A DNA stretch of 64,000 nucleotides, taken from NCBI GenBank assembly GCA_934045905.1, contig OW203764.1:30979629-31043628 (forward strand), given 5' to 3'. The DNA comes from Leuctra nigra (taxonomy: Eukaryota; Arthropoda; Insecta; Plecoptera; Leuctridae). Positions 1-64,000 of this stretch are shown piece by piece (position 1 is the first letter of the stretch; the number at the start of each line of letters is the position of its first letter). The translations under genes and the position numbers were made by a program. A model generated the notes under the pieces. The model was not told the origin of the DNA, ran no database searches, and saw nothing but the letters and a program-made list of their open reading frames with translations.

Positions 1-495
1 CAAAGTAACCACCATTCAAAATAAGTCAAAATAAAACCATCGGAACATGCCCAAAAAATTCAAGAAAGCCAAAACGGGGGGCCAAAAACGCAAGTGTTAA
101 AACTGCTGCAGATCATTCAATTTCGGTCCAATTTTCTTCAAACAAAAACAGAAATGTTCAAAATAATAATGTTAATCTGAAAAAAAATTGAAGTTGACCA
201 ATTTTGGAAATTATATGGTCGATTTTTACAAAAAATGTACAAAACGGGGTACTCGAGGCACTATCGTTTCTTCCTGCGTCCGAGTTATAACTCCGATTGA
301 AAAATAATTTACATGATAAAATAGCTTGTTCTTTTGCCAACAAATTTGTCGCTTGAAGTTTGTTGGTACGCGATCTTCATCGCAATGTTTTTGCGTTTTA
401 CGAAACTACTTCGCGCGCGAAAACGAGATTTCCCCCCCTCCTCCTACGCTAACGGCCATAAAGAAACCAATGCGAGCTCAAGTGGCTTGCGCAAT
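1..495 (+). repeat. Left long terminal inverted repeat
   Basis: This is the left arm of the inverted repeat that pairs with 6446-6936. It contains a C-run (about 430-440), a GCGCGCGAAAACGAG block near 413 and a CTCGAGGCAC block near 252, each present reversed in the right arm. The small ORFs here are by-products of the repeat; the two arms give matching spurious peptides. Confidence 0.85.
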
Positions 496-1285
496 GGACA
501 GTTTATGGATCGCGTTGAGTGCTTTGTCTCTACATGGGTGATAATAACACATAGCTTACGTGAAATTACAAGATACTTTCTTAGGGGTATAATAATACAC
601 TTTTTGTGAATGTATTGATAGTGATTCTGAACATTAGAAGTTCTTATATGAATTTAATTAATCTATAAAACTCAGTGTATTGCCAAATTATATTTTAAAA
701 TTATTTGTATATCACAGAACAGTGGCCACGGAGTGTGAGATATGTGAATTTTTTGTTCTCAAGTGTTGAATAATCGGTTATTTTATTTTTTATTTTACCT
801 GAAACATTGTCACGAAGTACACTTTACATGCATGACACATGCTAGTGTATTTCTTTTACCTATACAGTTGATGTTATTCTGCATATTTAACACTGTACAT
901 AATTTTTTGTATGTCAAATTATTTTGTATTTTAAATAAAATTTTAAAATAGGAAATCTGAACATTAGAACATAATGCCCAATTATAGAAGGAATGATTTT
1001 TTAAAGAATCTAAAGAATATAAGAATTTTATTTTTAAGAAGGATTTTAGTGGTCTCATTCGGATTATTGGCCATAGAAAGTGCAATCTGTAATGTTCTAT
1101 ACTTTTCGGTACTGCTATTATTGCCAGAAAATTGAAATAAGCCAATATATACTCAGTATCTTATTGCCCACATGTCAATCATCGATCACGTGTACACATG
1201 CCAATGAAAACACGAATCCAAAATAAATAAATTATCTTAAAATAATGAATTGCTCACAAGCTTCAACAAATGAATTAGAATTTGA

Positions 1286-1477
1286 TTAATAGACGATTCC
1301 ATAAAGTATCTGATAGGCTCTGGTTTTTAAGAAAATTTCACTTGCTGTTTGATATCCACCTACCTGTTGTAGTGTGTCAACAATGGGTTACACACTACAG
1401 TTATCTGGAAATCAAACTGCATGTGAATTATTTCAGAAACCAGAGCCTCAGATATTTTATGGAATCGTCTATTGAGT
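1286..1477. repeat. Palindromic MITE-like hairpin
   Basis: The arms begin AATAGACGATTCCATAAAGTA (1287) and return as TATTTTATGGAATCGTCTATT (ending near 1473). Pairing extends inward through the CTCTGGTTT / AAACCAGAG blocks to a loop around 1375-1395, which itself holds a smaller TAGTGTGTCAAC / GTTACACACTA palindrome. There is no coding potential. The boundary is approximate. Confidence 0.7.
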
Positions 1478-2189
1478 TGAGGGGGTTGATGTATTTTTAT
1501 AGTCTATGTGGTATATCTTACATAACAGCGAAAATATTATTTTTATAAGTCAAAATATTATAATTACAACTTCGTCTGTATGTTTTAGGTTTTTCTAATC
1601 GATAGTGGGTTCAGCTCTTACCTACGAAACGATAAATATCCACGAAGTTCATTTTGTCCTATACATTACTGCAGATGAAGCCCTGAATCTGTTGAGACAA
1701 TCGCTTGCTTAGTGGCGGTGTAAAAGATTCTCTCTCGATCATTTCCGTCTATTTTGCAAATTTCACCATACAATAAATAACATGTAATCTAAAAAGAAAT
1801 GAGTCGATATTTGGAAGTGGCAGAATTTTAGCGAATACATCATCATGTCAGTCTCAACAAGTTTCAATGATGGGGTTGTAAATTCTTTTATTGTGATTTA
1901 GATGAGCTTATCAATTTGATCTTGTACTCGGTTACAAATTGCACATACATTTCGCTCATATTCGACTGATTGGGTAACTCGAGTGCGTAATTGTGCATGT
2001 GTGTTGAAGCTCACTTCTCTACCGACATGTTCTCCATCGTCTCTATCTACACAAGATAAAATTGATAAAATAATACTACCTTACCACAACAACCTTACAA
2101 AGAACTTCAGTGAATCTTATCTTTTTCCAAACATTTAACAACAAAATTAGTGGAAATTTAGTGAATCTTTCACTTATGAACGGTGTATT

Positions 2190-2255
2190 TAATCATATGA
2201 TCTGGATTCGAATCCAGTCGGGATGCGCGTTTTTATTTCGCAGGTTCCTTCTTAA
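2190..2255 (+). repeat. tRNA-derived SINE fragment (B box plus tail)
   Basis: GGATTCGAATCCAGTCGGGATGCG is a B-box/T-arm followed directly by a TTTTTATTTCGCAGGTT tail. The same arrangement follows the tRNA-like sequence at 16954-17050, so the two are copies of one SINE family. The 5' half is too diverged to recognise. Confidence 0.6.
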
Positions 2256-2980
2256 TATTTGAATTGATTATCATTTCAGCACTTACGAATAATTCTGTAA
2301 TTAGTAGATTCTCGATTTCTCGCAAAGAAATACTTCACACTCATTTTAAACGGAACACACTCATTTAAATAAATATTTAACAATCATTTGGATGTTTTGT
2401 CCCATAGGCTACTATACTTCAATAATTAAAACAATTACACAATGTGTCATTTTGAAATAATGGGAACTACTCTCTGAAGAGAATATTTTCCATCTTTTCA
2501 CTGTTCCCCGTGTTCTGCGTTTTATTGTATTATAACAGTATAATATTGTATTATTTCCATGTGGCCATGGAAACAGTACCTTGACTTTCTGTGCGCTCCA
2601 CAAATTAATTTTATTTTATATTGATAATCTTGTATTTAAGGACTTTATTACATACCATCGTGAGTACAAACATCTGCTACACATTTCAATATAAAAATAC
2701 TGTTGAATCTTTACTTTGAAGACGAAGAAAGCCTTATATTGCATCGTTTTGTCAAACTATTTATATCAGAAGATTTGGTATAAAACAAAATTCTTGCTCA
2801 CTGCATAAATTACTTGGAAAAATTAGAGCATATTTGAAAAATATCAGGGTCGAAAAGTGTAAAGATAGATCGCCTCCATTGGTGCACACGGATAACGCTG
2901 AATGATCTATCGAAACTGGAAGCCAAACAATCATTTGATCTCTTGGCCTCAAGTACAAAGAACAATTAAAAGTAGGTAAC

Positions 2981-5977
2981 ATGAATATTCAAGGAAATCA
3001 GAATAAGACGACTAGAAATATTGGACCTTCTGTCCGCATCTGTCAGTTGAACATTGAAGGTATCAGCCAAGCAAAGAGCAGTCACTTGTCTAGAATTCTA
3101 ATACAGAATAACGTGGATATAGTCGTGCTACAAGAGACGCACACTGCGAATGAATCCCAACTACTAAGCCGAGGTACCATAGACGGATATGATCCAGTTG
3201 GTGCCACGTATCATCCTCAGTATGGCACAGCTACCTACGCCAGAAGTAATATTGATAATGTGCAACTAGTGCATGTAAGCTCAAATGATGACATCTTCAC
3301 AATCACCATTGAACTTGGAGGTACGAAAATTACGAACATTTACAAGCCTCCAGGCACACCTTGGCCTCCTGGAACGTTGAGTTGCTATGATCACCCAGCT
3401 GTCTTCGTTGGTGACTTTAATAGCCATCACACCCAGTGGAAGTATGAGAGTAACAATGCCAACGGCGAAGCACTTGTTGATTGGGGGGAATTACACAACC
3501 TGCACCTTGTATTTGATGCCAAACAGCGTGGGACCTTCCGATCGGCTAGGTGGCAAGCGGACTACAATCCTGATCTATGCTTTGTATCCAGTGATACGAA
3601 TCTGCAGCCTCTACGAGCATCTAGGACTGTTCTGCAGGACTTCCCTCATAGTCAACATCGCCCGGTTGTAATTGAACTTGGATACCAAATCCCTGTCTTA
3701 CGGTCCGTGCCACGTCCGCGGTGGAATTTTAGTAAAGCAGACTGGAAATCGTTTGCATCGAACCTAGATAAAACTATTCGCTGGATCCCTGCAAATGTTG
3801 ACAGCTATGCCAGATTCGTGGGGGCAACCATCGCAACAGCCAAGAAGCACATCCCTAGAGGGTTCCGCAAGGAATATATTCCAGGATGGAGTGCTGAAAG
3901 TGACAGGCTGTACCAAGAATTTTTGCAAGGAGGTGATACTGATGTAGCTGATGAATTACTGCAAAGCTTGGATGATAACCGGAAAGCCAAATGGACAGAG
4001 ACTGTAGAGAACATGAACTTCACACATTCCAGTCGTAGAGCTTGGAGCCTGCTCCGGAAACTGGATGCAAATACACAGCCCATCAAAAGCAAGTCAAATA
4101 TAAGCCCCGATAGCATCGCAAAGCGGATTGTCTCGATGTCAAGAGTCCCGTCAGACAAACCTCATTCTCAATCCGTCCGTCAGGCGCTTGCTGAATTAAA
4201 ACGCAACACTCCAGAAACATCACCGTACTCGGAGCCCTTTACAACTGGGGAACTTCAGCAAGCGCTTAGACAAGTAAAGTCAGGTAAAGCCGCGGGACTT
4301 GATGGCATATATCCAGAGTTCCTAAAACATTGTGGAAAAAATGCACAGCTCTGGTTAACCAGATTTTTCTCGGATGTATTAGTGACTGGTAAATTGCCCA
4401 AAGAATTTAAGGAAACTAAAATTGTGGCGTTGTTGAAGCCCGGCAAACCTAACGATCTTCCAGAAAGCTATCGCCCAATCGCCCTACTAAGCTGTTGCTA
4501 TAAGCTTCTCGAAAGGCTTATATACAATCGGATAGCTCCTGAAATCATCGGACATATTCCACATGAACAAGCTGGTTTCAGACCAGGACGCAACTGTGAG
4601 GATCAAGTACTTGCGTTAACAACACACATTGAAGCCGGGTTTCAGCTTAAACAGAAGACATCAGTTGCATTCATTGACCTAACAGCTGCCTACGATACTG
4701 TGTGGAGAACAGACTTGATATATAAGCTCATGAAAGTTATACCTTGTCAGAAAATCACAAGTCTTGTCAACAGCATGCTTAGCTACAGGTTATTCCGAGT
4801 TTACTTAGATGATAATAAGAGCAGGCAGCGTAAACTATCTAATGGTTTAGCACAGGGTTCAGTTCTAGCGCCACTGCTGTTTAATCTGTACATTAGTGAT
4901 ATACCAGCAACGGTATCTAGGAAATTTGCTTATGCTGACGATTTAGCCTTGGCTACCCAAAATCAGTCTATTCCAGTCACTGAATCAGTCCTTACAGAAG
5001 ACCTATCGATACTCAGCGAGTATTTCAGGGTGTGGAGACTCTGTCCCAGTATGTCGAAAACTGAAGTCTCCTGCTTTCATCTCTCTAACTCACTGGCAAA
5101 TGTCACGCTCTCTGTGAGTTTCAATGGCGTTGAGCTTCACCACAACCACAACCCCAAATATCTTGGAGTGATTTTAGATCGTTCTCTTACATTCCGTGAG
5201 CATCTCAAGAAGACTGCTGCCAAGCTGAGAACCCGCAACAACATCATCCAGAAACTGGCGGCCACGAGCTGGGGAGCTTCAGCAGACGTGCTTAGAACTG
5301 CGGCACTCGCTTTGGTTTACTCCACGGGAGAGTACTGTGCGTCGGTATGGTTGAACAGCGCCCATGTTCAGAAGGTAGACGTACAACTTAATATCGCAAT
5401 GAGACTCATCTCCGGCACGATCAAGTCAACACCCCTGTATTGGCTTCCAACGCTTTCCAACATTGCTCCACCACACCTACGTCGCAGCAATGCTCTTGTC
5501 CGTGAGTTCCATAAAGCAGAGTCCAACCTCAACCTTCCCATCCATGCCGACATCGTTCAACACGGGCCAGAGCAGCAGAGACTGAAGTCAAGGAAACCCC
5601 CAATGACCGAAGCTCAAGCCCTCTCATCAAATAATTTTAACATGGAGATACAGTGGATAGAAGAATGGTTTTCACGTGCACCATCGGAGTGGGTTCCCAT
5701 CATGACATGCCCTGGTACGCCGCCCGGCTTCGACTTGTCACGCCGTCTCTGGACAAGTCTCAACAGAGTCCGCACGAGTCACGGCAGATGTGCTGCATCT
5801 TTAGCACAATGGGGTTATTCAGAATCACCTGATTGCGATTGTGGAGCTGCCCTCCAGACGATCCGACACATTGTCCTTGAATGTCCTCTAAGGAAATACT
5901 CTGGGGATCTGAAGGACTTCATCTGCGTAACTCCAGATGCAATCGAGTGGCTGAAGAAACTAGACGTCCAGTTGTAA
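2981..5977 (+). CDS. Non-LTR retrotransposon endonuclease-reverse transcriptase (intact ORF, 998 aa)
   Basis: This is a single-ORF LINE polymerase of jockey-like type. An APE-type endonuclease fills roughly residues 18-235: VVLQETH near 47 carries the metal-binding Glu, VGDFNSHH near 145 the catalytic Asp/Asn, and HSQHRPVV near 226 the terminal His. The reverse transcriptase follows, with YRPIALLS near 505, GFRPGRN near 530, the AFIDLTAAYD box near 563, the NGLAQGSVLAPLLFNLY box near 622 and the YADD active site near 650. The C-terminus has a Cys-rich knuckle (CDCG...H...C, about residues 948-965). No RNase H or gag-like ORF is seen. The ORF has no frameshift or stop, so it is either young or under selection. 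It lies inside the long-inverted-repeat element, which is unusual for a LINE. Confidence 0.93.
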   Translation: MNIQGNQNKTTRNIGPSVRICQLNIEGISQAKSSHLSRILIQNNVDIVVLQETHTANESQLLSRGTIDGYDPVGATYHPQYGTATYARSNIDNVQLVHVSSNDDIFTITIELGGTKITNIYKPPGTPWPPGTLSCYDHPAVFVGDFNSHHTQWKYESNNANGEALVDWGELHNLHLVFDAKQRGTFRSARWQADYNPDLCFVSSDTNLQPLRASRTVLQDFPHSQHRPVVIELGYQIPVLRSVPRPRWNFSKADWKSFASNLDKTIRWIPANVDSYARFVGATIATAKKHIPRGFRKEYIPGWSAESDRLYQEFLQGGDTDVADELLQSLDDNRKAKWTETVENMNFTHSSRRAWSLLRKLDANTQPIKSKSNISPDSIAKRIVSMSRVPSDKPHSQSVRQALAELKRNTPETSPYSEPFTTGELQQALRQVKSGKAAGLDGIYPEFLKHCGKNAQLWLTRFFSDVLVTGKLPKEFKETKIVALLKPGKPNDLPESYRPIALLSCCYKLLERLIYNRIAPEIIGHIPHEQAGFRPGRNCEDQVLALTTHIEAGFQLKQKTSVAFIDLTAAYDTVWRTDLIYKLMKVIPCQKITSLVNSMLSYRLFRVYLDDNKSRQRKLSNGLAQGSVLAPLLFNLYISDIPATVSRKFAYADDLALATQNQSIPVTESVLTEDLSILSEYFRVWRLCPSMSKTEVSCFHLSNSLANVTLSVSFNGVELHHNHNPKYLGVILDRSLTFREHLKKTAAKLRTRNNIIQKLAATSWGASADVLRTAALALVYSTGEYCASVWLNSAHVQKVDVQLNIAMRLISGTIKSTPLYWLPTLSNIAPPHLRRSNALVREFHKAESNLNLPIHADIVQHGPEQQRLKSRKPPMTEAQALSSNNFNMEIQWIEEWFSRAPSEWVPIMTCPGTPPGFDLSRRLWTSLNRVRTSHGRCAASLAQWGYSESPDCDCGAALQTIRHIVLECPLRKYSGDLKDFICVTPDAIEWLKKLDVQL

Positions 5978-6239
5978 TTTTTCTTATAATTATATTGTAC
6001 ACTACATATTAGCTTTTAGTCATGTAATCTTATTATTATTATCTTTGTACTTGAAAAAACCATACGATAAATAATGTGTTGTAGACGCAAAATTTTAATT
6101 AGGATTTTAAAATAAGTTTTCACACAAGTACACTATAGGTATAGGGTTAAACAGTTTTAATGCTGATATTGAAATCTTCTTCAATACATTATAACTAACA
6201 AACTTTCAATAAAAAGAAATGACACATAGTAAAAAAAAA
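5978..6239 (+). other. 3' untranslated end of the LINE, with polyadenylation signal and short poly(A)
   Basis: AT-rich non-coding sequence follows the stop codon. An AATAAA at about 6208 is followed about 20 bases later by a run of nine A (6231-6239), as expected for the retrotransposon 3' end. A 7-bp CACAGAA follows the A-run and also occurs at 713-719, but this could be chance. Confidence 0.5.
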
Positions 6240-6445
6240 CACAGAAGGTTCAAAACAGTTGACAAGATAATTTGAGAGATATTATCTACTGGTGATATAA
6301 TAAATACTAAATAGTAATTAATGTTTAAGAACATGTACCTATATGTAATAATAAGTTATTTGATGATTTGGATATATAATTTCTAAAAGTAGAATAATAT
6401 TTGTGATTAAACAACATGACTGAGTGACGAAACACTGAGCGACGC

Positions 6446-6936
6446 AAGCCACTTGACAGCTCGCATTGGTTTCTTTATGGCCGTTAGCGTGGGAGGAGGG
6501 GGGGAAATCTCGTTTTCGCGCGCGAAGTAGTTTCGTAAAACGCAAAAACATTGCGATGAAGTTCGCGTACCGACAAACTTTAAGCGACAAATTTGTTGGC
6601 ATAAGAACTAGCTATTTTATCATGTAAATTATTTTTCAATCGGTGTTATAACTCGGACGCAGGAAGAAACGAAAGTGCCTCGAGTACCCCGTTTTGTACA
6701 TATTTTGTAAAAATCGACCATATAATTTCCAAAATTGGTCAACTTCAATTTTTTTTCAGATTAACATTATTATTTAGAATATTTCTGTTTTTGTTTGGAG
6801 AAAATTGGACCGAAATTGAATGATCTGCAGCAGTTTTAACACTTGCGTTTTTGGCCCCCCGGTTTGGCGTTCGTGAATTTTTTGGGCATGTTCCGATGGT
6901 TTTATTTTGACTTATTTTGAATGGTGGTTACTTTGG
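6446..6936 (-). repeat. Right long terminal inverted repeat
   Basis: This is the reverse complement of bases 1 to about 490, ending ...GGTGGTTACTTTGG. It includes the mirrored G-run (about 6495), the GCGCGCGAAG block and the ATCTGCAGCAGTTTTAAC block. Differences between the arms are mainly single bases and 1-3 base indels. Confidence 0.85.
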
Positions 6937-7027
6937 ACTGTAAGGAACAACATATAAAAAAATTAGCTTGCCACCCGACCGATGAAGCAAAATGGCCTAT
7001 TTGACTTTGATATTCTTCGACTAACTA

Positions 7028-7072
7028 CTACTACTACTACTGAGATTATTATTATTATTATTATTATTATTA
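7028..7072 (+). repeat. (CTA)n/(ATT)n microsatellite
   Basis: A run of ACT triplets passes into a run of ATT triplets. Other copies of the adjoining Helitron-like element also carry triplet repeats at this place (for example 35546-35612), so the microsatellite is an internal part of that element. Confidence 0.85.
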
Positions 7073-7342
7073 TGAAAACCGCCCTAAAACACTGTTTTCA
7101 CGGCCCTCTAGCGCGCAAAGGGCGTAACCTATTGTTCCCAAATTTGGTATATGTTGTAGGGTGGGCCATAGCTCGAAATTAAGATATATCGCAACAATGT
7201 GAGATTTTCCAATTTTAAGATCCAGTAGGCCGAAAATGCCACTTTGATGCTTACAGTAAAAGTGGGTTTGCTCCAGCCTTTTTAAATGAGTGTGTGCGCG
7301 CGCCGTACGACTTGGCTGGCGTGGAGCGACCGCTCCACTAGA
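7073..7342 (+). mobile_element. Helitron-like element, 3'-terminal fragment
   Basis: The last ~270 bp match the 3' parts of the copies at 9821-12172 (minus), 21779-23113 (plus) and 35258-36620 (minus). It ends with the family hairpin TGGAGCGACCGCTCCA and CTAGA, followed by T. The 5' part is missing. Confidence 0.8.
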
Positions 7343-9820
7343 TATTTTTATATACTTATTATTTATATAGAAAATTATAACCAATCAATCGTATACCCAT
7401 TCCAGGTTGACAGTGTTCTAACTTACGTTCATGAATGTGTGTATATAGAAAAATGCTATAGAAACAATTACACTGTCGATATAACAAAACGAATACACTT
7501 TGAACAGGATGAGTTGCCATCCCTGGACAAGGTCACAATTCTTTGTTAATTCACGTAAAGGCTCGAGCCGGGCATCTGTTGCTAGTGAGTAATTTAAACT
7601 GTCAAGAAGGTAATAAACGTTTGGTAGTCATAACATTTTATTGCTATTTGAAAGCGGAGAATAATAAAATATTATGATCTCTTCCAGTTACTAGTGATCT
7701 TGATGTATAGCCACACTTAATTTACATTAATACAACAATCCTGATTAGTGGCAGATTACACATTAATTTTTTGCATGGATATTGCAAATGATTTCTGTAG
7801 AAAATGACGATATTGAGTTGCCTGGACAAAATGAAATTGTCGGGGCAAGATAAAATTGTCAATACAGTAATTATGGAGGCCATTGTCAGTCAGGGATGAC
7901 AAAATTCTCATTATTAACATTACATATCATTTATTGGATCTACGTATGAGACCATACTTTGACCATACTATCAGTGTCTTGTTTAGTGATATTCGATGAT
8001 GAAACCATTGGAAACAGACAGTAAGCTTCACTCACTACGCCAGCGCGAGCCCCAGCGTTTAGCATAACAGCACGCGCAAAACACAAGCTAGAACCTCTGG
8101 AAACGTCTAAAATTGTTTGTATTGACATTTTTAGGAGATGTTTTAATTGATATAGCCCAATTTGACCTGGGAACATTGTTTTAGGTCACTTTTTTGAGTT
8201 GGATATACAAATGTGTAGTTTCATTGAGAAATGTATTAAAATAACAAAAACACGCCTTTAGGGGTAGGTACTTACTTAAACTATTTTTTTTACAACCCCT
8301 TAAGGTGAATATAAGTAAATATTAATTATATTTGTGTTCTATTTAATCATATTCTGCAATATTATGGCATTATGTCCATTTTCAGAATTTGACGGGAAAA
8401 CATGCGCTCGGCGTTTTTTGCAAAATCAATGCGACGAAGTTTACGTTTTGGTGGGTTTATATTTTTTTCCTTGTAGCCAATGAACAGATCTATCGATTGC
8501 AACTAGTTGGAGCTTTTTCCGTTGATAATTATGGTCACAGCAACAATCGACGCGCGGACAATGGGTCAACTTAAGTGTTTGGGGTGCAATGTTTTGCAAG
8601 TAATGACTATTAAATACGACAAAAATGTTAATTTTACAACTAAATAGTGTAGACCACATATGTGTACACCCCTATGATTTTTTTCGTAATTGTATGATGC
8701 TTTATAGTTATCTTTAAGACCATTACTAAACAACTATCTCCATTTGGAGACTCACTACAATTTTGGGGTTCCATATTTTTTTGGGGGTTGTTCCGACAAG
8801 AATATTTTGGTGCACTTTGGCATATAAGACCTTTGTACTGTTGTTGACACATGGTAAAAAATTCAGCTTGTTATACCAAAGTGGAAGCAAATTTTGAAAT
8901 ATCGCCTCTACTTTCCTCGCCTACTTGCGTAGCGTGTCCAGTGAACCCCAGTTCACCAGCCGAATGAAATGACTAGATGTCACCCCTTTTCAGCTGTGAT
9001 GCAATGATGTTGTCTGGGCAACCCCTTTGGTTACCAGGACGTCCAGCAGTCCATGCACAAGGAGTCAAACTCCTCGGGCAGTTGGCGCAAGTTGGCTCAG
9101 GCTGATGACGTTCGTGGCTGCAGACTCGTCGGATCCTCCCGGAGTGTGCAAGTCACTGACTTTAATACTTTTAAATGTTGAAACTGTTCAATTGATCACT
9201 TGTTATTTGAAGATTGTCTTTAATGCGATATTATCTGCCTCAGCATTAGGCTTGAAGTTTGAATTTAATGGTTTGACGTTTATACAAAATGTTATTTACT
9301 GTTTTATACCTTTGATCACGTTGGCACTGTCTCGCTGAAATTATACTATGTTTCGTGCACAAGGCTTCCACGGTTCGCGAGGCAGGTCTCACTGCTTGAG
9401 AAAACTCCGACGGATGATGTTTGTCCGGTAGCTTGACGTTTTATACCCGTTCACCTCGTTTTCCCGCCAAAGAATCTGATTGGTAGGTTCAGTACACGTG
9501 GTAGCTATTTTTAGACATTCTGTCATTTCTGAAACGCGGGAAACGACTTACTTTCTGCACGTCAGCCAATGCTTTTCTTGGAACCACTGCAAACTAGTCT
9601 GGTTGACTGGTTCTGTAGCATTGTTATTACGTCGTGACATCACAATTTCACGTAAGGTCACATACTTTTATATGGATTCACTCACTTTCATGATATAATT
9701 GCACATTGTTATAAACTTATTTGATTGCTTGTTATATATTTTATTGTACTTTGATTGCTATTGAAATTTAAGATGGTAAGTTTACATAGTGATTCTAATC
9801 AATTAATTTGTGTTCGGATC
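7343..9820. other. Intergenic, no supportable gene
   Basis: AT-rich sequence with only short scattered ORFs. A GC-richer stretch at about 9030-9155 has an open frame after a CAG and could be an old exon, but nothing in it is recognisable. A short palindrome (GTGTAGACCACATATGTGTACAC, about 8648-8670) is present. No RNA gene or transposon end was recognised. Confidence 0.5.
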
Positions 9821-12172
9821 TAGTGGAGCGGTCGCTCCACCCAGCCAAGTCGTACTATACACTCACAGTCACTCAACATACCGTAAATGCCTAATAAACT
9901 GAGGAGCAGACCAAACACTTTTACTGTAAGCAACAACATGGCATTTTCGGCCTACTGGATCTTAAAATTGGAAAATCTCACATTGTTGTGAAATGTCTTA
10001 ATTTCGAGCTATGGCCCACCCCACTACATATACCAAATTTGGGAACAATAGGTTATGCCATTTGCGCGCTAGAGGACCGAGAAAACAGTGAAATTACACC
10101 ACTTTCTGATTCTGAAGATGATTCTGATGATATCAGGAAACCCTGTTGACAGCGCCACAGCCTAAACGGCTAAACCGATCGACCTGAAACTTTAACCACA
10201 TATGCACTTTTGGCGTCTGATGATACCTTGCCTCTTGTGATTTTTTGTGCCGCCATTTTTAAACCGGAAGTGACGTCATAACTCAAAAACGTCTGGACCG
10301 ATTAGAACGAAATTAGCGCCATTCGATTTAGATGGTCATCTTTATGAAGTATCAATAAAAAAAATATTATTTTCTTATTTTCTAAACCGGAAGTGACGTC
10401 ATAAATACGCAATATTTAACTTATTTCAACAAATTATACTTAAAATACGTACATAATTAACTTACATTGTAACATAGACAATACAATTTATATATTCAAG
10501 GTAGCAGTGTTCTCGGCCGCCATTCCTGAAACCGGAAGTGACGTCATATATCTAAAACGTCTTTACCGATTGCAACTGAACTAGCTCCTGCGTATTCATT
10601 CTGCTATTTATTTGAAAAATCAATTGTGAAAAATGAATAAATAAATTAATGGTACCGGAAATGGCGGCAGGAACCACTAAATGAAACCGGAAGTGACGTC
10701 ATATATTACAAACGGCATGACCGATTTTACGGAAATATAGGGATTAGGAATTCAGATGGTCGTTCATGAAGGTATCAACTAGATAAAACTAGATTGTTTT
10801 CTTATTACCTATACCGGAATTCGGCCGCTATTTCAAAACCGGAAGTGACGTCATGTAACGAAAACGGCTGGATCGATTATAACGAAACTTAAGCTATTCT
10901 TCTTGGATAATCATTTTCATCTTATACCAAACGCAACTTTTCATAGTAACCAAATCGGTTGAGGCGTATTTTTTTAAAGTAATTAGTCCCTGCTCGGACA
11001 TGTGCTACAAGCTGTATGAATAAACTAACAAAAGAAGTGATATCCCAGAAAAAACACTCCGTGTAAAAATACCAGCCAAGTCTCTTTAACTATATAAAAA
11101 AATAGAAGAAATCTAAAAATTCAGCACTGAAAAGGAGTGATATCAAAAAAGGAGCCAAGTCAACGAATTTTCCAAATTTTAATCGTACCATTGAAATAAA
11201 AATATCAACCCCCGAGAAATACTTAAAAAAAGGACTTGGCGCATCGTTTTTTTAAAGACATTTTTCTATTCTTAAGCTTATGCCACTCACATACTACGTA
11301 GTTCAGAAATGCCTAGAAAAATTGGGACAAAACTTTCAAATTAAATATTGAACATTCTGTAAAATATTTTAAATTTAAATATAAGTACGCAAAGAAACAT
11401 AGCATTGTCTTACAAGCAATAAATACAGAACAGTTGTGTTTGTGATTGGTAGGTACCTATAGTTTTGTGGGTACATCAACATACCTACTACAGCATTATA
11501 CTTTGAACCTTCTCGCCGTGTAATTAATTGCTATTAATTAACATTTTATACCAAAAAAATTCATAAATTACATAACGTATTACTTTAGATAAAAATCTAG
11601 TCAGTAATTATTTGAGCAGCATGGCTCAGTGCACTAGTCACTTATACAAATCTCATTGACGGCCTTCTTGTAATGAGCGCTTTCGCTATTTCCCTCAGTC
11701 ACGATATTGAGAAGTATGATTGATTAATATGACCCTAGAAATAGTGGCAATAACGAATAGACTAGGCCGCTTCCGTTTATTCGTTATTCGTTTATCCGTT
11801 TATTTCCTCTGAATATTGACATAATACCAAAACTGCCAGTAGGTAAGAGTACTAGTTATATTAAAACGTAGTATGATTCGTCGATAATGAATGTGATATA
11901 CTCAGGAAAATATACTTGTAGAGTTCTTCCTATACTTTTAGGATAGAAAAGTGTCTTTAAAAAAACGATGCGCCAAGTCCTTTTTTTAAGTATTTCTCGG
12001 GGGTTGATATTTTTATTTCAATGGTACGATTAAAATTTGGAAAATTCGTTGACTTGGCTCCTTTTTTGATATCACTCCTTTTCAGTGCTGAATTTTTAGA
12101 TTTCTTCTATTTTTTTTATAGTTAAAGAGACTTGGCTGGTATTTTTACACGGAGTGTTTTTTCTGGGTAACC
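9821..12172 (-). mobile_element. Helitron-like element, long copy
   Basis: On the minus strand the element starts near 12172 with the 5' palindrome and ends at 9821 with hairpin TGGAGCGACCGCTCCA and CTAGA before T. The 5' end is a large palindrome: ACACTCCGTGTAAAAATACC at about 11046 is mirrored at about 12150, and AAACGATGCGCCAAGTCC forms the inner arms. The palindrome loop is longer (about 690 bp) than in the other copies. The body carries five CCGGAAGTGACGTCA motifs. There is no Rep/helicase ORF, so it is non-autonomous. Confidence 0.75.
10265..10858 (+). promoter_or_regulatory. Array of composite CCGGAAGTGACGTCA motifs inside the element
   Basis: The motif occurs at about 10266, 10385, 10531, 10684 and 10839, spaced 120-155 bp apart. 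Each is followed by TCAT or a similar end and by a diverged 'AAACG-C-GACCGATT' stretch, so it is part of a tandem internal unit. CCGGAAGT joined to TGACGTCA equals an ETS site fused to a CRE octamer. Whether any factor binds is unknown; it may only be a conserved piece of the transposon. Confidence 0.45.
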
Positions 12173-12212
12173 TTGACTCTAAGAATGTCATGCTACAAGC
12201 TTGTACATTTAA

Positions 12213-12369
12213 GCTGGGTCCACATAGACCGTTTTTGCGTTTTGCGTTTTCCGTTTTTTTTCTATTAACCAATCACAAGTCTGCCGTGAGCGGTTTCTGG
12301 ACTGGTGATTGGCTGTAAGAAAAAAAACGGAAAACGCAAAACGCAAAAACGGTCTATGTGGATCCAGCT
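12213..12369. repeat. Palindromic MITE flanked by TTAA
   Basis: The arms GCTGGGTCCACATAGACC (left) and GGTCTATGTGGATCCAGC (right) pair almost perfectly, continuing through GTTTTTGCGTTTTGCG / CGCAAAACGCAAAAAC. TTAA lies on both sides (12209-12212 and 12370-12373), as for elements that duplicate TTAA. There is no coding capacity. Confidence 0.8.
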
Positions 12370-12481
12370 TTAACCTATTTCAAACAAACCTTATTCTCAT
12401 ATTTTTAAAGTTACGTTTCTTTCTACCCTAGATAGGCCAACTTGTTACAGTGTGTACAACATAATCAAGTAAAAGTAACAA

Positions 12482-14437
12482 CCGCATACCTAATGATGAA
12501 GATTTTTATCAAAAATCCACGAGTAAATACACCACCCTCTTGACGGCGTCATCAATACACATCAGCAGATGATTGTACAACAAATCAAGTAAAAGTATAT
12601 TGTATTGTATTGTATTGTATTTTATTATCATCCCGTGGACAAGTACATTATACATGTATGGGTATCAGTTGTTGAGTAAGATATAAGATATAAGATGTAC
12701 AAGTTATAACAAAATATTTACAAGTCAGATAACAATAACATACCGAAAGATGAAGATTTCTCGCAAAAATCCACGAGTAAATACACCACCCTCTTGACGG
12801 CGTCATCAATACACATCAGCAGATGATTGTACAACAAATCAAGTAAAATTATAACAATCACATACCGAAAGATGAAGATTTCTCGCAATAATTCACGAGT
12901 AAATATACCACCCTCTTGACGGCATCATCAATACACATCAGCAGATGTTTGTACAACACAATCAAGTAAAAGTATAACAATCACATACCGAAAGATGAAG
13001 ATTTCTCGCAATAATTCACGAGTAAATACACCACCCTCTTGACGGCATCATCAATACACATCAGCAGATGTTTGTACAACACAATCAAGTAAAAGTAATA
13101 ATCACATACCGAAAGATGAGGATTTCTCGCAATAATCAACGAGTAAATACACCACCCTCTTGACGGCATCATCAATACACATCAGCAGATGTTTGTACAA
13201 CACAATCAAGTAAAAGTTACAATCACATACCTACCTTAGAAGAAGATTTTTCTCAATAATTCACGAGTAAATACACCACCCTCTTGACGGCATCATCAAT
13301 ACACATAAGCAGATGTTTGTACAACACAATCAAGTAAAAGTATAACAATCACATACCGAAAGATAAAGATTTCTCGCAATAATTCACGAGTAAATATACC
13401 ACCCTCTTGACGGCATCATCAATACACATCAGCAGATGTTTGTACAACACAATCAAGTAAAAGTAAAACAATTACATACCGAAAGATGAAGATTTCTCGC
13501 AATAATTCACGAGTAAATACACCACCCTCTTGACGGCATCATCAATACACATCAGCAGATGTTTGTACAACACAATCAAGTAAAAGTAATAATCACATAC
13601 CGAAAGATGAGGATTTCTCGCAATAATCAACGAGTAAATACACCACCCTCTTGACGGCATCATCAATACACATAACACATAACAATCACATACCGAAAGA
13701 TGAAGATTTCTCGCAATAATTCACGAGTAAATACACCACCCTCTTGACGGCATCATCAATACACATCAGCAGATGTTTGTACAACACAATCAAGTAAAAG
13801 TAATTACCGAAAGATGAGGATTTCTCGCAATAATCAACGAGTAAATACACCACCCTCTTGACGGCATCATCAATACACATAACACATAACAATCACATAC
13901 CGAAAGATGAAGATTTCTCGCAATAATTCACGAGTAAATACACCACCCTCTTGACGGCATCATCAATACACATCAGCAGATGTTTGTACAACACAATCAA
14001 GTAAAAGTAAAAATCACATACCGAAAGATGAGGATTTCTCGCAATAATCAACGAGTAAATACACCACCCTCTTGACGGCATCATCAATACACATAACACA
14101 TAACAATCACATACCGAAAGATGAAGATTTCTCGCAATAATCAACGAGTAAATACACCACCCTCTTGACGGCATCATCAATACACATCAGCAGATGTTTG
14201 TACAACACAATCAAGTAAAAGTAACAATCACATACCTACCTAAAGAAGAAGATTTTTCTCAATAATTCACGAGTAAATACACCACCCTCTAGACGGCATC
14301 ATCAATACACATAAGCAGATGTTTGTACAACACAATCAAGTAAAAGTATAACAATCACATACCGAAAGATGAAGATTTCTCTCAATAATTCACGAGTAAA
14401 TACACCACCCTCTTGACGGCATCATCAATACACATCA
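12482..14437. repeat. Minisatellite, about 16 copies of a ~122-bp unit
   Basis: The unit contains CATACCGAAAGATGAAGATT, CACGAGTAAATACACCACCC, CTCTTGACGGCATCATCAAT and GTACAACACAATCAAGTAAA. The first copy (12482) is separated from the rest by about 150 bp holding a TGTAT microsatellite (12597-12620). Three copies (ending near 13680, 13885 and 14100) are about 90-bp variants in which the CAGCAGATGTTTGTACAAC part is replaced by AACACATAACAATC. The stacked minus-strand ORFs encoding repeated 'VKRVVYLLV' peptides come from the repeat and are not genes. Confidence 0.95.
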
Positions 14438-14856
14438 CCTTGCTTATAGAGACAACATTCTAGCAGACAAGGTTAGTATACAGACTAGCGACATGCACTT
14501 TGGGTCTGAAGTTGATACTTTAATTTTATAAATTGAGGTTGTTCCGGTATGCGATTTTTCACCAAATAAGCGGATTATATGCAAATATGTTTTATACTGA
14601 TATACATACTTTTGGACAAATTACACAAATAAAATGCCAAACATATATTAAAATAACTAATGAATAGAGAAAACTGTTTGTTTTCGACGAGCTAAATAAT
14701 TCAGGTTTTGTAATACGATAAAGTATGGGATGAAAGGTAATTGTAGGTATTTTAAAAAAATATAGTAATTTAGAAGCACTTTCGTGTGGAGACGGGAAGC
14801 AAGTTTTTTTCATGCTGTATTTCGCGTGTCTTTGACTTCATCTTTTATGCCGGCAG

Positions 14857-17800
14857 GTTCAAGAAGCTTTTAACTTCAGACAAGTTTTGCGCGGGATTTA
14901 TAAACGCGGGGAAGAGCGTCTGCCAGGGAGATAGTGGAGGAGGATACGTTACAGTGGATAAGAAGAGTAAGAAAGCCACAATCCGGGGCATTGTCAGTAT
15001 AGACTTTCGTCCGAAGGAGTTCCCCAGGGATCGCTGCTACTCCCTCTTCTACACTGCATTCACAAACATCGGCGAGCCGCGCTATCTCGCTTGGATACGT
15101 GAGACTCTATACAGAGGTGAGTTTATTGCCTTTTCTCACCAGACATTCACGAAATGTGAAGGGATGAGCGTTGTGAAAAATGTCATACCGAACCGGGGCT
15201 CGAACCCGGAACCTCTCAAGGTATTGTATTCCGGATACAAGTACTCCGGGTACTCCGGAACTTGTATTCCGGAGGCCCGGGTTCGATTCTCGCGGCCGTC
15301 CTTCTTGACTGCGATTTTTTCGTGGTATTCCCTCAGTCGACGGGCAAATGATGGGAAGGTTCCCTACTAATAGGCCACGACCGCCACCTTCCCACCTTCC
15401 ATCCTTACCTACTCTTCACCATCATCTCCCAATCATCATCACAATCATCATCACAATCATTCATCCGTCGCCAATAGCCTCGCTGAGAACAGTGCAACGT
15501 TAAGCCCCTGACAAAAAAAAATCTCTACCAACTGAGCTACCCGGCCGGAAGGACGGACATTAGACACAACGCACTGATGAGTGCGATTGGACATGTGACA
15601 GTATCGTCAGCGGTGGTCTGACAGTTCGTAGTGAGCATTCTCTATCTTCATTCCATTCTCCTCGGAGATCTCTAACCCTCAACAGTGCGTTGTGTCTAAT
15701 GTCTGTCCGTCCAACCGGGTAGCTCAGTTGGTAGTGCCAATATCTTTGGTAGTGCTGTCAACTAACAATGGGAGGTCCCGGATTTGAGCACCGATTTGGT
15801 CGGATATTTTTCACAAAGCACATCCCTTAAAATCATCCTGATACCATGGAAGTTTTTCACATAAACCCCTCTAATCATTCCGAAAATTTTTATCTAATCC
15901 ACTAACTTTCTAAAATGGATACTGCTCCGCAAGAAAGGATCAACCACAAAAAGTATTGAGTGCTCTTATTATTGGTCATCGGAGTATTCTTTTTGTTTAC
16001 ACTCCATCATTAACATAGCATAACAAAATAAGAAAATTCTCCTATAAATATGTATCTGCGCTGGTAGACGACAAATAAAATGACGTTCTCCATGCTGTTT
16101 CTATTATTTTTAAGGACAACCTCCACCCTGCCCTGCTGTCCCCAGAACCGAGTCAGTTCAGAGCGTGACTTGTGTGCGGGCTGGCCAAGTAGTGGACTGT
16201 TCTGTCCCCATGTCTGCTGGCACGATCGCCGTGTCGACGTGTGCTCGAGGCTTCTTCGTGTCTGGACATCTCCCCAAGAAGTCGGCGAGGTGCGGCAGCG
16301 ACGGGAAGTGGAGCGACGCGGAGGTCACATGTGTTAGGCCAAGTAAGATCCAGCAGAATGTTGACTACATTCATGGTTTAGGGTGAAGCATACTAAATGA
16401 TATTCTAGTTCACGCTGTATTTCACCAAATAATTAATGATAGTGTCCAGAATTATCTCCGAAACTTAGTGAAGAACCCCGAAGCGCATAAAGGACTTCAC
16501 GCTAAAAATGGGTTATTTTGATACCCTCCTCCCTCCTGTTACGCTGTGTCACACTTTCTGAGACCCCCACCCCCTTAAAAGGACATCACAAAACTATGTC
16601 CCCCCCCCCCCTTAAATAGAATTTGATGATTATGAAATGTGTCAGAATTTATTGGTTTTAGCGAAATTTCAGGTCCCGACATATCAACTGAAATTTAAAA
16701 TGCTTGAAACTATCCATATCAAAACGTGACGTCCCCTCCTCCCCCTGTCACACTGTGTCCGTCCCATATTAGTGACCCCCCCCCCTCCCCCCTCCCCCCC
16801 CCCCCCCCCCCCCCCTGAAGCGTGCCGTCCTTTATGCAGAGCTCCAAAAGACTCAACACTTCGCATTTATAACGCTCTCTGTAATATGAAAGCTTCCAGA
16901 AAACAACATAACTTCTGCATAAATAGAATGCCCAACCTGCTGATTAAGAATGCGCCCCGGTAGCTTAATGGTTAAAGCATAGGGCCGGTAACCCGAAGGA
17001 TCTGGGTTCGATTCCCAGTCGGGGTGCGAGTTTTTATTTCGCAGGTTACCTCTGAAAATAACTGTTGTAATCAGCTTGGTCTCTGAAACAGATTGTGGGC
17101 GTCAGGTCGTCTCGACTGTAAGGATCAACGGCGAGGACATCAAAGACGGCGTTCTTCCTTGGAGCATCGGCGTCTACAGACACGCATGGGGATACGCATG
17201 CGCGGGGACCTTGATTACACCCACACACGTCATCACATGTGAGGACATTTTATACATACTTGGATTGAAACGGAGAAATTATTTGACACACAGTCTAAGG
17301 ACAACTCTGACGACACTGTTTGTTGGCACCATTTACATTTTTAGCTCGCCTCACATTACAAGTTTGGTCCCAACTAAGTACAGTCCAGGGTCGACCTAGT
17401 CCCATGCCCTCCCCAAATTCGCGGGCCCAAATTCGGTCCGGCCTCCCCCCTCGAAATGGTGATCGCCCTAATCGGGTCCCACCCAAGGAGGTTGAAGTTA
17501 TATTCGTCCCACCGGCCCGAAGCCTCCCCCCTCCTTGTCCCACTCTGAACAGTCTTTCCTAACAGTTTCAGACTCCCCCTGATCGGGCCCGTTAGGTCGA
17601 ACCCTCCCCATGTCCTCAACTTATGATCAACAAAGTTAAGAGTAAAATTTAATGTACGCAATGATAACCTCGTCTTTAACTCGCCGTTAAACCATAATTA
17701 TCTATCTATTCAACGGGTCCCGTCGGCCCTTTAGTTGCCCGTTGCGCCCCATGGCGTTGCTTTCATTGTTTCATCATAAAGCAATGCTTTTACTTATTGC

Positions 17801-19291
17801 GGTAATTGAATTTATAAAAGGTGTCCGAGCCAAGGTCACCAGTCACCCCACTGACCTTGAACAACGTGTTACAGCGGCCACGTGCGTGTCAGACAGAGAC
17901 AAGAACATGGCGGTGCGTTCTCCCTCCGACTTGCGACTCATGGCTCAGAAGCACTTCCCCGACCTCGACGTGTCCGAGCCAAGGTCACAGCTGCGCGGCG
18001 TCGCGGCGGTGATACGTCACGAGAACTATGGCGGCGACGCTTGTACAGTGCACGACATTGCGATGCTGGTAGCCAATCAGAGCTTCCAGCTCTCCAACGC
18101 CGTGGCTCCTGCGTGCTTGGATTGGTCAGGACAACAGTCGGTGCCGAGTGCCGTCATGGTCGTAAGTATTACTATACAACGTCTACTTCACAATGTCCGC
18201 ATTTCTAGAGGTCGATTACTGGTTTTGAGCTCCAAAATCATTAAAACGGCCATGAGGCTTTCTACCTCAAATGTACTGATTTGAATGTGGTAATTAAATT
18301 TGGAACTTTGCATTTTCAGCAAGGCTAAAAATGGAACGGCCGTTATGAACTTCAAAGATTGTTCAAACGTCCGTTTGAATCGACCGAAGGGGCTGTGTAT
18401 AGAGGACGGCACTTTTCAGGGGGGTGGGGGGGGGGGCACCAATATGTGACAGGCGGTGAGGGGGGGATCCTGCTGAAGCCAGTGGGACGTCATGTATTAT
18501 TAAATGTTGCTCTTTTCAAATTTACTATGAGGAAGACCTATTTCGTATTTTGCCGCCAACTACTTCTATACCGACCTCAAATACATCTGGCAACACAGCT
18601 TGCACTTGCACTGCAAAACATGCCTTCTTGGGTCGGTTGGGGCTTGTGCCGGTTGGGGCTTGTGCCGGTTGGGGCTTACGCCGGCCTCCCATTTTAAGCG
18701 TTGCGGGATCGGAAATTTCGCTAAAAAGGACGCAAAAAATTGAGAAATGTCGCAATCAGGCAGGATCTATTTAGGGGGATAGAGATAGTTTTGTGACTTC
18801 ATTTTAGGGAAAAGGGTTTCGAAAAGTGTGACAAAGGCAAAATAACTAATTTCTAGCTTGATTTGACGTCCTAATGCACAGCTCGTAAACCACTAAACAA
18901 CAGTCGTATGTTACAGCTTGGGTCTACAGGGCGACAAGTCAACTACAGGACGTACACGTGGCACGTCCCCCAACGCTTCTCTCTCGTCGACCGCTCGCGA
19001 TGCATCGCCGACATCGGCCCCTCGACTCTGCCGGACCGACGCAAGTGCGTGACGTCGGAGGTGTTCTGCGCGCGTCAGGCCGACGACGCTGACAGCGGCG
19101 ACGTCCAAGGAGGCGGCTTGGTGGGGAAACTCACCGGAGACAGGTGGCATCTGTTGGGAGTCTACAGCATGTATCTTGCCTACAAGCCGTCGCATGCCAG
19201 AGGATGGACGGACAGGATGAATGGGTACACGGACGTGAGGCAGCATCTTCCCTGGATCAGCGACCAGCTAGCGCGCGCGAAATATACTTGA
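14857..19291 (+). CDS. Modular serine protease gene, 3' part: trypsin end, sushi module, trypsin-like pseudoprotease domain
   Basis: Five exons join with consistent phases: 14857-15116, 16115-16342, 17092-17238, 17875-18161 and 18917-19291 (TGA stop). Together they give 431 residues plus stop. Exon 1 is the end of a trypsin domain (TSDKFCAGF, CQGDSGGG with the catalytic Ser, YLAWIRETLY helix). Exon 2 is a sushi/CCP module with CVRAGQVVDC and CGSDGKWSD. Exons 3-5 form a second trypsin fold: CGR...INGEDIKDGVLPWSIGVY, VITSATC across the exon 3/4 junction where VLTAAHC would carry the active His, a retained DIAML Asp motif, and GDVQGGG where GDSGG is expected. Domain 2 has therefore lost His and Ser and is probably a serine protease homologue. 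The architecture resembles invertebrate ModSP/clotting-factor-type proteases acting outside the cell. Upstream exons are not found, so the 5' end lies elsewhere or is lost. Confidence 0.82.
15185..15840. repeat. Cluster of inverted tRNA-derived SINEs in protease intron 1
   Basis: B-box-like sequences face each other at 15190-15212 (minus) and 15268-15290 (plus, CCCGGGTTCGATTCTC). The plus copy runs to a tail ending CGTTAAGCCCCTGAC plus A-run at about 15520; the same tail recurs at 26247-26310. A second inverted pair follows: CTACCAACTGAGCTACCCGG (about 15527) and CCGGGTAGCTCAGTTGGTAG (about 15715-15735) are tRNA A-box ends joined by the mirrored block CATTAGACACAACGCAC. Confidence 0.7.
16490..16850 (+). 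repeat. C-rich dispersed repeat, two copies in protease intron 2
   Basis: Two copies share the order GTGACGTCCCCTCC or a similar block, CTGTCACACTGTGTC, a C-run and GTCCTTTATGCAGAG. A third, inverted copy lies at about 18375-18500 in intron 4. The C-run at about 16777-16815 produces the spurious proline-rich and glycine-rich ORFs on the two strands. Confidence 0.6.
16954..17050 (+). repeat. tRNA-derived SINE (tRNA-like head, GGT anticodon position)
   Basis: The head folds as a cloverleaf: acceptor GCCCCGG with TCGGGGT, D stem GCTT/AAGC and a perfect T arm CTGGG-TTCGATT-CCCAG. The anticodon stem has a mismatch and the base before the anticodon is C rather than U. The T arm runs straight into TTTTTATTTCGCAGGTT, the tail also seen at 2200-2250. 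A SINE head is therefore more likely than a working tRNA. It sits only about 40 bp upstream of the acceptor of protease exon 3. Confidence 0.7.
17385..17625 (+). repeat. GC-rich ~240-bp dispersed repeat, copy 1
   Basis: The repeat shares GTCCGGCCTCCCCCCTCG, CCCGTTAGGTCGA and CCTCCCCATGTCCTC blocks with copies at 24955-25205 (plus) and 52250-52500 (minus). The base composition is far above its surroundings. No ORF is conserved across copies, so the glycine- and arginine-rich ORFs are incidental. The element type is unknown. Confidence 0.7.
18375..18500 (-). repeat. C-rich dispersed repeat, inverted copy
   Basis: AGAGGACGGCACTTTTCAGG, a G-run, CAATATGTGACAGGC and GGACGTCATG mirror the two C-rich copies at 16490-16850. 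It lies in intron 4 of the protease gene. Confidence 0.6.
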
Positions 19292-19309
19292 TACAAATTA
19301 TATCAATAC

Positions 19310-19315
19310 AATAAA
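19310..19315 (+). terminator. Polyadenylation signal of the protease gene
   Basis: AATAAA starts 19 bases after the TGA stop at 19289-19291. It is the first signal downstream and well placed for a short 3' UTR. Confidence 0.65.
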
Positions 19316-20400
19316 ATAACGATGCAATACAATTTACTGTTTGTAATAATTCATTTTGGTTTTCGTGGTTTAATATTCACCATTTTGTTAGATAGATTCG
19401 TGAACTTGGAGAAGAAAGTATTAAAGGGCGACAACAGTCAGAATATGAAAAATTACCATCATTTCATCTTGTCATGTTTATAGATAATTGATTAGTGCAA
19501 ATGTGCCAACGGTATTGTAATAATTAATAATAATTATTGACTGTATTGCATATTAGTTCACATGAGATTTGTCTTATGGTATCAACATTCTTTGAGCAGA
19601 CTGTAATAGATATTTAAAGTGTTGTGTTATGATGATGCATGAAATTGTTTAGTTTATGGCTATTTTATTACTATTTCAAGTGTCAGCAAGCGCTTAGTGT
19701 AAACAATTTGGGTCCAGTTACAGAGAGTGGGAGTGAGACGTGCAGGAATGTACCTTCTGTACAAAAAATATGGGACCTTCTTGGTGTATAAAACAGTAGC
19801 GATTTGTTTTTATATTTATTTGCAGCTAAACGGTTCAATTCCCAGAAAATTTTAAAAGAGATAAAATGAATAAAGTACTTCTATTTATATGTAGCAGAGC
19901 TTCTTTTATTTCTATCTATTTTGGTTCTCCTACGTTCCCAATAGACATTTTGCGTCCAGCTTATTCCTTATGGGACTAAAATTCTTTGCATACTTTCGAT
20001 AAAAATCACGTTTTTCGATTTGCTGCTCTCACTATCACAACCAGATTGGTACCTTCTGTCTTACAGATATTAATAGTTTGATGTGTAATTATGGTAAAAT
20101 TTTAATTTCTGACCGTTGCCCCCCTTTAAAGTAATTTTTCATTTTAAATTCATTCTTATTAAATTGCTTAATTCACAGGTTGCAAGTTATATACAGGAAA
20201 AGAACAATAACATAAACACTACTTTTCTAACAATAATATCATAAACTTAATACATAACAAAAATAACTTATAACTAGGTATACAAACACGAAACCATGAA
20301 AAATCCTCAAACAATAACAACTTTGAAAACGCAATGTTGTAGACCAGTAAATTATACGTATACCTAATTCGCATGCAATACGAAGGCTCGCTTGTAAACG
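19316..20400. other. Intergenic, no supportable gene
   Basis: AT-rich sequence with short ORFs only. From about 20155 the sequence (ATTGCTTAATTCACAGGTTGCAA) aligns with 50215 onward, which marks the left edge of the receptor segmental duplication. Confidence 0.5.
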
Positions 20401-20404
20401 CATT

Positions 20405-20604
20405 AAGCTGGCTTTCCATGATCCGTCATCTTCCGTCAACGTCCGACACCGTCCGACGAAAACGACCACGTGACCCGTCTCGACCAATCCCTCGCCGTCT
20501 GAGATTTTTGGGGATGGCTCTGATTGGTCGAGACGGGTCACGTGGTCGTTTTCGTCGGACGGTGTCGGACGTTGACGGAAGATAACGGAGCATGGAAAGC
20601 CAGC
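20405..20604. repeat. GC-rich palindromic MITE, ~200 bp
   Basis: Near-perfect inverted arms: GCTGGCTTTCCATGATCCGT at the left and ACGGAGCATGGAAAGCCAGC at the right, pairing through CGTCCGACACCGTCCGACG and CACGTGACCCGTCTCGACCA. Copies of CATTA flank it. The paralogous site at about 50806 (AACGCATTTCACAAAGCG) lacks it. The mirror-image ORFs on both strands reflect the palindrome. Confidence 0.85.
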
Positions 20605-20609
20605 ATTAC

Positions 20610-21178
20610 CAGTGTTGAATCCAGGCATACCTCGGTGGGGGAGGCAGTGCCCCCCCCCCCCCCCCCCGGCACAAATACCTATTCAAATACCTTCAAAATA
20701 ATATGTGAAAAAAACACGTAAAAATAGACGGATCATGTCAAAAACCTTCCAAAACGGTTAGAATTAAGTTAAAATCCAAAAATTTTCCGGGGCTATGCGC
20801 CCCGGACATGCATATCCTGATAAATTCAATAAATTTACCTATTCATGAATATCTTAGACCATTTTTTGGATAATTTGCAATTTATAAAATATCTATACAC
20901 TGTGATTCAAAATTGTACCTAAACGAATTACCTTGATCAAAAATTTTCTCGGGGGCTATGCCCCCGAACCCCCTGTTTTCCACTGTGACTTTTCAAAATA
21001 TATTACGTATAATAATTGCTTTGTGCTTTGTACAACTACAAGCATTATTCATAAATTAACTCTATCCCCCCCCCCCCCCCCCTCCGAAACACCAACATCC
21101 AAAAAGTACCCAAAAAATATGCAACCCCCAACTATTCAAGTGCCCCTCCCGAGAAAAATGTCTGGATTCAACACGGAG
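20610..21178. mobile_element. Non-autonomous DNA element with GTGTTGAATCCAG inverted ends
   Basis: GTGTTGAATCCAGGCAT (about 20615) mirrors ATGTCTGGATTCAACAC (about 21158-21174). A CATTA precedes and follows, so together with the neighbouring MITE there are three CATTA copies at one original target. The interior holds C-runs and a 'GGGGCTATGCGCCCC' hairpin but no transposase. Confidence 0.6.
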
Positions 21179-21778
21179 CATTACACACAGCGTTTTCCTA
21201 GTTTTGGACCCATAAGTGTGGTATAAGTGTGTAGTGTGTCTTCGAAACCACGGGTTTGTGGTCCACGACTTACTTCATCACATTAGGGAACGCTCTTTCA
21301 ATACATTTCGCAGTAAATGTAAAACTGTCGTGGTAAAACTAACATCGAATAATTATGTTGTTTACGTCGCATTATCATTAACTTGACCATTATATCTACC
21401 TACTGCGAACTTTTGAACTGGGAGGTAATCATATTTTGTCAAATCTACAAGGCCACAGCGTGTCAAATCTACAAGGCCACAGCGATTTAAAAGTATTTTT
21501 GTCATTACCCTACTGATAAGACAGGTTTATATTCTATATTGATAACACTAGCGCTAGTAAACTGTCAAAATAATAATATTTTGAACTGTTATTGAAAATA
21601 ACTATCATTATTTGTAAATTTCGACATTATCAAGAAATTAATTTGCAGCTGACAGCCATTTAAAGAAACACTGCAAAGAATCATGAGAGAATGAGTAAAA
21701 AGTAAAAACCATATTTCAAAGAATCATCTTTGTTTGCAGCTTTGAGCTTTTAACACGTCGTTCTTGCCTAGTCTAAAA

Positions 21779-23113
21779 TATCCCCATAAAAAAACACTCC
21801 GTGTAAAAAAACAGCCAAGTCTCTTCAACTTAAAAAAAAAAATTATGAAATCTAAAAATTCTGCACTGAAACGTAGTGATATCAAAAAATGAGCCAAGTC
21901 AAAACTTTATTTGAAAATTAAAAAATACTTGACGCATCGTGTATATAAATAGCTTAGAAGTATAGGCTAGATATAAATACATATACTTATAGTACCTATA
22001 CCTACAATGCCCTAAAAAAACGATGCGCCAAGTATTTTTTAATTTTCAAATAAAGTTTTGACTTGGCTCATTTTTTGATATCACTACGTTTCAGTGCAGA
22101 ATTTTTAGATTTCATATTTTTTTTTTTAAGTTGAAGAGACTTGGCTGTTTTTTTACACGGAGTGTTTTTTTATGGGGATATCACTTATTTTTTTAGTTTA
22201 TTTACACAATTTGTAAAACTTATTAGGGCAACAATGGCTAATTCCTTTAAAAAAATACGCCGTTTCCGAATTAGTTACTAAAAAAATATTGTTTGGAGCT
22301 AAATTTAAACTTAAAGTGATATGCCATGAAGAATTGCGAAAGCATCGTTCCAATAGGTTTAGCCGTTTTCGAGATATGGCATCACTTCCGGTTTTCAAAA
22401 TAGCGGCTGAAAGCTCTTACACATTGTAGGTATTAATATGTATATAAATACTAATATTTCATTATAAGCCTTCTGAATATATAGTTGGTTTTTATATAAA
22501 GGGAAGTGAATTTATAAGCAGATTTCGCTAAACTATGACGTCATTTCCGGTTTCAGTAATTAGAAAACTTTAATTTAACTATTGTTATTTCATAAAGAGG
22601 ACCGTCTGAATCGATTGGCGCAAATTTCGTTCCGATCGGTTAAGCCGTTTTTGAGATATGACGTCACTTCCGGTTTCAAAATGGCGACTACCGGTTTGAT
22701 TTATAAAAAGGCACCTCAGACGCCAAAAGTGCACATGTGGTAAAAATTTCAGATCGATCGGCTAAGCCGTTTAGGCTGTGGCGGTGATAGCGGTGTTTCC
22801 TGATATCATCATCAGATAGGTTTTAAAAGGGGTGTAATTTCACTGTTTTCACGGCCCTCTAGCACGCAAATGGCATAACCTATTGTTCCCAAATTTAGTA
22901 TATGGAGTGGGGTGGGCCATAGCTCGAAATTAAGATATTTCACAACAATGTGAGATTTTCCAATTTTATGATCCAGTAGGCCGAAAATGCCATGTTGTTG
23001 CTTACAGTAAAAGTGTTTGGTCTGCTCCTCGGTTTATTAGGCATTTACGGTATGTTGAGTGACTGTGAGTGTACGGTACGACTTGGCTGGGTGGAGCGAC
23101 CGCTCCACTAGAT
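21779..23113 (+). mobile_element. Helitron-like element, 1.3-kb copy with empty site
   Basis: It starts TCCCCATAAAAAAACACTCC after A and ends with hairpin TGGAGCGACCGCTCCA and CTAGA before T. The first ~395 bp form a palindrome (ends mirrored at about 22176). The paralogous stretch at about 51906 reads TCTAAAATATTCAAG without the insert, so the whole unit, palindrome included, entered between A and T with no duplicated bases. No replication initiator or helicase is encoded. Confidence 0.8.
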
Positions 23114-23549
23114 TCAAGTCATTTGCGTCTGCAGAGTGATGATTCAGGCATGTTTCGGCAAGGACTATAGGTAAAGTGAAACAAACAAATAAAAAGTTTC
23201 AGGAACAGCACAAATATCTTGAAAAATGCGGGGAAAATTGAAGGAAAGATTTTATAAAGAAATTGCATTAAAATGTCACCTCGGTAAAAGTAAAAAACCA
23301 TATAAATTCGTCATGGAAATTTTACGTCTTCTCGTACAATATTTTCTCGTATTGTCTATCCTTGCGTATTTGTGTGTGGAAAAGGCTTTTCCATTGTCAA
23401 TTTTCAGATAATAAATTTAATATTTAAATGTATTGCCCTCCGGAAAGTTTGATTTGACCCCCACCCTCCCAACACCCCCTGAAAAAATTGTCTGGTGCAA
23501 ACCGAATACAAGGAACCTCACAAGGATGAATGAGTATCATCATTTCTAG

Positions 23550-24419
23550 CAGAGTTGGGTAAGTTACTTGTAAAAAGGAACTAGTTACTCTTTAAGTTAC
23601 CTGGTCTCAAAAGGAACTAAGTTACTTGGTAAGTTACTTGATTTGAAAAGTAACTGAGTAGTTACCGAAAAATTTAAGTTACTTTTAAGTTACTTTAAAG
23701 TTACTTTTCGGATATTTTTTCGACAAAACACAAACGTGATCGAACTCCGCTGAGGGTTGATTTTGTTCGACAAAGCAATTTTATTATTTGTATTTAATCC
23801 CAGTCATCGTGCTCACAGTCAAAATACAAATTAATAATAAATGTAATTTGCACTCGCGGTAATGGAAAATATAAATGCACGCACCTCTTCCTCTTCACTT
23901 CACTTCTTTAAATGGTCCATCCATGTGACAATCAATTTGATTTGTGAAACTCTATCTTATTGGGTATACATTTTATGTAAAAGCTACCTTTATTGGCTAG
24001 TATGATGACGTCATACTTGTTTTCATTTGGATAGGTATGATTCTCGGAAAAACTTGCAGCGCATCTGCAAGCATCCCCCAGCCCAACTACCTGCTAATGA
24101 CTTGTGGAAGGAAATAGATCAATGGGAAGGAAGGACACACATTTCATTTCCTGTGATTTGTTGTCTGGGTTTATGATTTCCTCTCAAGAGATAGATAGGG
24201 AGTTTGTAGACTGTGAAAATATTATATTTTTGTCAAACTATTTCACCTAAAAGTAACTTTAAAAGTAACGAAAATTAAGTTACAAGTTCCTGTAAAATTG
24301 TAACTTAGTTACTCACAAAGTTACTGAGGATGAAAAGTAACTAGTTACCCCAAAAGTTACCTAAAAAGTAACTAGTTACCAGTAACTAGTTACTTTCGTT
24401 AAGTTACTACCCAACTCTG
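23550..24419. mobile_element. Non-autonomous hAT element, 870 bp
   Basis: Ends CAGAGTTGGGTA / TACCCAACTCTG are flanked by an 8-bp target duplication ATTTCTAG (23542-23549, 24420-24427). The paralogous position at about 52760 has a single ATTTCTAG. The subterminal regions are full of AAGTTACTT/AAGTAACTT repeats. No transposase ORF. Confidence 0.88.
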
Positions 24420-24749
24420 ATTTCTAGTCCACTGACATTTGACAATAAAAGATGAAATAATGCTGGTTTTATAGTAGTCCTTTCAATATCTGTTGAATTA
24501 TACAAAAAATGAGTTTATATGCATAGTTTCACCCCGACGTTTACGAAAATAGAAATATCGTGTCTAACTTATAATTGTCTTATTGTCTATCAGCTCATAT
24601 CAGCCTGAATAATATTATAGATAACATAATGCCGTCACAGCGGGCAAGGTAATTAACTGAAGGTGAACAATTGCTAGAAATTGCGACGCACACAGGGTCT
24701 TACCTGGTAGAGGTTTGGGAACACATTGCTGTTTTAAAGCTGCGTAAGA

Positions 24750-24813
24750 ATGTTGTTCAAGACTTCCATCATAATCTGCATTCTGCAGGCTCTGACTTCT
24801 GCAGATGACCCAC
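24750..24813 (+). CDS. Gene 1 exon 1: signal peptide
   Basis: ATG at 24750 starts a Lys-containing n-region, the hydrophobic IIICILQAL core and an ALTSA cleavage site, then DDP. The exon ends phase 1 at GTAAGT. The single C left over plus AC (26889) or AT (32031) gives His, followed by Val-Ala-Ile-Asn of the first WSC exon. An almost identical exon begins gene 2 at 53100. Confidence 0.85.
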
Positions 24814-27800
24814 GTAAGTAGTCACTCTAGTTGATGTCAATGTTAAAGTCTGGCAGCTCTGCAGTATGCAGAGATTACCAATTTACACCGACCACTTGTA
24901 GGTTGGGTCAGCGTCAAAAGAAGCCGGCCAAATCCCCATGTTGGAAACTGGTATAGGATCTATTGGAAGTGGTGGTGAGGTCCAGACAAAGAGCAGCCAG
25001 GGTTGGCCTAACCATGTCCTCCCTTGAATTTGCGTTCCCCATCGGGCCGGCCTTCCCCCTCGAGATGGTGATCCCCCTGAAATCGGGTTCTGCCGGCCCG
25101 AATCCTCTACACCCCCCGGTCCATCCCCAATCCGGCCTGGCCTTCCCACCAGTGCTGAACTCCCCCTGATGGGGCCCGTTAGGTCAACCCCCTCCCCATG
25201 TCCTCTTTCCTCTTTGATGTCTTTCTTTGTCTTCTTCGTCTTGTATCTTCTTCATGTGATAACCTCTTCTTGACGCAATGCGCAAAGTTTATTTTTTGTT
25301 TTTTGTTTTTTGTTTTAAATTGATTTTATTTCTTTTGGTTACATTTTTTAAAATTTTCTTTTAAGGTTCATTTTGAAATGTAGATCCTTCTTTATGCTAA
25401 ATTAACCAGCAAGTTTCACGCCAGATAAGGGTGGAATCTCCCCATCCCCCTGCGGATATTCGGCGACTACGTTTTTTGGATAGAGGGTCATATTTGGAGC
25501 CACAACACAGTCTTCTCTGCACAGCACCTTGGCACCCGCGGTGTGTGTGCGGGGTGGGAGGGGGGGGGGGGGGTTAAAGTGCAATGTTTTGTCTCTTTTC
25601 AATATTTAATCAAATATTGAATATTTAATCTTTGTGGCCAAAAGATAACCAATATAGTTATTCTGAATGCATATTTGGAAATGGGATAGAAAGGACATTG
25701 AAAAGTATTTTATTCTTGTATTTTTTGAACAGAATATTTTGTAACACTTTCTTGATTCAGCCAACTGAGCAGTGGACTGTAAGTGTATGGCCACTAATTG
25801 CAATGGCGCACGAAATAATCCATACTGTAAGGACAAAAACATTTTAAACTGTCTCTAAAAGCTATTTTTTTAAAGTGTTTTTATAGTGTGAGCTTTAAGA
25901 GTGTTTTGTGCTACTCTAAGAAATTGTTTATGATTTGACATAGATTATAAAAAAAATTAATGTTTTCCATAAACCGACTAAAAAATACAAATACAAATTA
26001 CAAACAGCGATCATTAGTATCGCTTGTAGTATCGTTGTGATATACTGTGATATTTTGTGTGTTTCTGTGCAATGTATTTTAATGTGTAATATTATTTTTG
26101 TACTTGTGGGCATCAGTCCGATGCAAATAAAGAATTAATAATAAGTAAACACATCAACACACCAACTCAAGTCATAATAAAGTTAAGTCAAGTACATACA
26201 TTACCAGCATTACCATTACATTAGCAATGCATTACATTACATACATTGCCGTCGCCATTAGCCTCGCTGCAAAACAGTGCGACGTTAGCCCCAGACAAAA
26301 AAAAATACATTACCAGATACTCTGGATACTTCAGACGTCGAATTAGTAATCAATTACATATAATTGTATAATGTATATGAACTGCAAATTTAAAAGATTT
26401 GACCTCGGGTGGGATTTGAGCCCACGACATGATTGCCGGTCTAATGCTCTACCAACTGAGCTACGGAGCTCCATATGACTTGTACAAGCTCAGGAAGTGA
26501 TGATGCCAGGAGACCGTGGAAAACATCCACGCTTGACAGCTGAAAAACATCGACCTGATATGGACCTTCTCATGATGCAATGAGCCTCTGTTATGTTTGA
26601 AATGTAGAAATAATCTGACAACCTCAGATGGGATGATGTTATGTATATGAACTGCAAATTTAAAAGATTTGACCTCAATTGGTAGAGCATTTGACCGGCA
26701 TTCTAAAGGTCGTGGGCTCAAATCCCACCGGAGGTCAAATCTTTTAAATTTGCAGTTCATTTACATAACATCATCCCATCTGAGATTGTCAGATTATTTC
26801 TACATTTCATTACATATAATTCCCTGGAGCGCCATATTCCATATAACTGAATGTGTGTTAATCTGGGATGTTTGACTTTCTCCTCCAGACGTCGCGATCA
26901 ACGGCAGAGTGGGCTGCTATCAGGACACCACTGCGCATGTCTGGAACGGTCTGGATGTCTCAACCATCAACACACCTCAGCTCTGCGCAACCCTCTGCGC
27001 AGGTTACGTGTACGCAGGCGTAGAAGCAAGGTGGGTCGGTCAGATGCCACATAGGTAGTTTGATTCATCAAGGGTTTTATGAGGTTCAGAATAGCAAATC
27101 CCTTGAGTTCATTTTAATTTCACAACAAGATGATATCAAGAAAACAAACCTTAAAGATAAATCCAGAAATACGAGGGTAGTCCCAAAAGTACCCGACCTG
27201 ACGTATAAACGGTGGTTATTGTTTAAAAATAATTACTATGGTAGAAATAACCATCCTTATCAGGCTTAAGTTTTAAGTTTGATGACCCTACGTTGTGTAG
27301 TATTTGTTTAGCAGCCATCGGGAGTGAACGTTCTCAGTGACTTTGTAAACATTGGTCAAAAATGGAAAAATTCGGTCAACGTTATGTGATCCAATACTTT
27401 CATTTAAAAGGTCTCAGCCCAACGAATATCAAAGCCGAGCTAGATTCCACTCTGGGGGAGTCTGCTCCTTCGTTTACTACTGTAAAATATTGGGTGGCAG
27501 AGTTTAAACGACGTCGTAGAGGTGCCAAGACGAACATCGCAGTGGTCGACCAAATGAGGTGACAGCGGCAAGGTCATGGTGTCAGTTTTTTGGGATGCGA
27601 GGGGGATAATTTTCATTGATTAACTTCAAAAAGGAAAAACAATCAACGGTGAATATTATGCGAACTTATTGCAGCGTTTGAGTAACGAAATCAAGAAAAA
27701 ACGGCCGCATTTGGCGAAGAAGAAAGTGTTGTTTCATCAAGACAATGCACCAGTTCACACATCCTTCAAAGCGTTGGCCAAAATCAATGAGTTAAAGTTC

Positions 27801-30800
27801 GAAATGCTTCCTCACGCACCCTATTCGCCAGATTTAGCCCCCTCGGATTATTTTCTGTTTCCAAACTTAAAAAAATGGCTCGATGGTAAAAGATTTTGCC
27901 GACAATGAGGAGGTGGAGTCTGCTGTTGATGGCTATTTTGAGGAGCTCGACGGTACTCACTATAAACAGGGTATCGAAGCAATTGAACATCGCTGGGAAA
28001 AGTGTATCGAGCTAAAAGGAGACTATGTTGAGAAATAAAAATATATTTTCAAAAAAAAATTGTGTTTCTTTGTTAGGTCGGGTACTTCTGGGACTACCCT
28101 CGTATATCATTTCAAATCTCATAAAACTCCAACACCTTACCACTTGGCTGGCGTGGAGCGACCACCCAACTTGTTAAAAGATCTAGTGTACGTATTATTA
28201 GTACTCTTGAATTCCTTTATAGGCATGTGCATGACCATAAATATCTGAAATATATTAAAAATATAAATCATTTTTGACAACATGTTTTACTTTGTAACGT
28301 TTGATTCTATGATTTGATCTCTCTAGTACTCAATGCTACTGTGGAGACGCTCTGCCCAACACTGTTCTGCCCCGCATGAGCTGTAACCAGGAATGTCCGG
28401 GCAACTCTACTTACACATGTGGAGGAGCCCTGGCTTTGGATGTTTACAAAGTGCCGCATGAGTTTCGAGGTAATACTAATAATCATTTAACACTCCGTGT
28501 AAAATTAATAACTTGTTGTATCAGACACTAACATTGTCATTGCAGACCCTGACAGTAGCAGCGGTGTCCACCTCGGTTGTTTTAAAGACATCCGGGACAG
28601 ATATCTCAAGCACTTCTTCGACCTGGAGGAGAATTCACCGCAAAGCTGTGTCGACACCTGTGATGGGTATAATTACGCAGGCCTCGAGTACGGGTAAGTA
28701 CACTTTGTTAATAGAATCAGCGGTATATGCTCTGTACATTTTTATTGGCAACGTTTCGCCGACGAGGCAGTCGGCTTCTTCAGGCAGGACTTGACTACTT
28801 GACAAGGGTGCTAACAAAGAAAGAAATATAAAATGTTTCCACAAAATTACTACAACAGGCTATTTTGTCTGATGTTTTCTCTACGCCATCTGGACTTCTA
28901 GCCAAGATGAACTGCAGTATCTCGAAGTGCCTTGGCTCGGCTTCTTGTGTGAGGTCCCAGTGGCGGTGACTTGGCGTCGGGAACGTTACCTCTATTAGGT
29001 GGCTCTGTCGGCGCCACGGTGATTATAGCCATCACCGGCTTCCACGCGTGCGGCAGGCGTATAGAGTCATCCCGCTTGTTCATGTTATGCGGGCGGCGTT
29101 CTATCTCGATCGCCTCCCTGATGGTCCGCCAGCTTTTAGGGGGGACCACGGCGAGGGACTTCATTCCGTCGAAGTTAATGGTATGTCCCTCGGCTTCCGC
29201 GTGCTGGGCGAGGGAGGAGTTGGGCTCCTGGAGACGGACCGCCGCCCTGTGTACACTTTACTGAAGAGATGGAAACTCAAGTCCTTTCATTCATATTATG
29301 AATCAAAAATATCGTGGACTTGGAGGAGAAAATGTTCCGAACTGAGATCTCGAATGGGCGATGTTTTTTATTGGAAGTACCCAAGGAGAAGAACAAGTAG
29401 GGTAAATCCGGGATGGATGTAATAAATAATAATAAAAAAAATCATATTTTCTCGATTACTAAATTAACATAGCTGGTATTTCTTAAGGTGCTGCAAGCGC
29501 GAGCGATTTTCCTGCTTTTTGTAGACAATTTTTGCGATACGATTGGAGACGAAATGTGTTGACCAAATGATTTGAAATTTTAATCGTGATTAGATATAAG
29601 ACAAACTTAGGGTTATCCCTTGGTACATTTTTAATTTTTTGTTTCGTTAATTAGTAATAATTAGTGGATTTTTGGTGTAAAATTTGCTATTTTCTTGTCT
29701 CCCTGGGCGCCGTATAAAATTAAATTTCAAAAATGTGCCAAGGGATAACCCTAAGTTTGTCTTTCATCTAATCATGATTCAAATTTGAGATCAATTGGTT
29801 CACGGGTTTGGTCTCCAATCGTATCGCAAATTTCATAGTTTTGCGCGGTTTTGTTGAATAACCGGCGCCTAATTAACGATGCAATAAGCAAAAATTAAAA
29901 AGTGCTACTAATATACAATCAGACTGATCATCTGAACATCCTGTAAAAGTTACACTCACTTATGGAACAATTTTTCTCTCGCAATTTTCTAAAACGGCCG
30001 AGCGCTAGTATCACCTTAACACACCTGTTCCCAATGAAGGGTACAGGGAAAACGCTATAAGTCAATTTAAAAAAATGAGTTTTATAAGGGTGTCATCTTG
30101 CAGGGATTTTTATGAGCTTTCAGAACATTCCCTCGGTGTTTAGAAATTACTGTCACAAAGTCTTGAAAAAAGCAATTCAAATATCTATCTGTTAAGATTA
30201 AACTTCTTTTCTCAGTTTCATCCGAATGCGACGTATAGCGTCTTCACCTGTACCCTGCAGATATAAGTATTGGCTCTGTCCAACAGGACTAGAACGGCAA
30301 TATAAATCCATGGCCATGCAGTCGGATGCAATATGCGACGGCTGATGGCAGTGAATGCGTGTTTCTTCCAGACGGGAGTGCTACTGCGGATGGATTGTAC
30401 CTCCGGAAGTCCTCGAGCCCTCCAGTTGCCACTACAAGTGTCCTGCGCAACCAAATGTAACGTGTGGCGGGGACTGGGTCATGGATCTTTATATCGTGTC
30501 GAAGTTCAAACCACTTTCAAGTACGATAAAGCAAGTAAAGTAAAGCTACCTTGAATCGGGTTCAAATCTCATGCGGGACGAGACGAGAATCATGTTTCCA
30601 TAAATTGCGACAAGTTGCGATTTGACAGCGATTTAAAGTCTGTAGTGCCATCTACCACCACTATTAGAAACTATAAACAATAAAGTCCAAAAACAGAGTG
30701 TTTCCGGATTACCGGAAACACTCAACATTTTAAATAATAAATAGGCATACAAACTCCAACTCTCATAAGATCGATAAATAGTAAACTGTAAAACTACATA

Positions 30801-33800
30801 CTTTACTGCCCTCTGCTTTTACTTTGAAACCGTTACCTCCCAGGAATGAACCTGAGAAATTGCCAGTTTCATCCTAGGGGTTGCCAGGGAAGAGAAATTA
30901 CTGCTCATTGCTCAACGGCCTCCCAGGTAAGTCCCTGGCAAATCCCTGGTTCATCTCTGGCACATTGACACATCCCAGGTTCTTCTCTAGCACCTCATTG
31001 GCAAAGAAGTGTCTTTAAATGGCAATTTTAGTGAAAAGTATGATTTTTTGAGGGCCAAATGTTTTTTTGTCGACATTATAAATAGGTATGCCATTAGTGA
31101 ACATATTCGCATATACGACGACACTACCACAAAATAGACAAAAAAATACATTTGGCCCTCAAAAAAACATACTTGACACATTTCCCACTTCCCAAATCCC
31201 TGGTTCATCCCTGTTACATGGGGTGGGGGGATATTCGCGTTTTCGGGCTGACCAGATGGCAGCACTGACAATTAGTCTATAACCATCATGACACTGACGC
31301 GCATTGGTTTGTTGACGTTGTTTAGTGTCATGGTGTAATGGCGGAATCGAAGTGTCAGTGAAGGTGTAGTAACTTGTGAGTTGTGTTGCTTACGTTATTA
31401 CTTTGTTATTACTCCATTTTATCATTTCAACCAGATTCCTTTGCTCATTTTCGAAGAAAATACTGCCATTCTGATCATAATGACATTGATAACATATCAT
31501 CAATGAAAAAGGCTGACGAAACGAAAACGATTCCGTTATAGCACTTATACTTTCTCACACTAGAGTGTGCCCCCTTTGCTCTAAAACGCGAATCGCTGGG
31601 ACTATCTGCCACTTCAACATTTTTTTTTAGTTTTGTCATTTGGGAGGTCCTCGCCATGTAACAGGGACCTCCCAAATGCCACCACATTCTTCTCTATAAG
31701 GTTTTGACATTTGGGAGGTCCCTGTTACATGGCGGGGACCTCACAAACGTTCAAACTCATTTTGCAAATCAGTTTGAACATTTGGGAGGTCCCCGCCATT
31801 TAACAGGCACCTCCCAAATGCAATATCCCAAATTAGAAAACTGGAATTGAACGAGAAAGTGCCCGTCACGTACCTTGTTTGCTGGGAAGATACTCGCTGG
31901 ATATATATAGGTACTTACTGTAGGTGTCGAATTGTAATCATTACATATAATTCCCTGGTTTTTATCGCCATATTCCATATAACTGAACGACGTGTTAATC
32001 TGTCTGGGATATGTTTGACTCTCTTCTCAGATGTCGCGATCAACGGCAGTGTGGGCTGCTATCAGGACACCACTGCGCATGTCTGGAACGGTCAGGATGT
32101 CTCAACCATCAACACACCTCAGATCTGCGCAACTCTCTGCGCAGGTTACGTGTACGCAGGCGTAGAAGCAAGGTGGGTCTGTCAGAGGCCAAAGCGGTTA
32201 AGTCACTTAGAGTTATCTTGATTAATCAAGGCCTTTATTTCAGTCCGGTAATACCAAAATTAAATTGTTCTGGATTGACTAATTTTGGATTAAATTAAAC
32301 TGTTTCAATCATTTTGAGGTCTGATTGGCTGTGCCACCAATTGCGTCCAATATTTAGTTGATCCGGCTCAGATTAACAGTTTGGTACCGGCTCTTATATG
32401 AGATTTGGAAAAGCAAATCCATGAGGTTTATTTAATTTTACAACAAGATGATATCAAGAAAACAAACGAAATCTCATAAAACACTAACACCCTTACGACT
32501 TGGCTGGCGTGGAGCGACTACCCAACTTGATATAAAATCTAGTGTACATTTTCAAATACACTCTTGAATACCTGTACATTTATGACTATAAATAACTATC
32601 TGAAGTATGTTTAAAATATAAATCATTTTTGACTACATTTGTTAGTTGTTGCTGTCTGTGAATATCATTTAGAATAAGCGGCTAACAAGGTAACGTTTGA
32701 TCTCTCCAGTACGCAATGCTACTGTGGAGACGCTCTGCCCGGCACTGTTCTGCCCCGCATGAGCTGTAATCAGGAATGTCCGGGCAACTCTACTTACACA
32801 TGCGGAGGAGCCCTGGCTTTGGATGTTTTCAAAGTGCCGCACGAGTTTCGAGGTAATACTAATAATCCCCTTAAAAGGGTTTTGAGTGGTTGAGATTTTA
32901 AACCCCATAAAAGGTTGAGAATTGGACTTTCCCAATTAATTTGTAGTTGAACCTGAAGACTCACGGAAATAATGTCGTGATAATAATGCTCGTCGAGCAT
33001 TATCTGACTTTTTTATGATATTTAAATGCGTTCTACCAATTTGCCCTAATTAGTATGCAGGTCGTACGAGTGAGCACACTTGTATGAAAACTTAATTCGG
33101 GATAAGAAAACGGCTGACTATAAAATTCGGTATTTTTTTGTGCACATCCGGTCCGGAATTATAACAATTGGCAGGGCCAGTTGTTTATGGTTTCCACGAT
33201 AAACGCGAAATGTTTAGAAACATGAATTTTCTGTCATATCTTTACGTTTCATACACTCCTGATTCCTAATATATGTATCTTTTCTCGCGAATTTTCGCGA
33301 AATTTGTGTTTTGACGCGATATTGACGAATTCTCGCGATTTCACGCGATTTTGTACCAAACCTACGTGTTTTGCAACATTTCCCGATTCCGAGTATATAT
33401 TTTACGAAATATCCTCGATCTGTGTCTAAAGTACCACTAAATAGAAAGAATCACACTGTTTTCTTCAGTGGCGGCTATTACAGTGTGCAAGGTGTGACAA
33501 TTGCACACCTGATCATCCAAGAAAATTATTTAAAAGTGCTCCCTAATCCAGGAAGTAGGAAGTTAAATATTGTGTCTAATCATTTTGCTCTCCAAAAGAC
33601 GTAAAAATGCATCAATTTCAAACTAAAGATACAAAAAAATCCGGGGTTATGCGCCCCGGCCCCGCATCTGCTGGGGGCTCTCCTCTTAGAGTTCTTACTT
33701 CTACGTCCTTCTATGTAATTGAACACCAGTTGTAAAGCCAAATAGCCGCCACTGGTTTTCTTCGTAAGCCAGCTGTCAGTGCCAGCCAAAGAGTGTATGG

Positions 33801-35571
33801 GGGTGCCAGCTCATTGGCTGCTGAGCATGGAATGACGTATCTACATGACCTTGAACAGGGTTGCGCATGCGCACGCGCTGAGTCTGGCTAGTGAGAGGGG
33901 GTTGGTAGTATTGCGGCTCGATCGCGGGTCATATTTCACATTTATTCTTACAAAAATAATTTTTTCCTATTTCACCACCAATCGCGAAAATTAACATAAT
34001 TATCACCACCAATTCACCACTTTCAGAATGTTGAAAACGAATTTTGGCTTTTTTTTATCACCACAAACAACTGGCTCTGACAATTGGTAAGTCTGCTATT
34101 TTAAAATGTTATGCCATTATTATTTAATAAGGAAATAGATAAATACTGACATTAATATAATAATTGTGAGTATGTGTCTGCTTCGAGAAAGCAGTGTAAG
34201 GACTCCCCCTCCACAAGGGTATGTCCGTTGCAGGCTGCCGTCATAAACTTTATAATCCCTAATAAACTTAGATGAACCTTTTTGGTTTTTGATCATATAA
34301 AAATATGTTTACGAAATTTTTACGGTCATAAAAAACAAGAATATATCAACAGTTTTCGGTTGAAATTGTTGGTGCGGTTTAAACATTAGAATAGGTAATG
34401 TAGGAATAACGAATTCGTTTCCCCATAAAAGCCATATAAAAATCTCAAACTTTGAAAACGTTAAATTAAAGGTTAGGTCGGTAAGGTATACCTTTTTTGA
34501 TCTTATTGTAGATAACACAATTAGGAACAAAATAAAATGGTTTTGGAAAAATTGTGTTGGTAGTTAAGCTGGCGCTGGTTCATCCTTAAGAAACACTCCG
34601 TGTGAAATTAAAGAACTAATTCCATGAAACACTTGAATTGCATTGTCATTGCAGACCCTTACAGTAGCAGCGGTGTTCACCTCGGTTGCTTTCAAGACAT
34701 CCCGGACAGATATCTCAAACACTTCGTCATTCTGGAGAAGGAGAACTCACCGCAGCGCTGTGTCGACACCTGTGATGGGTATAATTACGCAGGTCTCCAG
34801 TACGGGTAAGTTACACTTTACATATTACTTTCCTTCTTATCCGAAGCCATTATTACTTAGTGGATTTTGAAAAATAATTTTAAGGATGATCTAGACCACG
34901 TGACCACCTACGTCATGCCCTGCAATCTTCAAAACGAATCAGACCGCCATTACATTTTTAAGAAGAGAAGATGGGTTCACTTTCGTTCGAATAACTTCAT
35001 AATTACCCTAGCTACAATAATTCGGTCAAGGACTGAGGTGTTAATAAAAGATCGCTCTCAATGTTTCATATGACACTTTAATAATGAAAATGCTTTACTG
35101 AACTAAAAAGTGGGTTTTCACTACGGCAAAACGTCGGCAAAACGTCGACCACGACACGCAAATCAAGTCTCATTAAACTGGACAATACGAAAATATTAAA
35201 CACATACCTGCAGTTATGATCTATACGATATTCCTTATTTTTCACGACGATATTTTCATCTAGTGGAGCGGTCGCTCCACCCAGCCAAGTCGTACTGTAC
35301 GCTCACAGTCACTCAACATACCGTAAATGCCTAATAAACCGAGGAGCAGACCAAACACTTTTACTGTAAGCAACAACATGGCATTTTCGGCCTACTGGAT
35401 CATAAAATTGGAAAATCTCACATTGTTGTGAAATATCTTAATTTCGAGCTATGGCCCACCCCACCACATATACCAAATTTGGGAACAATAGGATATGCCA
35501 TTTGCGAGCTAGAGGGCCGTGAAAACAGTGAAATTACATCACTTTCATCTTCTTCTTCTTCTTCTTCTTTA

Positions 35572-35611
<40 letters not shown>

Positions 35612-38600
35612 CAGATATCAGGAAACACCGCTATCACCGCCACAGCCTAAACGGCTGAACCGATCGATCTGAAATTTTTACCACATGTGCACTTTTGGCG
35701 TCTGAGGTGCCTTTTTATAAAACCAACCGGAAGTCGCCATTTTGAAACCGGAAATGACGTCATATCTCGAAACCGGCTGAACCGATCGGAACGAAACTAG
35801 CGTCAAACTATTCGGACGGTCATATATATGAAAATACAATAGTCTAAACAGAAATGTACTATTACTGAAACCGGAAATGACGTCATAAAAATGAAAAATC
35901 AGACTGTAATCACCTCTTACTACAATAACTACTTATTCACAAGGTTTATAATGATACAAAACATTTATATAAACAAATTCTACGTGGAGTGTTTTCAGCC
36001 GCCATTTTGATAACCGGAAGTGATGCCATATCTCGAAAACGGCTGGACCGATTGGAACAAATCTTTCGCTTTTCTTCATGGAATATCACTTTAAGCATAT
36101 TTTGGTACCAAACGCAACTTTTCTTAGAAACCAAATTGGAACTGGCTTATTTTTTTAAAGGAATTAGTCATTGTTGTTTCGATATGTGTTACAAATTGTT
36201 TAAATAAACTAAAAAAATGTGTGATATCCCCATAAAAAACACTCCGTGTAAAAATACCAGCCCAGTCTCTTTAACTATAAAAAAAATAGAAGAAATCTAA
36301 AAATTCAGCACTGAAAAGTAGTGATATCAAAAAATTGGCCAAGTCAAACTTAATTTGAAAAACCAAAATATACTTGGCGCATCGTTTTTAAGGGCATTAT
36401 AGGTATATTTTATATATTTAGGTACATATGATTTTTGGCATATACTTCTATACTAGATTAATACCCGATGCGCCAAGTATATTTTGGTTTTTCAAATTAA
36501 GTTTGACTTGGCCAATTTTTTGATATCACTACTTTTCAGTGCTGAATTTTTAGATTTCTTCTATTTTTTTATAGTTAAAGAGACTTGGCTGGTATTTTTA
36601 CACGGAGTGTTTTTTATGGGGTATATTTTACAAGCACAACACATCTCCAAATTACTTCAACGAGCCTACATATTACACCGTCTTGCTCCTCGTATTTAAG
36701 TTTTGTCTACTGTCAGGTTAGAACCACTGCCTTCTTTATTATGACTTTTCGAAGCAAGGTCAGAAGTTTCCAAGGTTGTTTCTTTGGCGTGACAGTAAAA
36801 CAAAACTTAAATACGAGGAGCAAGACGGTGTAATATGTAGGCTCGTTGAAGTAATTTGGAGATGTGTTGTGCTTGTAAAAGATATGAAAATATCGTCGTG
36901 AAAAATAAGGAATATCGTATAGATCATAACTGCAGGTATGTGTTTAATATTTTCGTATTGTCCAGTTTAATGAGACTTGATTTGCGTGTCGTGGTCGACG
37001 TTTTGCCGACGTTTTGCCGTAGTGAAAACCCACTTTTTAGTTCAGTAAAGCATTTTCATTATTAAAGTGTGATATGAAACATTGAGAGCGATCTTTTATT
37101 AACACCTCAGTCCTTGACCGAATTATTGTAGCTAGGGTAATTATGAAGTTATTCGAACGAAAGTGAACCCATCTTTTCTTCTTAAAAATGTAATGGCGGT
37201 CTGATTCGTTTTGAAGATTGCAGGGCATGACGTAGGTGGTCACGTGGTCTAGATCATCCTTAATGTTGGTATAAGATGGAAGGCTGAAGACTAGCAGGCT
37301 AACATCTACCCGGTTCATTTTTATTATGTATCAAACAAATACTTGAGGTAACTGAGTTCATGAGGAATAATTTAAGGTGTATGAGTTGCAGATATAAGTA
37401 TTAATGACTCTGTGTAACAATTAGAACGGCAATTTAAATCCGATGCATAGTATGTACATTTATGTTTCTTCCAGAAAGGAGTGCTACTGCGGATGGATTG
37501 TACCTCCGCAAGTCCTCGACCCCTCCAGATGCTACTACGAGTGTCCTGGACAACCCAATGTAACGTGTGGCGGGGACTGGATCATGGATCTTTACATCGT
37601 GTCGAAGTTCAAACCATTTCCTAGTAAGATAACTTCAAGTAAAGTAAGCTCCCATAAATCGCGACACATTGCGATTTGACAGCTTTTTGAAGTCTGTATA
37701 GTGCCAATCACCATGTGATAAAATCCTCAAATATTAAAGTCCGCTCATACATAGGGTCTGCAACGCCCAGAGATGGTCCAAACAGAAGTCCATGCCAAAT
37801 TAGCCAACAGGAGTCGCTCGCTCAATTCATAATTCTTCATGCCTTCGCTTGAGGCTCCACGTTCAGAATCGTTGAAATACGCTATGTATTGACTCTAGCT
37901 GCCCTGGACAACACGTGCATCGCATCAATCGACCCCATCGCCAACTCGCGTGTCACCTACGAGTACCGTCCCGAACTCAAGAGCTCGTGGATGGAATCAC
38001 TGAAACTCTGTCTGTACAGCACCTGCGTCAACTGTCATATGATATGGAACTACGACACACTTGTTGAGTCAGACAAACAACTCTGTGGCGGTGGAGTGGT
38101 GCCCTTCAACGTACTCCACACTGATATAAAATTTTATAAATATAGGGACAGCATGACAATACTGGTAAATTGCATATCACATTATTCAATTCAAATGGCA
38201 TAGTCTTTAAAATGCACCAAAATGAATTACCTTTAGGAACATTCCTTGGGGGGCGAACCCCCCAAACCCCCTTCATTTCCTTCGAATTTCATTTTTTAGA
38301 GTTTACCCATAGATTTTTTCAGGACTGCACAACTGATTAAAAAATTCGAAAAGTGGAAAGATAACCATTATGATTACTCTTCTTGTTATATTGAAACACC
38401 AAGTATCCAGCTTGTAATAATTGATACCAGAATGACACTGGCTATAGTAGTGGAATGAATGCCTTTTTGATTTCACTTGGGACCTGGGAATCTGGGAAAC
38501 CTGTAAACTTGAGAGGTTTAATGTATAAAATTTGAAAATAAACTAATTTCGTTAAAGCTGATTATCACATTTGTGCTCGAGTGTTTAGTAGATTCCTGTT

Positions 38601-41475
38601 CTTGGATTTCGAAATGGAAATGATAAATAAATGAAAAGTTTTGACACGTTCAATGGAATTTGAATTTATTGACGAGTCAATGAATTTGTGTAGAGCGTAC
38701 TTTTACAAACCATTCCCGTAGAAAGAAATGAAGTCTTACATGAACATTGATAATATTTGTGTATTCTTGTAGACACACCAATATGAAGAATACTCAGAAG
38801 AGCAACTCGCTTCTGCTATCAACTTAACATCGGGCGAGATCTCGACCGTGAATCTAACTGACGCCCTGTTCCAATGCGTCGTCTGCTCACGCACTAACTT
38901 CAGCAAGAATTACATGACGTTCCCTTGGTCTCAGAAATACACTGAGAGCGACACGCCGGGATGGAACATCATCTTGACAAGTCAGTCTGATGGCAATGCC
39001 AAGGAGTACAGTGAGTTGGCGATGCAAGAAGTCGTCCGGGTTCTGAGAGTCGAGGAGACACATCTTCGTGTCCTGGACTCTTCGATAGACACGAACCAAC
39101 GGGCTGTGATTCACATCAGAGTCATAGAGTATGTGTTTTATAAGGAAGAGAAGGAAGCCAAGTTCAAAGGATTTGATGTGACGAGATGGTGGAAGGCTGG
39201 AGTGTGTGTGGACGACACGACGATGAATGACGCGGGAGACTCGTTCAAGTGGCTGGAAGTGAGACCAGGTAATGCTGATTACTTAACATACAAGGTATAT
39301 TTTGTTACAGCATTTCCATCTCATTTGTAAAATGATGTAGAATTCACTGCGCTGTTCCCTTATTTTTCTGACGTTACCATCTTACATAAATTCGTAATAA
39401 CTTTTACAGCAATGTAAAACACCAAACTTCGCTAAAACACCCGACACACTGTCAACTTCTGCGAAAGTGGAGAGTGGATGGAGCAGCTCTCTCAATGACT
39501 GACAGCTGTCACGTGACTGTCAAATAAGTTCACGTGAAAGCTGTCAGCCAATGAGAGAGCTGCTCTCCACTCACTCTCCACTCGCGTAAGCTAAATATCC
39601 CTATTTTGTCACGCATTTACTTATATTTAATTTTCAGAGACAATTCGATCTCAAACTGTTCCGGGCACCAACGAAATCGCTGAGCGCAAGTGCGTGCTGA
39701 ACAATTACACATCTGTGAAAGACGGACAATGGCTGGACGTCGAGTACTTCACTGTTACGTGGGAATCCTGCAACGACGATGACGCACAACAAGATCTCAC
39801 GTTATTCTTGTCTGACCTCGAGAATTACTTAGGCGAGGCCGATTACCTGGCACTCATGTTGCTCAACAGGTCTTCCATCAACGTCACCAGTCGCAGCCTC
39901 GCCAAGACAAGTCTCATAATAGATAATATGATGTTGCATTATTACGAATATTTCACAAAGACAGCAGATGAGCTCGACACTTTAATAATGAACTATCAGA
40001 TACTGCCAATAATGGAGTCGATGCTTGAAAAACTGATTGTTGAACATACTGCGAAGCAACTTGTGTTCGGTCAGGGGAGGTACAATGCTATGATTGTAGT
40101 TGAATTGGGTGATGCTGAAGACACTGTGGGAGTCCAGGGAATTCTTCGCAGAGGAAAGGTTAATCACTTAGACTTTGAAACAACACAAGACATCATCGAC
40201 GCGCCGGCAGAAACAGACATCAAGGTCACAGCTTGTGATGCTCTCAACGGAGCCAATCAGCGACTTGGAATGACGTTCTTTGTTGACTTTAAGACAGCTT
40301 CGTTCCGAGATTATCAACTCCATGGATTGTATCGGTTTGTTATTCAGGTCACGTTCTATAATGATTTGCCAGCGTCGTTTTCCTCGTCAGACTACGTTGA
40401 TGTGTGGGTAAATAACACCTCACTGTATCAAAACTCGCACCGTACTTGCGCCTCTTGGGACTTCTCCACTGAATCATGGTCGTTGTTAAACTGCAATCCT
40501 CTAAGAACACGACGCAGCGGTCTTGACGTGTTCCGATGCAGTCACCTGGACAACAGCAATGGAATCACCCGTGCCTTCTTCAACATCTACTACCACAATC
40601 CTACGTTCAGTGACTATCTCGCAAGGAACATTACCTTCAAATACATGATGATTGCCAACGGCGTCATGTCACTGCTAAGTTTCTTGCTCATCGTTCTCAC
40701 TCCAACATTCTGCGAGAAGTGGAGCGAAGATGTCGGTCACAAGATTCTCCTGCACATGGTCACCGCCTTGGCAGTGAATTTGATTCTGGGATTCCTTGAC
40801 CTCACTGTTCAGCTGGACACTTCCAGCGGACTGTGCATTGCTCTCGGCGCAATTCGACATTACACCTTCCTGGCGATGTTTTGTTGGTTCTTGGTACTGT
40901 CAGGATTGCAAGTGAAGCGGCTGACGACTGTCTCAGGAGTTAAAACCATCACCCATCTGGTGTTGAAGGTTTCTGCGTTCGCCTGGGGTTTGCCATTGTT
41001 ACCCGTAGGGATTCTCCTTGCAATAAGCAAGAACATCTACAGGGCTACATCTGAGGGTAGTGGATCCTGCTATCCAGGAGGAATTGCTTTCATACTCACT
41101 GTCCTGACTCCAGCGGGAGCGGTTTTAATCCTCAATATTCTCATTTATTTATTCGTCTTGAATCATATATTTGAGTGTATACTTATAAGTAAAGAGCCAA
41201 GAATACGGCGCCACATTGAGAATAGTCGTGACATGCAAATGAAGAAAATAAGGTCTGGAATGTTTATATTCTTTGTGTTTGGTTTTACTTGGTTCTTTCA
41301 TTTTCTCTCAGAAGCCAAAGTCATCCGCAGTGACTTTCTTTATGAATATTTATTTATTATGACTGCAACATCTCATATATCTATATTAGCACTCTTCTTC
41401 GTCGTTTTTGACAAAGCAGTGTATTCCATTTGGAAGCAAAAGTTATGCTGCACCTCTGTCAATCTAAATAAGTGA
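24750..41475 (+). CDS. Gene 1: adhesion-type GPCR with four WSC modules (12 exons, 1,276 aa)
   Basis: Exons: 24750-24813, 26889-27030, 28327-28469, 28546-28693, 30372-30520, 32031-32172, 32710-32852, 34655-34805, 37475-37623, 37899-38164, 38773-39268 and 39638-41475. All have AG/GT borders and matching phases, and the spliced length is exactly 1,277 codons including the stop. Order of parts: a signal peptide (hydrophobic IIICILQALTSA core), WSC1-WSC2, WSC3-WSC4, a Cys-rich module, an unassigned ectodomain, a GAIN-like region with GPS, and a seven-segment membrane domain of adhesion type. WSC domains bind carbohydrate in other proteins; adhesion GPCRs signal through a tethered agonist after GPS cleavage. 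The ligand is unknown. A paralogue lies downstream from 53100. Whether all four WSC modules are used together or the pairs are alternatives cannot be told from sequence. Confidence 0.88.
24955..25205 (+). repeat. GC-rich ~240-bp dispersed repeat, copy 2
   Basis: It shares GGGCCGGCCTTCCCCCTCGA, GGGGCCCGTTAGGTCAA and CTCCCCATGTCCTC blocks with 17385-17625 and the inverse of 52250-52500. It lies in intron 1 of gene 1. The long minus-strand Gly/Arg/Pro ORF is a composition artefact. Confidence 0.7.
25206..26371. other. Gene 1 intron 1, non-coding
   Basis: AT-rich sequence. A CTTCTTCATGTGAT..CTTCTTGACGCAATGCGC stretch (25243-25285) is shared with 53730-53775 in gene 2 and, diverged, with 44560-44625. 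A 14-base G-run is at 25560-25573. A SINE tail (CGTCGCCATTAGCCTCGC, then CGACGTTAGCCCCAGAC and an A-run) lies at 26247-26310. Confidence 0.55.
26372..26760. repeat. Inverted pair of tRNA-derived SINE copies
   Basis: A minus-strand tRNA-like sequence (GGATTTGAGCCCACGAC, CTACCAACTGAGCTACGGAG; 26400-26470) and a plus-strand one (TTGGTAGAGCATTTGACCGG, GTGGGCTCAAATCCCACC; about 26678-26735) lie back to back. Both are bordered by TGAACTGCAAATTTAAAAGA, which also repeats directly at 26380 and 26650 and inverted at 26740-26760. It lies in intron 1 of gene 1. Confidence 0.65.
26889..30520 (+). CDS. Gene 1 WSC cassette 1 (exons 2-5)
   Basis: Exons 2+3 form one WSC module: GCYQD, CATLCAGYVYAGVE, QCYCGD, CNQECPGN and YTCGGALALDVY. 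Exons 4+5 form a second: GCFKD, CVDTCDGYNYAGLEYG, ECYCGW and CPAQPNVTCGGDW. Each module is split by a phase-2 intron just before the CYCG motif. The cassette starts and ends in phase 1, so it can be skipped or duplicated without changing frame. Intron 2 holds a mariner remnant; the intron between exons 4 and 5 holds a Penelope-like fragment and a TTAA palindrome. Confidence 0.85.
27172..28102 (+). mobile_element. mariner element, internally deleted
   Basis: Inverted ends CGAGGGTAGTCCCAAAAGTA / TACTTCTGGGACTACCCTCG are flanked by TA. The matching intron of gene 2 (about 54503-54520) reads CCAGAAATATATCATTTC with one TA, so the insertion post-dates the duplication. Two transposase pieces remain: an N-terminal helix-turn-helix part (27362-27562, GLSPTNIKAEL, TVKYWVAEFKR) and a C-terminal catalytic part (27669-27908, HQDNAPVHTS, PYSPDLAPSDYF). 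The middle of the protein is missing and the frame changes after KWLDGK. Confidence 0.92.
27362..27908 (+). pseudogene. mariner transposase pseudogene
   Basis: Two ORF fragments of a DD34D-type transposase: residues resembling the first ~65 (DNA binding) and about 80 from the catalytic domain with the second Asp (HQDNAPVH) and the PDLAPSDY signature that contains the third Asp. The segment between them, including the first catalytic Asp, is deleted or scrambled. Remnants continue to about 28038 in another frame (KSWEKCIELKG-like). It is inactive. Confidence 0.88.
28137..28195 (+). repeat. Old Helitron-like 3'-end remnant, shared by all three cassettes
   Basis: ACTTGGCTGGCGTGGAGCGA followed by ATCTAGTGTAC recurs at the same intron position at 32493-32550 and 54555-54607. 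It was therefore present before the cassette and gene duplications. A companion 5'-end-like AACACTCCGTGTAAAATTA lies just upstream of the following WSC exon in each copy (28490, 34593, 55013). Confidence 0.55.
28738..29265 (-). mobile_element. Penelope-like element fragment (GIY-YIG-type C-terminal region and 3' end)
   Basis: On the minus strand, 29200-28960 encodes an open stretch with GHTINFDG, VVPPKSWRTIREAIEIERRP and NMNKRDDSIRLPHAWKPV, typical of the C-terminal endonuclease region of Penelope-like retroelements. Downstream, 28783-28751 (minus) reads CTGAAGAAGCC - hairpin - GGCGAAACG, the layout of a hammerhead-ribozyme core found in repeats of such elements. The reverse transcriptase part is missing. 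It lies in the intron between WSC exons 4 and 5 of gene 1. Confidence 0.6.
29487..30015. mobile_element. Palindromic MITE with TTAA borders, 0.53 kb
   Basis: TTAA (29483-29486 and 30016-30019) borders GGTGCTGCAAGCGCGAGC at the left and GCCGAGCGCTAGTATCACC at the right. The inner arms are clear: CGATACGATTGGAGAC with GTCTCCAATCGTATCG, and ACAAACTTAGGGTTATCCCT with AGGGATAACCCTAAGTTTGT. There is no ORF. Confidence 0.75.
30697..30724. repeat. Perfect 12-bp hairpin
   Basis: GAGTGTTTCCGG, four bases, CCGGAAACACTC. It lies in the intron after WSC exon 5. The function is unknown. Confidence 0.6.
31637..31822. repeat. Three copies of a CATTTGGGAGGTCC hairpin unit
   Basis: Units at about 31637-31678, 31707-31743 and 31788-31822 each have CATTTGGGAGGTCC at one end and GGGACCTCC(C) at the other, around CGCCATGTAACAGG or its reverse. 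The middle unit is inverted relative to the outer two, so the units can pair with themselves and with each other. The upstream intron (30880-31215) has related CCCTGGTTCATC repeats. Confidence 0.65.
32031..37623 (+). CDS. Gene 1 WSC cassette 2 (exons 6-9)
   Basis: Exons 32031-32172, 32710-32852, 34655-34805 and 37475-37623 repeat cassette 1 nearly residue for residue (for example GSVGCYQD for GRVGCYQD, DALPGTVLPR for DALPNTVLPR). The third exon is one codon longer (the HFVILEKENSPQRC region). Outer phases are 1/1 as in cassette 1. The introns align with those of cassette 1 and gene 2, so the duplication is recent. A hAT element with a nested hAT (33172-34079) and a TTAA palindrome with a Helitron-like insert (34880-37263) enlarge its introns. 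Confidence 0.85.
33172..34079. mobile_element. Non-autonomous hAT element, 908 bp
   Basis: Ends CAGGGCCAGTTGTTT / AACAACTGGCTCTG are flanked by the 8-bp duplication ACAATTGG (33164-33171, 34080-34087). The interior has many TCGCGA-type repeats (about 33290-33350) and a younger nested hAT MITE. No complete transposase. Confidence 0.9.
33466..33754. mobile_element. Nested hAT MITE, 289 bp
   Basis: Perfect inverted ends CAGTGGCGGCTATT / AATAGCCGCCACTG with the 8-bp duplication GTTTTCTT (33458-33465, 33755-33762). It sits inside the 908-bp hAT element and is therefore younger. Confidence 0.92.
35258..36620 (-). mobile_element. Helitron-like element, 1.36-kb copy with internal control
   Basis: It is inserted in one arm of the TTAA palindrome; the other arm gives the empty site GATATTTTCA|TATC. 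On the minus strand it begins CCCCATAAAAAACACTCC after A and ends CTAGA before T, with no duplicated bases. The 5' ~390 bp (36228-36620) is a palindrome and the 3' end has the TGGAGCGACCGCTCCA hairpin. A TCT/GAT triplet microsatellite lies at 35546-35612. Confidence 0.82.
35546..35612 (+). repeat. (CTT)n and (GAT)n microsatellite
   Basis: A run of TCT/CTT triplets is followed by about 14 GAT triplets. The translated Ser/Asp run is an artefact. Shorter versions occur at the same place in sister copies (about 10110-10135, 22800-22810). Confidence 0.9.
37899..38164 (+). CDS. Gene 1 exon 10: Cys-rich ectodomain module
   Basis: The exon enters in phase 1, leaves in phase 0 and encodes about 88 residues with six Cys, including CLYSTCVNCHMIW and QLCGGG. 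It follows the last WSC module. I do not recognise the domain; its position between lectin-like modules and the GAIN region suggests part of the receptor ectodomain. Gene 2 has the same exon at 57268-57533, differing mainly in the final FYKYRD / YHSYRD region. Confidence 0.85.
38773..39268 (+). CDS. Gene 1 exon 11: ectodomain segment
   Basis: A phase-0 start (THQYEEYSEEQLASAINLTSGE) and phase-1 end, about 165 residues. It contains CVVC (about 38876-38887), potential N-glycosylation sites (NLT twice, NFS) and the late GVCVDD motif. The IHIRVIEYVFYKEEK stretch looks beta-rich. No family was recognised. The matching exon of gene 2 starts at 63753 and is cut by the window end. Confidence 0.85.
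39455..39594. repeat. Palindromic MITE in intron 11 of gene 1
   Basis: GAGAGTGGATGGAGCAGCTC pairs with GAGCTGCTCTCCACTCACTC and the inner CTGACAGCTGTCACGTGA pairs with TCACGTGAAAGCTGTCAG. There is no coding capacity. Confidence 0.75.
39638..41475 (+). CDS. Gene 1 exon 12: GAIN/GPS region and seven-transmembrane domain
   Basis: The exon starts in phase 1 and runs to TGA at 41473-41475. A CVLNNYTSVKDGQWL..TWESC stretch near the start resembles the hormone-receptor motif found before GAIN domains. The GPS follows: CASWDF at 40447, then C at about 40495, then FRCSHLD at about 40531-40551. The residue after His-Leu is Asp, where cleaved receptors have Thr or Ser. Seven hydrophobic segments follow between about 40640 and 41430 (for example MIANGVMSLLSFLLIVLTP, FLAMFCWFLVLSGLQV, MFIFFVFGFTWFFHFL), with the family-typical Trp-rich third and sixth segments. 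The cytoplasmic tail is short, about 15 residues. Confidence 0.9.
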
Positions 41476-41494
41476 AATTCGAACATTTTGAACG

Positions 41495-41830
41495 TAAGGG
41501 CAAGGTATCATCAGTCGTCAAAAGTGCACATGTAGTAAAAATTTCAGATCAATCGGTTCAGCCGTTTAATTACGCTTTGGCGATGTTAGCAACGTTTTTT
41601 GATGATATCTGATAATAATCATCTTCAACATCATTATCATCATCATCACTTATCATGATAGCCTTTAGACGGGTATAAATTGCACTGTTTTCAATGCCCT
41701 CTATACTCGCAAAAGGCAGAACCTAGGTACAATATGTTAGATATAGTAGGCCAGCAATGCCATTTGGATGCTTGATGTAAAGGTGACTGTTAAGAGGGCT
41801 GAGTAGTGAGCGTGGCCTTGAAGAGTTTTT
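41495..41830 (+). repeat. Diverged Helitron-like 3' region
   Basis: CGTCAAAAGTGCACATGTAG, AATTTCAGATCAATCGGTTCAG, GATATCTGATAATAATCATC and the GTAGGCCAGCAATGCCAT block follow the order seen at 22720-22990. The terminal hairpin is lost. It directly follows the stop codon of gene 1 and may lie in its 3' UTR. Confidence 0.65.
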
Positions 41831-42900
41831 TAATCGATTTTTATCTATATCCTTTACCAATGTAATAGTTAACAAAATGAGGCTTTGTACGCGTCTTCAG
41901 AACTGTTCAATGAAAATAATTTCATAGCTTGAAATAAGTTATTAGTTTTATTTGGTCCAACAGATGTTTAGTACCATAATTTTACAAATTTTCGGGCACT
42001 AAACATCAGTCTCTCGACGGGTTTTACACCGTCCTTGGGATGGGACGTTAAAACGCGCAAGGCGCAGGGAGATAATTCTACTCACTCGCTTGAAATCCCA
42101 ATAGTTACGAGTCCTCAACCAACTTCACCTCCTATAATGGCGCATCGTCAAAGAAGTAGAGTTGTTGAGGCGGCAGTAGGACCTCAACTCCTACTGACGG
42201 TATATCATAGAAAAAAACGAAATAATTTAACTTTTTCAGAGAGACAAATGCAAGTACGCTCCACAATACAATAATTTGTTGTTTCTTCTATGAAAAAAAG
42301 ATTGTGTAATTTCAATTTTTTTCAAAATCTTCACGTGTACTAGAAAACTTTTGCAGTATCAGACAGAACACAATAGAAAACTAAATGGTACAAATTGAAA
42401 TAAAACTGTGCATAAAATAAGCTAAGAAATGTTGAAATTGTAATAGTTTACTTGATGTATTTGAAACTATCTAGATCCACAGACACACAATTAAAAGTAT
42501 CTATAGTTACAGATACAGCTCTAGATACAAAATAAAGAGTGTATTTAGATACAGATACATATTATAATACATGTGTCTAGACATTTATTTGACATCACTG
42601 AATTGTTACAATACGTAGGGGAGAGCCTCCTGCATTGCGCCTGCTCCAAACTTTAACCACCCTCGTACTTTGTGTTATTGGAACGAAAATTATGGTATTT
42701 GAAACTGATCAAATACATAATTTAATTAATGTAATCTAATCATAATTTACTTAATCTAATAATAACGTGTTGGATATAAAATTGAGAATTTATTTCTCAA
42801 ATATTTTGTGCTTTTCGTCGTTGTATTGTGATTTTGTTTTTATCGTGGTATTTGAAACTGATCAAATACATTATTTAATGGATATAATTTCACTTTTAAA
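41831..42900. other. Intergenic, no supportable gene
   Basis: AT-rich. An AATAAA at about 42400 could serve gene 1 but is over 900 bp away. GGTATTTGAAACTGATCAAA occurs twice (42693 and 42848), giving a short direct repeat. The 79-residue ORF at 42035-42274 has no recognisable features. Confidence 0.45.
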
Positions 42901-42904
42901 ATTT

Positions 42905-43015
42905 AAATGGTCGAATGGTCGCCCATCCAACCGCTGACCGCACTCAATGTTGCTTAACCTCCGTGATCTAACGAGAACCGAGGTATCCAACACACCAGCC
43001 GTTGGATTAGTCAAA
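42905..43015 (-). pseudogene. 5S rRNA-derived sequence (pseudogene or SINE3 head)
   Basis: On the minus strand the order GGATACCTCGGTTCTCGTTA, GATCACGGAGGTTAAGCAAC, TGCGGTCAGCGGTTGGATGG and GCGACC follows 5S rRNA, including the internal promoter region (A box and C box positions). A few changes and a poor start and end suggest a decayed copy or a 5S-headed SINE rather than a functional gene. Confidence 0.75.
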
Positions 43016-43060
43016 TATAAAATACAGTCAAAATACAGTCAAATACTTAGTCAAATACAA
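43016..43060 (+). repeat. Short tandem repeat, unit about ATACAGTCAAA
   Basis: Three to four imperfect units (CAAATATAAAATACAGTC..) lie directly beside the 5S-derived sequence. Confidence 0.6.
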
Positions 43061-43607
43061 AGCGATTCCAAGCACTTTTATATATGGATTCGGTAGTTTT
43101 ATCGCAATCTAGTCGGGCGTTAGCTCGACGCTGCCAAGCACCGCTCTTTTAAGAGGTATACTTTTTATAAACGACGAGCTTACTACCAGAGACTTATTCA
43201 GCAACGGTTTAAGTGGTGATTTCGAGGTATCGGCTCGCACACACACAATTAGAAATACAAGTTGAAAACCATGCTAATCGGGTATATTTCGCCACCTGAC
43301 AACACCTACCAAATTTAAAGGTGCCAAGACCATCCCTTCAGGGTGAAATTTGGGCCTAAAACATGACGAAAAACATTTTCATGGTGGCTGACCATGAAGG
43401 TTCCCACAAGAGGCTAAACTTTTTATTTTTTTCAATTTACTTCCTTCCTTTTGGCGTTCTTGGATAATGTGCAAAATGATAATCCGATATGCCTTCAACG
43501 TTTATACAAAGCTACACTTTTAATATTATACTTAATTGGAATATAATAACGATTTGACAATACACGTTGAAGGTTGCTATAATTAATAGAACAATTCGTG
43601 GTAAGTA

Positions 43608-44480
43608 CAGAACTTTGGTGGCTCAGTTACTAAACTAGAAAAAGGCTACATTAGTCTTTTAATTTGTAAAAATTATTATATTATTTTATTTATGTTAATT
43701 TGTCAATCTTGGTGGCTCAGTTACTTAACAAGAAAGCACACAAAAAGGCTCTTTTACCTGGTATAATTATAGGTGTATACATTCACAACATTTTATTTGT
43801 CAAAATTATTTAATTATTATAAGTATGTTAATTTGTGAATCTTTGGCTCAGTTACTAAACAAGAAACCACACAAAAAGTCTCCATTACTCGGTGACTGTT
43901 CAAAACTTTTAATTTGTCAAAATTATTTAATTATTAGAATTATGTTTATTTGTGAATCTTTGGCTCAGTAACTAAACAAGACACCACACAAAAAGGCTCC
44001 ATTACTCTGTATATTAACTGTTTACATGGATTATAATAATGTTTTGTCAGTACACGTTGTACAGATGCTGAAATAGAACAATTTTCGTGATCTAGCTAAT
44101 CAACAGAATCTTGGTGCTGAATTACTTATTCTAGAAACAGACAAAAAGGCTCCATTGCTCGGTGCATTACAGCTTTTAATTTGTCAGAATTATTTAATTA
44201 TATAAAATCCTGATAATTTGTCAATCAATGTGACTCTTAGATACTAAACAAGAAACCACACAAAATGGCTCCATTACTAATGCTCAGTGTATTTGGTGTT
44301 TACAACTTTTCACATGTCAAACTTATTTAATTATTTAAAATTCAGTTAATTTGTCAATATTGGTGGCTCAACAAGAAACAAGAACAACACGAAACAAGAA
44401 ACCACACAAAAAGGCTCCATTACGTGCCTCCGTTACGTGTTCACAACTTTTAGTTTCTCAAAATATTTTAATTGTTATAA
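43608..44480 (+). repeat. Degenerate tandem repeat, unit ~110-150 bp
   Basis: About seven units share GTGGCTCAGTTACTAAACAAG, AAACCACACAAAAAGGCTCC, TTTTAATTTGTCAAAATTAT and GTTAATTTGTCAATCTT in that order. Spacers vary in length and no ORF is preserved. It is an old minisatellite or a tandemly amplified element. Confidence 0.75.
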
Positions 44481-45030
44481 TTAAAAATAAAAATAAAGAT
44501 TGGCGCATTGAATTTGCACCAACCATGTAGACTTCTTCTATCTTCTTCCTACTTTCTGTCTTTCTTCGGCTCCTTTATCTTCATCTTCTTTCTTGTTGCC
44601 TTCTTCTTGACACAAAGCGTCCACCTTTATTTTTAATTTTTTTAATTTCAATTAGAAAATTTATTTTAAGATGTTTTTAATTTCTATAATTTTGTTAAAG
44701 TTTACAATGATGATTCACATAGATTCTTCAAACTTGGACACAACGTTAGGTTAGCGGCAGTAAATGGGCGAAATGATTTCACGAATTTTAAGTGCGAAAA
44801 TGTTTAAACAATATATTATTGCTTGGCCCTTCTTTTAGATCTCAATTGTTTTAGGTGGGAAGGTGCTTGGCAGTCATTATACAAGTTTTTGTTTTTGTAC
44901 AACATGTAATCTACACACATAGACGGTCATGTCGATGCGTCTCAAATTATACTCATCATAACCGACTAGATTGTGGAGCGTCTTAAATATGACGAAAAAT
45001 CGGATATTTTGAAGTCATTGTATGGAGAAC
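44481..45030. other. Intergenic, no supportable gene
   Basis: A CT-rich strand (TCTTCTTC-type, 44525-44625) resembles the tract shared by 25200-25285 and 53705-53775. The remainder is AT-rich without features. Confidence 0.45.
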
Positions 45031-45595
45031 TTGGAGGCATAGGCGTGCGCACGGGGGGGGCCGGGGGGGCCTTGGCCCCCCCTAATGGGTCAGCCTCAAC
45101 TAAAAAAATTATAAAATGTGGTCCTCATAGTGTCAAAATTTTGTTTTAAAAGGGTTTAAACAAAAAAATCTCCCTGCGGGGCAGACTGGAGTTGCTCAAA
45201 TCACTGGAATCAAGTACTTGCTTGATCAAAAACACAATATTTTGAAGAAAATACCACGAAAACAATGCCTATAAAGTACCTTCCAAAAACACGATTTTTC
45301 ATGAATTTCTATGCTTTTCCCCTTTTTTTAATATGCCTCAAAATTGCTCTAATATGTATGACATCGGAGAATATTTTCTCGGGGGCTTCGCCCCCGAGCC
45401 CCCAAACAAACACGCTGCCGCCCACACCCACACCTTGTTGTAGTGAAAAGGTTTGTAAATTTAAAAAAATATGAATTTGTAAACAAAATACTCCTCAGAA
45501 CGTCTCAAAATGGATTTCAAAGTGTCAAAAAACCAAAAAAAGCCCTGCGGGGCAAGGTGGGGGGCGCGCCCCCCACACCCCCCTTAAAGGAAATA

Positions 45596-45880
45596 AAAAA
45601 TATGAAAGGAATTATAACCATCAATGCAATAAATCGGATCAAGGTCCGTTACTCCCACCTCACTCAATAATAAAACATCAAATTTACCCACATAATTATA
45701 TAGAGCTACCTGAAGCTCATCCCAATGTTTTCTGATTGAACGAATATTAATGTGTATGAATGACAAACCATTACTTTTCTGAAACCAAACATCCAGATCA
45801 TCAATTATTACACAATTATTTACATCACCTAAATCAACGTCAACATCATCATCAGACCATATGCTATTATTCATCAACAA
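45596..45880 (-). pseudogene. LINE endonuclease N-terminal part, inverted
   Basis: The minus-strand ORF carries SFIHINIRSIRKHWDELQ and LLLSEVGVTDLD, the usual start of an APE endonuclease in CR1/jockey-type LINEs. It ends in IDGYNSFH, which continues in the plus-strand piece. It is inverted relative to the rest of the element. Confidence 0.82.
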
Positions 45881-45931
45881 GATCGGGCCAAGAAAATTAC
45901 AACCTCTAGACTAATTTGGATTATTTCCAAA

Positions 45932-46339
45932 TTGGTTGTAACCTTTCATAGGTTACGTCATCGTTACAGGGGAGGTGGTTTAGTTATATTTGTAAGGGAT
46001 GTTTATAAGTTTTCTATTGTTGATACTAACTTTGAATTTTTTGAAGGTATTTGTGGTGAGTTAATGTTTCAAAATGGTTCCGTTATTTCAGTTTTGGCAG
46101 TTTATAGACCACCTAACTTGAGTAAGATCAGTTTTGTCGGTGAATTAGAAACATTAATTGTTAATAATAAGTTAAAAAATAATGTTATCTTTGGTGACAT
46201 TAATTTGGATTTATGTGATCAGAATGATAACTGTATTCAGGCGTATGAGAGTGTGTTGGCTGCAAATGGTTTCTATATTTGTATTCGAGATTATACAAGA
46301 GAGGAGATGCGAGTCGATATCTTAACTAAATCTTGCATA
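45932..46339 (+). pseudogene. LINE endonuclease, central part
   Basis: YRGGGLVIFVRDVYKFSI, VYRPPN and VIFGDINLDL (catalytic Asp/Asn) are the middle of the endonuclease. The frame breaks at 46340, where a TA-flanked DNA element entered. Confidence 0.85.
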
Positions 46340-47350
46340 CACTGTTAAAAATTCCAATGTTATTTTACATATACTGTATATGGCAGCCAGGTTCTCCAAT
46401 ACATTTTATGTAAAAATGACACTACATTGTATTGTTAAAATTACAAATGCATGTAGTGTTATTTTACCTTGACAGTTCATGAATTTTTAGTCAACCAGGT
46501 ACATGTATTAAAACAACACTGACCCCTATATTTGTCAAAACATCATTGGAATTATATCACTACATTGTATTGTTAAAATTACAAATGCATGTAGTGTTTT
46601 TTACAACCAAAAAAATTAATTTTTATTGATTACTCAACCAGTTTTAATCAGATTTCATTTCTGTAAACGGAATTGCATGGACAATTTTATGTATGATTAG
46701 TACACTAATACAAATTATTTCACCCCAACCGGCCTCGAACCCGCGATCTTGTGCGTAGAACCTCATAGCGCTAACCCCGGGACCACGGCGCCAAGTGAGA
46801 AACAGAGCGGTTGAAACTGTTCTCGATCAGTTGAGTTAGAAAGTCGTGTTTGTGGGCAAAATTAATTTTCATGAGTTATGAACTTAATGATTATATCGTT
46901 TTTGAATTCCATTAGTCTGTAAGTTATGTCTCTTTATTACTTAACGTCATTATAGATGTGCAATAAAATACCATACATCGAACTGTTAAAATTACAGCGG
47001 ATGTATACCTGTGAAGTTATCTCCTGTCACTGTCTAATTGCCGGCTCAGTGGAGATGTCAGTTGACATCCCGTGATCATTAGTAAGAGGGCTACCGCGTT
47101 CAGGTAGAAAAGCACACATTGTATGATATTTTAGTTGCAACTGGTCTATTATCTTTTACTCTTCTCAACCTGTGTTTATTTAACACAACAATTTCGTTTA
47201 AAATGTACAACTGTCATGATAAATTAAATGATACTTTGTAACACTAAACTAAAATTAGCAATATTGTCAGTGTAATTTGAAAAAACATATACATGATTGT
47301 ATATAAAACGCTACAACGTCTATGCAAAATTACAATATTTTAATACAGTG
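46340..47350. mobile_element. Non-autonomous DNA element in the LINE, TA-flanked
   Basis: Ends CACTGTTAAAAATT (46340) and AATATTTTAATACAGTG (to 47350) are inverted and flanked by TA (46338-46339, 47351-47352). Removing it rejoins the endonuclease codons. Inside, ACTACATTGTATTGTTAAAA with AATGCATGTAGTGTT occurs twice (46421 and 46560). A tRNA-like SINE head lies at 46725-46800. No transposase. Confidence 0.8.
46725..46800 (-). repeat. tRNA-derived SINE head
   Basis: On the minus strand, TGGTCCCGGGGTTAGCGC is an A-box-like part and GCGGGTTCGAGGCCGG a B box, in tRNA spacing and followed by GGGGTG. It is inside the TA-flanked element. A functional tRNA is unlikely because the stems pair poorly. 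Confidence 0.55.
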
Positions 47351-47385
47351 TAGATCACATCCTTGTTAGATGCCATCCTATCTGT

Positions 47386-49713
47386 TTGATTAAATCAGCT
47401 ATCTTTACTACTAAAATTACAGATCACTACATGGTACTTGCTGATATAAATTTTTTTGATAACAGACTAATTTCGGGCAACACAGGCAAATTACCTGGTA
47501 ATGTTTCCATTGATTCAAAAACTAAATTAGATGAAATAATTCTAAGTAGAGAACTTAAATTATGTAATTGGAAATCTCTTCTCTCAATTAATAATTGCAA
47601 TGATTTATATGAAGCTATCATTCTTAAGTTTAAGGAATGTTATGATTTTGCATCGTTTCAAGCGCCTTTAGTTGTTAAGAAGGCTAGAAATCAAAAGCCT
47701 TGGATTACACGGGATATACTATTTAAATTGAAATCTAGAGATGCTTTGTTCAGGAAGTGGAAGAATTGTAATAATTGCTGTATAAAGGAACTGTATAGGA
47801 AGGACTACGTTGGCTATAGAAATGTTGTTAATAAGGAAATCTTGAAAGCTAAGCAGACCTTTTTTAAGAGCTCTATAACACAATCCAAAGGGTGCATGAA
47901 AAAAACATGGCAGGTTATAAATAATTTCATTGGAAAGCGAGGAAGGAATTCTGTGGACGAGGTGATCGACAGGTATTTGGCCAGGGGCAAGTCTTATCAG
48001 CAGGTGGCCGATAATTTTGTTAATATTTTTATCAATGAAGTGGCGCAATTAAAACATGTTTGTAATACAGTAACTTACGATCACAACACAATATTTAATT
48101 CAGAAGCACAGTCAATGCGAATGCCTTTCATCTGCGCAGGTCTAATAGAATATATAATTGGTAAATTTGATGTCAATAAACAACCTGGATTGGATGGCGT
48201 CCGTGTGCGGGATCTTGTCCTTGTAGCAGATGCTATAAGTCCTGTCATTGCAAAGTTATGTAATTTATCCTTTAAAAGCGGGATAGTGCCTTCTAAATTA
48301 AAAACAGCTATTGTCCGCCCTATTTATAAGAAGGGTGACCATAATAGTTTTTCTAATTATCGTCCAATAGCGATTCTGTCAATCATAGATAAAATAATGG
48401 AGCGTTGCATATCACACTATCTAACCGAATATATAGAGAAATTTAATATTATTAGTAATTTACAGTTTGGTTTTCAAAGGAATAAAGGTACAAATGACCT
48501 CCTGCTGCAATTTGCAAATTTTGTGAATACTAAACTGAATAATAATGAGATTGTTTTGGCTCTGTTTATTGACTACTCAAAGGCGTTTGATACTATTAAC
48601 CATGACAAGCTCATTATTTTACTTGAAAAAATTGGCGTTAGAGGTCCTATGTTAACTTGGTTTATAGATTATTTGCATGAACGATTAATTACTGTTAAAT
48701 TGAAAGATGTCTTTAGTGTTTTAAAGCCTGTAAATTCGGGTGTTCCGCAAGGTTCAATATTAGGACCCCTTCTGTATCTCATTTATGTTAATGATATGCT
48801 CCTTTGTCTAGAGAAGTGCCATATATTTATGTATGCTGATGACATACTAATTTTATCATCCGACTTTAATTTCGATGTTGCAGAATCTTCTTTACAGTCT
48901 GATTTCAACCAACTTTTAAAGCTGTCACATGATCGGGACTTAATTATTAATGCTGACAAGACCAAGATCTTGCACATTTGTACACCTCAAAATCAGTTTA
49001 GAGACAGTTCAGTCAATATAATTTGTCATTCGGCGACTTGTTTGCACACTCTGAAGTACGGCAATCCTTTCCAAATTTGTGATTGTGTTATTAAAATTAG
49101 TGTTGTTGAGCAGATTATTTATCTTGGGTTAACTGTGGATAGATTTTTTACCTGGAGACCCCATATCGAAAAGGTTTGTAGTAAAATTAGATCTTGCGCG
49201 TTCTCCATTTATCGCCTGCAATTTGTTTTGCCTTTTAAATTATTACGTTTAGTGTATTCCGCACTTGTTGAATCGCACTTGTAATATGGGTTGTTAGCTT
49301 GGGGAAATGCTTCCGATTATTTCGTCCACAGGATTGTCGCTTTGCAAGATAAAATTATTAGTACAATTGTTCCTCATCACCTAAAATTCAATTTAGATTA
49401 TAATATTTCCAGATATTATTTAGAATGTAATTTTTTACCTGTGCAATTACTTTATAAATATCGTGTAATTTTAAAGTATTATTTCAGTGATGAACACAAA
49501 AAATTACAAAATCATCCAGTTAATACTCGCTTAGCATTGCTTCAAAAGTATTATATTCCTCCTTGGTGCAACAAGAATGGCAAACGTAGACTTGATTATA
49601 TTGTACCAATTACTTTCAACTTACTTCCTGATAATCAAAGATCTCATGAATCCTTCTCTAAACTTAAAGTGTCTCTGAAATCATGGCTTTTCTCGACTAT
49701 GTCTACTGATTAG
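47386..49713 (+). pseudogene. LINE reverse transcriptase, interrupted by a nonsense codon
   Basis: The piece opens with ITDHYMVLADI (endonuclease end), then RT boxes: IVRPIYKKGDHNSFSNYRPI, LQFGFQRNKGTNDLL, LALFIDYSKAFDTINH, SGVPQGSILGPLLYLIYVND and MYADDILIL. A TAA at 49282-49284 breaks the conserved SALVESHL-YG.. segment; the frame then stays open to 49713 (YGLLAWGNASDYF ... WLFSTMSTD). One codon change disables an otherwise complete domain, so the copy is fairly young. The type is CR1/jockey-like. Confidence 0.9.
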
Positions 49714-50157
49714 TTTTAATTTTGTATGATTTAATGATGATTGTGTAATTTGGTAAAATTGTTACATGTAAAGAATTCACCCACTTCTAATATTGAAACC
49801 CGATTTAATTATTGTTATTTGCTATTTTTTTTTTTAATATGAATTGCCTTTTTTTGATTACTATAATGTGTGTATTTTCCTTTTTCTTTGTACATTTGTT
49901 TGAAACTCCGTAAATGCGTTCTATTGTTACTGTTTTTATTTGTGTGAATCATCTCCACAGATGAGCTACATGTAGCTTTGTGGAATTATGTACTTGTATT
50001 ATTTTCTTGTTATTAATAAAGGAGTTAAAAAAAAAAAAAAAAAAAATCAATGGCAATTTTTTTCACTGGGTTTCTCCCCCCCCCCCCGACATTAATCCTG
50101 CCGACGCCCATGGTGGCCCCCCCTAATAATTTCTTCTGCGCACGCCTATGCTTGGAG

Positions 50158-50981
50158 GAGAAAGTATTCAAGTGATTTCATAATATCATTTCATTGTATT
50201 TGTTCCTCTTGCAAATTGCTTAATTCACAGGTTGCAAGGAAAGTACATGACGATAATAATAACATAAATACTACTTTTCTAACAATATCATAAAATTTTT
50301 AAAAAATAACTTACATTTACAAACATGAAATGATGGAAAATCCTAAAATAATAACAATTATACAATTCAACAGTAAATTTTTTGAATTACCGTGTTTTTG
50401 TGTGTATTCTTGCCTGCAGTGCCCTGCGCACTCCATTCAACCAATCGATATGAAAGTTTGTACGAACACCCAAGAACACACCGTGCATGTTTTCTGAACG
50501 AGATACCGTGATGGGTTGAAAATTAAAACTGGGCAAATTTTGCATGGTCATTGGGATCAACAATATAGGTATTTTTGTCAATTTTCAGACCAATCTGTCG
50601 AGATTGGACTTATTGAAATTTTACGGACATTTGATCAGCTTGATTTGAAATATTTGTCAAGTTTATTCAAAGAAATTCAAATATATCACTGCTCCTTTGA
50701 CGCATTTTGACAGATTATCTTCAAAGCGGGTCCGAAGGTTTGTATACCAGCTAATTTAACACGCATATAATTTGCATGCATTTCGAAGGCTCGTTTGATC
50801 AACGCATTTCACAAAGCGTGTTCCTAGTATTGAACCCATAAGTGCGTTCCTATTTAATTCTTAACCATTTCCTTCTTCGAGACCACGGGTTTTTTATAAC
50901 ATTGATTTTAATCTCATTCAAGAGATTAATACATTTCGCAGGAAATGTAAGCCCAACATCGAATAAATAATAATCAAGTTG
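50158..50981. other. Gene 2 upstream duplicated flank, no gene seen
   Basis: It aligns with 20155-20405 and 21180-21350 (for example CTTAATTCACAGGTTGCAAG, ACTACTTTTCTAACAAT). It lacks the MITE and the second element present there. No ORF of note. Confidence 0.5.
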
Positions 50982-50989
50982 GTTACGTC

Positions 50990-51628
50990 TAGTGATGTAA
51001 TATTCCCGGGAATTTATTTTTTCGGGAATATTCCCCAAACCGGGAATTTATTGGGAATTTACTACAGGGATGAGTAAACATTAAGAAAACACATTATTAA
51101 AGCATGTTTATGTTTTGAGATGTCATAAGACAGGGGTTGGCAACCTGCGGCTCCTTGGTGGTTCTTAAATGGCTCTTTATAATTTAAATAAAGATCTGGA
51201 ATCGAAATATTTGAAAATTCGAAAAAACGCCCTGCGGGGCAACATCAAGCGAGAGAGGGGGGGGGCTTTGTCAAAATAGCAGAATAAACTAGTAATTCAA
51301 TTGATTATTTTTGGTGTATTACATTTGATTGCCTGCTATGCGGCTCGCATTATTATCTAATTTATAACTTTTTCGGAAATTGGCTCCGTCACCAAAAAAG
51401 GTTACCGACCCCTGTCATAAGATAACAAGAAAATTAATGACAAAATAGAGAATACTAAGAGGTACCTAATGAGATACCACAAAAAAATAACATTATACAT
51501 TTTAATTTATAATGAAAAGTAAATTCCCGATTTGGGGAATATTCCCCAAATTTGCTCGGGAATATTCCCGGGAATATTCCCGGGAACGGGGAATATTCCC
51601 ACGGGAATATTCCCGCTGGGCATCACTA
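50990..51628. mobile_element. hAT-type element, 639 bp, with GGGAATATTCCC-rich ends
   Basis: Ends TAGTGATG / CATCACTA are flanked by the 8-bp duplication GTTACGTC (50982-50989, 51629-51636). The paralogous site near 21350 has TTTACGTCGC once and no insert. The subterminal parts carry many GGGAATATTCCC palindromes. A second hAT MITE is nested in it. Confidence 0.9.
51131..51414. mobile_element. Nested hAT MITE, 284 bp
   Basis: Ends CAGGGGTTGGCAACC / GGTTACCGACCCCTG are flanked by TCATAAGA (51123-51130, 51415-51422). The 'GCCCTGCGGGGC' hairpin at 51228 is shared with 45540. Confidence 0.92.
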
Positions 51629-51636
51629 GTTACGTC

Positions 51637-52249
51637 GCGTCGCATTATCAATAACTTGGCAATTTTTAGCATTATCTATACTTACTGGGAACTGGCGAAC
51701 TGGGAGGTAAACATGTTATGTCAAATCTAAGGTCAAGGCGACCTCAAAGTCTTTTTGTTATTACCCTACTGATAAGATACAGGTTTACGGATAATAATTG
51801 CGTGAGTATAGATTCTCAAAATAATAATATATTGTACTTCCCTTTGTTGGCAGCTTTTAACACGTTGGGCGAGAAAGTTATAATTTTTTAGTTTCTTGCC
51901 TCGTCTAAAATATTCAAGAAGGAAGAATCATGATGCGCCATTTGCGTCAGCAGAGTGATGATTCAGGAATGTTTCGGCAAGGGCTATAAAGTGAAACAAA
52001 TTAATAAAAAGGTTTCAGTAGCAGCACAAACATCATTCGAAATGCGAGGAAATCTGAAGGAAAGTTTTCTTCCACTTAGAAACCATAGAAATGTATCATG
52101 GAAATTCTAAATTTACCCGTCCCTTGCCCCAGACCCGCTTAAAGCTGCCCCCCCCCCCCCCCCCCCCAATAGAAAATTAGTGTTGTTTAATGGGGCGTCG
52201 ACAGCGGGGTCATTTTGCCCAAATAAGATTTTATTTTTCACTTTGTTGA
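51637..52249. other. Duplicated flank, no gene seen
   Basis: It aligns with 21355-21780 and 23114-23410. At about 51906 (TCTAAAATATTCAAG) it preserves the empty site of the 1.3-kb Helitron-like copy. A C-run lies at 52149-52167. Confidence 0.6.
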
Positions 52250-52500
52250 ATATTAAGGGGGGTCTTCGGGAGGGGTCGAACTAAGGGACACGGCCCGGGA
52301 GAGTCTAGCACTGGTGGGAAGGCCAGGCCAGAATGGTGACAGACCGGTGGGCGGGAGGTTTCGAGTTCGAGCCGGTGGGACCCGATTGGGGGGAAGTCCG
52401 TATCGAGGTGGGGGCCGGCCCGAAATTCAGGGGAGGGCATGGGTAGGTCGACCCTGACTGCTCTTTGTCTGGATCTCACCACTGACTGTTCCGGCATGGG
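52250..52500 (-). repeat. GC-rich ~240-bp dispersed repeat, copy 3
   Basis: An inverted copy of the repeat at 17385-17625 and 24955-25205, next to CTGCTCTTTGTCTGGA as at 24985. Its insertion place relative to gene 2 differs from that relative to gene 1, so the copies are independent insertions. Confidence 0.65.
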
Positions 52501-53099
52501 TAGCCCTTACACATGAGCATATTATGTTCGCTGTCTTAGCTGCAGTGGATCATTGGCTAACACAAACCCCACCACCGCGATAAGGTGGCAGGCGTCGAAG
52601 GGTGTGCGTAGGTATTTGTGCGTAGGTATTTGTGCGTAGGTATTTTTGTGTGGAAAAGGCTTTTACATTGTCAATTTTCAGATAATAAAATTAAAAAATG
52701 TATAATGCAAACCGTATACAAGGAATCTCATCTCGCTAGGTATAGGATGAATGAATTTTATTTCTAGTCCACTGACGGTAAAAGATGAAATGATGTTTTT
52801 TTATATAATAGTTCTTTCAATGTATGTTGAATTATGAAAAATGGATGAGTTTATAAGCAGTTTACCCCGACGCACGAAAATAGACAAATCGTGTCTAACT
52901 TATTGTAACTTGTCTTTATCAACTCATATCAGCCTACACCTAAGAATAATGTTGTCGATAACATATACTGCGTCACCATAGTAGGCAATTTAATCAACTG
53001 AATGGCTAGATATTGACAGGCCACACACACAGGGGGTTATAGACGGTCTTGCCTGGTTGAGGTTTGGGAACACTTGTTGTTTTAAAACTGCTTATAAGA

Positions 53100-56000
53100 A
53101 TGTGGTTCAAGACTTCCATCATAATCTGCATTCTACAGGCTCTGACTTCTGCAGATGACCCACGTAAGTAGTCACTCTATAGTTGGTGTCAATGTTAGAA
53201 GTTTGCAGCTCTGCAGTATGCAGAGATTACCAACTGAATTGCATTGAATTTACACCGAACACTTGTAGATACTTTTCCTTTGTCTTCTTCGTCAATTTCA
53301 ATTCAATTTTAATATAATTTTATTTCTTCCAAAAAAAAAATAATGTTTACATACAATTTTCCTTAAACCATACGCTTTCCTTGCACAACCTTTACACATT
53401 ACATAATTACATATTACATTTACCTTTTACATATTGTTACATTATATTATGAATCAGTAGTACAACAGTGTTGAGATAAAAGGAGACACAGCGAAAAAGG
53501 AAACACAAAGAAGAGCGTGGATAAGAGAAATAGTTTACAAGGGGTTGAGGGGGCATTTTATTTTGGAAGCAGCCAGCATAATGGAAAACCATTGTGCGCT
53601 GGCATACATTCTTTTACATTTCTAGAAATCAAAGCTAGTCGTCAGCTCAACCACAGATTATGAACAACAAAAATATTATGTAAAGTATAGAAGATATTAA
53701 GAACAATTACTCGATTACGGAAATTTGTACGTCTTGTATCTTCTTCATGTGATGACCTCTTCTTGACGCAATGCGCACAGCTTTTATTTATTTTTTGTAT
53801 TTTTTTGTTTGTAAAGTACTTAATTTGTATTTGTATATTAATTTGTATGGTTTTGTATTTTTTGTATGTAAAGTACTTAATTTGACAGTTTATAATATTA
53901 GAGTAGATTTGTTACAAATACAAAAGGATATGGATTGATATTTAGGTAAGTTTCAGTAAATTATTTATGCACAAAGAGCAGAAGATGTAATTTTGGACAT
54001 GATTAGGGCAATGTAACGTCGTCTATTTTAATAAATTGATTGAGTGCGCGCGCAAGCGTTCCAGACACACTGACAGGCAGACAGATCTGGGTAATCATAC
54101 GGTAAGGGGCAAATATTTTTTTGCTTGTTGTATGTTATATGGTTTCACTAATCTTTGGTATAAATTACAACAAATTCTCATTCCTATCACGTAACTCTGG
54201 AACCCCCTTAATCTGGGATATGTTTGACTCTCTTCTCAGATGTCGCGATCAACGGCAGTGTGGGCTGCTATCAGGACACCACTGAGCATGTCTGGAACGG
54301 TCAGGATGTCTCAACCATCAACACACCTCATCTCTGCGCAACTCTCTGCGCAGGTTACGTGTACGCAGGCGTAGAAGCAAGGTGGGTCTGTCAGAGGCAG
54401 TTTGAATCATCAAGGATTTTATGAGGTTTAGAATAGCAAATCCCTTGGGTTTATTTTAATTTCACAACAAGATGATATCAAGAAACAAACCTAAAGATAA
54501 ATCCAGAAATATATCATTTCAAATCTCATAAAACTCCAACACCTTATACCTTTTACGACTTGGCTGCCGTGGAGCAACCATCCTATTTGTTAAAAGATCT
54601 AGTGTACACTGGCGGCATTAAGTTGTTTATAATCTCTCTCTGCTCCATATAAAAACATGTTTATGATATGGGTCAGAGAGAGACAGAGTGAAACGATCAT
54701 ATTGCCGCCACTGTACATTTTAATACACTCTTGAATACCTGTGCATTTATGACCATAAATATCTGAAATATATTTAAAATATAATTCATTTTTGACAGCA
54801 TGTTTTACTTTGTAACGTTTGATTCTATGATTTGATCTCTCTAGTACTCAATGCTACTGTGGAGACGCTCTGCCCAGCACTGTTCTGCCCCGCATGAGCT
54901 GTAATCAGGAATGTCCGGGCAACTCGTCTTATACCTGCGGAGGAGCCCTGGCTTTGGGTGTTTACAAAGTGCCGCACGAGTTTCGAGGTAATACTAATTA
55001 ATCCCATTAAGAAACACTCCGTGTGAAATTAATAACTTGTTCTATCGGACACTTACATTGTCATTGCAGACCCTGAGAGTAGCAGCGGTGTTCACCTCGG
55101 TTGCTTTAAAGACATCCCGGACAGATATCTCAAGCACTTCGTCATCGTGGAGGAGAACTCACCACAACGCTGTGTCGACATCTGTGATGGGTATAATTAC
55201 GCAGGCCTCGAGTACGAGTAAGTTAAACTTGACATATTCATTTCATTCTTAATATGTATCAAAAATGTACTTGAGGTAATTGAGTTCACATGAGGAATAA
55301 GTTAGAGTGTATGAGTTGCAGATATAAGTACTGACTCTGCAGCGGATTCGATGCATAGTATGTACAGTCACATTCAAAAGAAGCCGGTCAAATCCCCATG
55401 TTGGTATATGGAAAACCGGTATAGGAAGTATGAAATGTGGCTGTACACTCACCTCCAAGTGTTCCAACCGTTTTATACATTGTGCTCTTATGAGAAACAC
55501 AGTATGAACACTTGGAGGTGGGTGTACATGTGTGTTTCTTCCAGAAAGGAGTGCTACTGCGGATGGATTGTACCTCCGGACGTCCTCGAGCCCTCCAGTT
55601 GCCATTACAAGTGTGCTGCGCAACCCAATATAACGTGTGGCGGGGACTGGATCATGGATCTTTACATCGTGTCGAAGTTCAAACCAGCTCCAAGTAAGAG
55701 AAAGCAAATCAAGTGAAGCTACTCTACTTTACAGGTTGACGCGCCGAGCTTGAAAGATGAACATGGTTAATGTTTCAAGGTCGACGCTTCGGCGTGTCCG
55801 AGCTTTGCCACCTGATTGGCCGGCGTCGAAGCGTCAGCGCGCCCGAGCACTCGTGTAGCCGAACGTAAACGAAGTAAAGCTCCCATAAATCGCGAAAAGT
55901 TGAGATTTGACAGCGATTTGAATGAAGTCTGTAGTGCCATCTATAACCATTTATCAAAATCCTGAAATATTAAAGGCCACATACTACATACTGGCATAAG

Positions 56001-59000
56001 ACCGATAATTCAGTAAACTGTCAACTACTTAAACTCGCCTCTGTAGTTACTTTGACGTATACCTACGGAGTTAACTTTTTCGCGATTGTCACACGACACT
56101 TGTGCGACTCCGATTCCTTTATTTTTCGTTGTTTTCCAATGTAAAATGGCGAAACTGAAGCACTTGCGATTCATGGGAACCGTATACACTTTCGTAAGAA
56201 TACGGGGACGTCTAGATAGCAAGTCTTTGATAGTAGACTAAAGAATTTCATCAGATGGCAACCCTTTTTTGAATGTCAGTACTGGTCCATTTCTATACTA
56301 TCTACTGCATTGATGACGGTGCGTCATGTCATTACATGAAATAAAGGCGGCATATACCGTATTATGATCAAAATTCCCAGATTTCGATATGCTTTAACAT
56401 TGTCACGTGACAGTCTGGGCGTGACCTTGAGTCGAATGAATGAAAATCCATGGATAACAAAGCCCAGGCTTTTGAATTGGGGCAAAGTGGGCACAGGTTT
56501 GAGCTCGTTTGTTGACGCGGCAAGTTTGATTTAACCCGTAAATCCTATGGTGACGTCACACGCCCAACTCGCCCAATAGTGGAATGCACCCAAAGTTATT
56601 AGCAACTAGCGGGCCGGATTTGAACTGTCACCCATCCAAGTACGGGACAGCGCGCTCTATGTATCCTCTGTGATCTTACGAGTACCATGGTTTCCAATTA
56701 ATACCAGCTGATGGGCCTGAACAAAAAGACCGGCAAAAGTTTCAAGAGTCGATTCACAGATATCTCCCTAAAAACACTTAATGTAAAAATTACAACCAAT
56801 ATTCTCCTCCCCCTGAAGAAATAAAGGAGATTTAAAAAATCGTAATTATATTAAAAAATGGGAATCCAAAACATGTGAATCCAAAAAACACTACCAACCA
56901 CCTACAATTATGTTTATAATGACTTATTTTTTATTTTTTAAAAGTAATTGTGATGTAGAGAAATAATAATCCTGTAAACAATAATGTGACAAAATGTAAT
57001 TGCGTAAACACAACACTACGGTCGGAGACAGTCGAAGATGAACCCGCTATAGCGAGTTGCCGGCCTATACCTGGCCATGCTAAAGTGGGTTCATCTTTGT
57101 CTGTCTCCGACCGTAAATCCACGAGCGGCTAATGGCCCGACCGAAGTTCCCGACCTAAGTGAAGTGCCACAATTTTGTATTTCTCTTCTCCCTATTAAAA
57201 TCTCTTCATGCCTTCGCTTGAGGTTCCACGTTCAGAATCGTTGAAATGCGCCATGTATTGACTCTAGCTGCTCTGGACAACACTTGCATCGCATCAATCG
57301 ACCCCATCGCCAACTCGCGCAAAACCTACGAGTACCGTCCCGAACTCAAGAGCTCGTGGATGGAATCACTAGAACTCTGCCTGTACAGCACCTGCGTCAA
57401 CTGTCACATGATATGGGACTACGACACACTTGTTGAGTCAGACAAACAACTCTGCGGCGGTGGAGTGGTGCCTTTCAACGTACTCCTCACTGATATGCCA
57501 TATCATAGCTACCGGGACAGCATGACAATACTGGTAAATTGCATATCATCATTATTCAATTCAACTGGTAGTCTTGAAAAAGCACCGAAATGAATGACCT
57601 TGAGGAAAATTTCCTTGGGGGCGAAACCCCCAAACCCCCTTCATTTCCTTCGAGTTTCAGTTTTTTAGAGTTTACCTATATATTTGTTCAGGACTTCCAC
57701 TGATTGAATAACTCGAAAAGTGGAAAGATAACCTTCATGATGGCTCTTCTTGTTCGATTGAAACACCATGTATCCAGCTTGTAATTGATACCACAATGAC
57801 ACTGGCTAGTAGTGGAATGTCTTTTATGATTTCACAGTGAAACCTTGAGACCTGGGATAGGTCTTCTTCTCTTCTTTAACTTGTATTAGGATACAATCCT
57901 GTTCAAAACCAATTTAAAACGTTTTTGGACTAAGCTCTTCATTCTAAGGAGTCCTTCCTTCTCTTGTTTGGACGTCCTATTCTTCTCTTTCCTCTGGGCC
58001 GATTGTCCCGTGCAACCCTAACTAATCGCCCTTGATCCATCCTTGAAATGTGTTCATCCCAAAGAAGTCTTCTTTCCTTAATCCAATCAGCCACATCTGT
58101 AACTCTGCAGGTGTCCCTTATACTTTCATTCCGCATCCGATCCAGTCTAGTTTTACCGAATATTCTTCTTAAGACTTTCATTTCGGTTACCTGCGACTGG
58201 TGTCTTGTCTTAGATGTGTCGGGTCTTGTTTCAGAAGCATAGGATATAATGGGTCTTATTACGCTCTTATATATCTGCGACTTCGCATCCTGCCGCAAGA
58301 ACTTGTTCCTCCATATAACATCACCCAAACATCCCGCTATTCTGTTGGCCTTCATGATTTGTCCATTCACCTCCTTTTCTATGTGTCCATAACTGGTGAC
58401 AGTCGTTCCCAAGTACTTGTATTCTAAAACTTGCTCAATAATGTCACCATTAACCACTATTTTGCATCGAATGGGCTCTTTAGCAATCGTCATTGTCTGC
58501 GTCTTATTTGTAGAAATCTCCATATTATACAAACTACAAGCATTATTAAATCTAAAAACCAATCCCTGTTAGTCGTCCTCGTTATCACCCTACAAACACT
58601 GGGAGGTCCCTGGACGCGTCCTAGGCCGTCCCAGATGGGCGTACGGGCCTGCCCAGGGACCTCCCGTCTTATGGGTGATTAGCATGGAGTGAGACTCCCG
58701 GGGCCTGCCACTGGGAATAAGCCCGGGCGGCGGCCTGGGCCGTCCCATGACGCCCGCGCGGGAGGTATGGGCCGTCCCTGGACCCTCCCGGGCGGCCCGC
58801 GCGGGAGGCATAGGCCGGCCCTGGCCCCCGCCCGGGCGGCCCGCGCGGGAGCAGCTGCTCGCTCTGTAGCCCCCTCCCCCTACGCACATTCCATAACGGT
58901 CACGTGCTAGCTTGCTAGGTACACTCTCATTCAAAATGCAGTACCTACAAAACGTGCCTCTGATCCAGACACGTGCATATAGGCACTAATTTTGAATGCG

Positions 59001-62000
59001 AATGTACCTGGAAAAAATACGTTTCATTAAGACATAATTAATTGCAAACGTGAGTGACACGAGAAACGGGATTTTTTCACAATTTCGGAGAGTGGGCGTT
59101 GCCATACGAAAAAAATAATCCAGGTATTTTCTTCCAGGGTCAATGTATTAGTTCACAGTTCACGGAATATTTCACAACAGTTGTAATTTGTTATGTCAAC
59201 TAGAAGAACAGTAGGTACCTACTCAAACACATTAGAAATGCATTTAAATGGTCAAATATTAATAAAAAAAAAATAGCCGGTATATTATAAAGTTAATCAG
59301 TGGTTATTGGAAGTTATTTTATCTCGCCATGTTTCCCTATTGTTTGAAAGCTGTTCCACTGACCTGACACATTACCTAAGGTACCTCCTACTGTTTTTAT
59401 TTTTAACGCATTTTTATTTGGAGGAAATATTTTGGGATCATTTGAAATCCTCAACTTGACTGTCACATAATGGGGAAGTCTCGTGAAATTCAGATTTCAG
59501 AATAATAGACCATTATTTTATGAAAGTTGATTATGTTGCTGAACACAGATGTGATTTTATTTTTGCTATGGGATGAATAGTTTTCAAGGAATGAATTAAC
59601 AAAGTTTGATTACTTTTAACAGGAAAATTTACAGAAAATTGACAGATGATCCACAATGGTAACACATTAGTGTAAGTGGATTCTTGTAATACGTCGTTTT
59701 TCCCGCCAAAAGTCCCATTATAATTGAATTTCATTTGCATGAATTAATTTTTAACATTTCGCGGGTGACAAATGTCAGTAATTATTTGCGTTGATATTTA
59801 AAAACTTACTGGAACAAAATTTCTAGAGACTTAAGTATTACAGGAACCTTATTCATAAAAAAATGAAGAAGGATAAAAAGATCCATAATTTTTGTTTATG
59901 AATCGGTTGTTGGATTTTGAAATTAGCAATTATTTTTTGATAATCTCTTACAGGACGATTGAATCGTTTCAATAATAATTTTTTCACGTACTATTCCCTA
60001 CTTACTTAGGTACTATATTGTTTTGATAAATTACAAAAAATAAAATGCTACACATAGGAGATTCACTGCAATTGAATTTTAGGAATAATAAAGAGCAGGA
60101 AAACACACGAAAATTAAAAAAAAACAGTTTCATATAATATAAACGTATATTATTGTAAAAGATTATACTACCACATCACTTAAAATTTTTAAATGTCCTT
60201 CAACCTTCACACGTCACATAGTATCAAAACATTCTGAGGTAGGTACTACCTGGCAGTGAGTCTGGCACGCTGTCTCTTTATCGACAAGACACAATTCGGA
60301 TTTTACTTCACTCACGGATATGTTGGCACAATTTTTCATCTTCAGTTTTTCAAGAAAATGAATGCACTTGAATACGTATTTCTTTCATCTGAAAAAATAA
60401 AATTGCAAAGTATTTAGGTAATGTACCTTGTACTAATAATGTTCGCAAGATATTTGCAATTATTTATTATTGTAGGTACAGATTCTAACCTAAACAAGAT
60501 TTATACAAGATCTTGAAAAGTTTAGCAAGATCATGCAGCGTATTGTTAGAAGTGTTTTTTATTTTTTGTGTAAATTTTTATTCGGTCAGACCAATGAAAG
60601 TCCAACATTTACAAGATCTTGTTATCAGTAAGATCTTGTTAATTTTGTCAATATTTAACACTATTATTATGCTATGCTCAAAAGAATTTGCCGATTTAAT
60701 GGCCAGATACTGGATTCCATCCATAAATTATTAGCACACGGTCTTGTGGTGTCGAGGACTGACATCCGCAATCTATGTGGATGCAACTTCTTTTGAGCAT
60801 GAGGCTGCCTAGCAAATAGTTTCTACCTACTACACAAGAACTATTTATGTAAATAACTGCAATAGCAGATAGCTGCAAATAACAGTCTTTACAAAAATTT
60901 TAAAAATTGAATTTTTGGCACAGAGTGATCCCTAAAAAAAAGAAAGATAGATTCAATGAAGAATTTGTAAATTGATAGGATAAACTTCTTGGCAATGAAT
61001 AATACAAAAATCACTTTTGTGTTGTGTGACCTGCCACAATAATCACTTGAGGTAAAATTATTACCATTAGGTAGTACACTATTTATTTAAAACCCCAATA
61101 AAAATTTGAAACATTCTATATTGCATAAATGTGATTTATAGGTAAGGTTAGAGGAAATACTACACATATAAAATACTAAAATGTGGCTTACCATCAGAGA
61201 GTTCTGAATCATTACATCTGTAGGGTAGGTAACATTTAATCCATTAACTCGATGAAGTCCCAAGTCCTGTGCATCTTCAGAATTCTCGCTAATTTGCCAA
61301 GAAGTAAATTTACTTTTTAATTGAAGTAGGTAGGCAATTAAATCGACTCTAGAATAAGAGCAGGGCAAGTTCACGGTGAATCTGTAGAACCTACAAAAAG
61401 TAAGGTGAAAGTTAGCAACTCAAATTAATTTCCTCTCAGCCATTCCGTGTTACGGGTGTACGGTTGTAAGATGCTATGTTCAGCATCTTATTCATCAAAA
61501 TAAAAATAGTTAGGATCATTGTGCAGCCTTCTAAATTTTTTATGTAATTTACATGGTTCGACACAAAATTTAAATTTAAATGCGGTCCCACAATTTTACT
61601 GATAACAAAATAACTATTCAAACTTAGCACAAAACTGATTACATATTTGGAATCAGCAAGAAAATACCATGAATATAATATAAAAACATGCTGATTTATT
61701 TACATTTAATAATTCAGCAGTCATATGTATTATGTGGCATATGTCTGCATTCGCATGGAATGGCTGCTCTCTTACCACCGGCGCGTTAGAGGAAATTCAA
61801 AAGTGCGGTTTATTTTTTTGGATGACAACATTCAATCTCAAAAATTTTACTACGTATTTGAATGAAGCGGGACCACCATTCAATGTATGTATCTACTACC
61901 TCCGACAAGAATGTAATTTCCATGCAACATAATTTTTACTTTCGGATCACAACAAAAATGTTTGTTATTGGCCTTGTAAGGTAGGTACCTACATAAACAA

Positions 62001-64000
62001 AAATAATTGCTGTATATCTAAAATCCTTGATAAAGTTAAATAATTAAATATAATGAAAATATTTACCACTCTGCTCGGTTCGGTTCTTAATGTTTCGGCT
62101 CGGTTTGACGATACAGCTTGGTTCGCTCGCAGGACGAATACGCGCTTTGTTTCTGGAGTTCAATATCTTAATAGCCTATTTTCTTCCAGAGTAGATTCAC
62201 CTTTAACAAGTAACATTATTAAAACTGCAGTAGGTGCCTTGGTAGGTATGTGGGATGGTTATTGGTTAATGTAGGGTGAAAATATTCCCAAAATAGGCGG
62301 AGGTACGTACTAGGTACCTACAGGTAGGGTTCCTACTGACTACTACCACTGATATGTATAGACTACCACGCCAAGCAAACTGTTTACCTACTTTATTTAT
62401 TTTATAAATACCTAAACTACCTAGTTACCTAGGTCCTACCTAGTTGGAAATTTTACTTTGCATAAATTGCTACATTTCAAAAATGTACATGTGAGGTTAA
62501 TGTTTACTGAACATTGGTCACACTACCTATTGGTTTATTAGTATCCCCAGCATACAAAACTAAAGTAACAACGATTAATGCCTGGATACTTATGTAGTTG
62601 TGATGAAGACTCACCTTCAATGGGTTGTATGGCTCTGTGATGAAAATCCAAACAAAAGAGGCACAACAAAACTGTAATTATTTCACGATTTGTGTCACAT
62701 TAAATGGTTTGAACTGAGACAAACTATTCAGCAGTGAACACGCATTCACGGACACAGATAATAATTGAAATCACATTCAAAATCACTCAAAAGGACGTAA
62801 ACTACACACTCATGACACTCTGTAAAATATCAACAAACGTCAAACGCCGCGTTTGAAATGAAGAAGGGAGAACGGAAACAAGTTGATTCACGAAGATGGC
62901 CGACTGCCGAGTTCATAAAAGAAACTTTACTAATAACGTTTAAAATGGTATGAATACTTTGCTTTGGAATTGTAAACATATTTATTCTTAAATCAATATA
63001 TCCATGTGAAATGTAGATGTAATTATTATAGAAATGAAGTTATAAATATGAAAAAAATAAGTCATTAGAGCAGCTCAAATTCAAACAGTCGTAGCGCCCG
63101 CGCGGGCCGTCCCTAGCCATTCCCGGGCGGGACCAAGACGGGACATTCCTAGAAATTTTACAGCCAGATAAAACGGATCGGTTGGGCTCCGTTGGGCAGG
63201 CCCAGGGCATGCCCTAGTAGTTCCCGCCCGGGACGTCCCACTTGGGCGCTAGATGGGCAGAAGCCCGGGCCGCCCAGTGTTTGTAGGGCAGCTATTAATA
63301 TAGCGTCGTCTGCATAACAAATAATATTTATCGTACTTCTACCCAAACTGTATCCTTTCATTCCTCGAACAGACTTTATAATTTCATCCATAATCAAGTT
63401 AAAAAGAAGCGGGCTTAAAGAATCTCCTTGCCTTACACCCTTGTTCATATCAATTGGTTCAGAGAACTGTCCATTACATTTGACCTTAATTTTACTATTG
63501 CTGTAGATATCTTGTATAACTCTAATGATGGACTTTGGAATGTTCCTTTGAATGGGAAAGGTGTAATAAATAAATGATAATAAACTAATTTCGTTGAAGC
63601 TGATTTACACATAAAGAGGTAAAGATTTATGTTCGAATGTTTAGTCGATTCCTGTTCTTGGATTTCGAAATGGAATGAGGAATAAATGAAACGTTTTGTG
63701 AAACGTTCTATGCAATTTGAATTTATTTGATAATAATTGTGTGTTCTTATAGACACACGATTATGAAGAAGACTCGGAAGAGCAACTCGCTTCTGCTATC
63801 AACTTGACATCGGGCGAGATCTCGATCGTGAATCTAACTGACGCCCTGTTCCAATGCGTCGTCTGCTCACGCACTAACTTCAGCAAGAATTACATGACGT
63901 TCCCTTGGTCTCAGAAATACACCGAGAGCGACACGCCAGGCTACAACATCATCTTGACAAGTCAGTCTGATGGCAAGGCCAAGGAGTACAGTGAGTTGGC
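53100..64000 (+). CDS. Gene 2: paralogous WSC adhesion GPCR, 5' part (cut by window end)
   Basis: Exons: 53100-53163 (signal peptide), 54240-54381, 54845-54987, 55070-55217, 55545-55693 (one WSC pair), 57268-57533 (Cys-rich module) and 63753-64000+ (ectodomain exon, incomplete). Phases match gene 1 exactly and all reading frames are open. The proteins differ by a few residues per exon (TEHVWNG for TAHVWNG, NSSYTCGG for NSTYTCGG, EYEKEC at the third/fourth junction). One WSC cassette is present instead of two. The GPS and membrane exon would lie beyond 64000. The large last intron carries a LINE fragment and a 4.7-kb nested element. Confidence 0.87.
53164..54239 (+). other. Gene 2 intron 1
   Basis: Shorter than its gene 1 counterpart. 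It shares the CTTCTTCATGTGAT..TGACGCAATGCGC tract (53735-53780) with 25250-25290. The rest is AT-rich with TTTTTTGTATTTTT-type low complexity and no gene. Confidence 0.55.
54240..55693 (+). CDS. Gene 2 WSC cassette (exons 2-5)
   Basis: Four exons encode two WSC modules with GCYQD, CATLCAGYVYAGVE, QCYCGD, CPGN, YTCGG and GCFKD, CVDICDGYNYAGLEY, ECYCGW, NITCGGDW. Cys spacing is identical to both cassettes of gene 1. The first exon sequence is closer to cassette 2 of gene 1 (GSVGCYQD, NGQDV) than to cassette 1. The donor after the third exon leaves GA rather than GG, changing Gly to Glu at the junction. Confidence 0.86.
54607..54713. repeat. 107-bp MITE, TA-flanked
   Basis: Ends CACTGGCGGCA / TGCCGCCACTG are inverted, with inner CTCTCTCTG / CAGAGAGAG arms. 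TA flanks both sides; TGTACA is an alternative 6-bp reading. The matching introns of gene 1 (28184, 32540) read CTAGTGTACATT or similar without the insert. Confidence 0.8.
56625..56715 (-). pseudogene. Diverged 5S rRNA-derived sequence
   Basis: On the minus strand: CCATGGTACTCGTAAGATCACAGAGGATAC-type order (shown in part) and GTACTTGGATGGGTGAC, the conserved end of 5S rRNA. It is more diverged than the copy at 42905-43015 and not at a paralogous position. Confidence 0.6.
57018..57117. repeat. Palindromic MITE, ~100 bp
   Basis: ACGGTCGGAGACAGTCGAAG and GATGAACCC at the left pair with GGGTTCATC and GTCTGTCTCCGACCGT at the right. There is no counterpart in gene 1. Confidence 0.75.
57268..57533 (+). 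CDS. Gene 2 Cys-rich ectodomain exon
   Basis: Same length (266 bp), phases and Cys pattern as 37899-38164 of gene 1. Differences cluster at the end (LLTDMPYHSYRDS for LHTDIKFYKYRDS), perhaps a surface loop that is free to vary or under selection. Confidence 0.86.
57939..58587 (-). pseudogene. LINE reverse transcriptase, C-terminal part
   Basis: About 207 open codons carry the thumb and C-terminal region common to arthropod endonuclease/RT LINEs (TKTQTMTIAKE-like start, YKYLGTTV, RRLLWDEHISRMD, KRRIGRPNKRRKD). A stop lies just upstream. The upstream half is at 63290-63556. Confidence 0.85.
58690..58870. repeat. GC-rich subterminal repeats of the 4.7-kb element
   Basis: Repeated CCCGGGCGGCCCGCGCGGGA and GGCCGTCCC units. 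The Pro/Arg/Gly-rich ORFs on both strands are artefacts of composition. Related units sit at 63085-63135 near the other end. Confidence 0.75.
60063..61831 (-). CDS. Possible three-exon small gene inside the 4.7-kb element
   Basis: On the minus strand: ATG at 61831 with an in-frame stop just before it, 18 codons to a GTAAGAG donor after 61776; exon 61390-61192 (FYRFTVNLPCSYSRVDLIAY ... MIQNSLM) with TTTTTGTAG acceptor and GTAAGC donor; exon 60381-60250 (KYVFKCIHFLEKL ... ETACQTHCQ); then TTGCAG directly before a TGA at 60065. Phases 2, 0 and 0 agree at each junction, giving about 127 residues. An upstream non-coding exon could end at a GTGAGT donor near 62619. The protein is not recognised. 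The acceptor of the third exon is weak, and RNA evidence is lacking. Confidence 0.3.
63753..64000 (+). CDS. Gene 2 ectodomain exon, truncated by window end
   Basis: THDYEEDSEEQLASAINLTS at the start matches THQYEEYSEEQLASAINLTS of 38773-39268 in gene 1, in the same phase. CVVC and NFSKN are retained. The exon should continue about 250 bp beyond the window. Confidence 0.88.

What the first reader, a model, noticed from the sequence alone, without database searches (positions are those of the whole stretch)
24750..64000. Tandem WSC-domain adhesion GPCRs
Splicing the exons by phase gives a secreted-start receptor with WSC modules, a Cys-rich part, GAIN/GPS and seven membrane segments. WSC modules are known from yeast stress sensors, polycystin-1 and Kremen-type proteins; joined to an adhesion GPCR they suggest a glycan-sensing receptor. 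Two near-identical genes in tandem hint at a lineage-specific expansion.
Basis: partly seen in the sequence, partly recalled or inferred. Interest (0 to 1): 0.75.

Follow-up and report, generated by a model that had tools for sequence, protein, structure and literature searches.

The report
Expanded WSC-domain adhesion GPCR family
Two neighbouring arthropod genes encode cell-surface receptors that join sugar-binding-type WSC modules to an adhesion GPCR, and they belong to a family of roughly seventy related loci spread over the genome whose self-cutting site looks broken in the copies read, which would make them a large, unstudied set of surface sensors.

Summary
Gene 1 (24750-41475) splices by GT-AG and matching phases into 1276 aa: signal peptide, four WSC domains (Pfam 1.5e-58), a Cys-rich exon, an unassigned 165-aa exon, and one exon with GAIN, GPS and seven hydrophobic segments, closest among solved structures to ADGRG6 and ADGRG2. 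Gene 2 (53100-66493, ending past the window) is intact, 1081 aa, two WSC domains; dN/dS about 0.3. In the same genome the GAIN/7TM exon has 73 matches (70 loci after merging) on 11 contigs. At 19 of 70 loci a WSC hit lies within 40 kb upstream on the same strand, against a mean of 0.23 and maximum of 3 under random shifts. A paralog on another contig repeats the order WSC, Cys, middle, 7TM. In 15 of 15 copies read (of 70 loci) the GPS lacks the Ser/Thr of H-X-S/T, so self-cleavage is predicted lost. No listed database protein joins WSC to a 7TM; one sponge paper lists WSC among domains of a receptor set that includes GPS-bearing GPCRs, so a distant precedent is possible. A new variant of adhesion GPCR in a large expansion. 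Glycan sensing and signalling are inferred; no transcripts were available.

The parts
24750..24813 (+). gene 1 exon 1: start codon and signal peptide (by eye)
   Evidence: GTAAGT donor, phase 1; near-identical exon in gene 2
26889..27030 (+). gene 1 exon 2: first half of WSC 1
   Evidence: AG/GT, phase; Pfam WSC on joined protein
28327..28469 (+). gene 1 exon 3: second half of WSC 1
28546..28693 (+). gene 1 exon 4: first half of WSC 2
30372..30520 (+). gene 1 exon 5: second half of WSC 2
32031..32172 (+). gene 1 exon 6: first half of WSC 3 (duplicate of WSC 1)
32710..32852 (+). gene 1 exon 7: second half of WSC 3
34655..34805 (+). gene 1 exon 8: first half of WSC 4
37475..37623 (+). gene 1 exon 9: second half of WSC 4
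37899..38164 (+). gene 1 exon 10: Cys-rich exon, not a WSC by profile test
   Evidence: 79 of 88 aa as in gene 2; two pieces in the C6 paralog; no better than shuffles against a WSC profile
38773..39268 (+). gene 1 exon 11: conserved 165-aa stretch before GAIN, fold unassigned
   Evidence: 92% to gene 2, 54% to the C6 paralog; no Pfam or PDB match of note
39638..41475 (+). gene 1 exon 12: HormR-like start (by eye), GAIN, GPS with HLD, 7TM, stop
   Evidence: PDB ADGRG6 7.6e-20; seven hydrophobic segments; 73 genome matches
53100..53163 (+). gene 2 exon 1: start codon and signal peptide (by eye)
54240..54381 (+). gene 2 exon 2: first half of WSC 1
54845..54987 (+). gene 2 exon 3: second half of WSC 1
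55070..55217 (+). gene 2 exon 4: first half of WSC 2
55545..55693 (+). gene 2 exon 5: second half of WSC 2
57268..57533 (+). gene 2 exon 6: Cys-rich exon
63753..64000 (+). gene 2 exon 7: 165-aa stretch, cut by the window end; runs to 64248, then the 7TM exon at 64656-66493
   Evidence: locus L009

Best explanation
Both genes encode secreted-start adhesion GPCRs with an ADGRG-like 7TM whose ectodomain is built from WSC pairs, and they are members of a large dispersed family in this genome. Shown: gene structure, domain content, constraint on the protein, co-location of WSC and 7TM exons at other loci, loss of the GPS nucleophile in the 15 copies read. Inferred: WSC pairs bind surface glycans outside the cell (microbial, dietary or matrix polysaccharide). 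Because the GAIN domain should not cut itself, ligand or pull is passed on through an intact stalk, and the hydrophobic segment after the dead GPS (TTRGYFKIYF-type) acts as an in-line tethered agonist on the 7TM, which couples to G proteins. Variation in WSC number and sequence would give receptors with different glycan tastes.
For: Phase-consistent 12- and 8-exon models without stops. Pfam WSC x4, 1.5e-58. ADGRG6, G2 and G4 as best solved relatives by sequence, ADGRG2 by fold. 7tm_2 in the C6 paralog, 1.2e-13. dN/dS 0.034/0.120 from the Cys exon to the end and 0.40-0.57 across WSC pairs. 73 genome matches to the 7TM exon, 56 of 73 near full length. 19 of 70 loci with a WSC hit within 40 kb upstream on the same strand against mean 0.23, maximum 3 of 2000 shifts; 3 of 70 downstream, 1 of 70 on the opposite strand. 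C6 paralog with WSC, Cys, middle and 7TM exons in order. 0 of 15 copies with S, T or C at +1, 6 of 15 with His at -2, a similar segment after it in 15 of 15.
Against: No transcript joins the exons here. Gene 1's own 7TM exon does not reach Pfam 7tm_2 or GPS. 51 of 70 loci had no WSC hit within 40 kb. That search is insensitive, since it found only 3 of the 12 known WSC half-exons of genes 1 and 2, so these 51 may be missed WSC exons, other N-termini or fragments; I could not separate them. 55 of 70 GPS sites were not read. No ligand or signalling data. The AlphaFold model is unusable over the GAIN part (residues 1-328 under 50 pLDDT).
Confidence: 0.6

Rival explanations
1. The receptors are adhesion or scaffold molecules rather than signalling receptors: WSC pairs hold cells or cuticle to glycans, and the 7TM with its dead GPS serves as a membrane anchor.
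For: GPS nucleophile lost in 15 of 15 copies read and the first GPS cysteine lost in several; WSC occurs in insect proteins with a GH16 domain and is reported for a spittlebug foam protein (PMC12911473, passages seen).
Against: The 7TM exon is under purifying selection (dN 0.028, dS 0.101); the cysteines at exon positions 399 and 477, which I take as the TM3-ECL2 bridge, are invariant with three relatives; fly Cirl works in peripheral mechanosensation without autoproteolysis (PMC13197933 section 67).
Confidence: 0.2
2. The family is an expansion of the insect ADGRX group (Mayo/Ketchup: GAIN and 7TM only, gut and Malpighian expression) that gained WSC modules in some members, and works in gut epithelium on food or microbe glycans.
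For: Mayo and Ketchup are the GAIN-7TM insect type and lie in gut tissue (PMC13197933 section 67); 51 of 70 loci show no WSC at the threshold used.
Against: Mayo and Ketchup have a canonical, cleaved GPS (same section); the relationship was not tested by tree; solved-structure hits favour ADGRG, but I saw no ADGRX in those lists.
Confidence: 0.15
3. WSC exons and the GAIN/7TM exon belong to two separate neighbouring genes that were carried along together.
For: Not all WSC loci have a 7TM locus near: 27 of 59 WSC hits have one within 45 kb downstream on the same strand, so WSC genes without 7TM seem to exist.
Against: Phases fit through every junction in both genes, and order and strand repeat on other contigs.
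Confidence: 0.05

Closest known systems
ADGRG6 / ADGRG2 / ADGRG4 (adhesion GPCR subfamily G)
   Same: GAIN-GPS region (ADGRG6) and 7TM by sequence and fold
   Different: Their N-termini are CUB/pentraxin/SEA type (recalled; Pentaxin seen in the shark G2-like P0002), not WSC; the aligned relatives have H-L-T at the GPS
Polycystin-1
   Same: WSC domain plus GAIN/GPS in one membrane protein (PMC9672506, passages)
   Different: WSC sits among LRR, C-type lectin and other parts, eleven membrane spans, not an adhesion GPCR 7TM
Kremen, WSCD, yeast Wsc1
   Same: WSC domain facing outward (recalled)
   Different: Single-pass or enzyme architectures, no GPS or 7TM (recalled)
Insect WSC-GH16 proteins (Lycorma delicatula P0004, Bemisia tabaci P0005)
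   Same: Best database hits of the WSC array, 33% and 30% identity
   Different: Carry a glycosyl hydrolase 16 domain; no GPCR domain listed, and no BLAST hit to the GAIN/7TM part
Drosophila adhesion GPCRs (Remoulade, Flamingo, Cirl, Mayo, Ketchup)
   Same: Arthropod adhesion GPCRs; Remoulade too has an irregular GPS, H-R-T (PMC13197933 section 67)
   Different: Five genes in all, none described there with WSC
Sponge GPS-bearing GPCRs (Halichondria panicea, Amphimedon)
   Same: Large sets: 57 GPCRs with GPS in H. panicea; its figure legend lists WSC among the domains of the receptors drawn (PMC8242945 section 13). 40 Adhesion GPCRs, 72 genes with 7tm_2, in Amphimedon (PMC4302439, passages)
   Different: The figure is not held, so I cannot tell whether the WSC there is on a GPCR or on another receptor class; the Amphimedon text does not hold the word WSC

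Membership tests
Adhesion GPCR (class B2) | Class B-type seven-span domain | tested here: met
   ADGRG6 7.6e-20, ADGRG2 2e-14; seven segments; 7tm_2 1.2e-13 in the paralog; gene 1 itself misses 7tm_2
Adhesion GPCR (class B2) | GAIN domain with GPS motif before TM1 | tested here: met
   Alignment to ADGRG6 starts at residue 212 of the exon, before the GPS; C270, W273, W280, C285, C300, H302, L303 invariant with three relatives; Pfam GPS not reached; fold not confirmed
Adhesion GPCR (class B2) | Self-cleavable H-X-S/T at the GPS (present in many, not all, members) | tested here: not met
   0 of 15 copies read have S, T or C at +1
Adhesion GPCR (class B2) | Long modular ectodomain with signal peptide | tested here: met
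   4 or 2 WSC and two further conserved exons; signal peptide by eye only
WSC domain (PF01822) | Match over curated cut-off | tested here: met
   195 bits against 27.8, four stretches
ADGRG subfamily | Clustering with ADGRG in a tree | not tested
   Only best-hit evidence
Polycystin-1 family | PKD/REJ region and eleven spans with PLAT | tested here: not met
   No such Pfam match; stop codon soon after the seventh segment
Glycan receptor | Measured glycan binding | not testable with these tools
   Inferred from WSC only

The most novel reading that the evidence does not exclude
An arthropod lineage has evolved a repertoire of some seventy cleavage-dead adhesion GPCRs, many with WSC glycan-binding ectodomains, that works as a combinatorial, GPCR-based pattern-recognition or contact-chemosensory system, read out through an uncut stalk with a permanently in-line agonist.
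Probability: 0.3. Interest if true: 0.9.

Novelty: new variant of a known kind. Interest (0 to 1): 0.7.

Why it matters
Drosophila has five adhesion GPCRs (PMC13197933 section 67) and zebrafish close to sixty (same paper, passage); about seventy related loci in one arthropod is a receptor expansion on the scale of a sensory or immune family, matched in what I read only by sponges. The WSC ectodomain ties it to glycans, and the loss of the GPS nucleophile beside a conserved following segment, in 15 of 15 copies read, offers a natural test of whether adhesion GPCRs need cleavage to signal.

Tried and rejected
Rejected: the Cys exon as a fifth, decayed WSC (profile and shuffles, no better than chance). 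Rejected: Frizzled as the 7TM family (sub-threshold Pfam hit only; 20 of 20 sequence hits among solved structures are adhesion GPCRs). Not settled: a SEA fold for the 165-aa exon, suggested by eye and by a helix-strand pattern in a model of pLDDT 36, without PDB or Pfam support. The GAIN model was too poor to place the stalk. Rfam found only two tRNA-type hits. NCBIfam gave nothing. Genome searches with the WSC pair and with the 165-aa exon, and GPS sequences of 40 more loci, did not complete.

Full report
What is there. On the + strand the window holds one complete gene and most of a second. Gene 1 has twelve exons between 24750 and 41475; every internal boundary is AG/GT, the phases agree at each junction, and the joined frame of 1276 residues has no internal stop. 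It begins with a signal peptide exon (judged by eye), goes on with eight exons that make four WSC domains (each domain split between two exons), then a Cys-rich exon, an exon of 165 residues, and one exon of 1838 bases with the rest. Gene 2 has the same order with two WSC domains. I followed it beyond the window in the assembly (window = G000 contig 3, 30979629-31043628): it ends at 66493 in window coordinates, 1081 residues, intact. No further copy was found by tblastn in the fetched flanks, about 100 kb downstream and 60 kb upstream.

The two genes and the WSC pairs are coding sequence under constraint. From the Cys exon to the end, dN is 0.034 and dS 0.120; in the 7TM exon 0.028 and 0.101. 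WSC pairs compared with each other have dN/dS of 0.40, 0.46 and 0.57, a looser constraint. Gene 1 carries an internal duplication of the WSC pair; since a pair begins and ends in phase 1, it can be doubled without breaking the frame.

What the parts are. WSC: Pfam PF01822 four times, 1.5e-58; two solved chains match weakly, 7pz2 (which I recall as a yeast Wsc domain) at 2e-4 and 9n3u at 1.6e-3. The last exon: the 20 solved sequences that match it are all adhesion GPCRs, ADGRG6 first (7.6e-20), then ADGRG2, ADGRG4, ADGRV1 and ADGRF1; a three-paralog profile gives ADGRG6 1.5e-23. Foldseek on the AlphaFold model puts ADGRG2 first, with many other GPCRs of classes B, F and A behind it; the model is fair only over the 7TM region (mean pLDDT 43, residues 1-328 under 50). 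Hydropathy windows merge to seven segments. Against the claim: gene 1's exon does not reach Pfam 7tm_2 or GPS; its only hit is Frizzled under the cut-off. The homologous exon of the paralog at C6:38.49 Mb, 55% identical, hits 7tm_2 at 1.2e-13, well over the cut-off. The Cys exon is not a WSC. The 165-residue exon has no known relative in Pfam or among solved structures; the start of the last exon, up to its third cysteine, resembles a HormR domain by eye only.

The family. Searching the same genome with the 7TM exon gave 73 matches (187 first-look candidates, 72 scored), so the number is a lower bound. Joining neighbouring fragments leaves 70 loci on 11 contigs, 21 of them on contig 11. Identity runs from 37% to 100%, the window's own copy included; 56 of 73 rows cover nearly the whole query. 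Some rows are fragments or hold stops; a single stop is in at least one case just the end of the gene. Two pairs on contig 11 have equal scores and may be recent duplicates or assembly copies. WSC half-exon hits number 59 (218 candidates, 150 scored). At 19 of 70 7TM loci a WSC hit lies within 40 kb upstream on the same strand; random shifts of the WSC set gave a mean of 0.23 and at most 3 in 2000 (lengths of contigs 1, 5, 9 and 13 were estimated); downstream on the same strand there were 3 of 70, on the opposite strand 1 of 70. The 51 loci without a WSC hit say little, because that search found only 3 of the 12 known WSC half-exons of genes 1 and 2. 32 of 59 WSC hits have no 7TM locus within 45 kb downstream on the same strand, so this genome seems also to have other WSC genes. 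The paralog on contig 6 was read over about 17 kb without building a full model: two WSC half-exons at about 76-77% and 64-69% identity, two weaker WSC half-exons (E 7e-4 and 0.003), the Cys exon in two pieces (E 0.003 and 6e-12), the 165-residue exon (54%) and the 7TM exon (55%), in that order on the minus strand. Its signal peptide was not sought.

The GPS. Adhesion GPCRs that cut themselves do so at H-X-S/T (PMC13062082, abstract). Here both genes read CSHLD. I read 15 copies of 70 loci (genes 1 and 2, the C6 paralog, and 12 more picked at 44-55% identity): none has Ser, Thr or Cys at +1, which is D, N, E or G; His at -2 is kept in 6 of 15; the first Cys of the usual C-x-C is F or Y in 15 of 15. 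A stretch shortly after, of the type TTRGYFKIYF, is similar in 15 of 15, with changes. I take it as the place of the tethered agonist, set off by seven inserted residues against the three aligned relatives; this is inference.

Comparison. In the protein database (5.8 billion sequences) the GAIN/7TM part found two proteins with the full query and one with the exon alone, adhesion GPCRs of a snail, a shark and an unnamed assembly, none with a WSC domain listed. That search needs shared five-residue words and uses at most 100, so distant orthologs can be missed. The WSC part found 266 proteins, of which 120 are listed; none of the 120 has a 7TM or GPS domain in its precomputed Pfam line, but such a line would also miss a 7TM like gene 1's. 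The top animal ones are Lycorma and Bemisia WSC-GH16 proteins, and a BLAST of the GAIN/7TM part against the 123 fetched proteins hit only the three adhesion GPCRs. Paper searches for WSC with adhesion GPCR terms listed 2, 10, 1 and 0 papers. Of these I opened two: the polycystin-1 review (passages) and a sponge immune-repertoire paper, PMC8242945 (passages and section 13). The latter reports 57 GPCRs with a GPS and names WSC in the legend of a figure of GPCRs, SRCRs, lectins, NLRs and TIR receptors; the figure is not held, so whether a sponge GPCR bears WSC stays open. A large 2026 review of adhesion GPCRs does not hold the word WSC in its first 300,000 characters, nor do a 2025 catalogue of GPCRs in the relatives of animals, the amphioxus survey or the Amphimedon survey. 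The amphioxus paper gives a precedent for Cys-rich domains shuffled into these receptors. The library holds only open-licence papers.

How it may work. Shown are structure, constraint, repetition and the broken GPS. From there I infer: WSC pairs bind glycans, as is predicted of WSC proteins at a Daphnia parasite-resistance locus (PMC9894429, passages) and recalled for yeast sensors; the uncut stalk passes the signal to the 7TM. Uncut adhesion GPCR function is not without precedent: fly Cirl's peripheral mechanosensory role does not need autoproteolysis (PMC13197933 section 67).

Verdict. Interest was set at 0.70 after the sponge paper was read.

Noticed in passing
14774-18281 (+): Trypsin-type and Sushi exons upstream of gene 1 (Trypsin 1e-5 and 5.1e-9, Sushi 8.3e-5), possibly modular serine proteases of the immune type.
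   Followed up: partly
2939-5974 (+): Open 1012-aa LINE frame with endonuclease and reverse transcriptase domains.
   Followed up: partly
27624-27905 (+) and 47344-49713 (+): Mariner-type transposase fragment in the intron between the two halves of WSC 1, and a LINE reverse transcriptase between the two genes.
   Followed up: no
12450-14437: Tandem array of a unit of roughly 120 bases, seen in the self-BLAST; the tandem repeat finder was not run.
   Followed up: no
34880-37263: Near-perfect inverted repeat arms (99.5% over 380 bases) in the intron between the two halves of WSC 4, a likely young insertion.
   Followed up: no
32003-32189 and 54212-54398: First exon of WSC 3 in gene 1 is 98.4% identical to gene 2 while the next two WSC stretches are 82% and 87%, which may be gene conversion.
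   Followed up: no
G000 contigs 1, 3, 4, 6, 7, 9, 10, 11, 13: 32 of 59 WSC hits have no 7TM locus within 45 kb downstream on the same strand, with clusters on contig 4: perhaps further WSC genes without a receptor part.
   Followed up: partly
26401-26470 (-): tRNA-like match (34.9 bits), perhaps part of a SINE.
   Followed up: no
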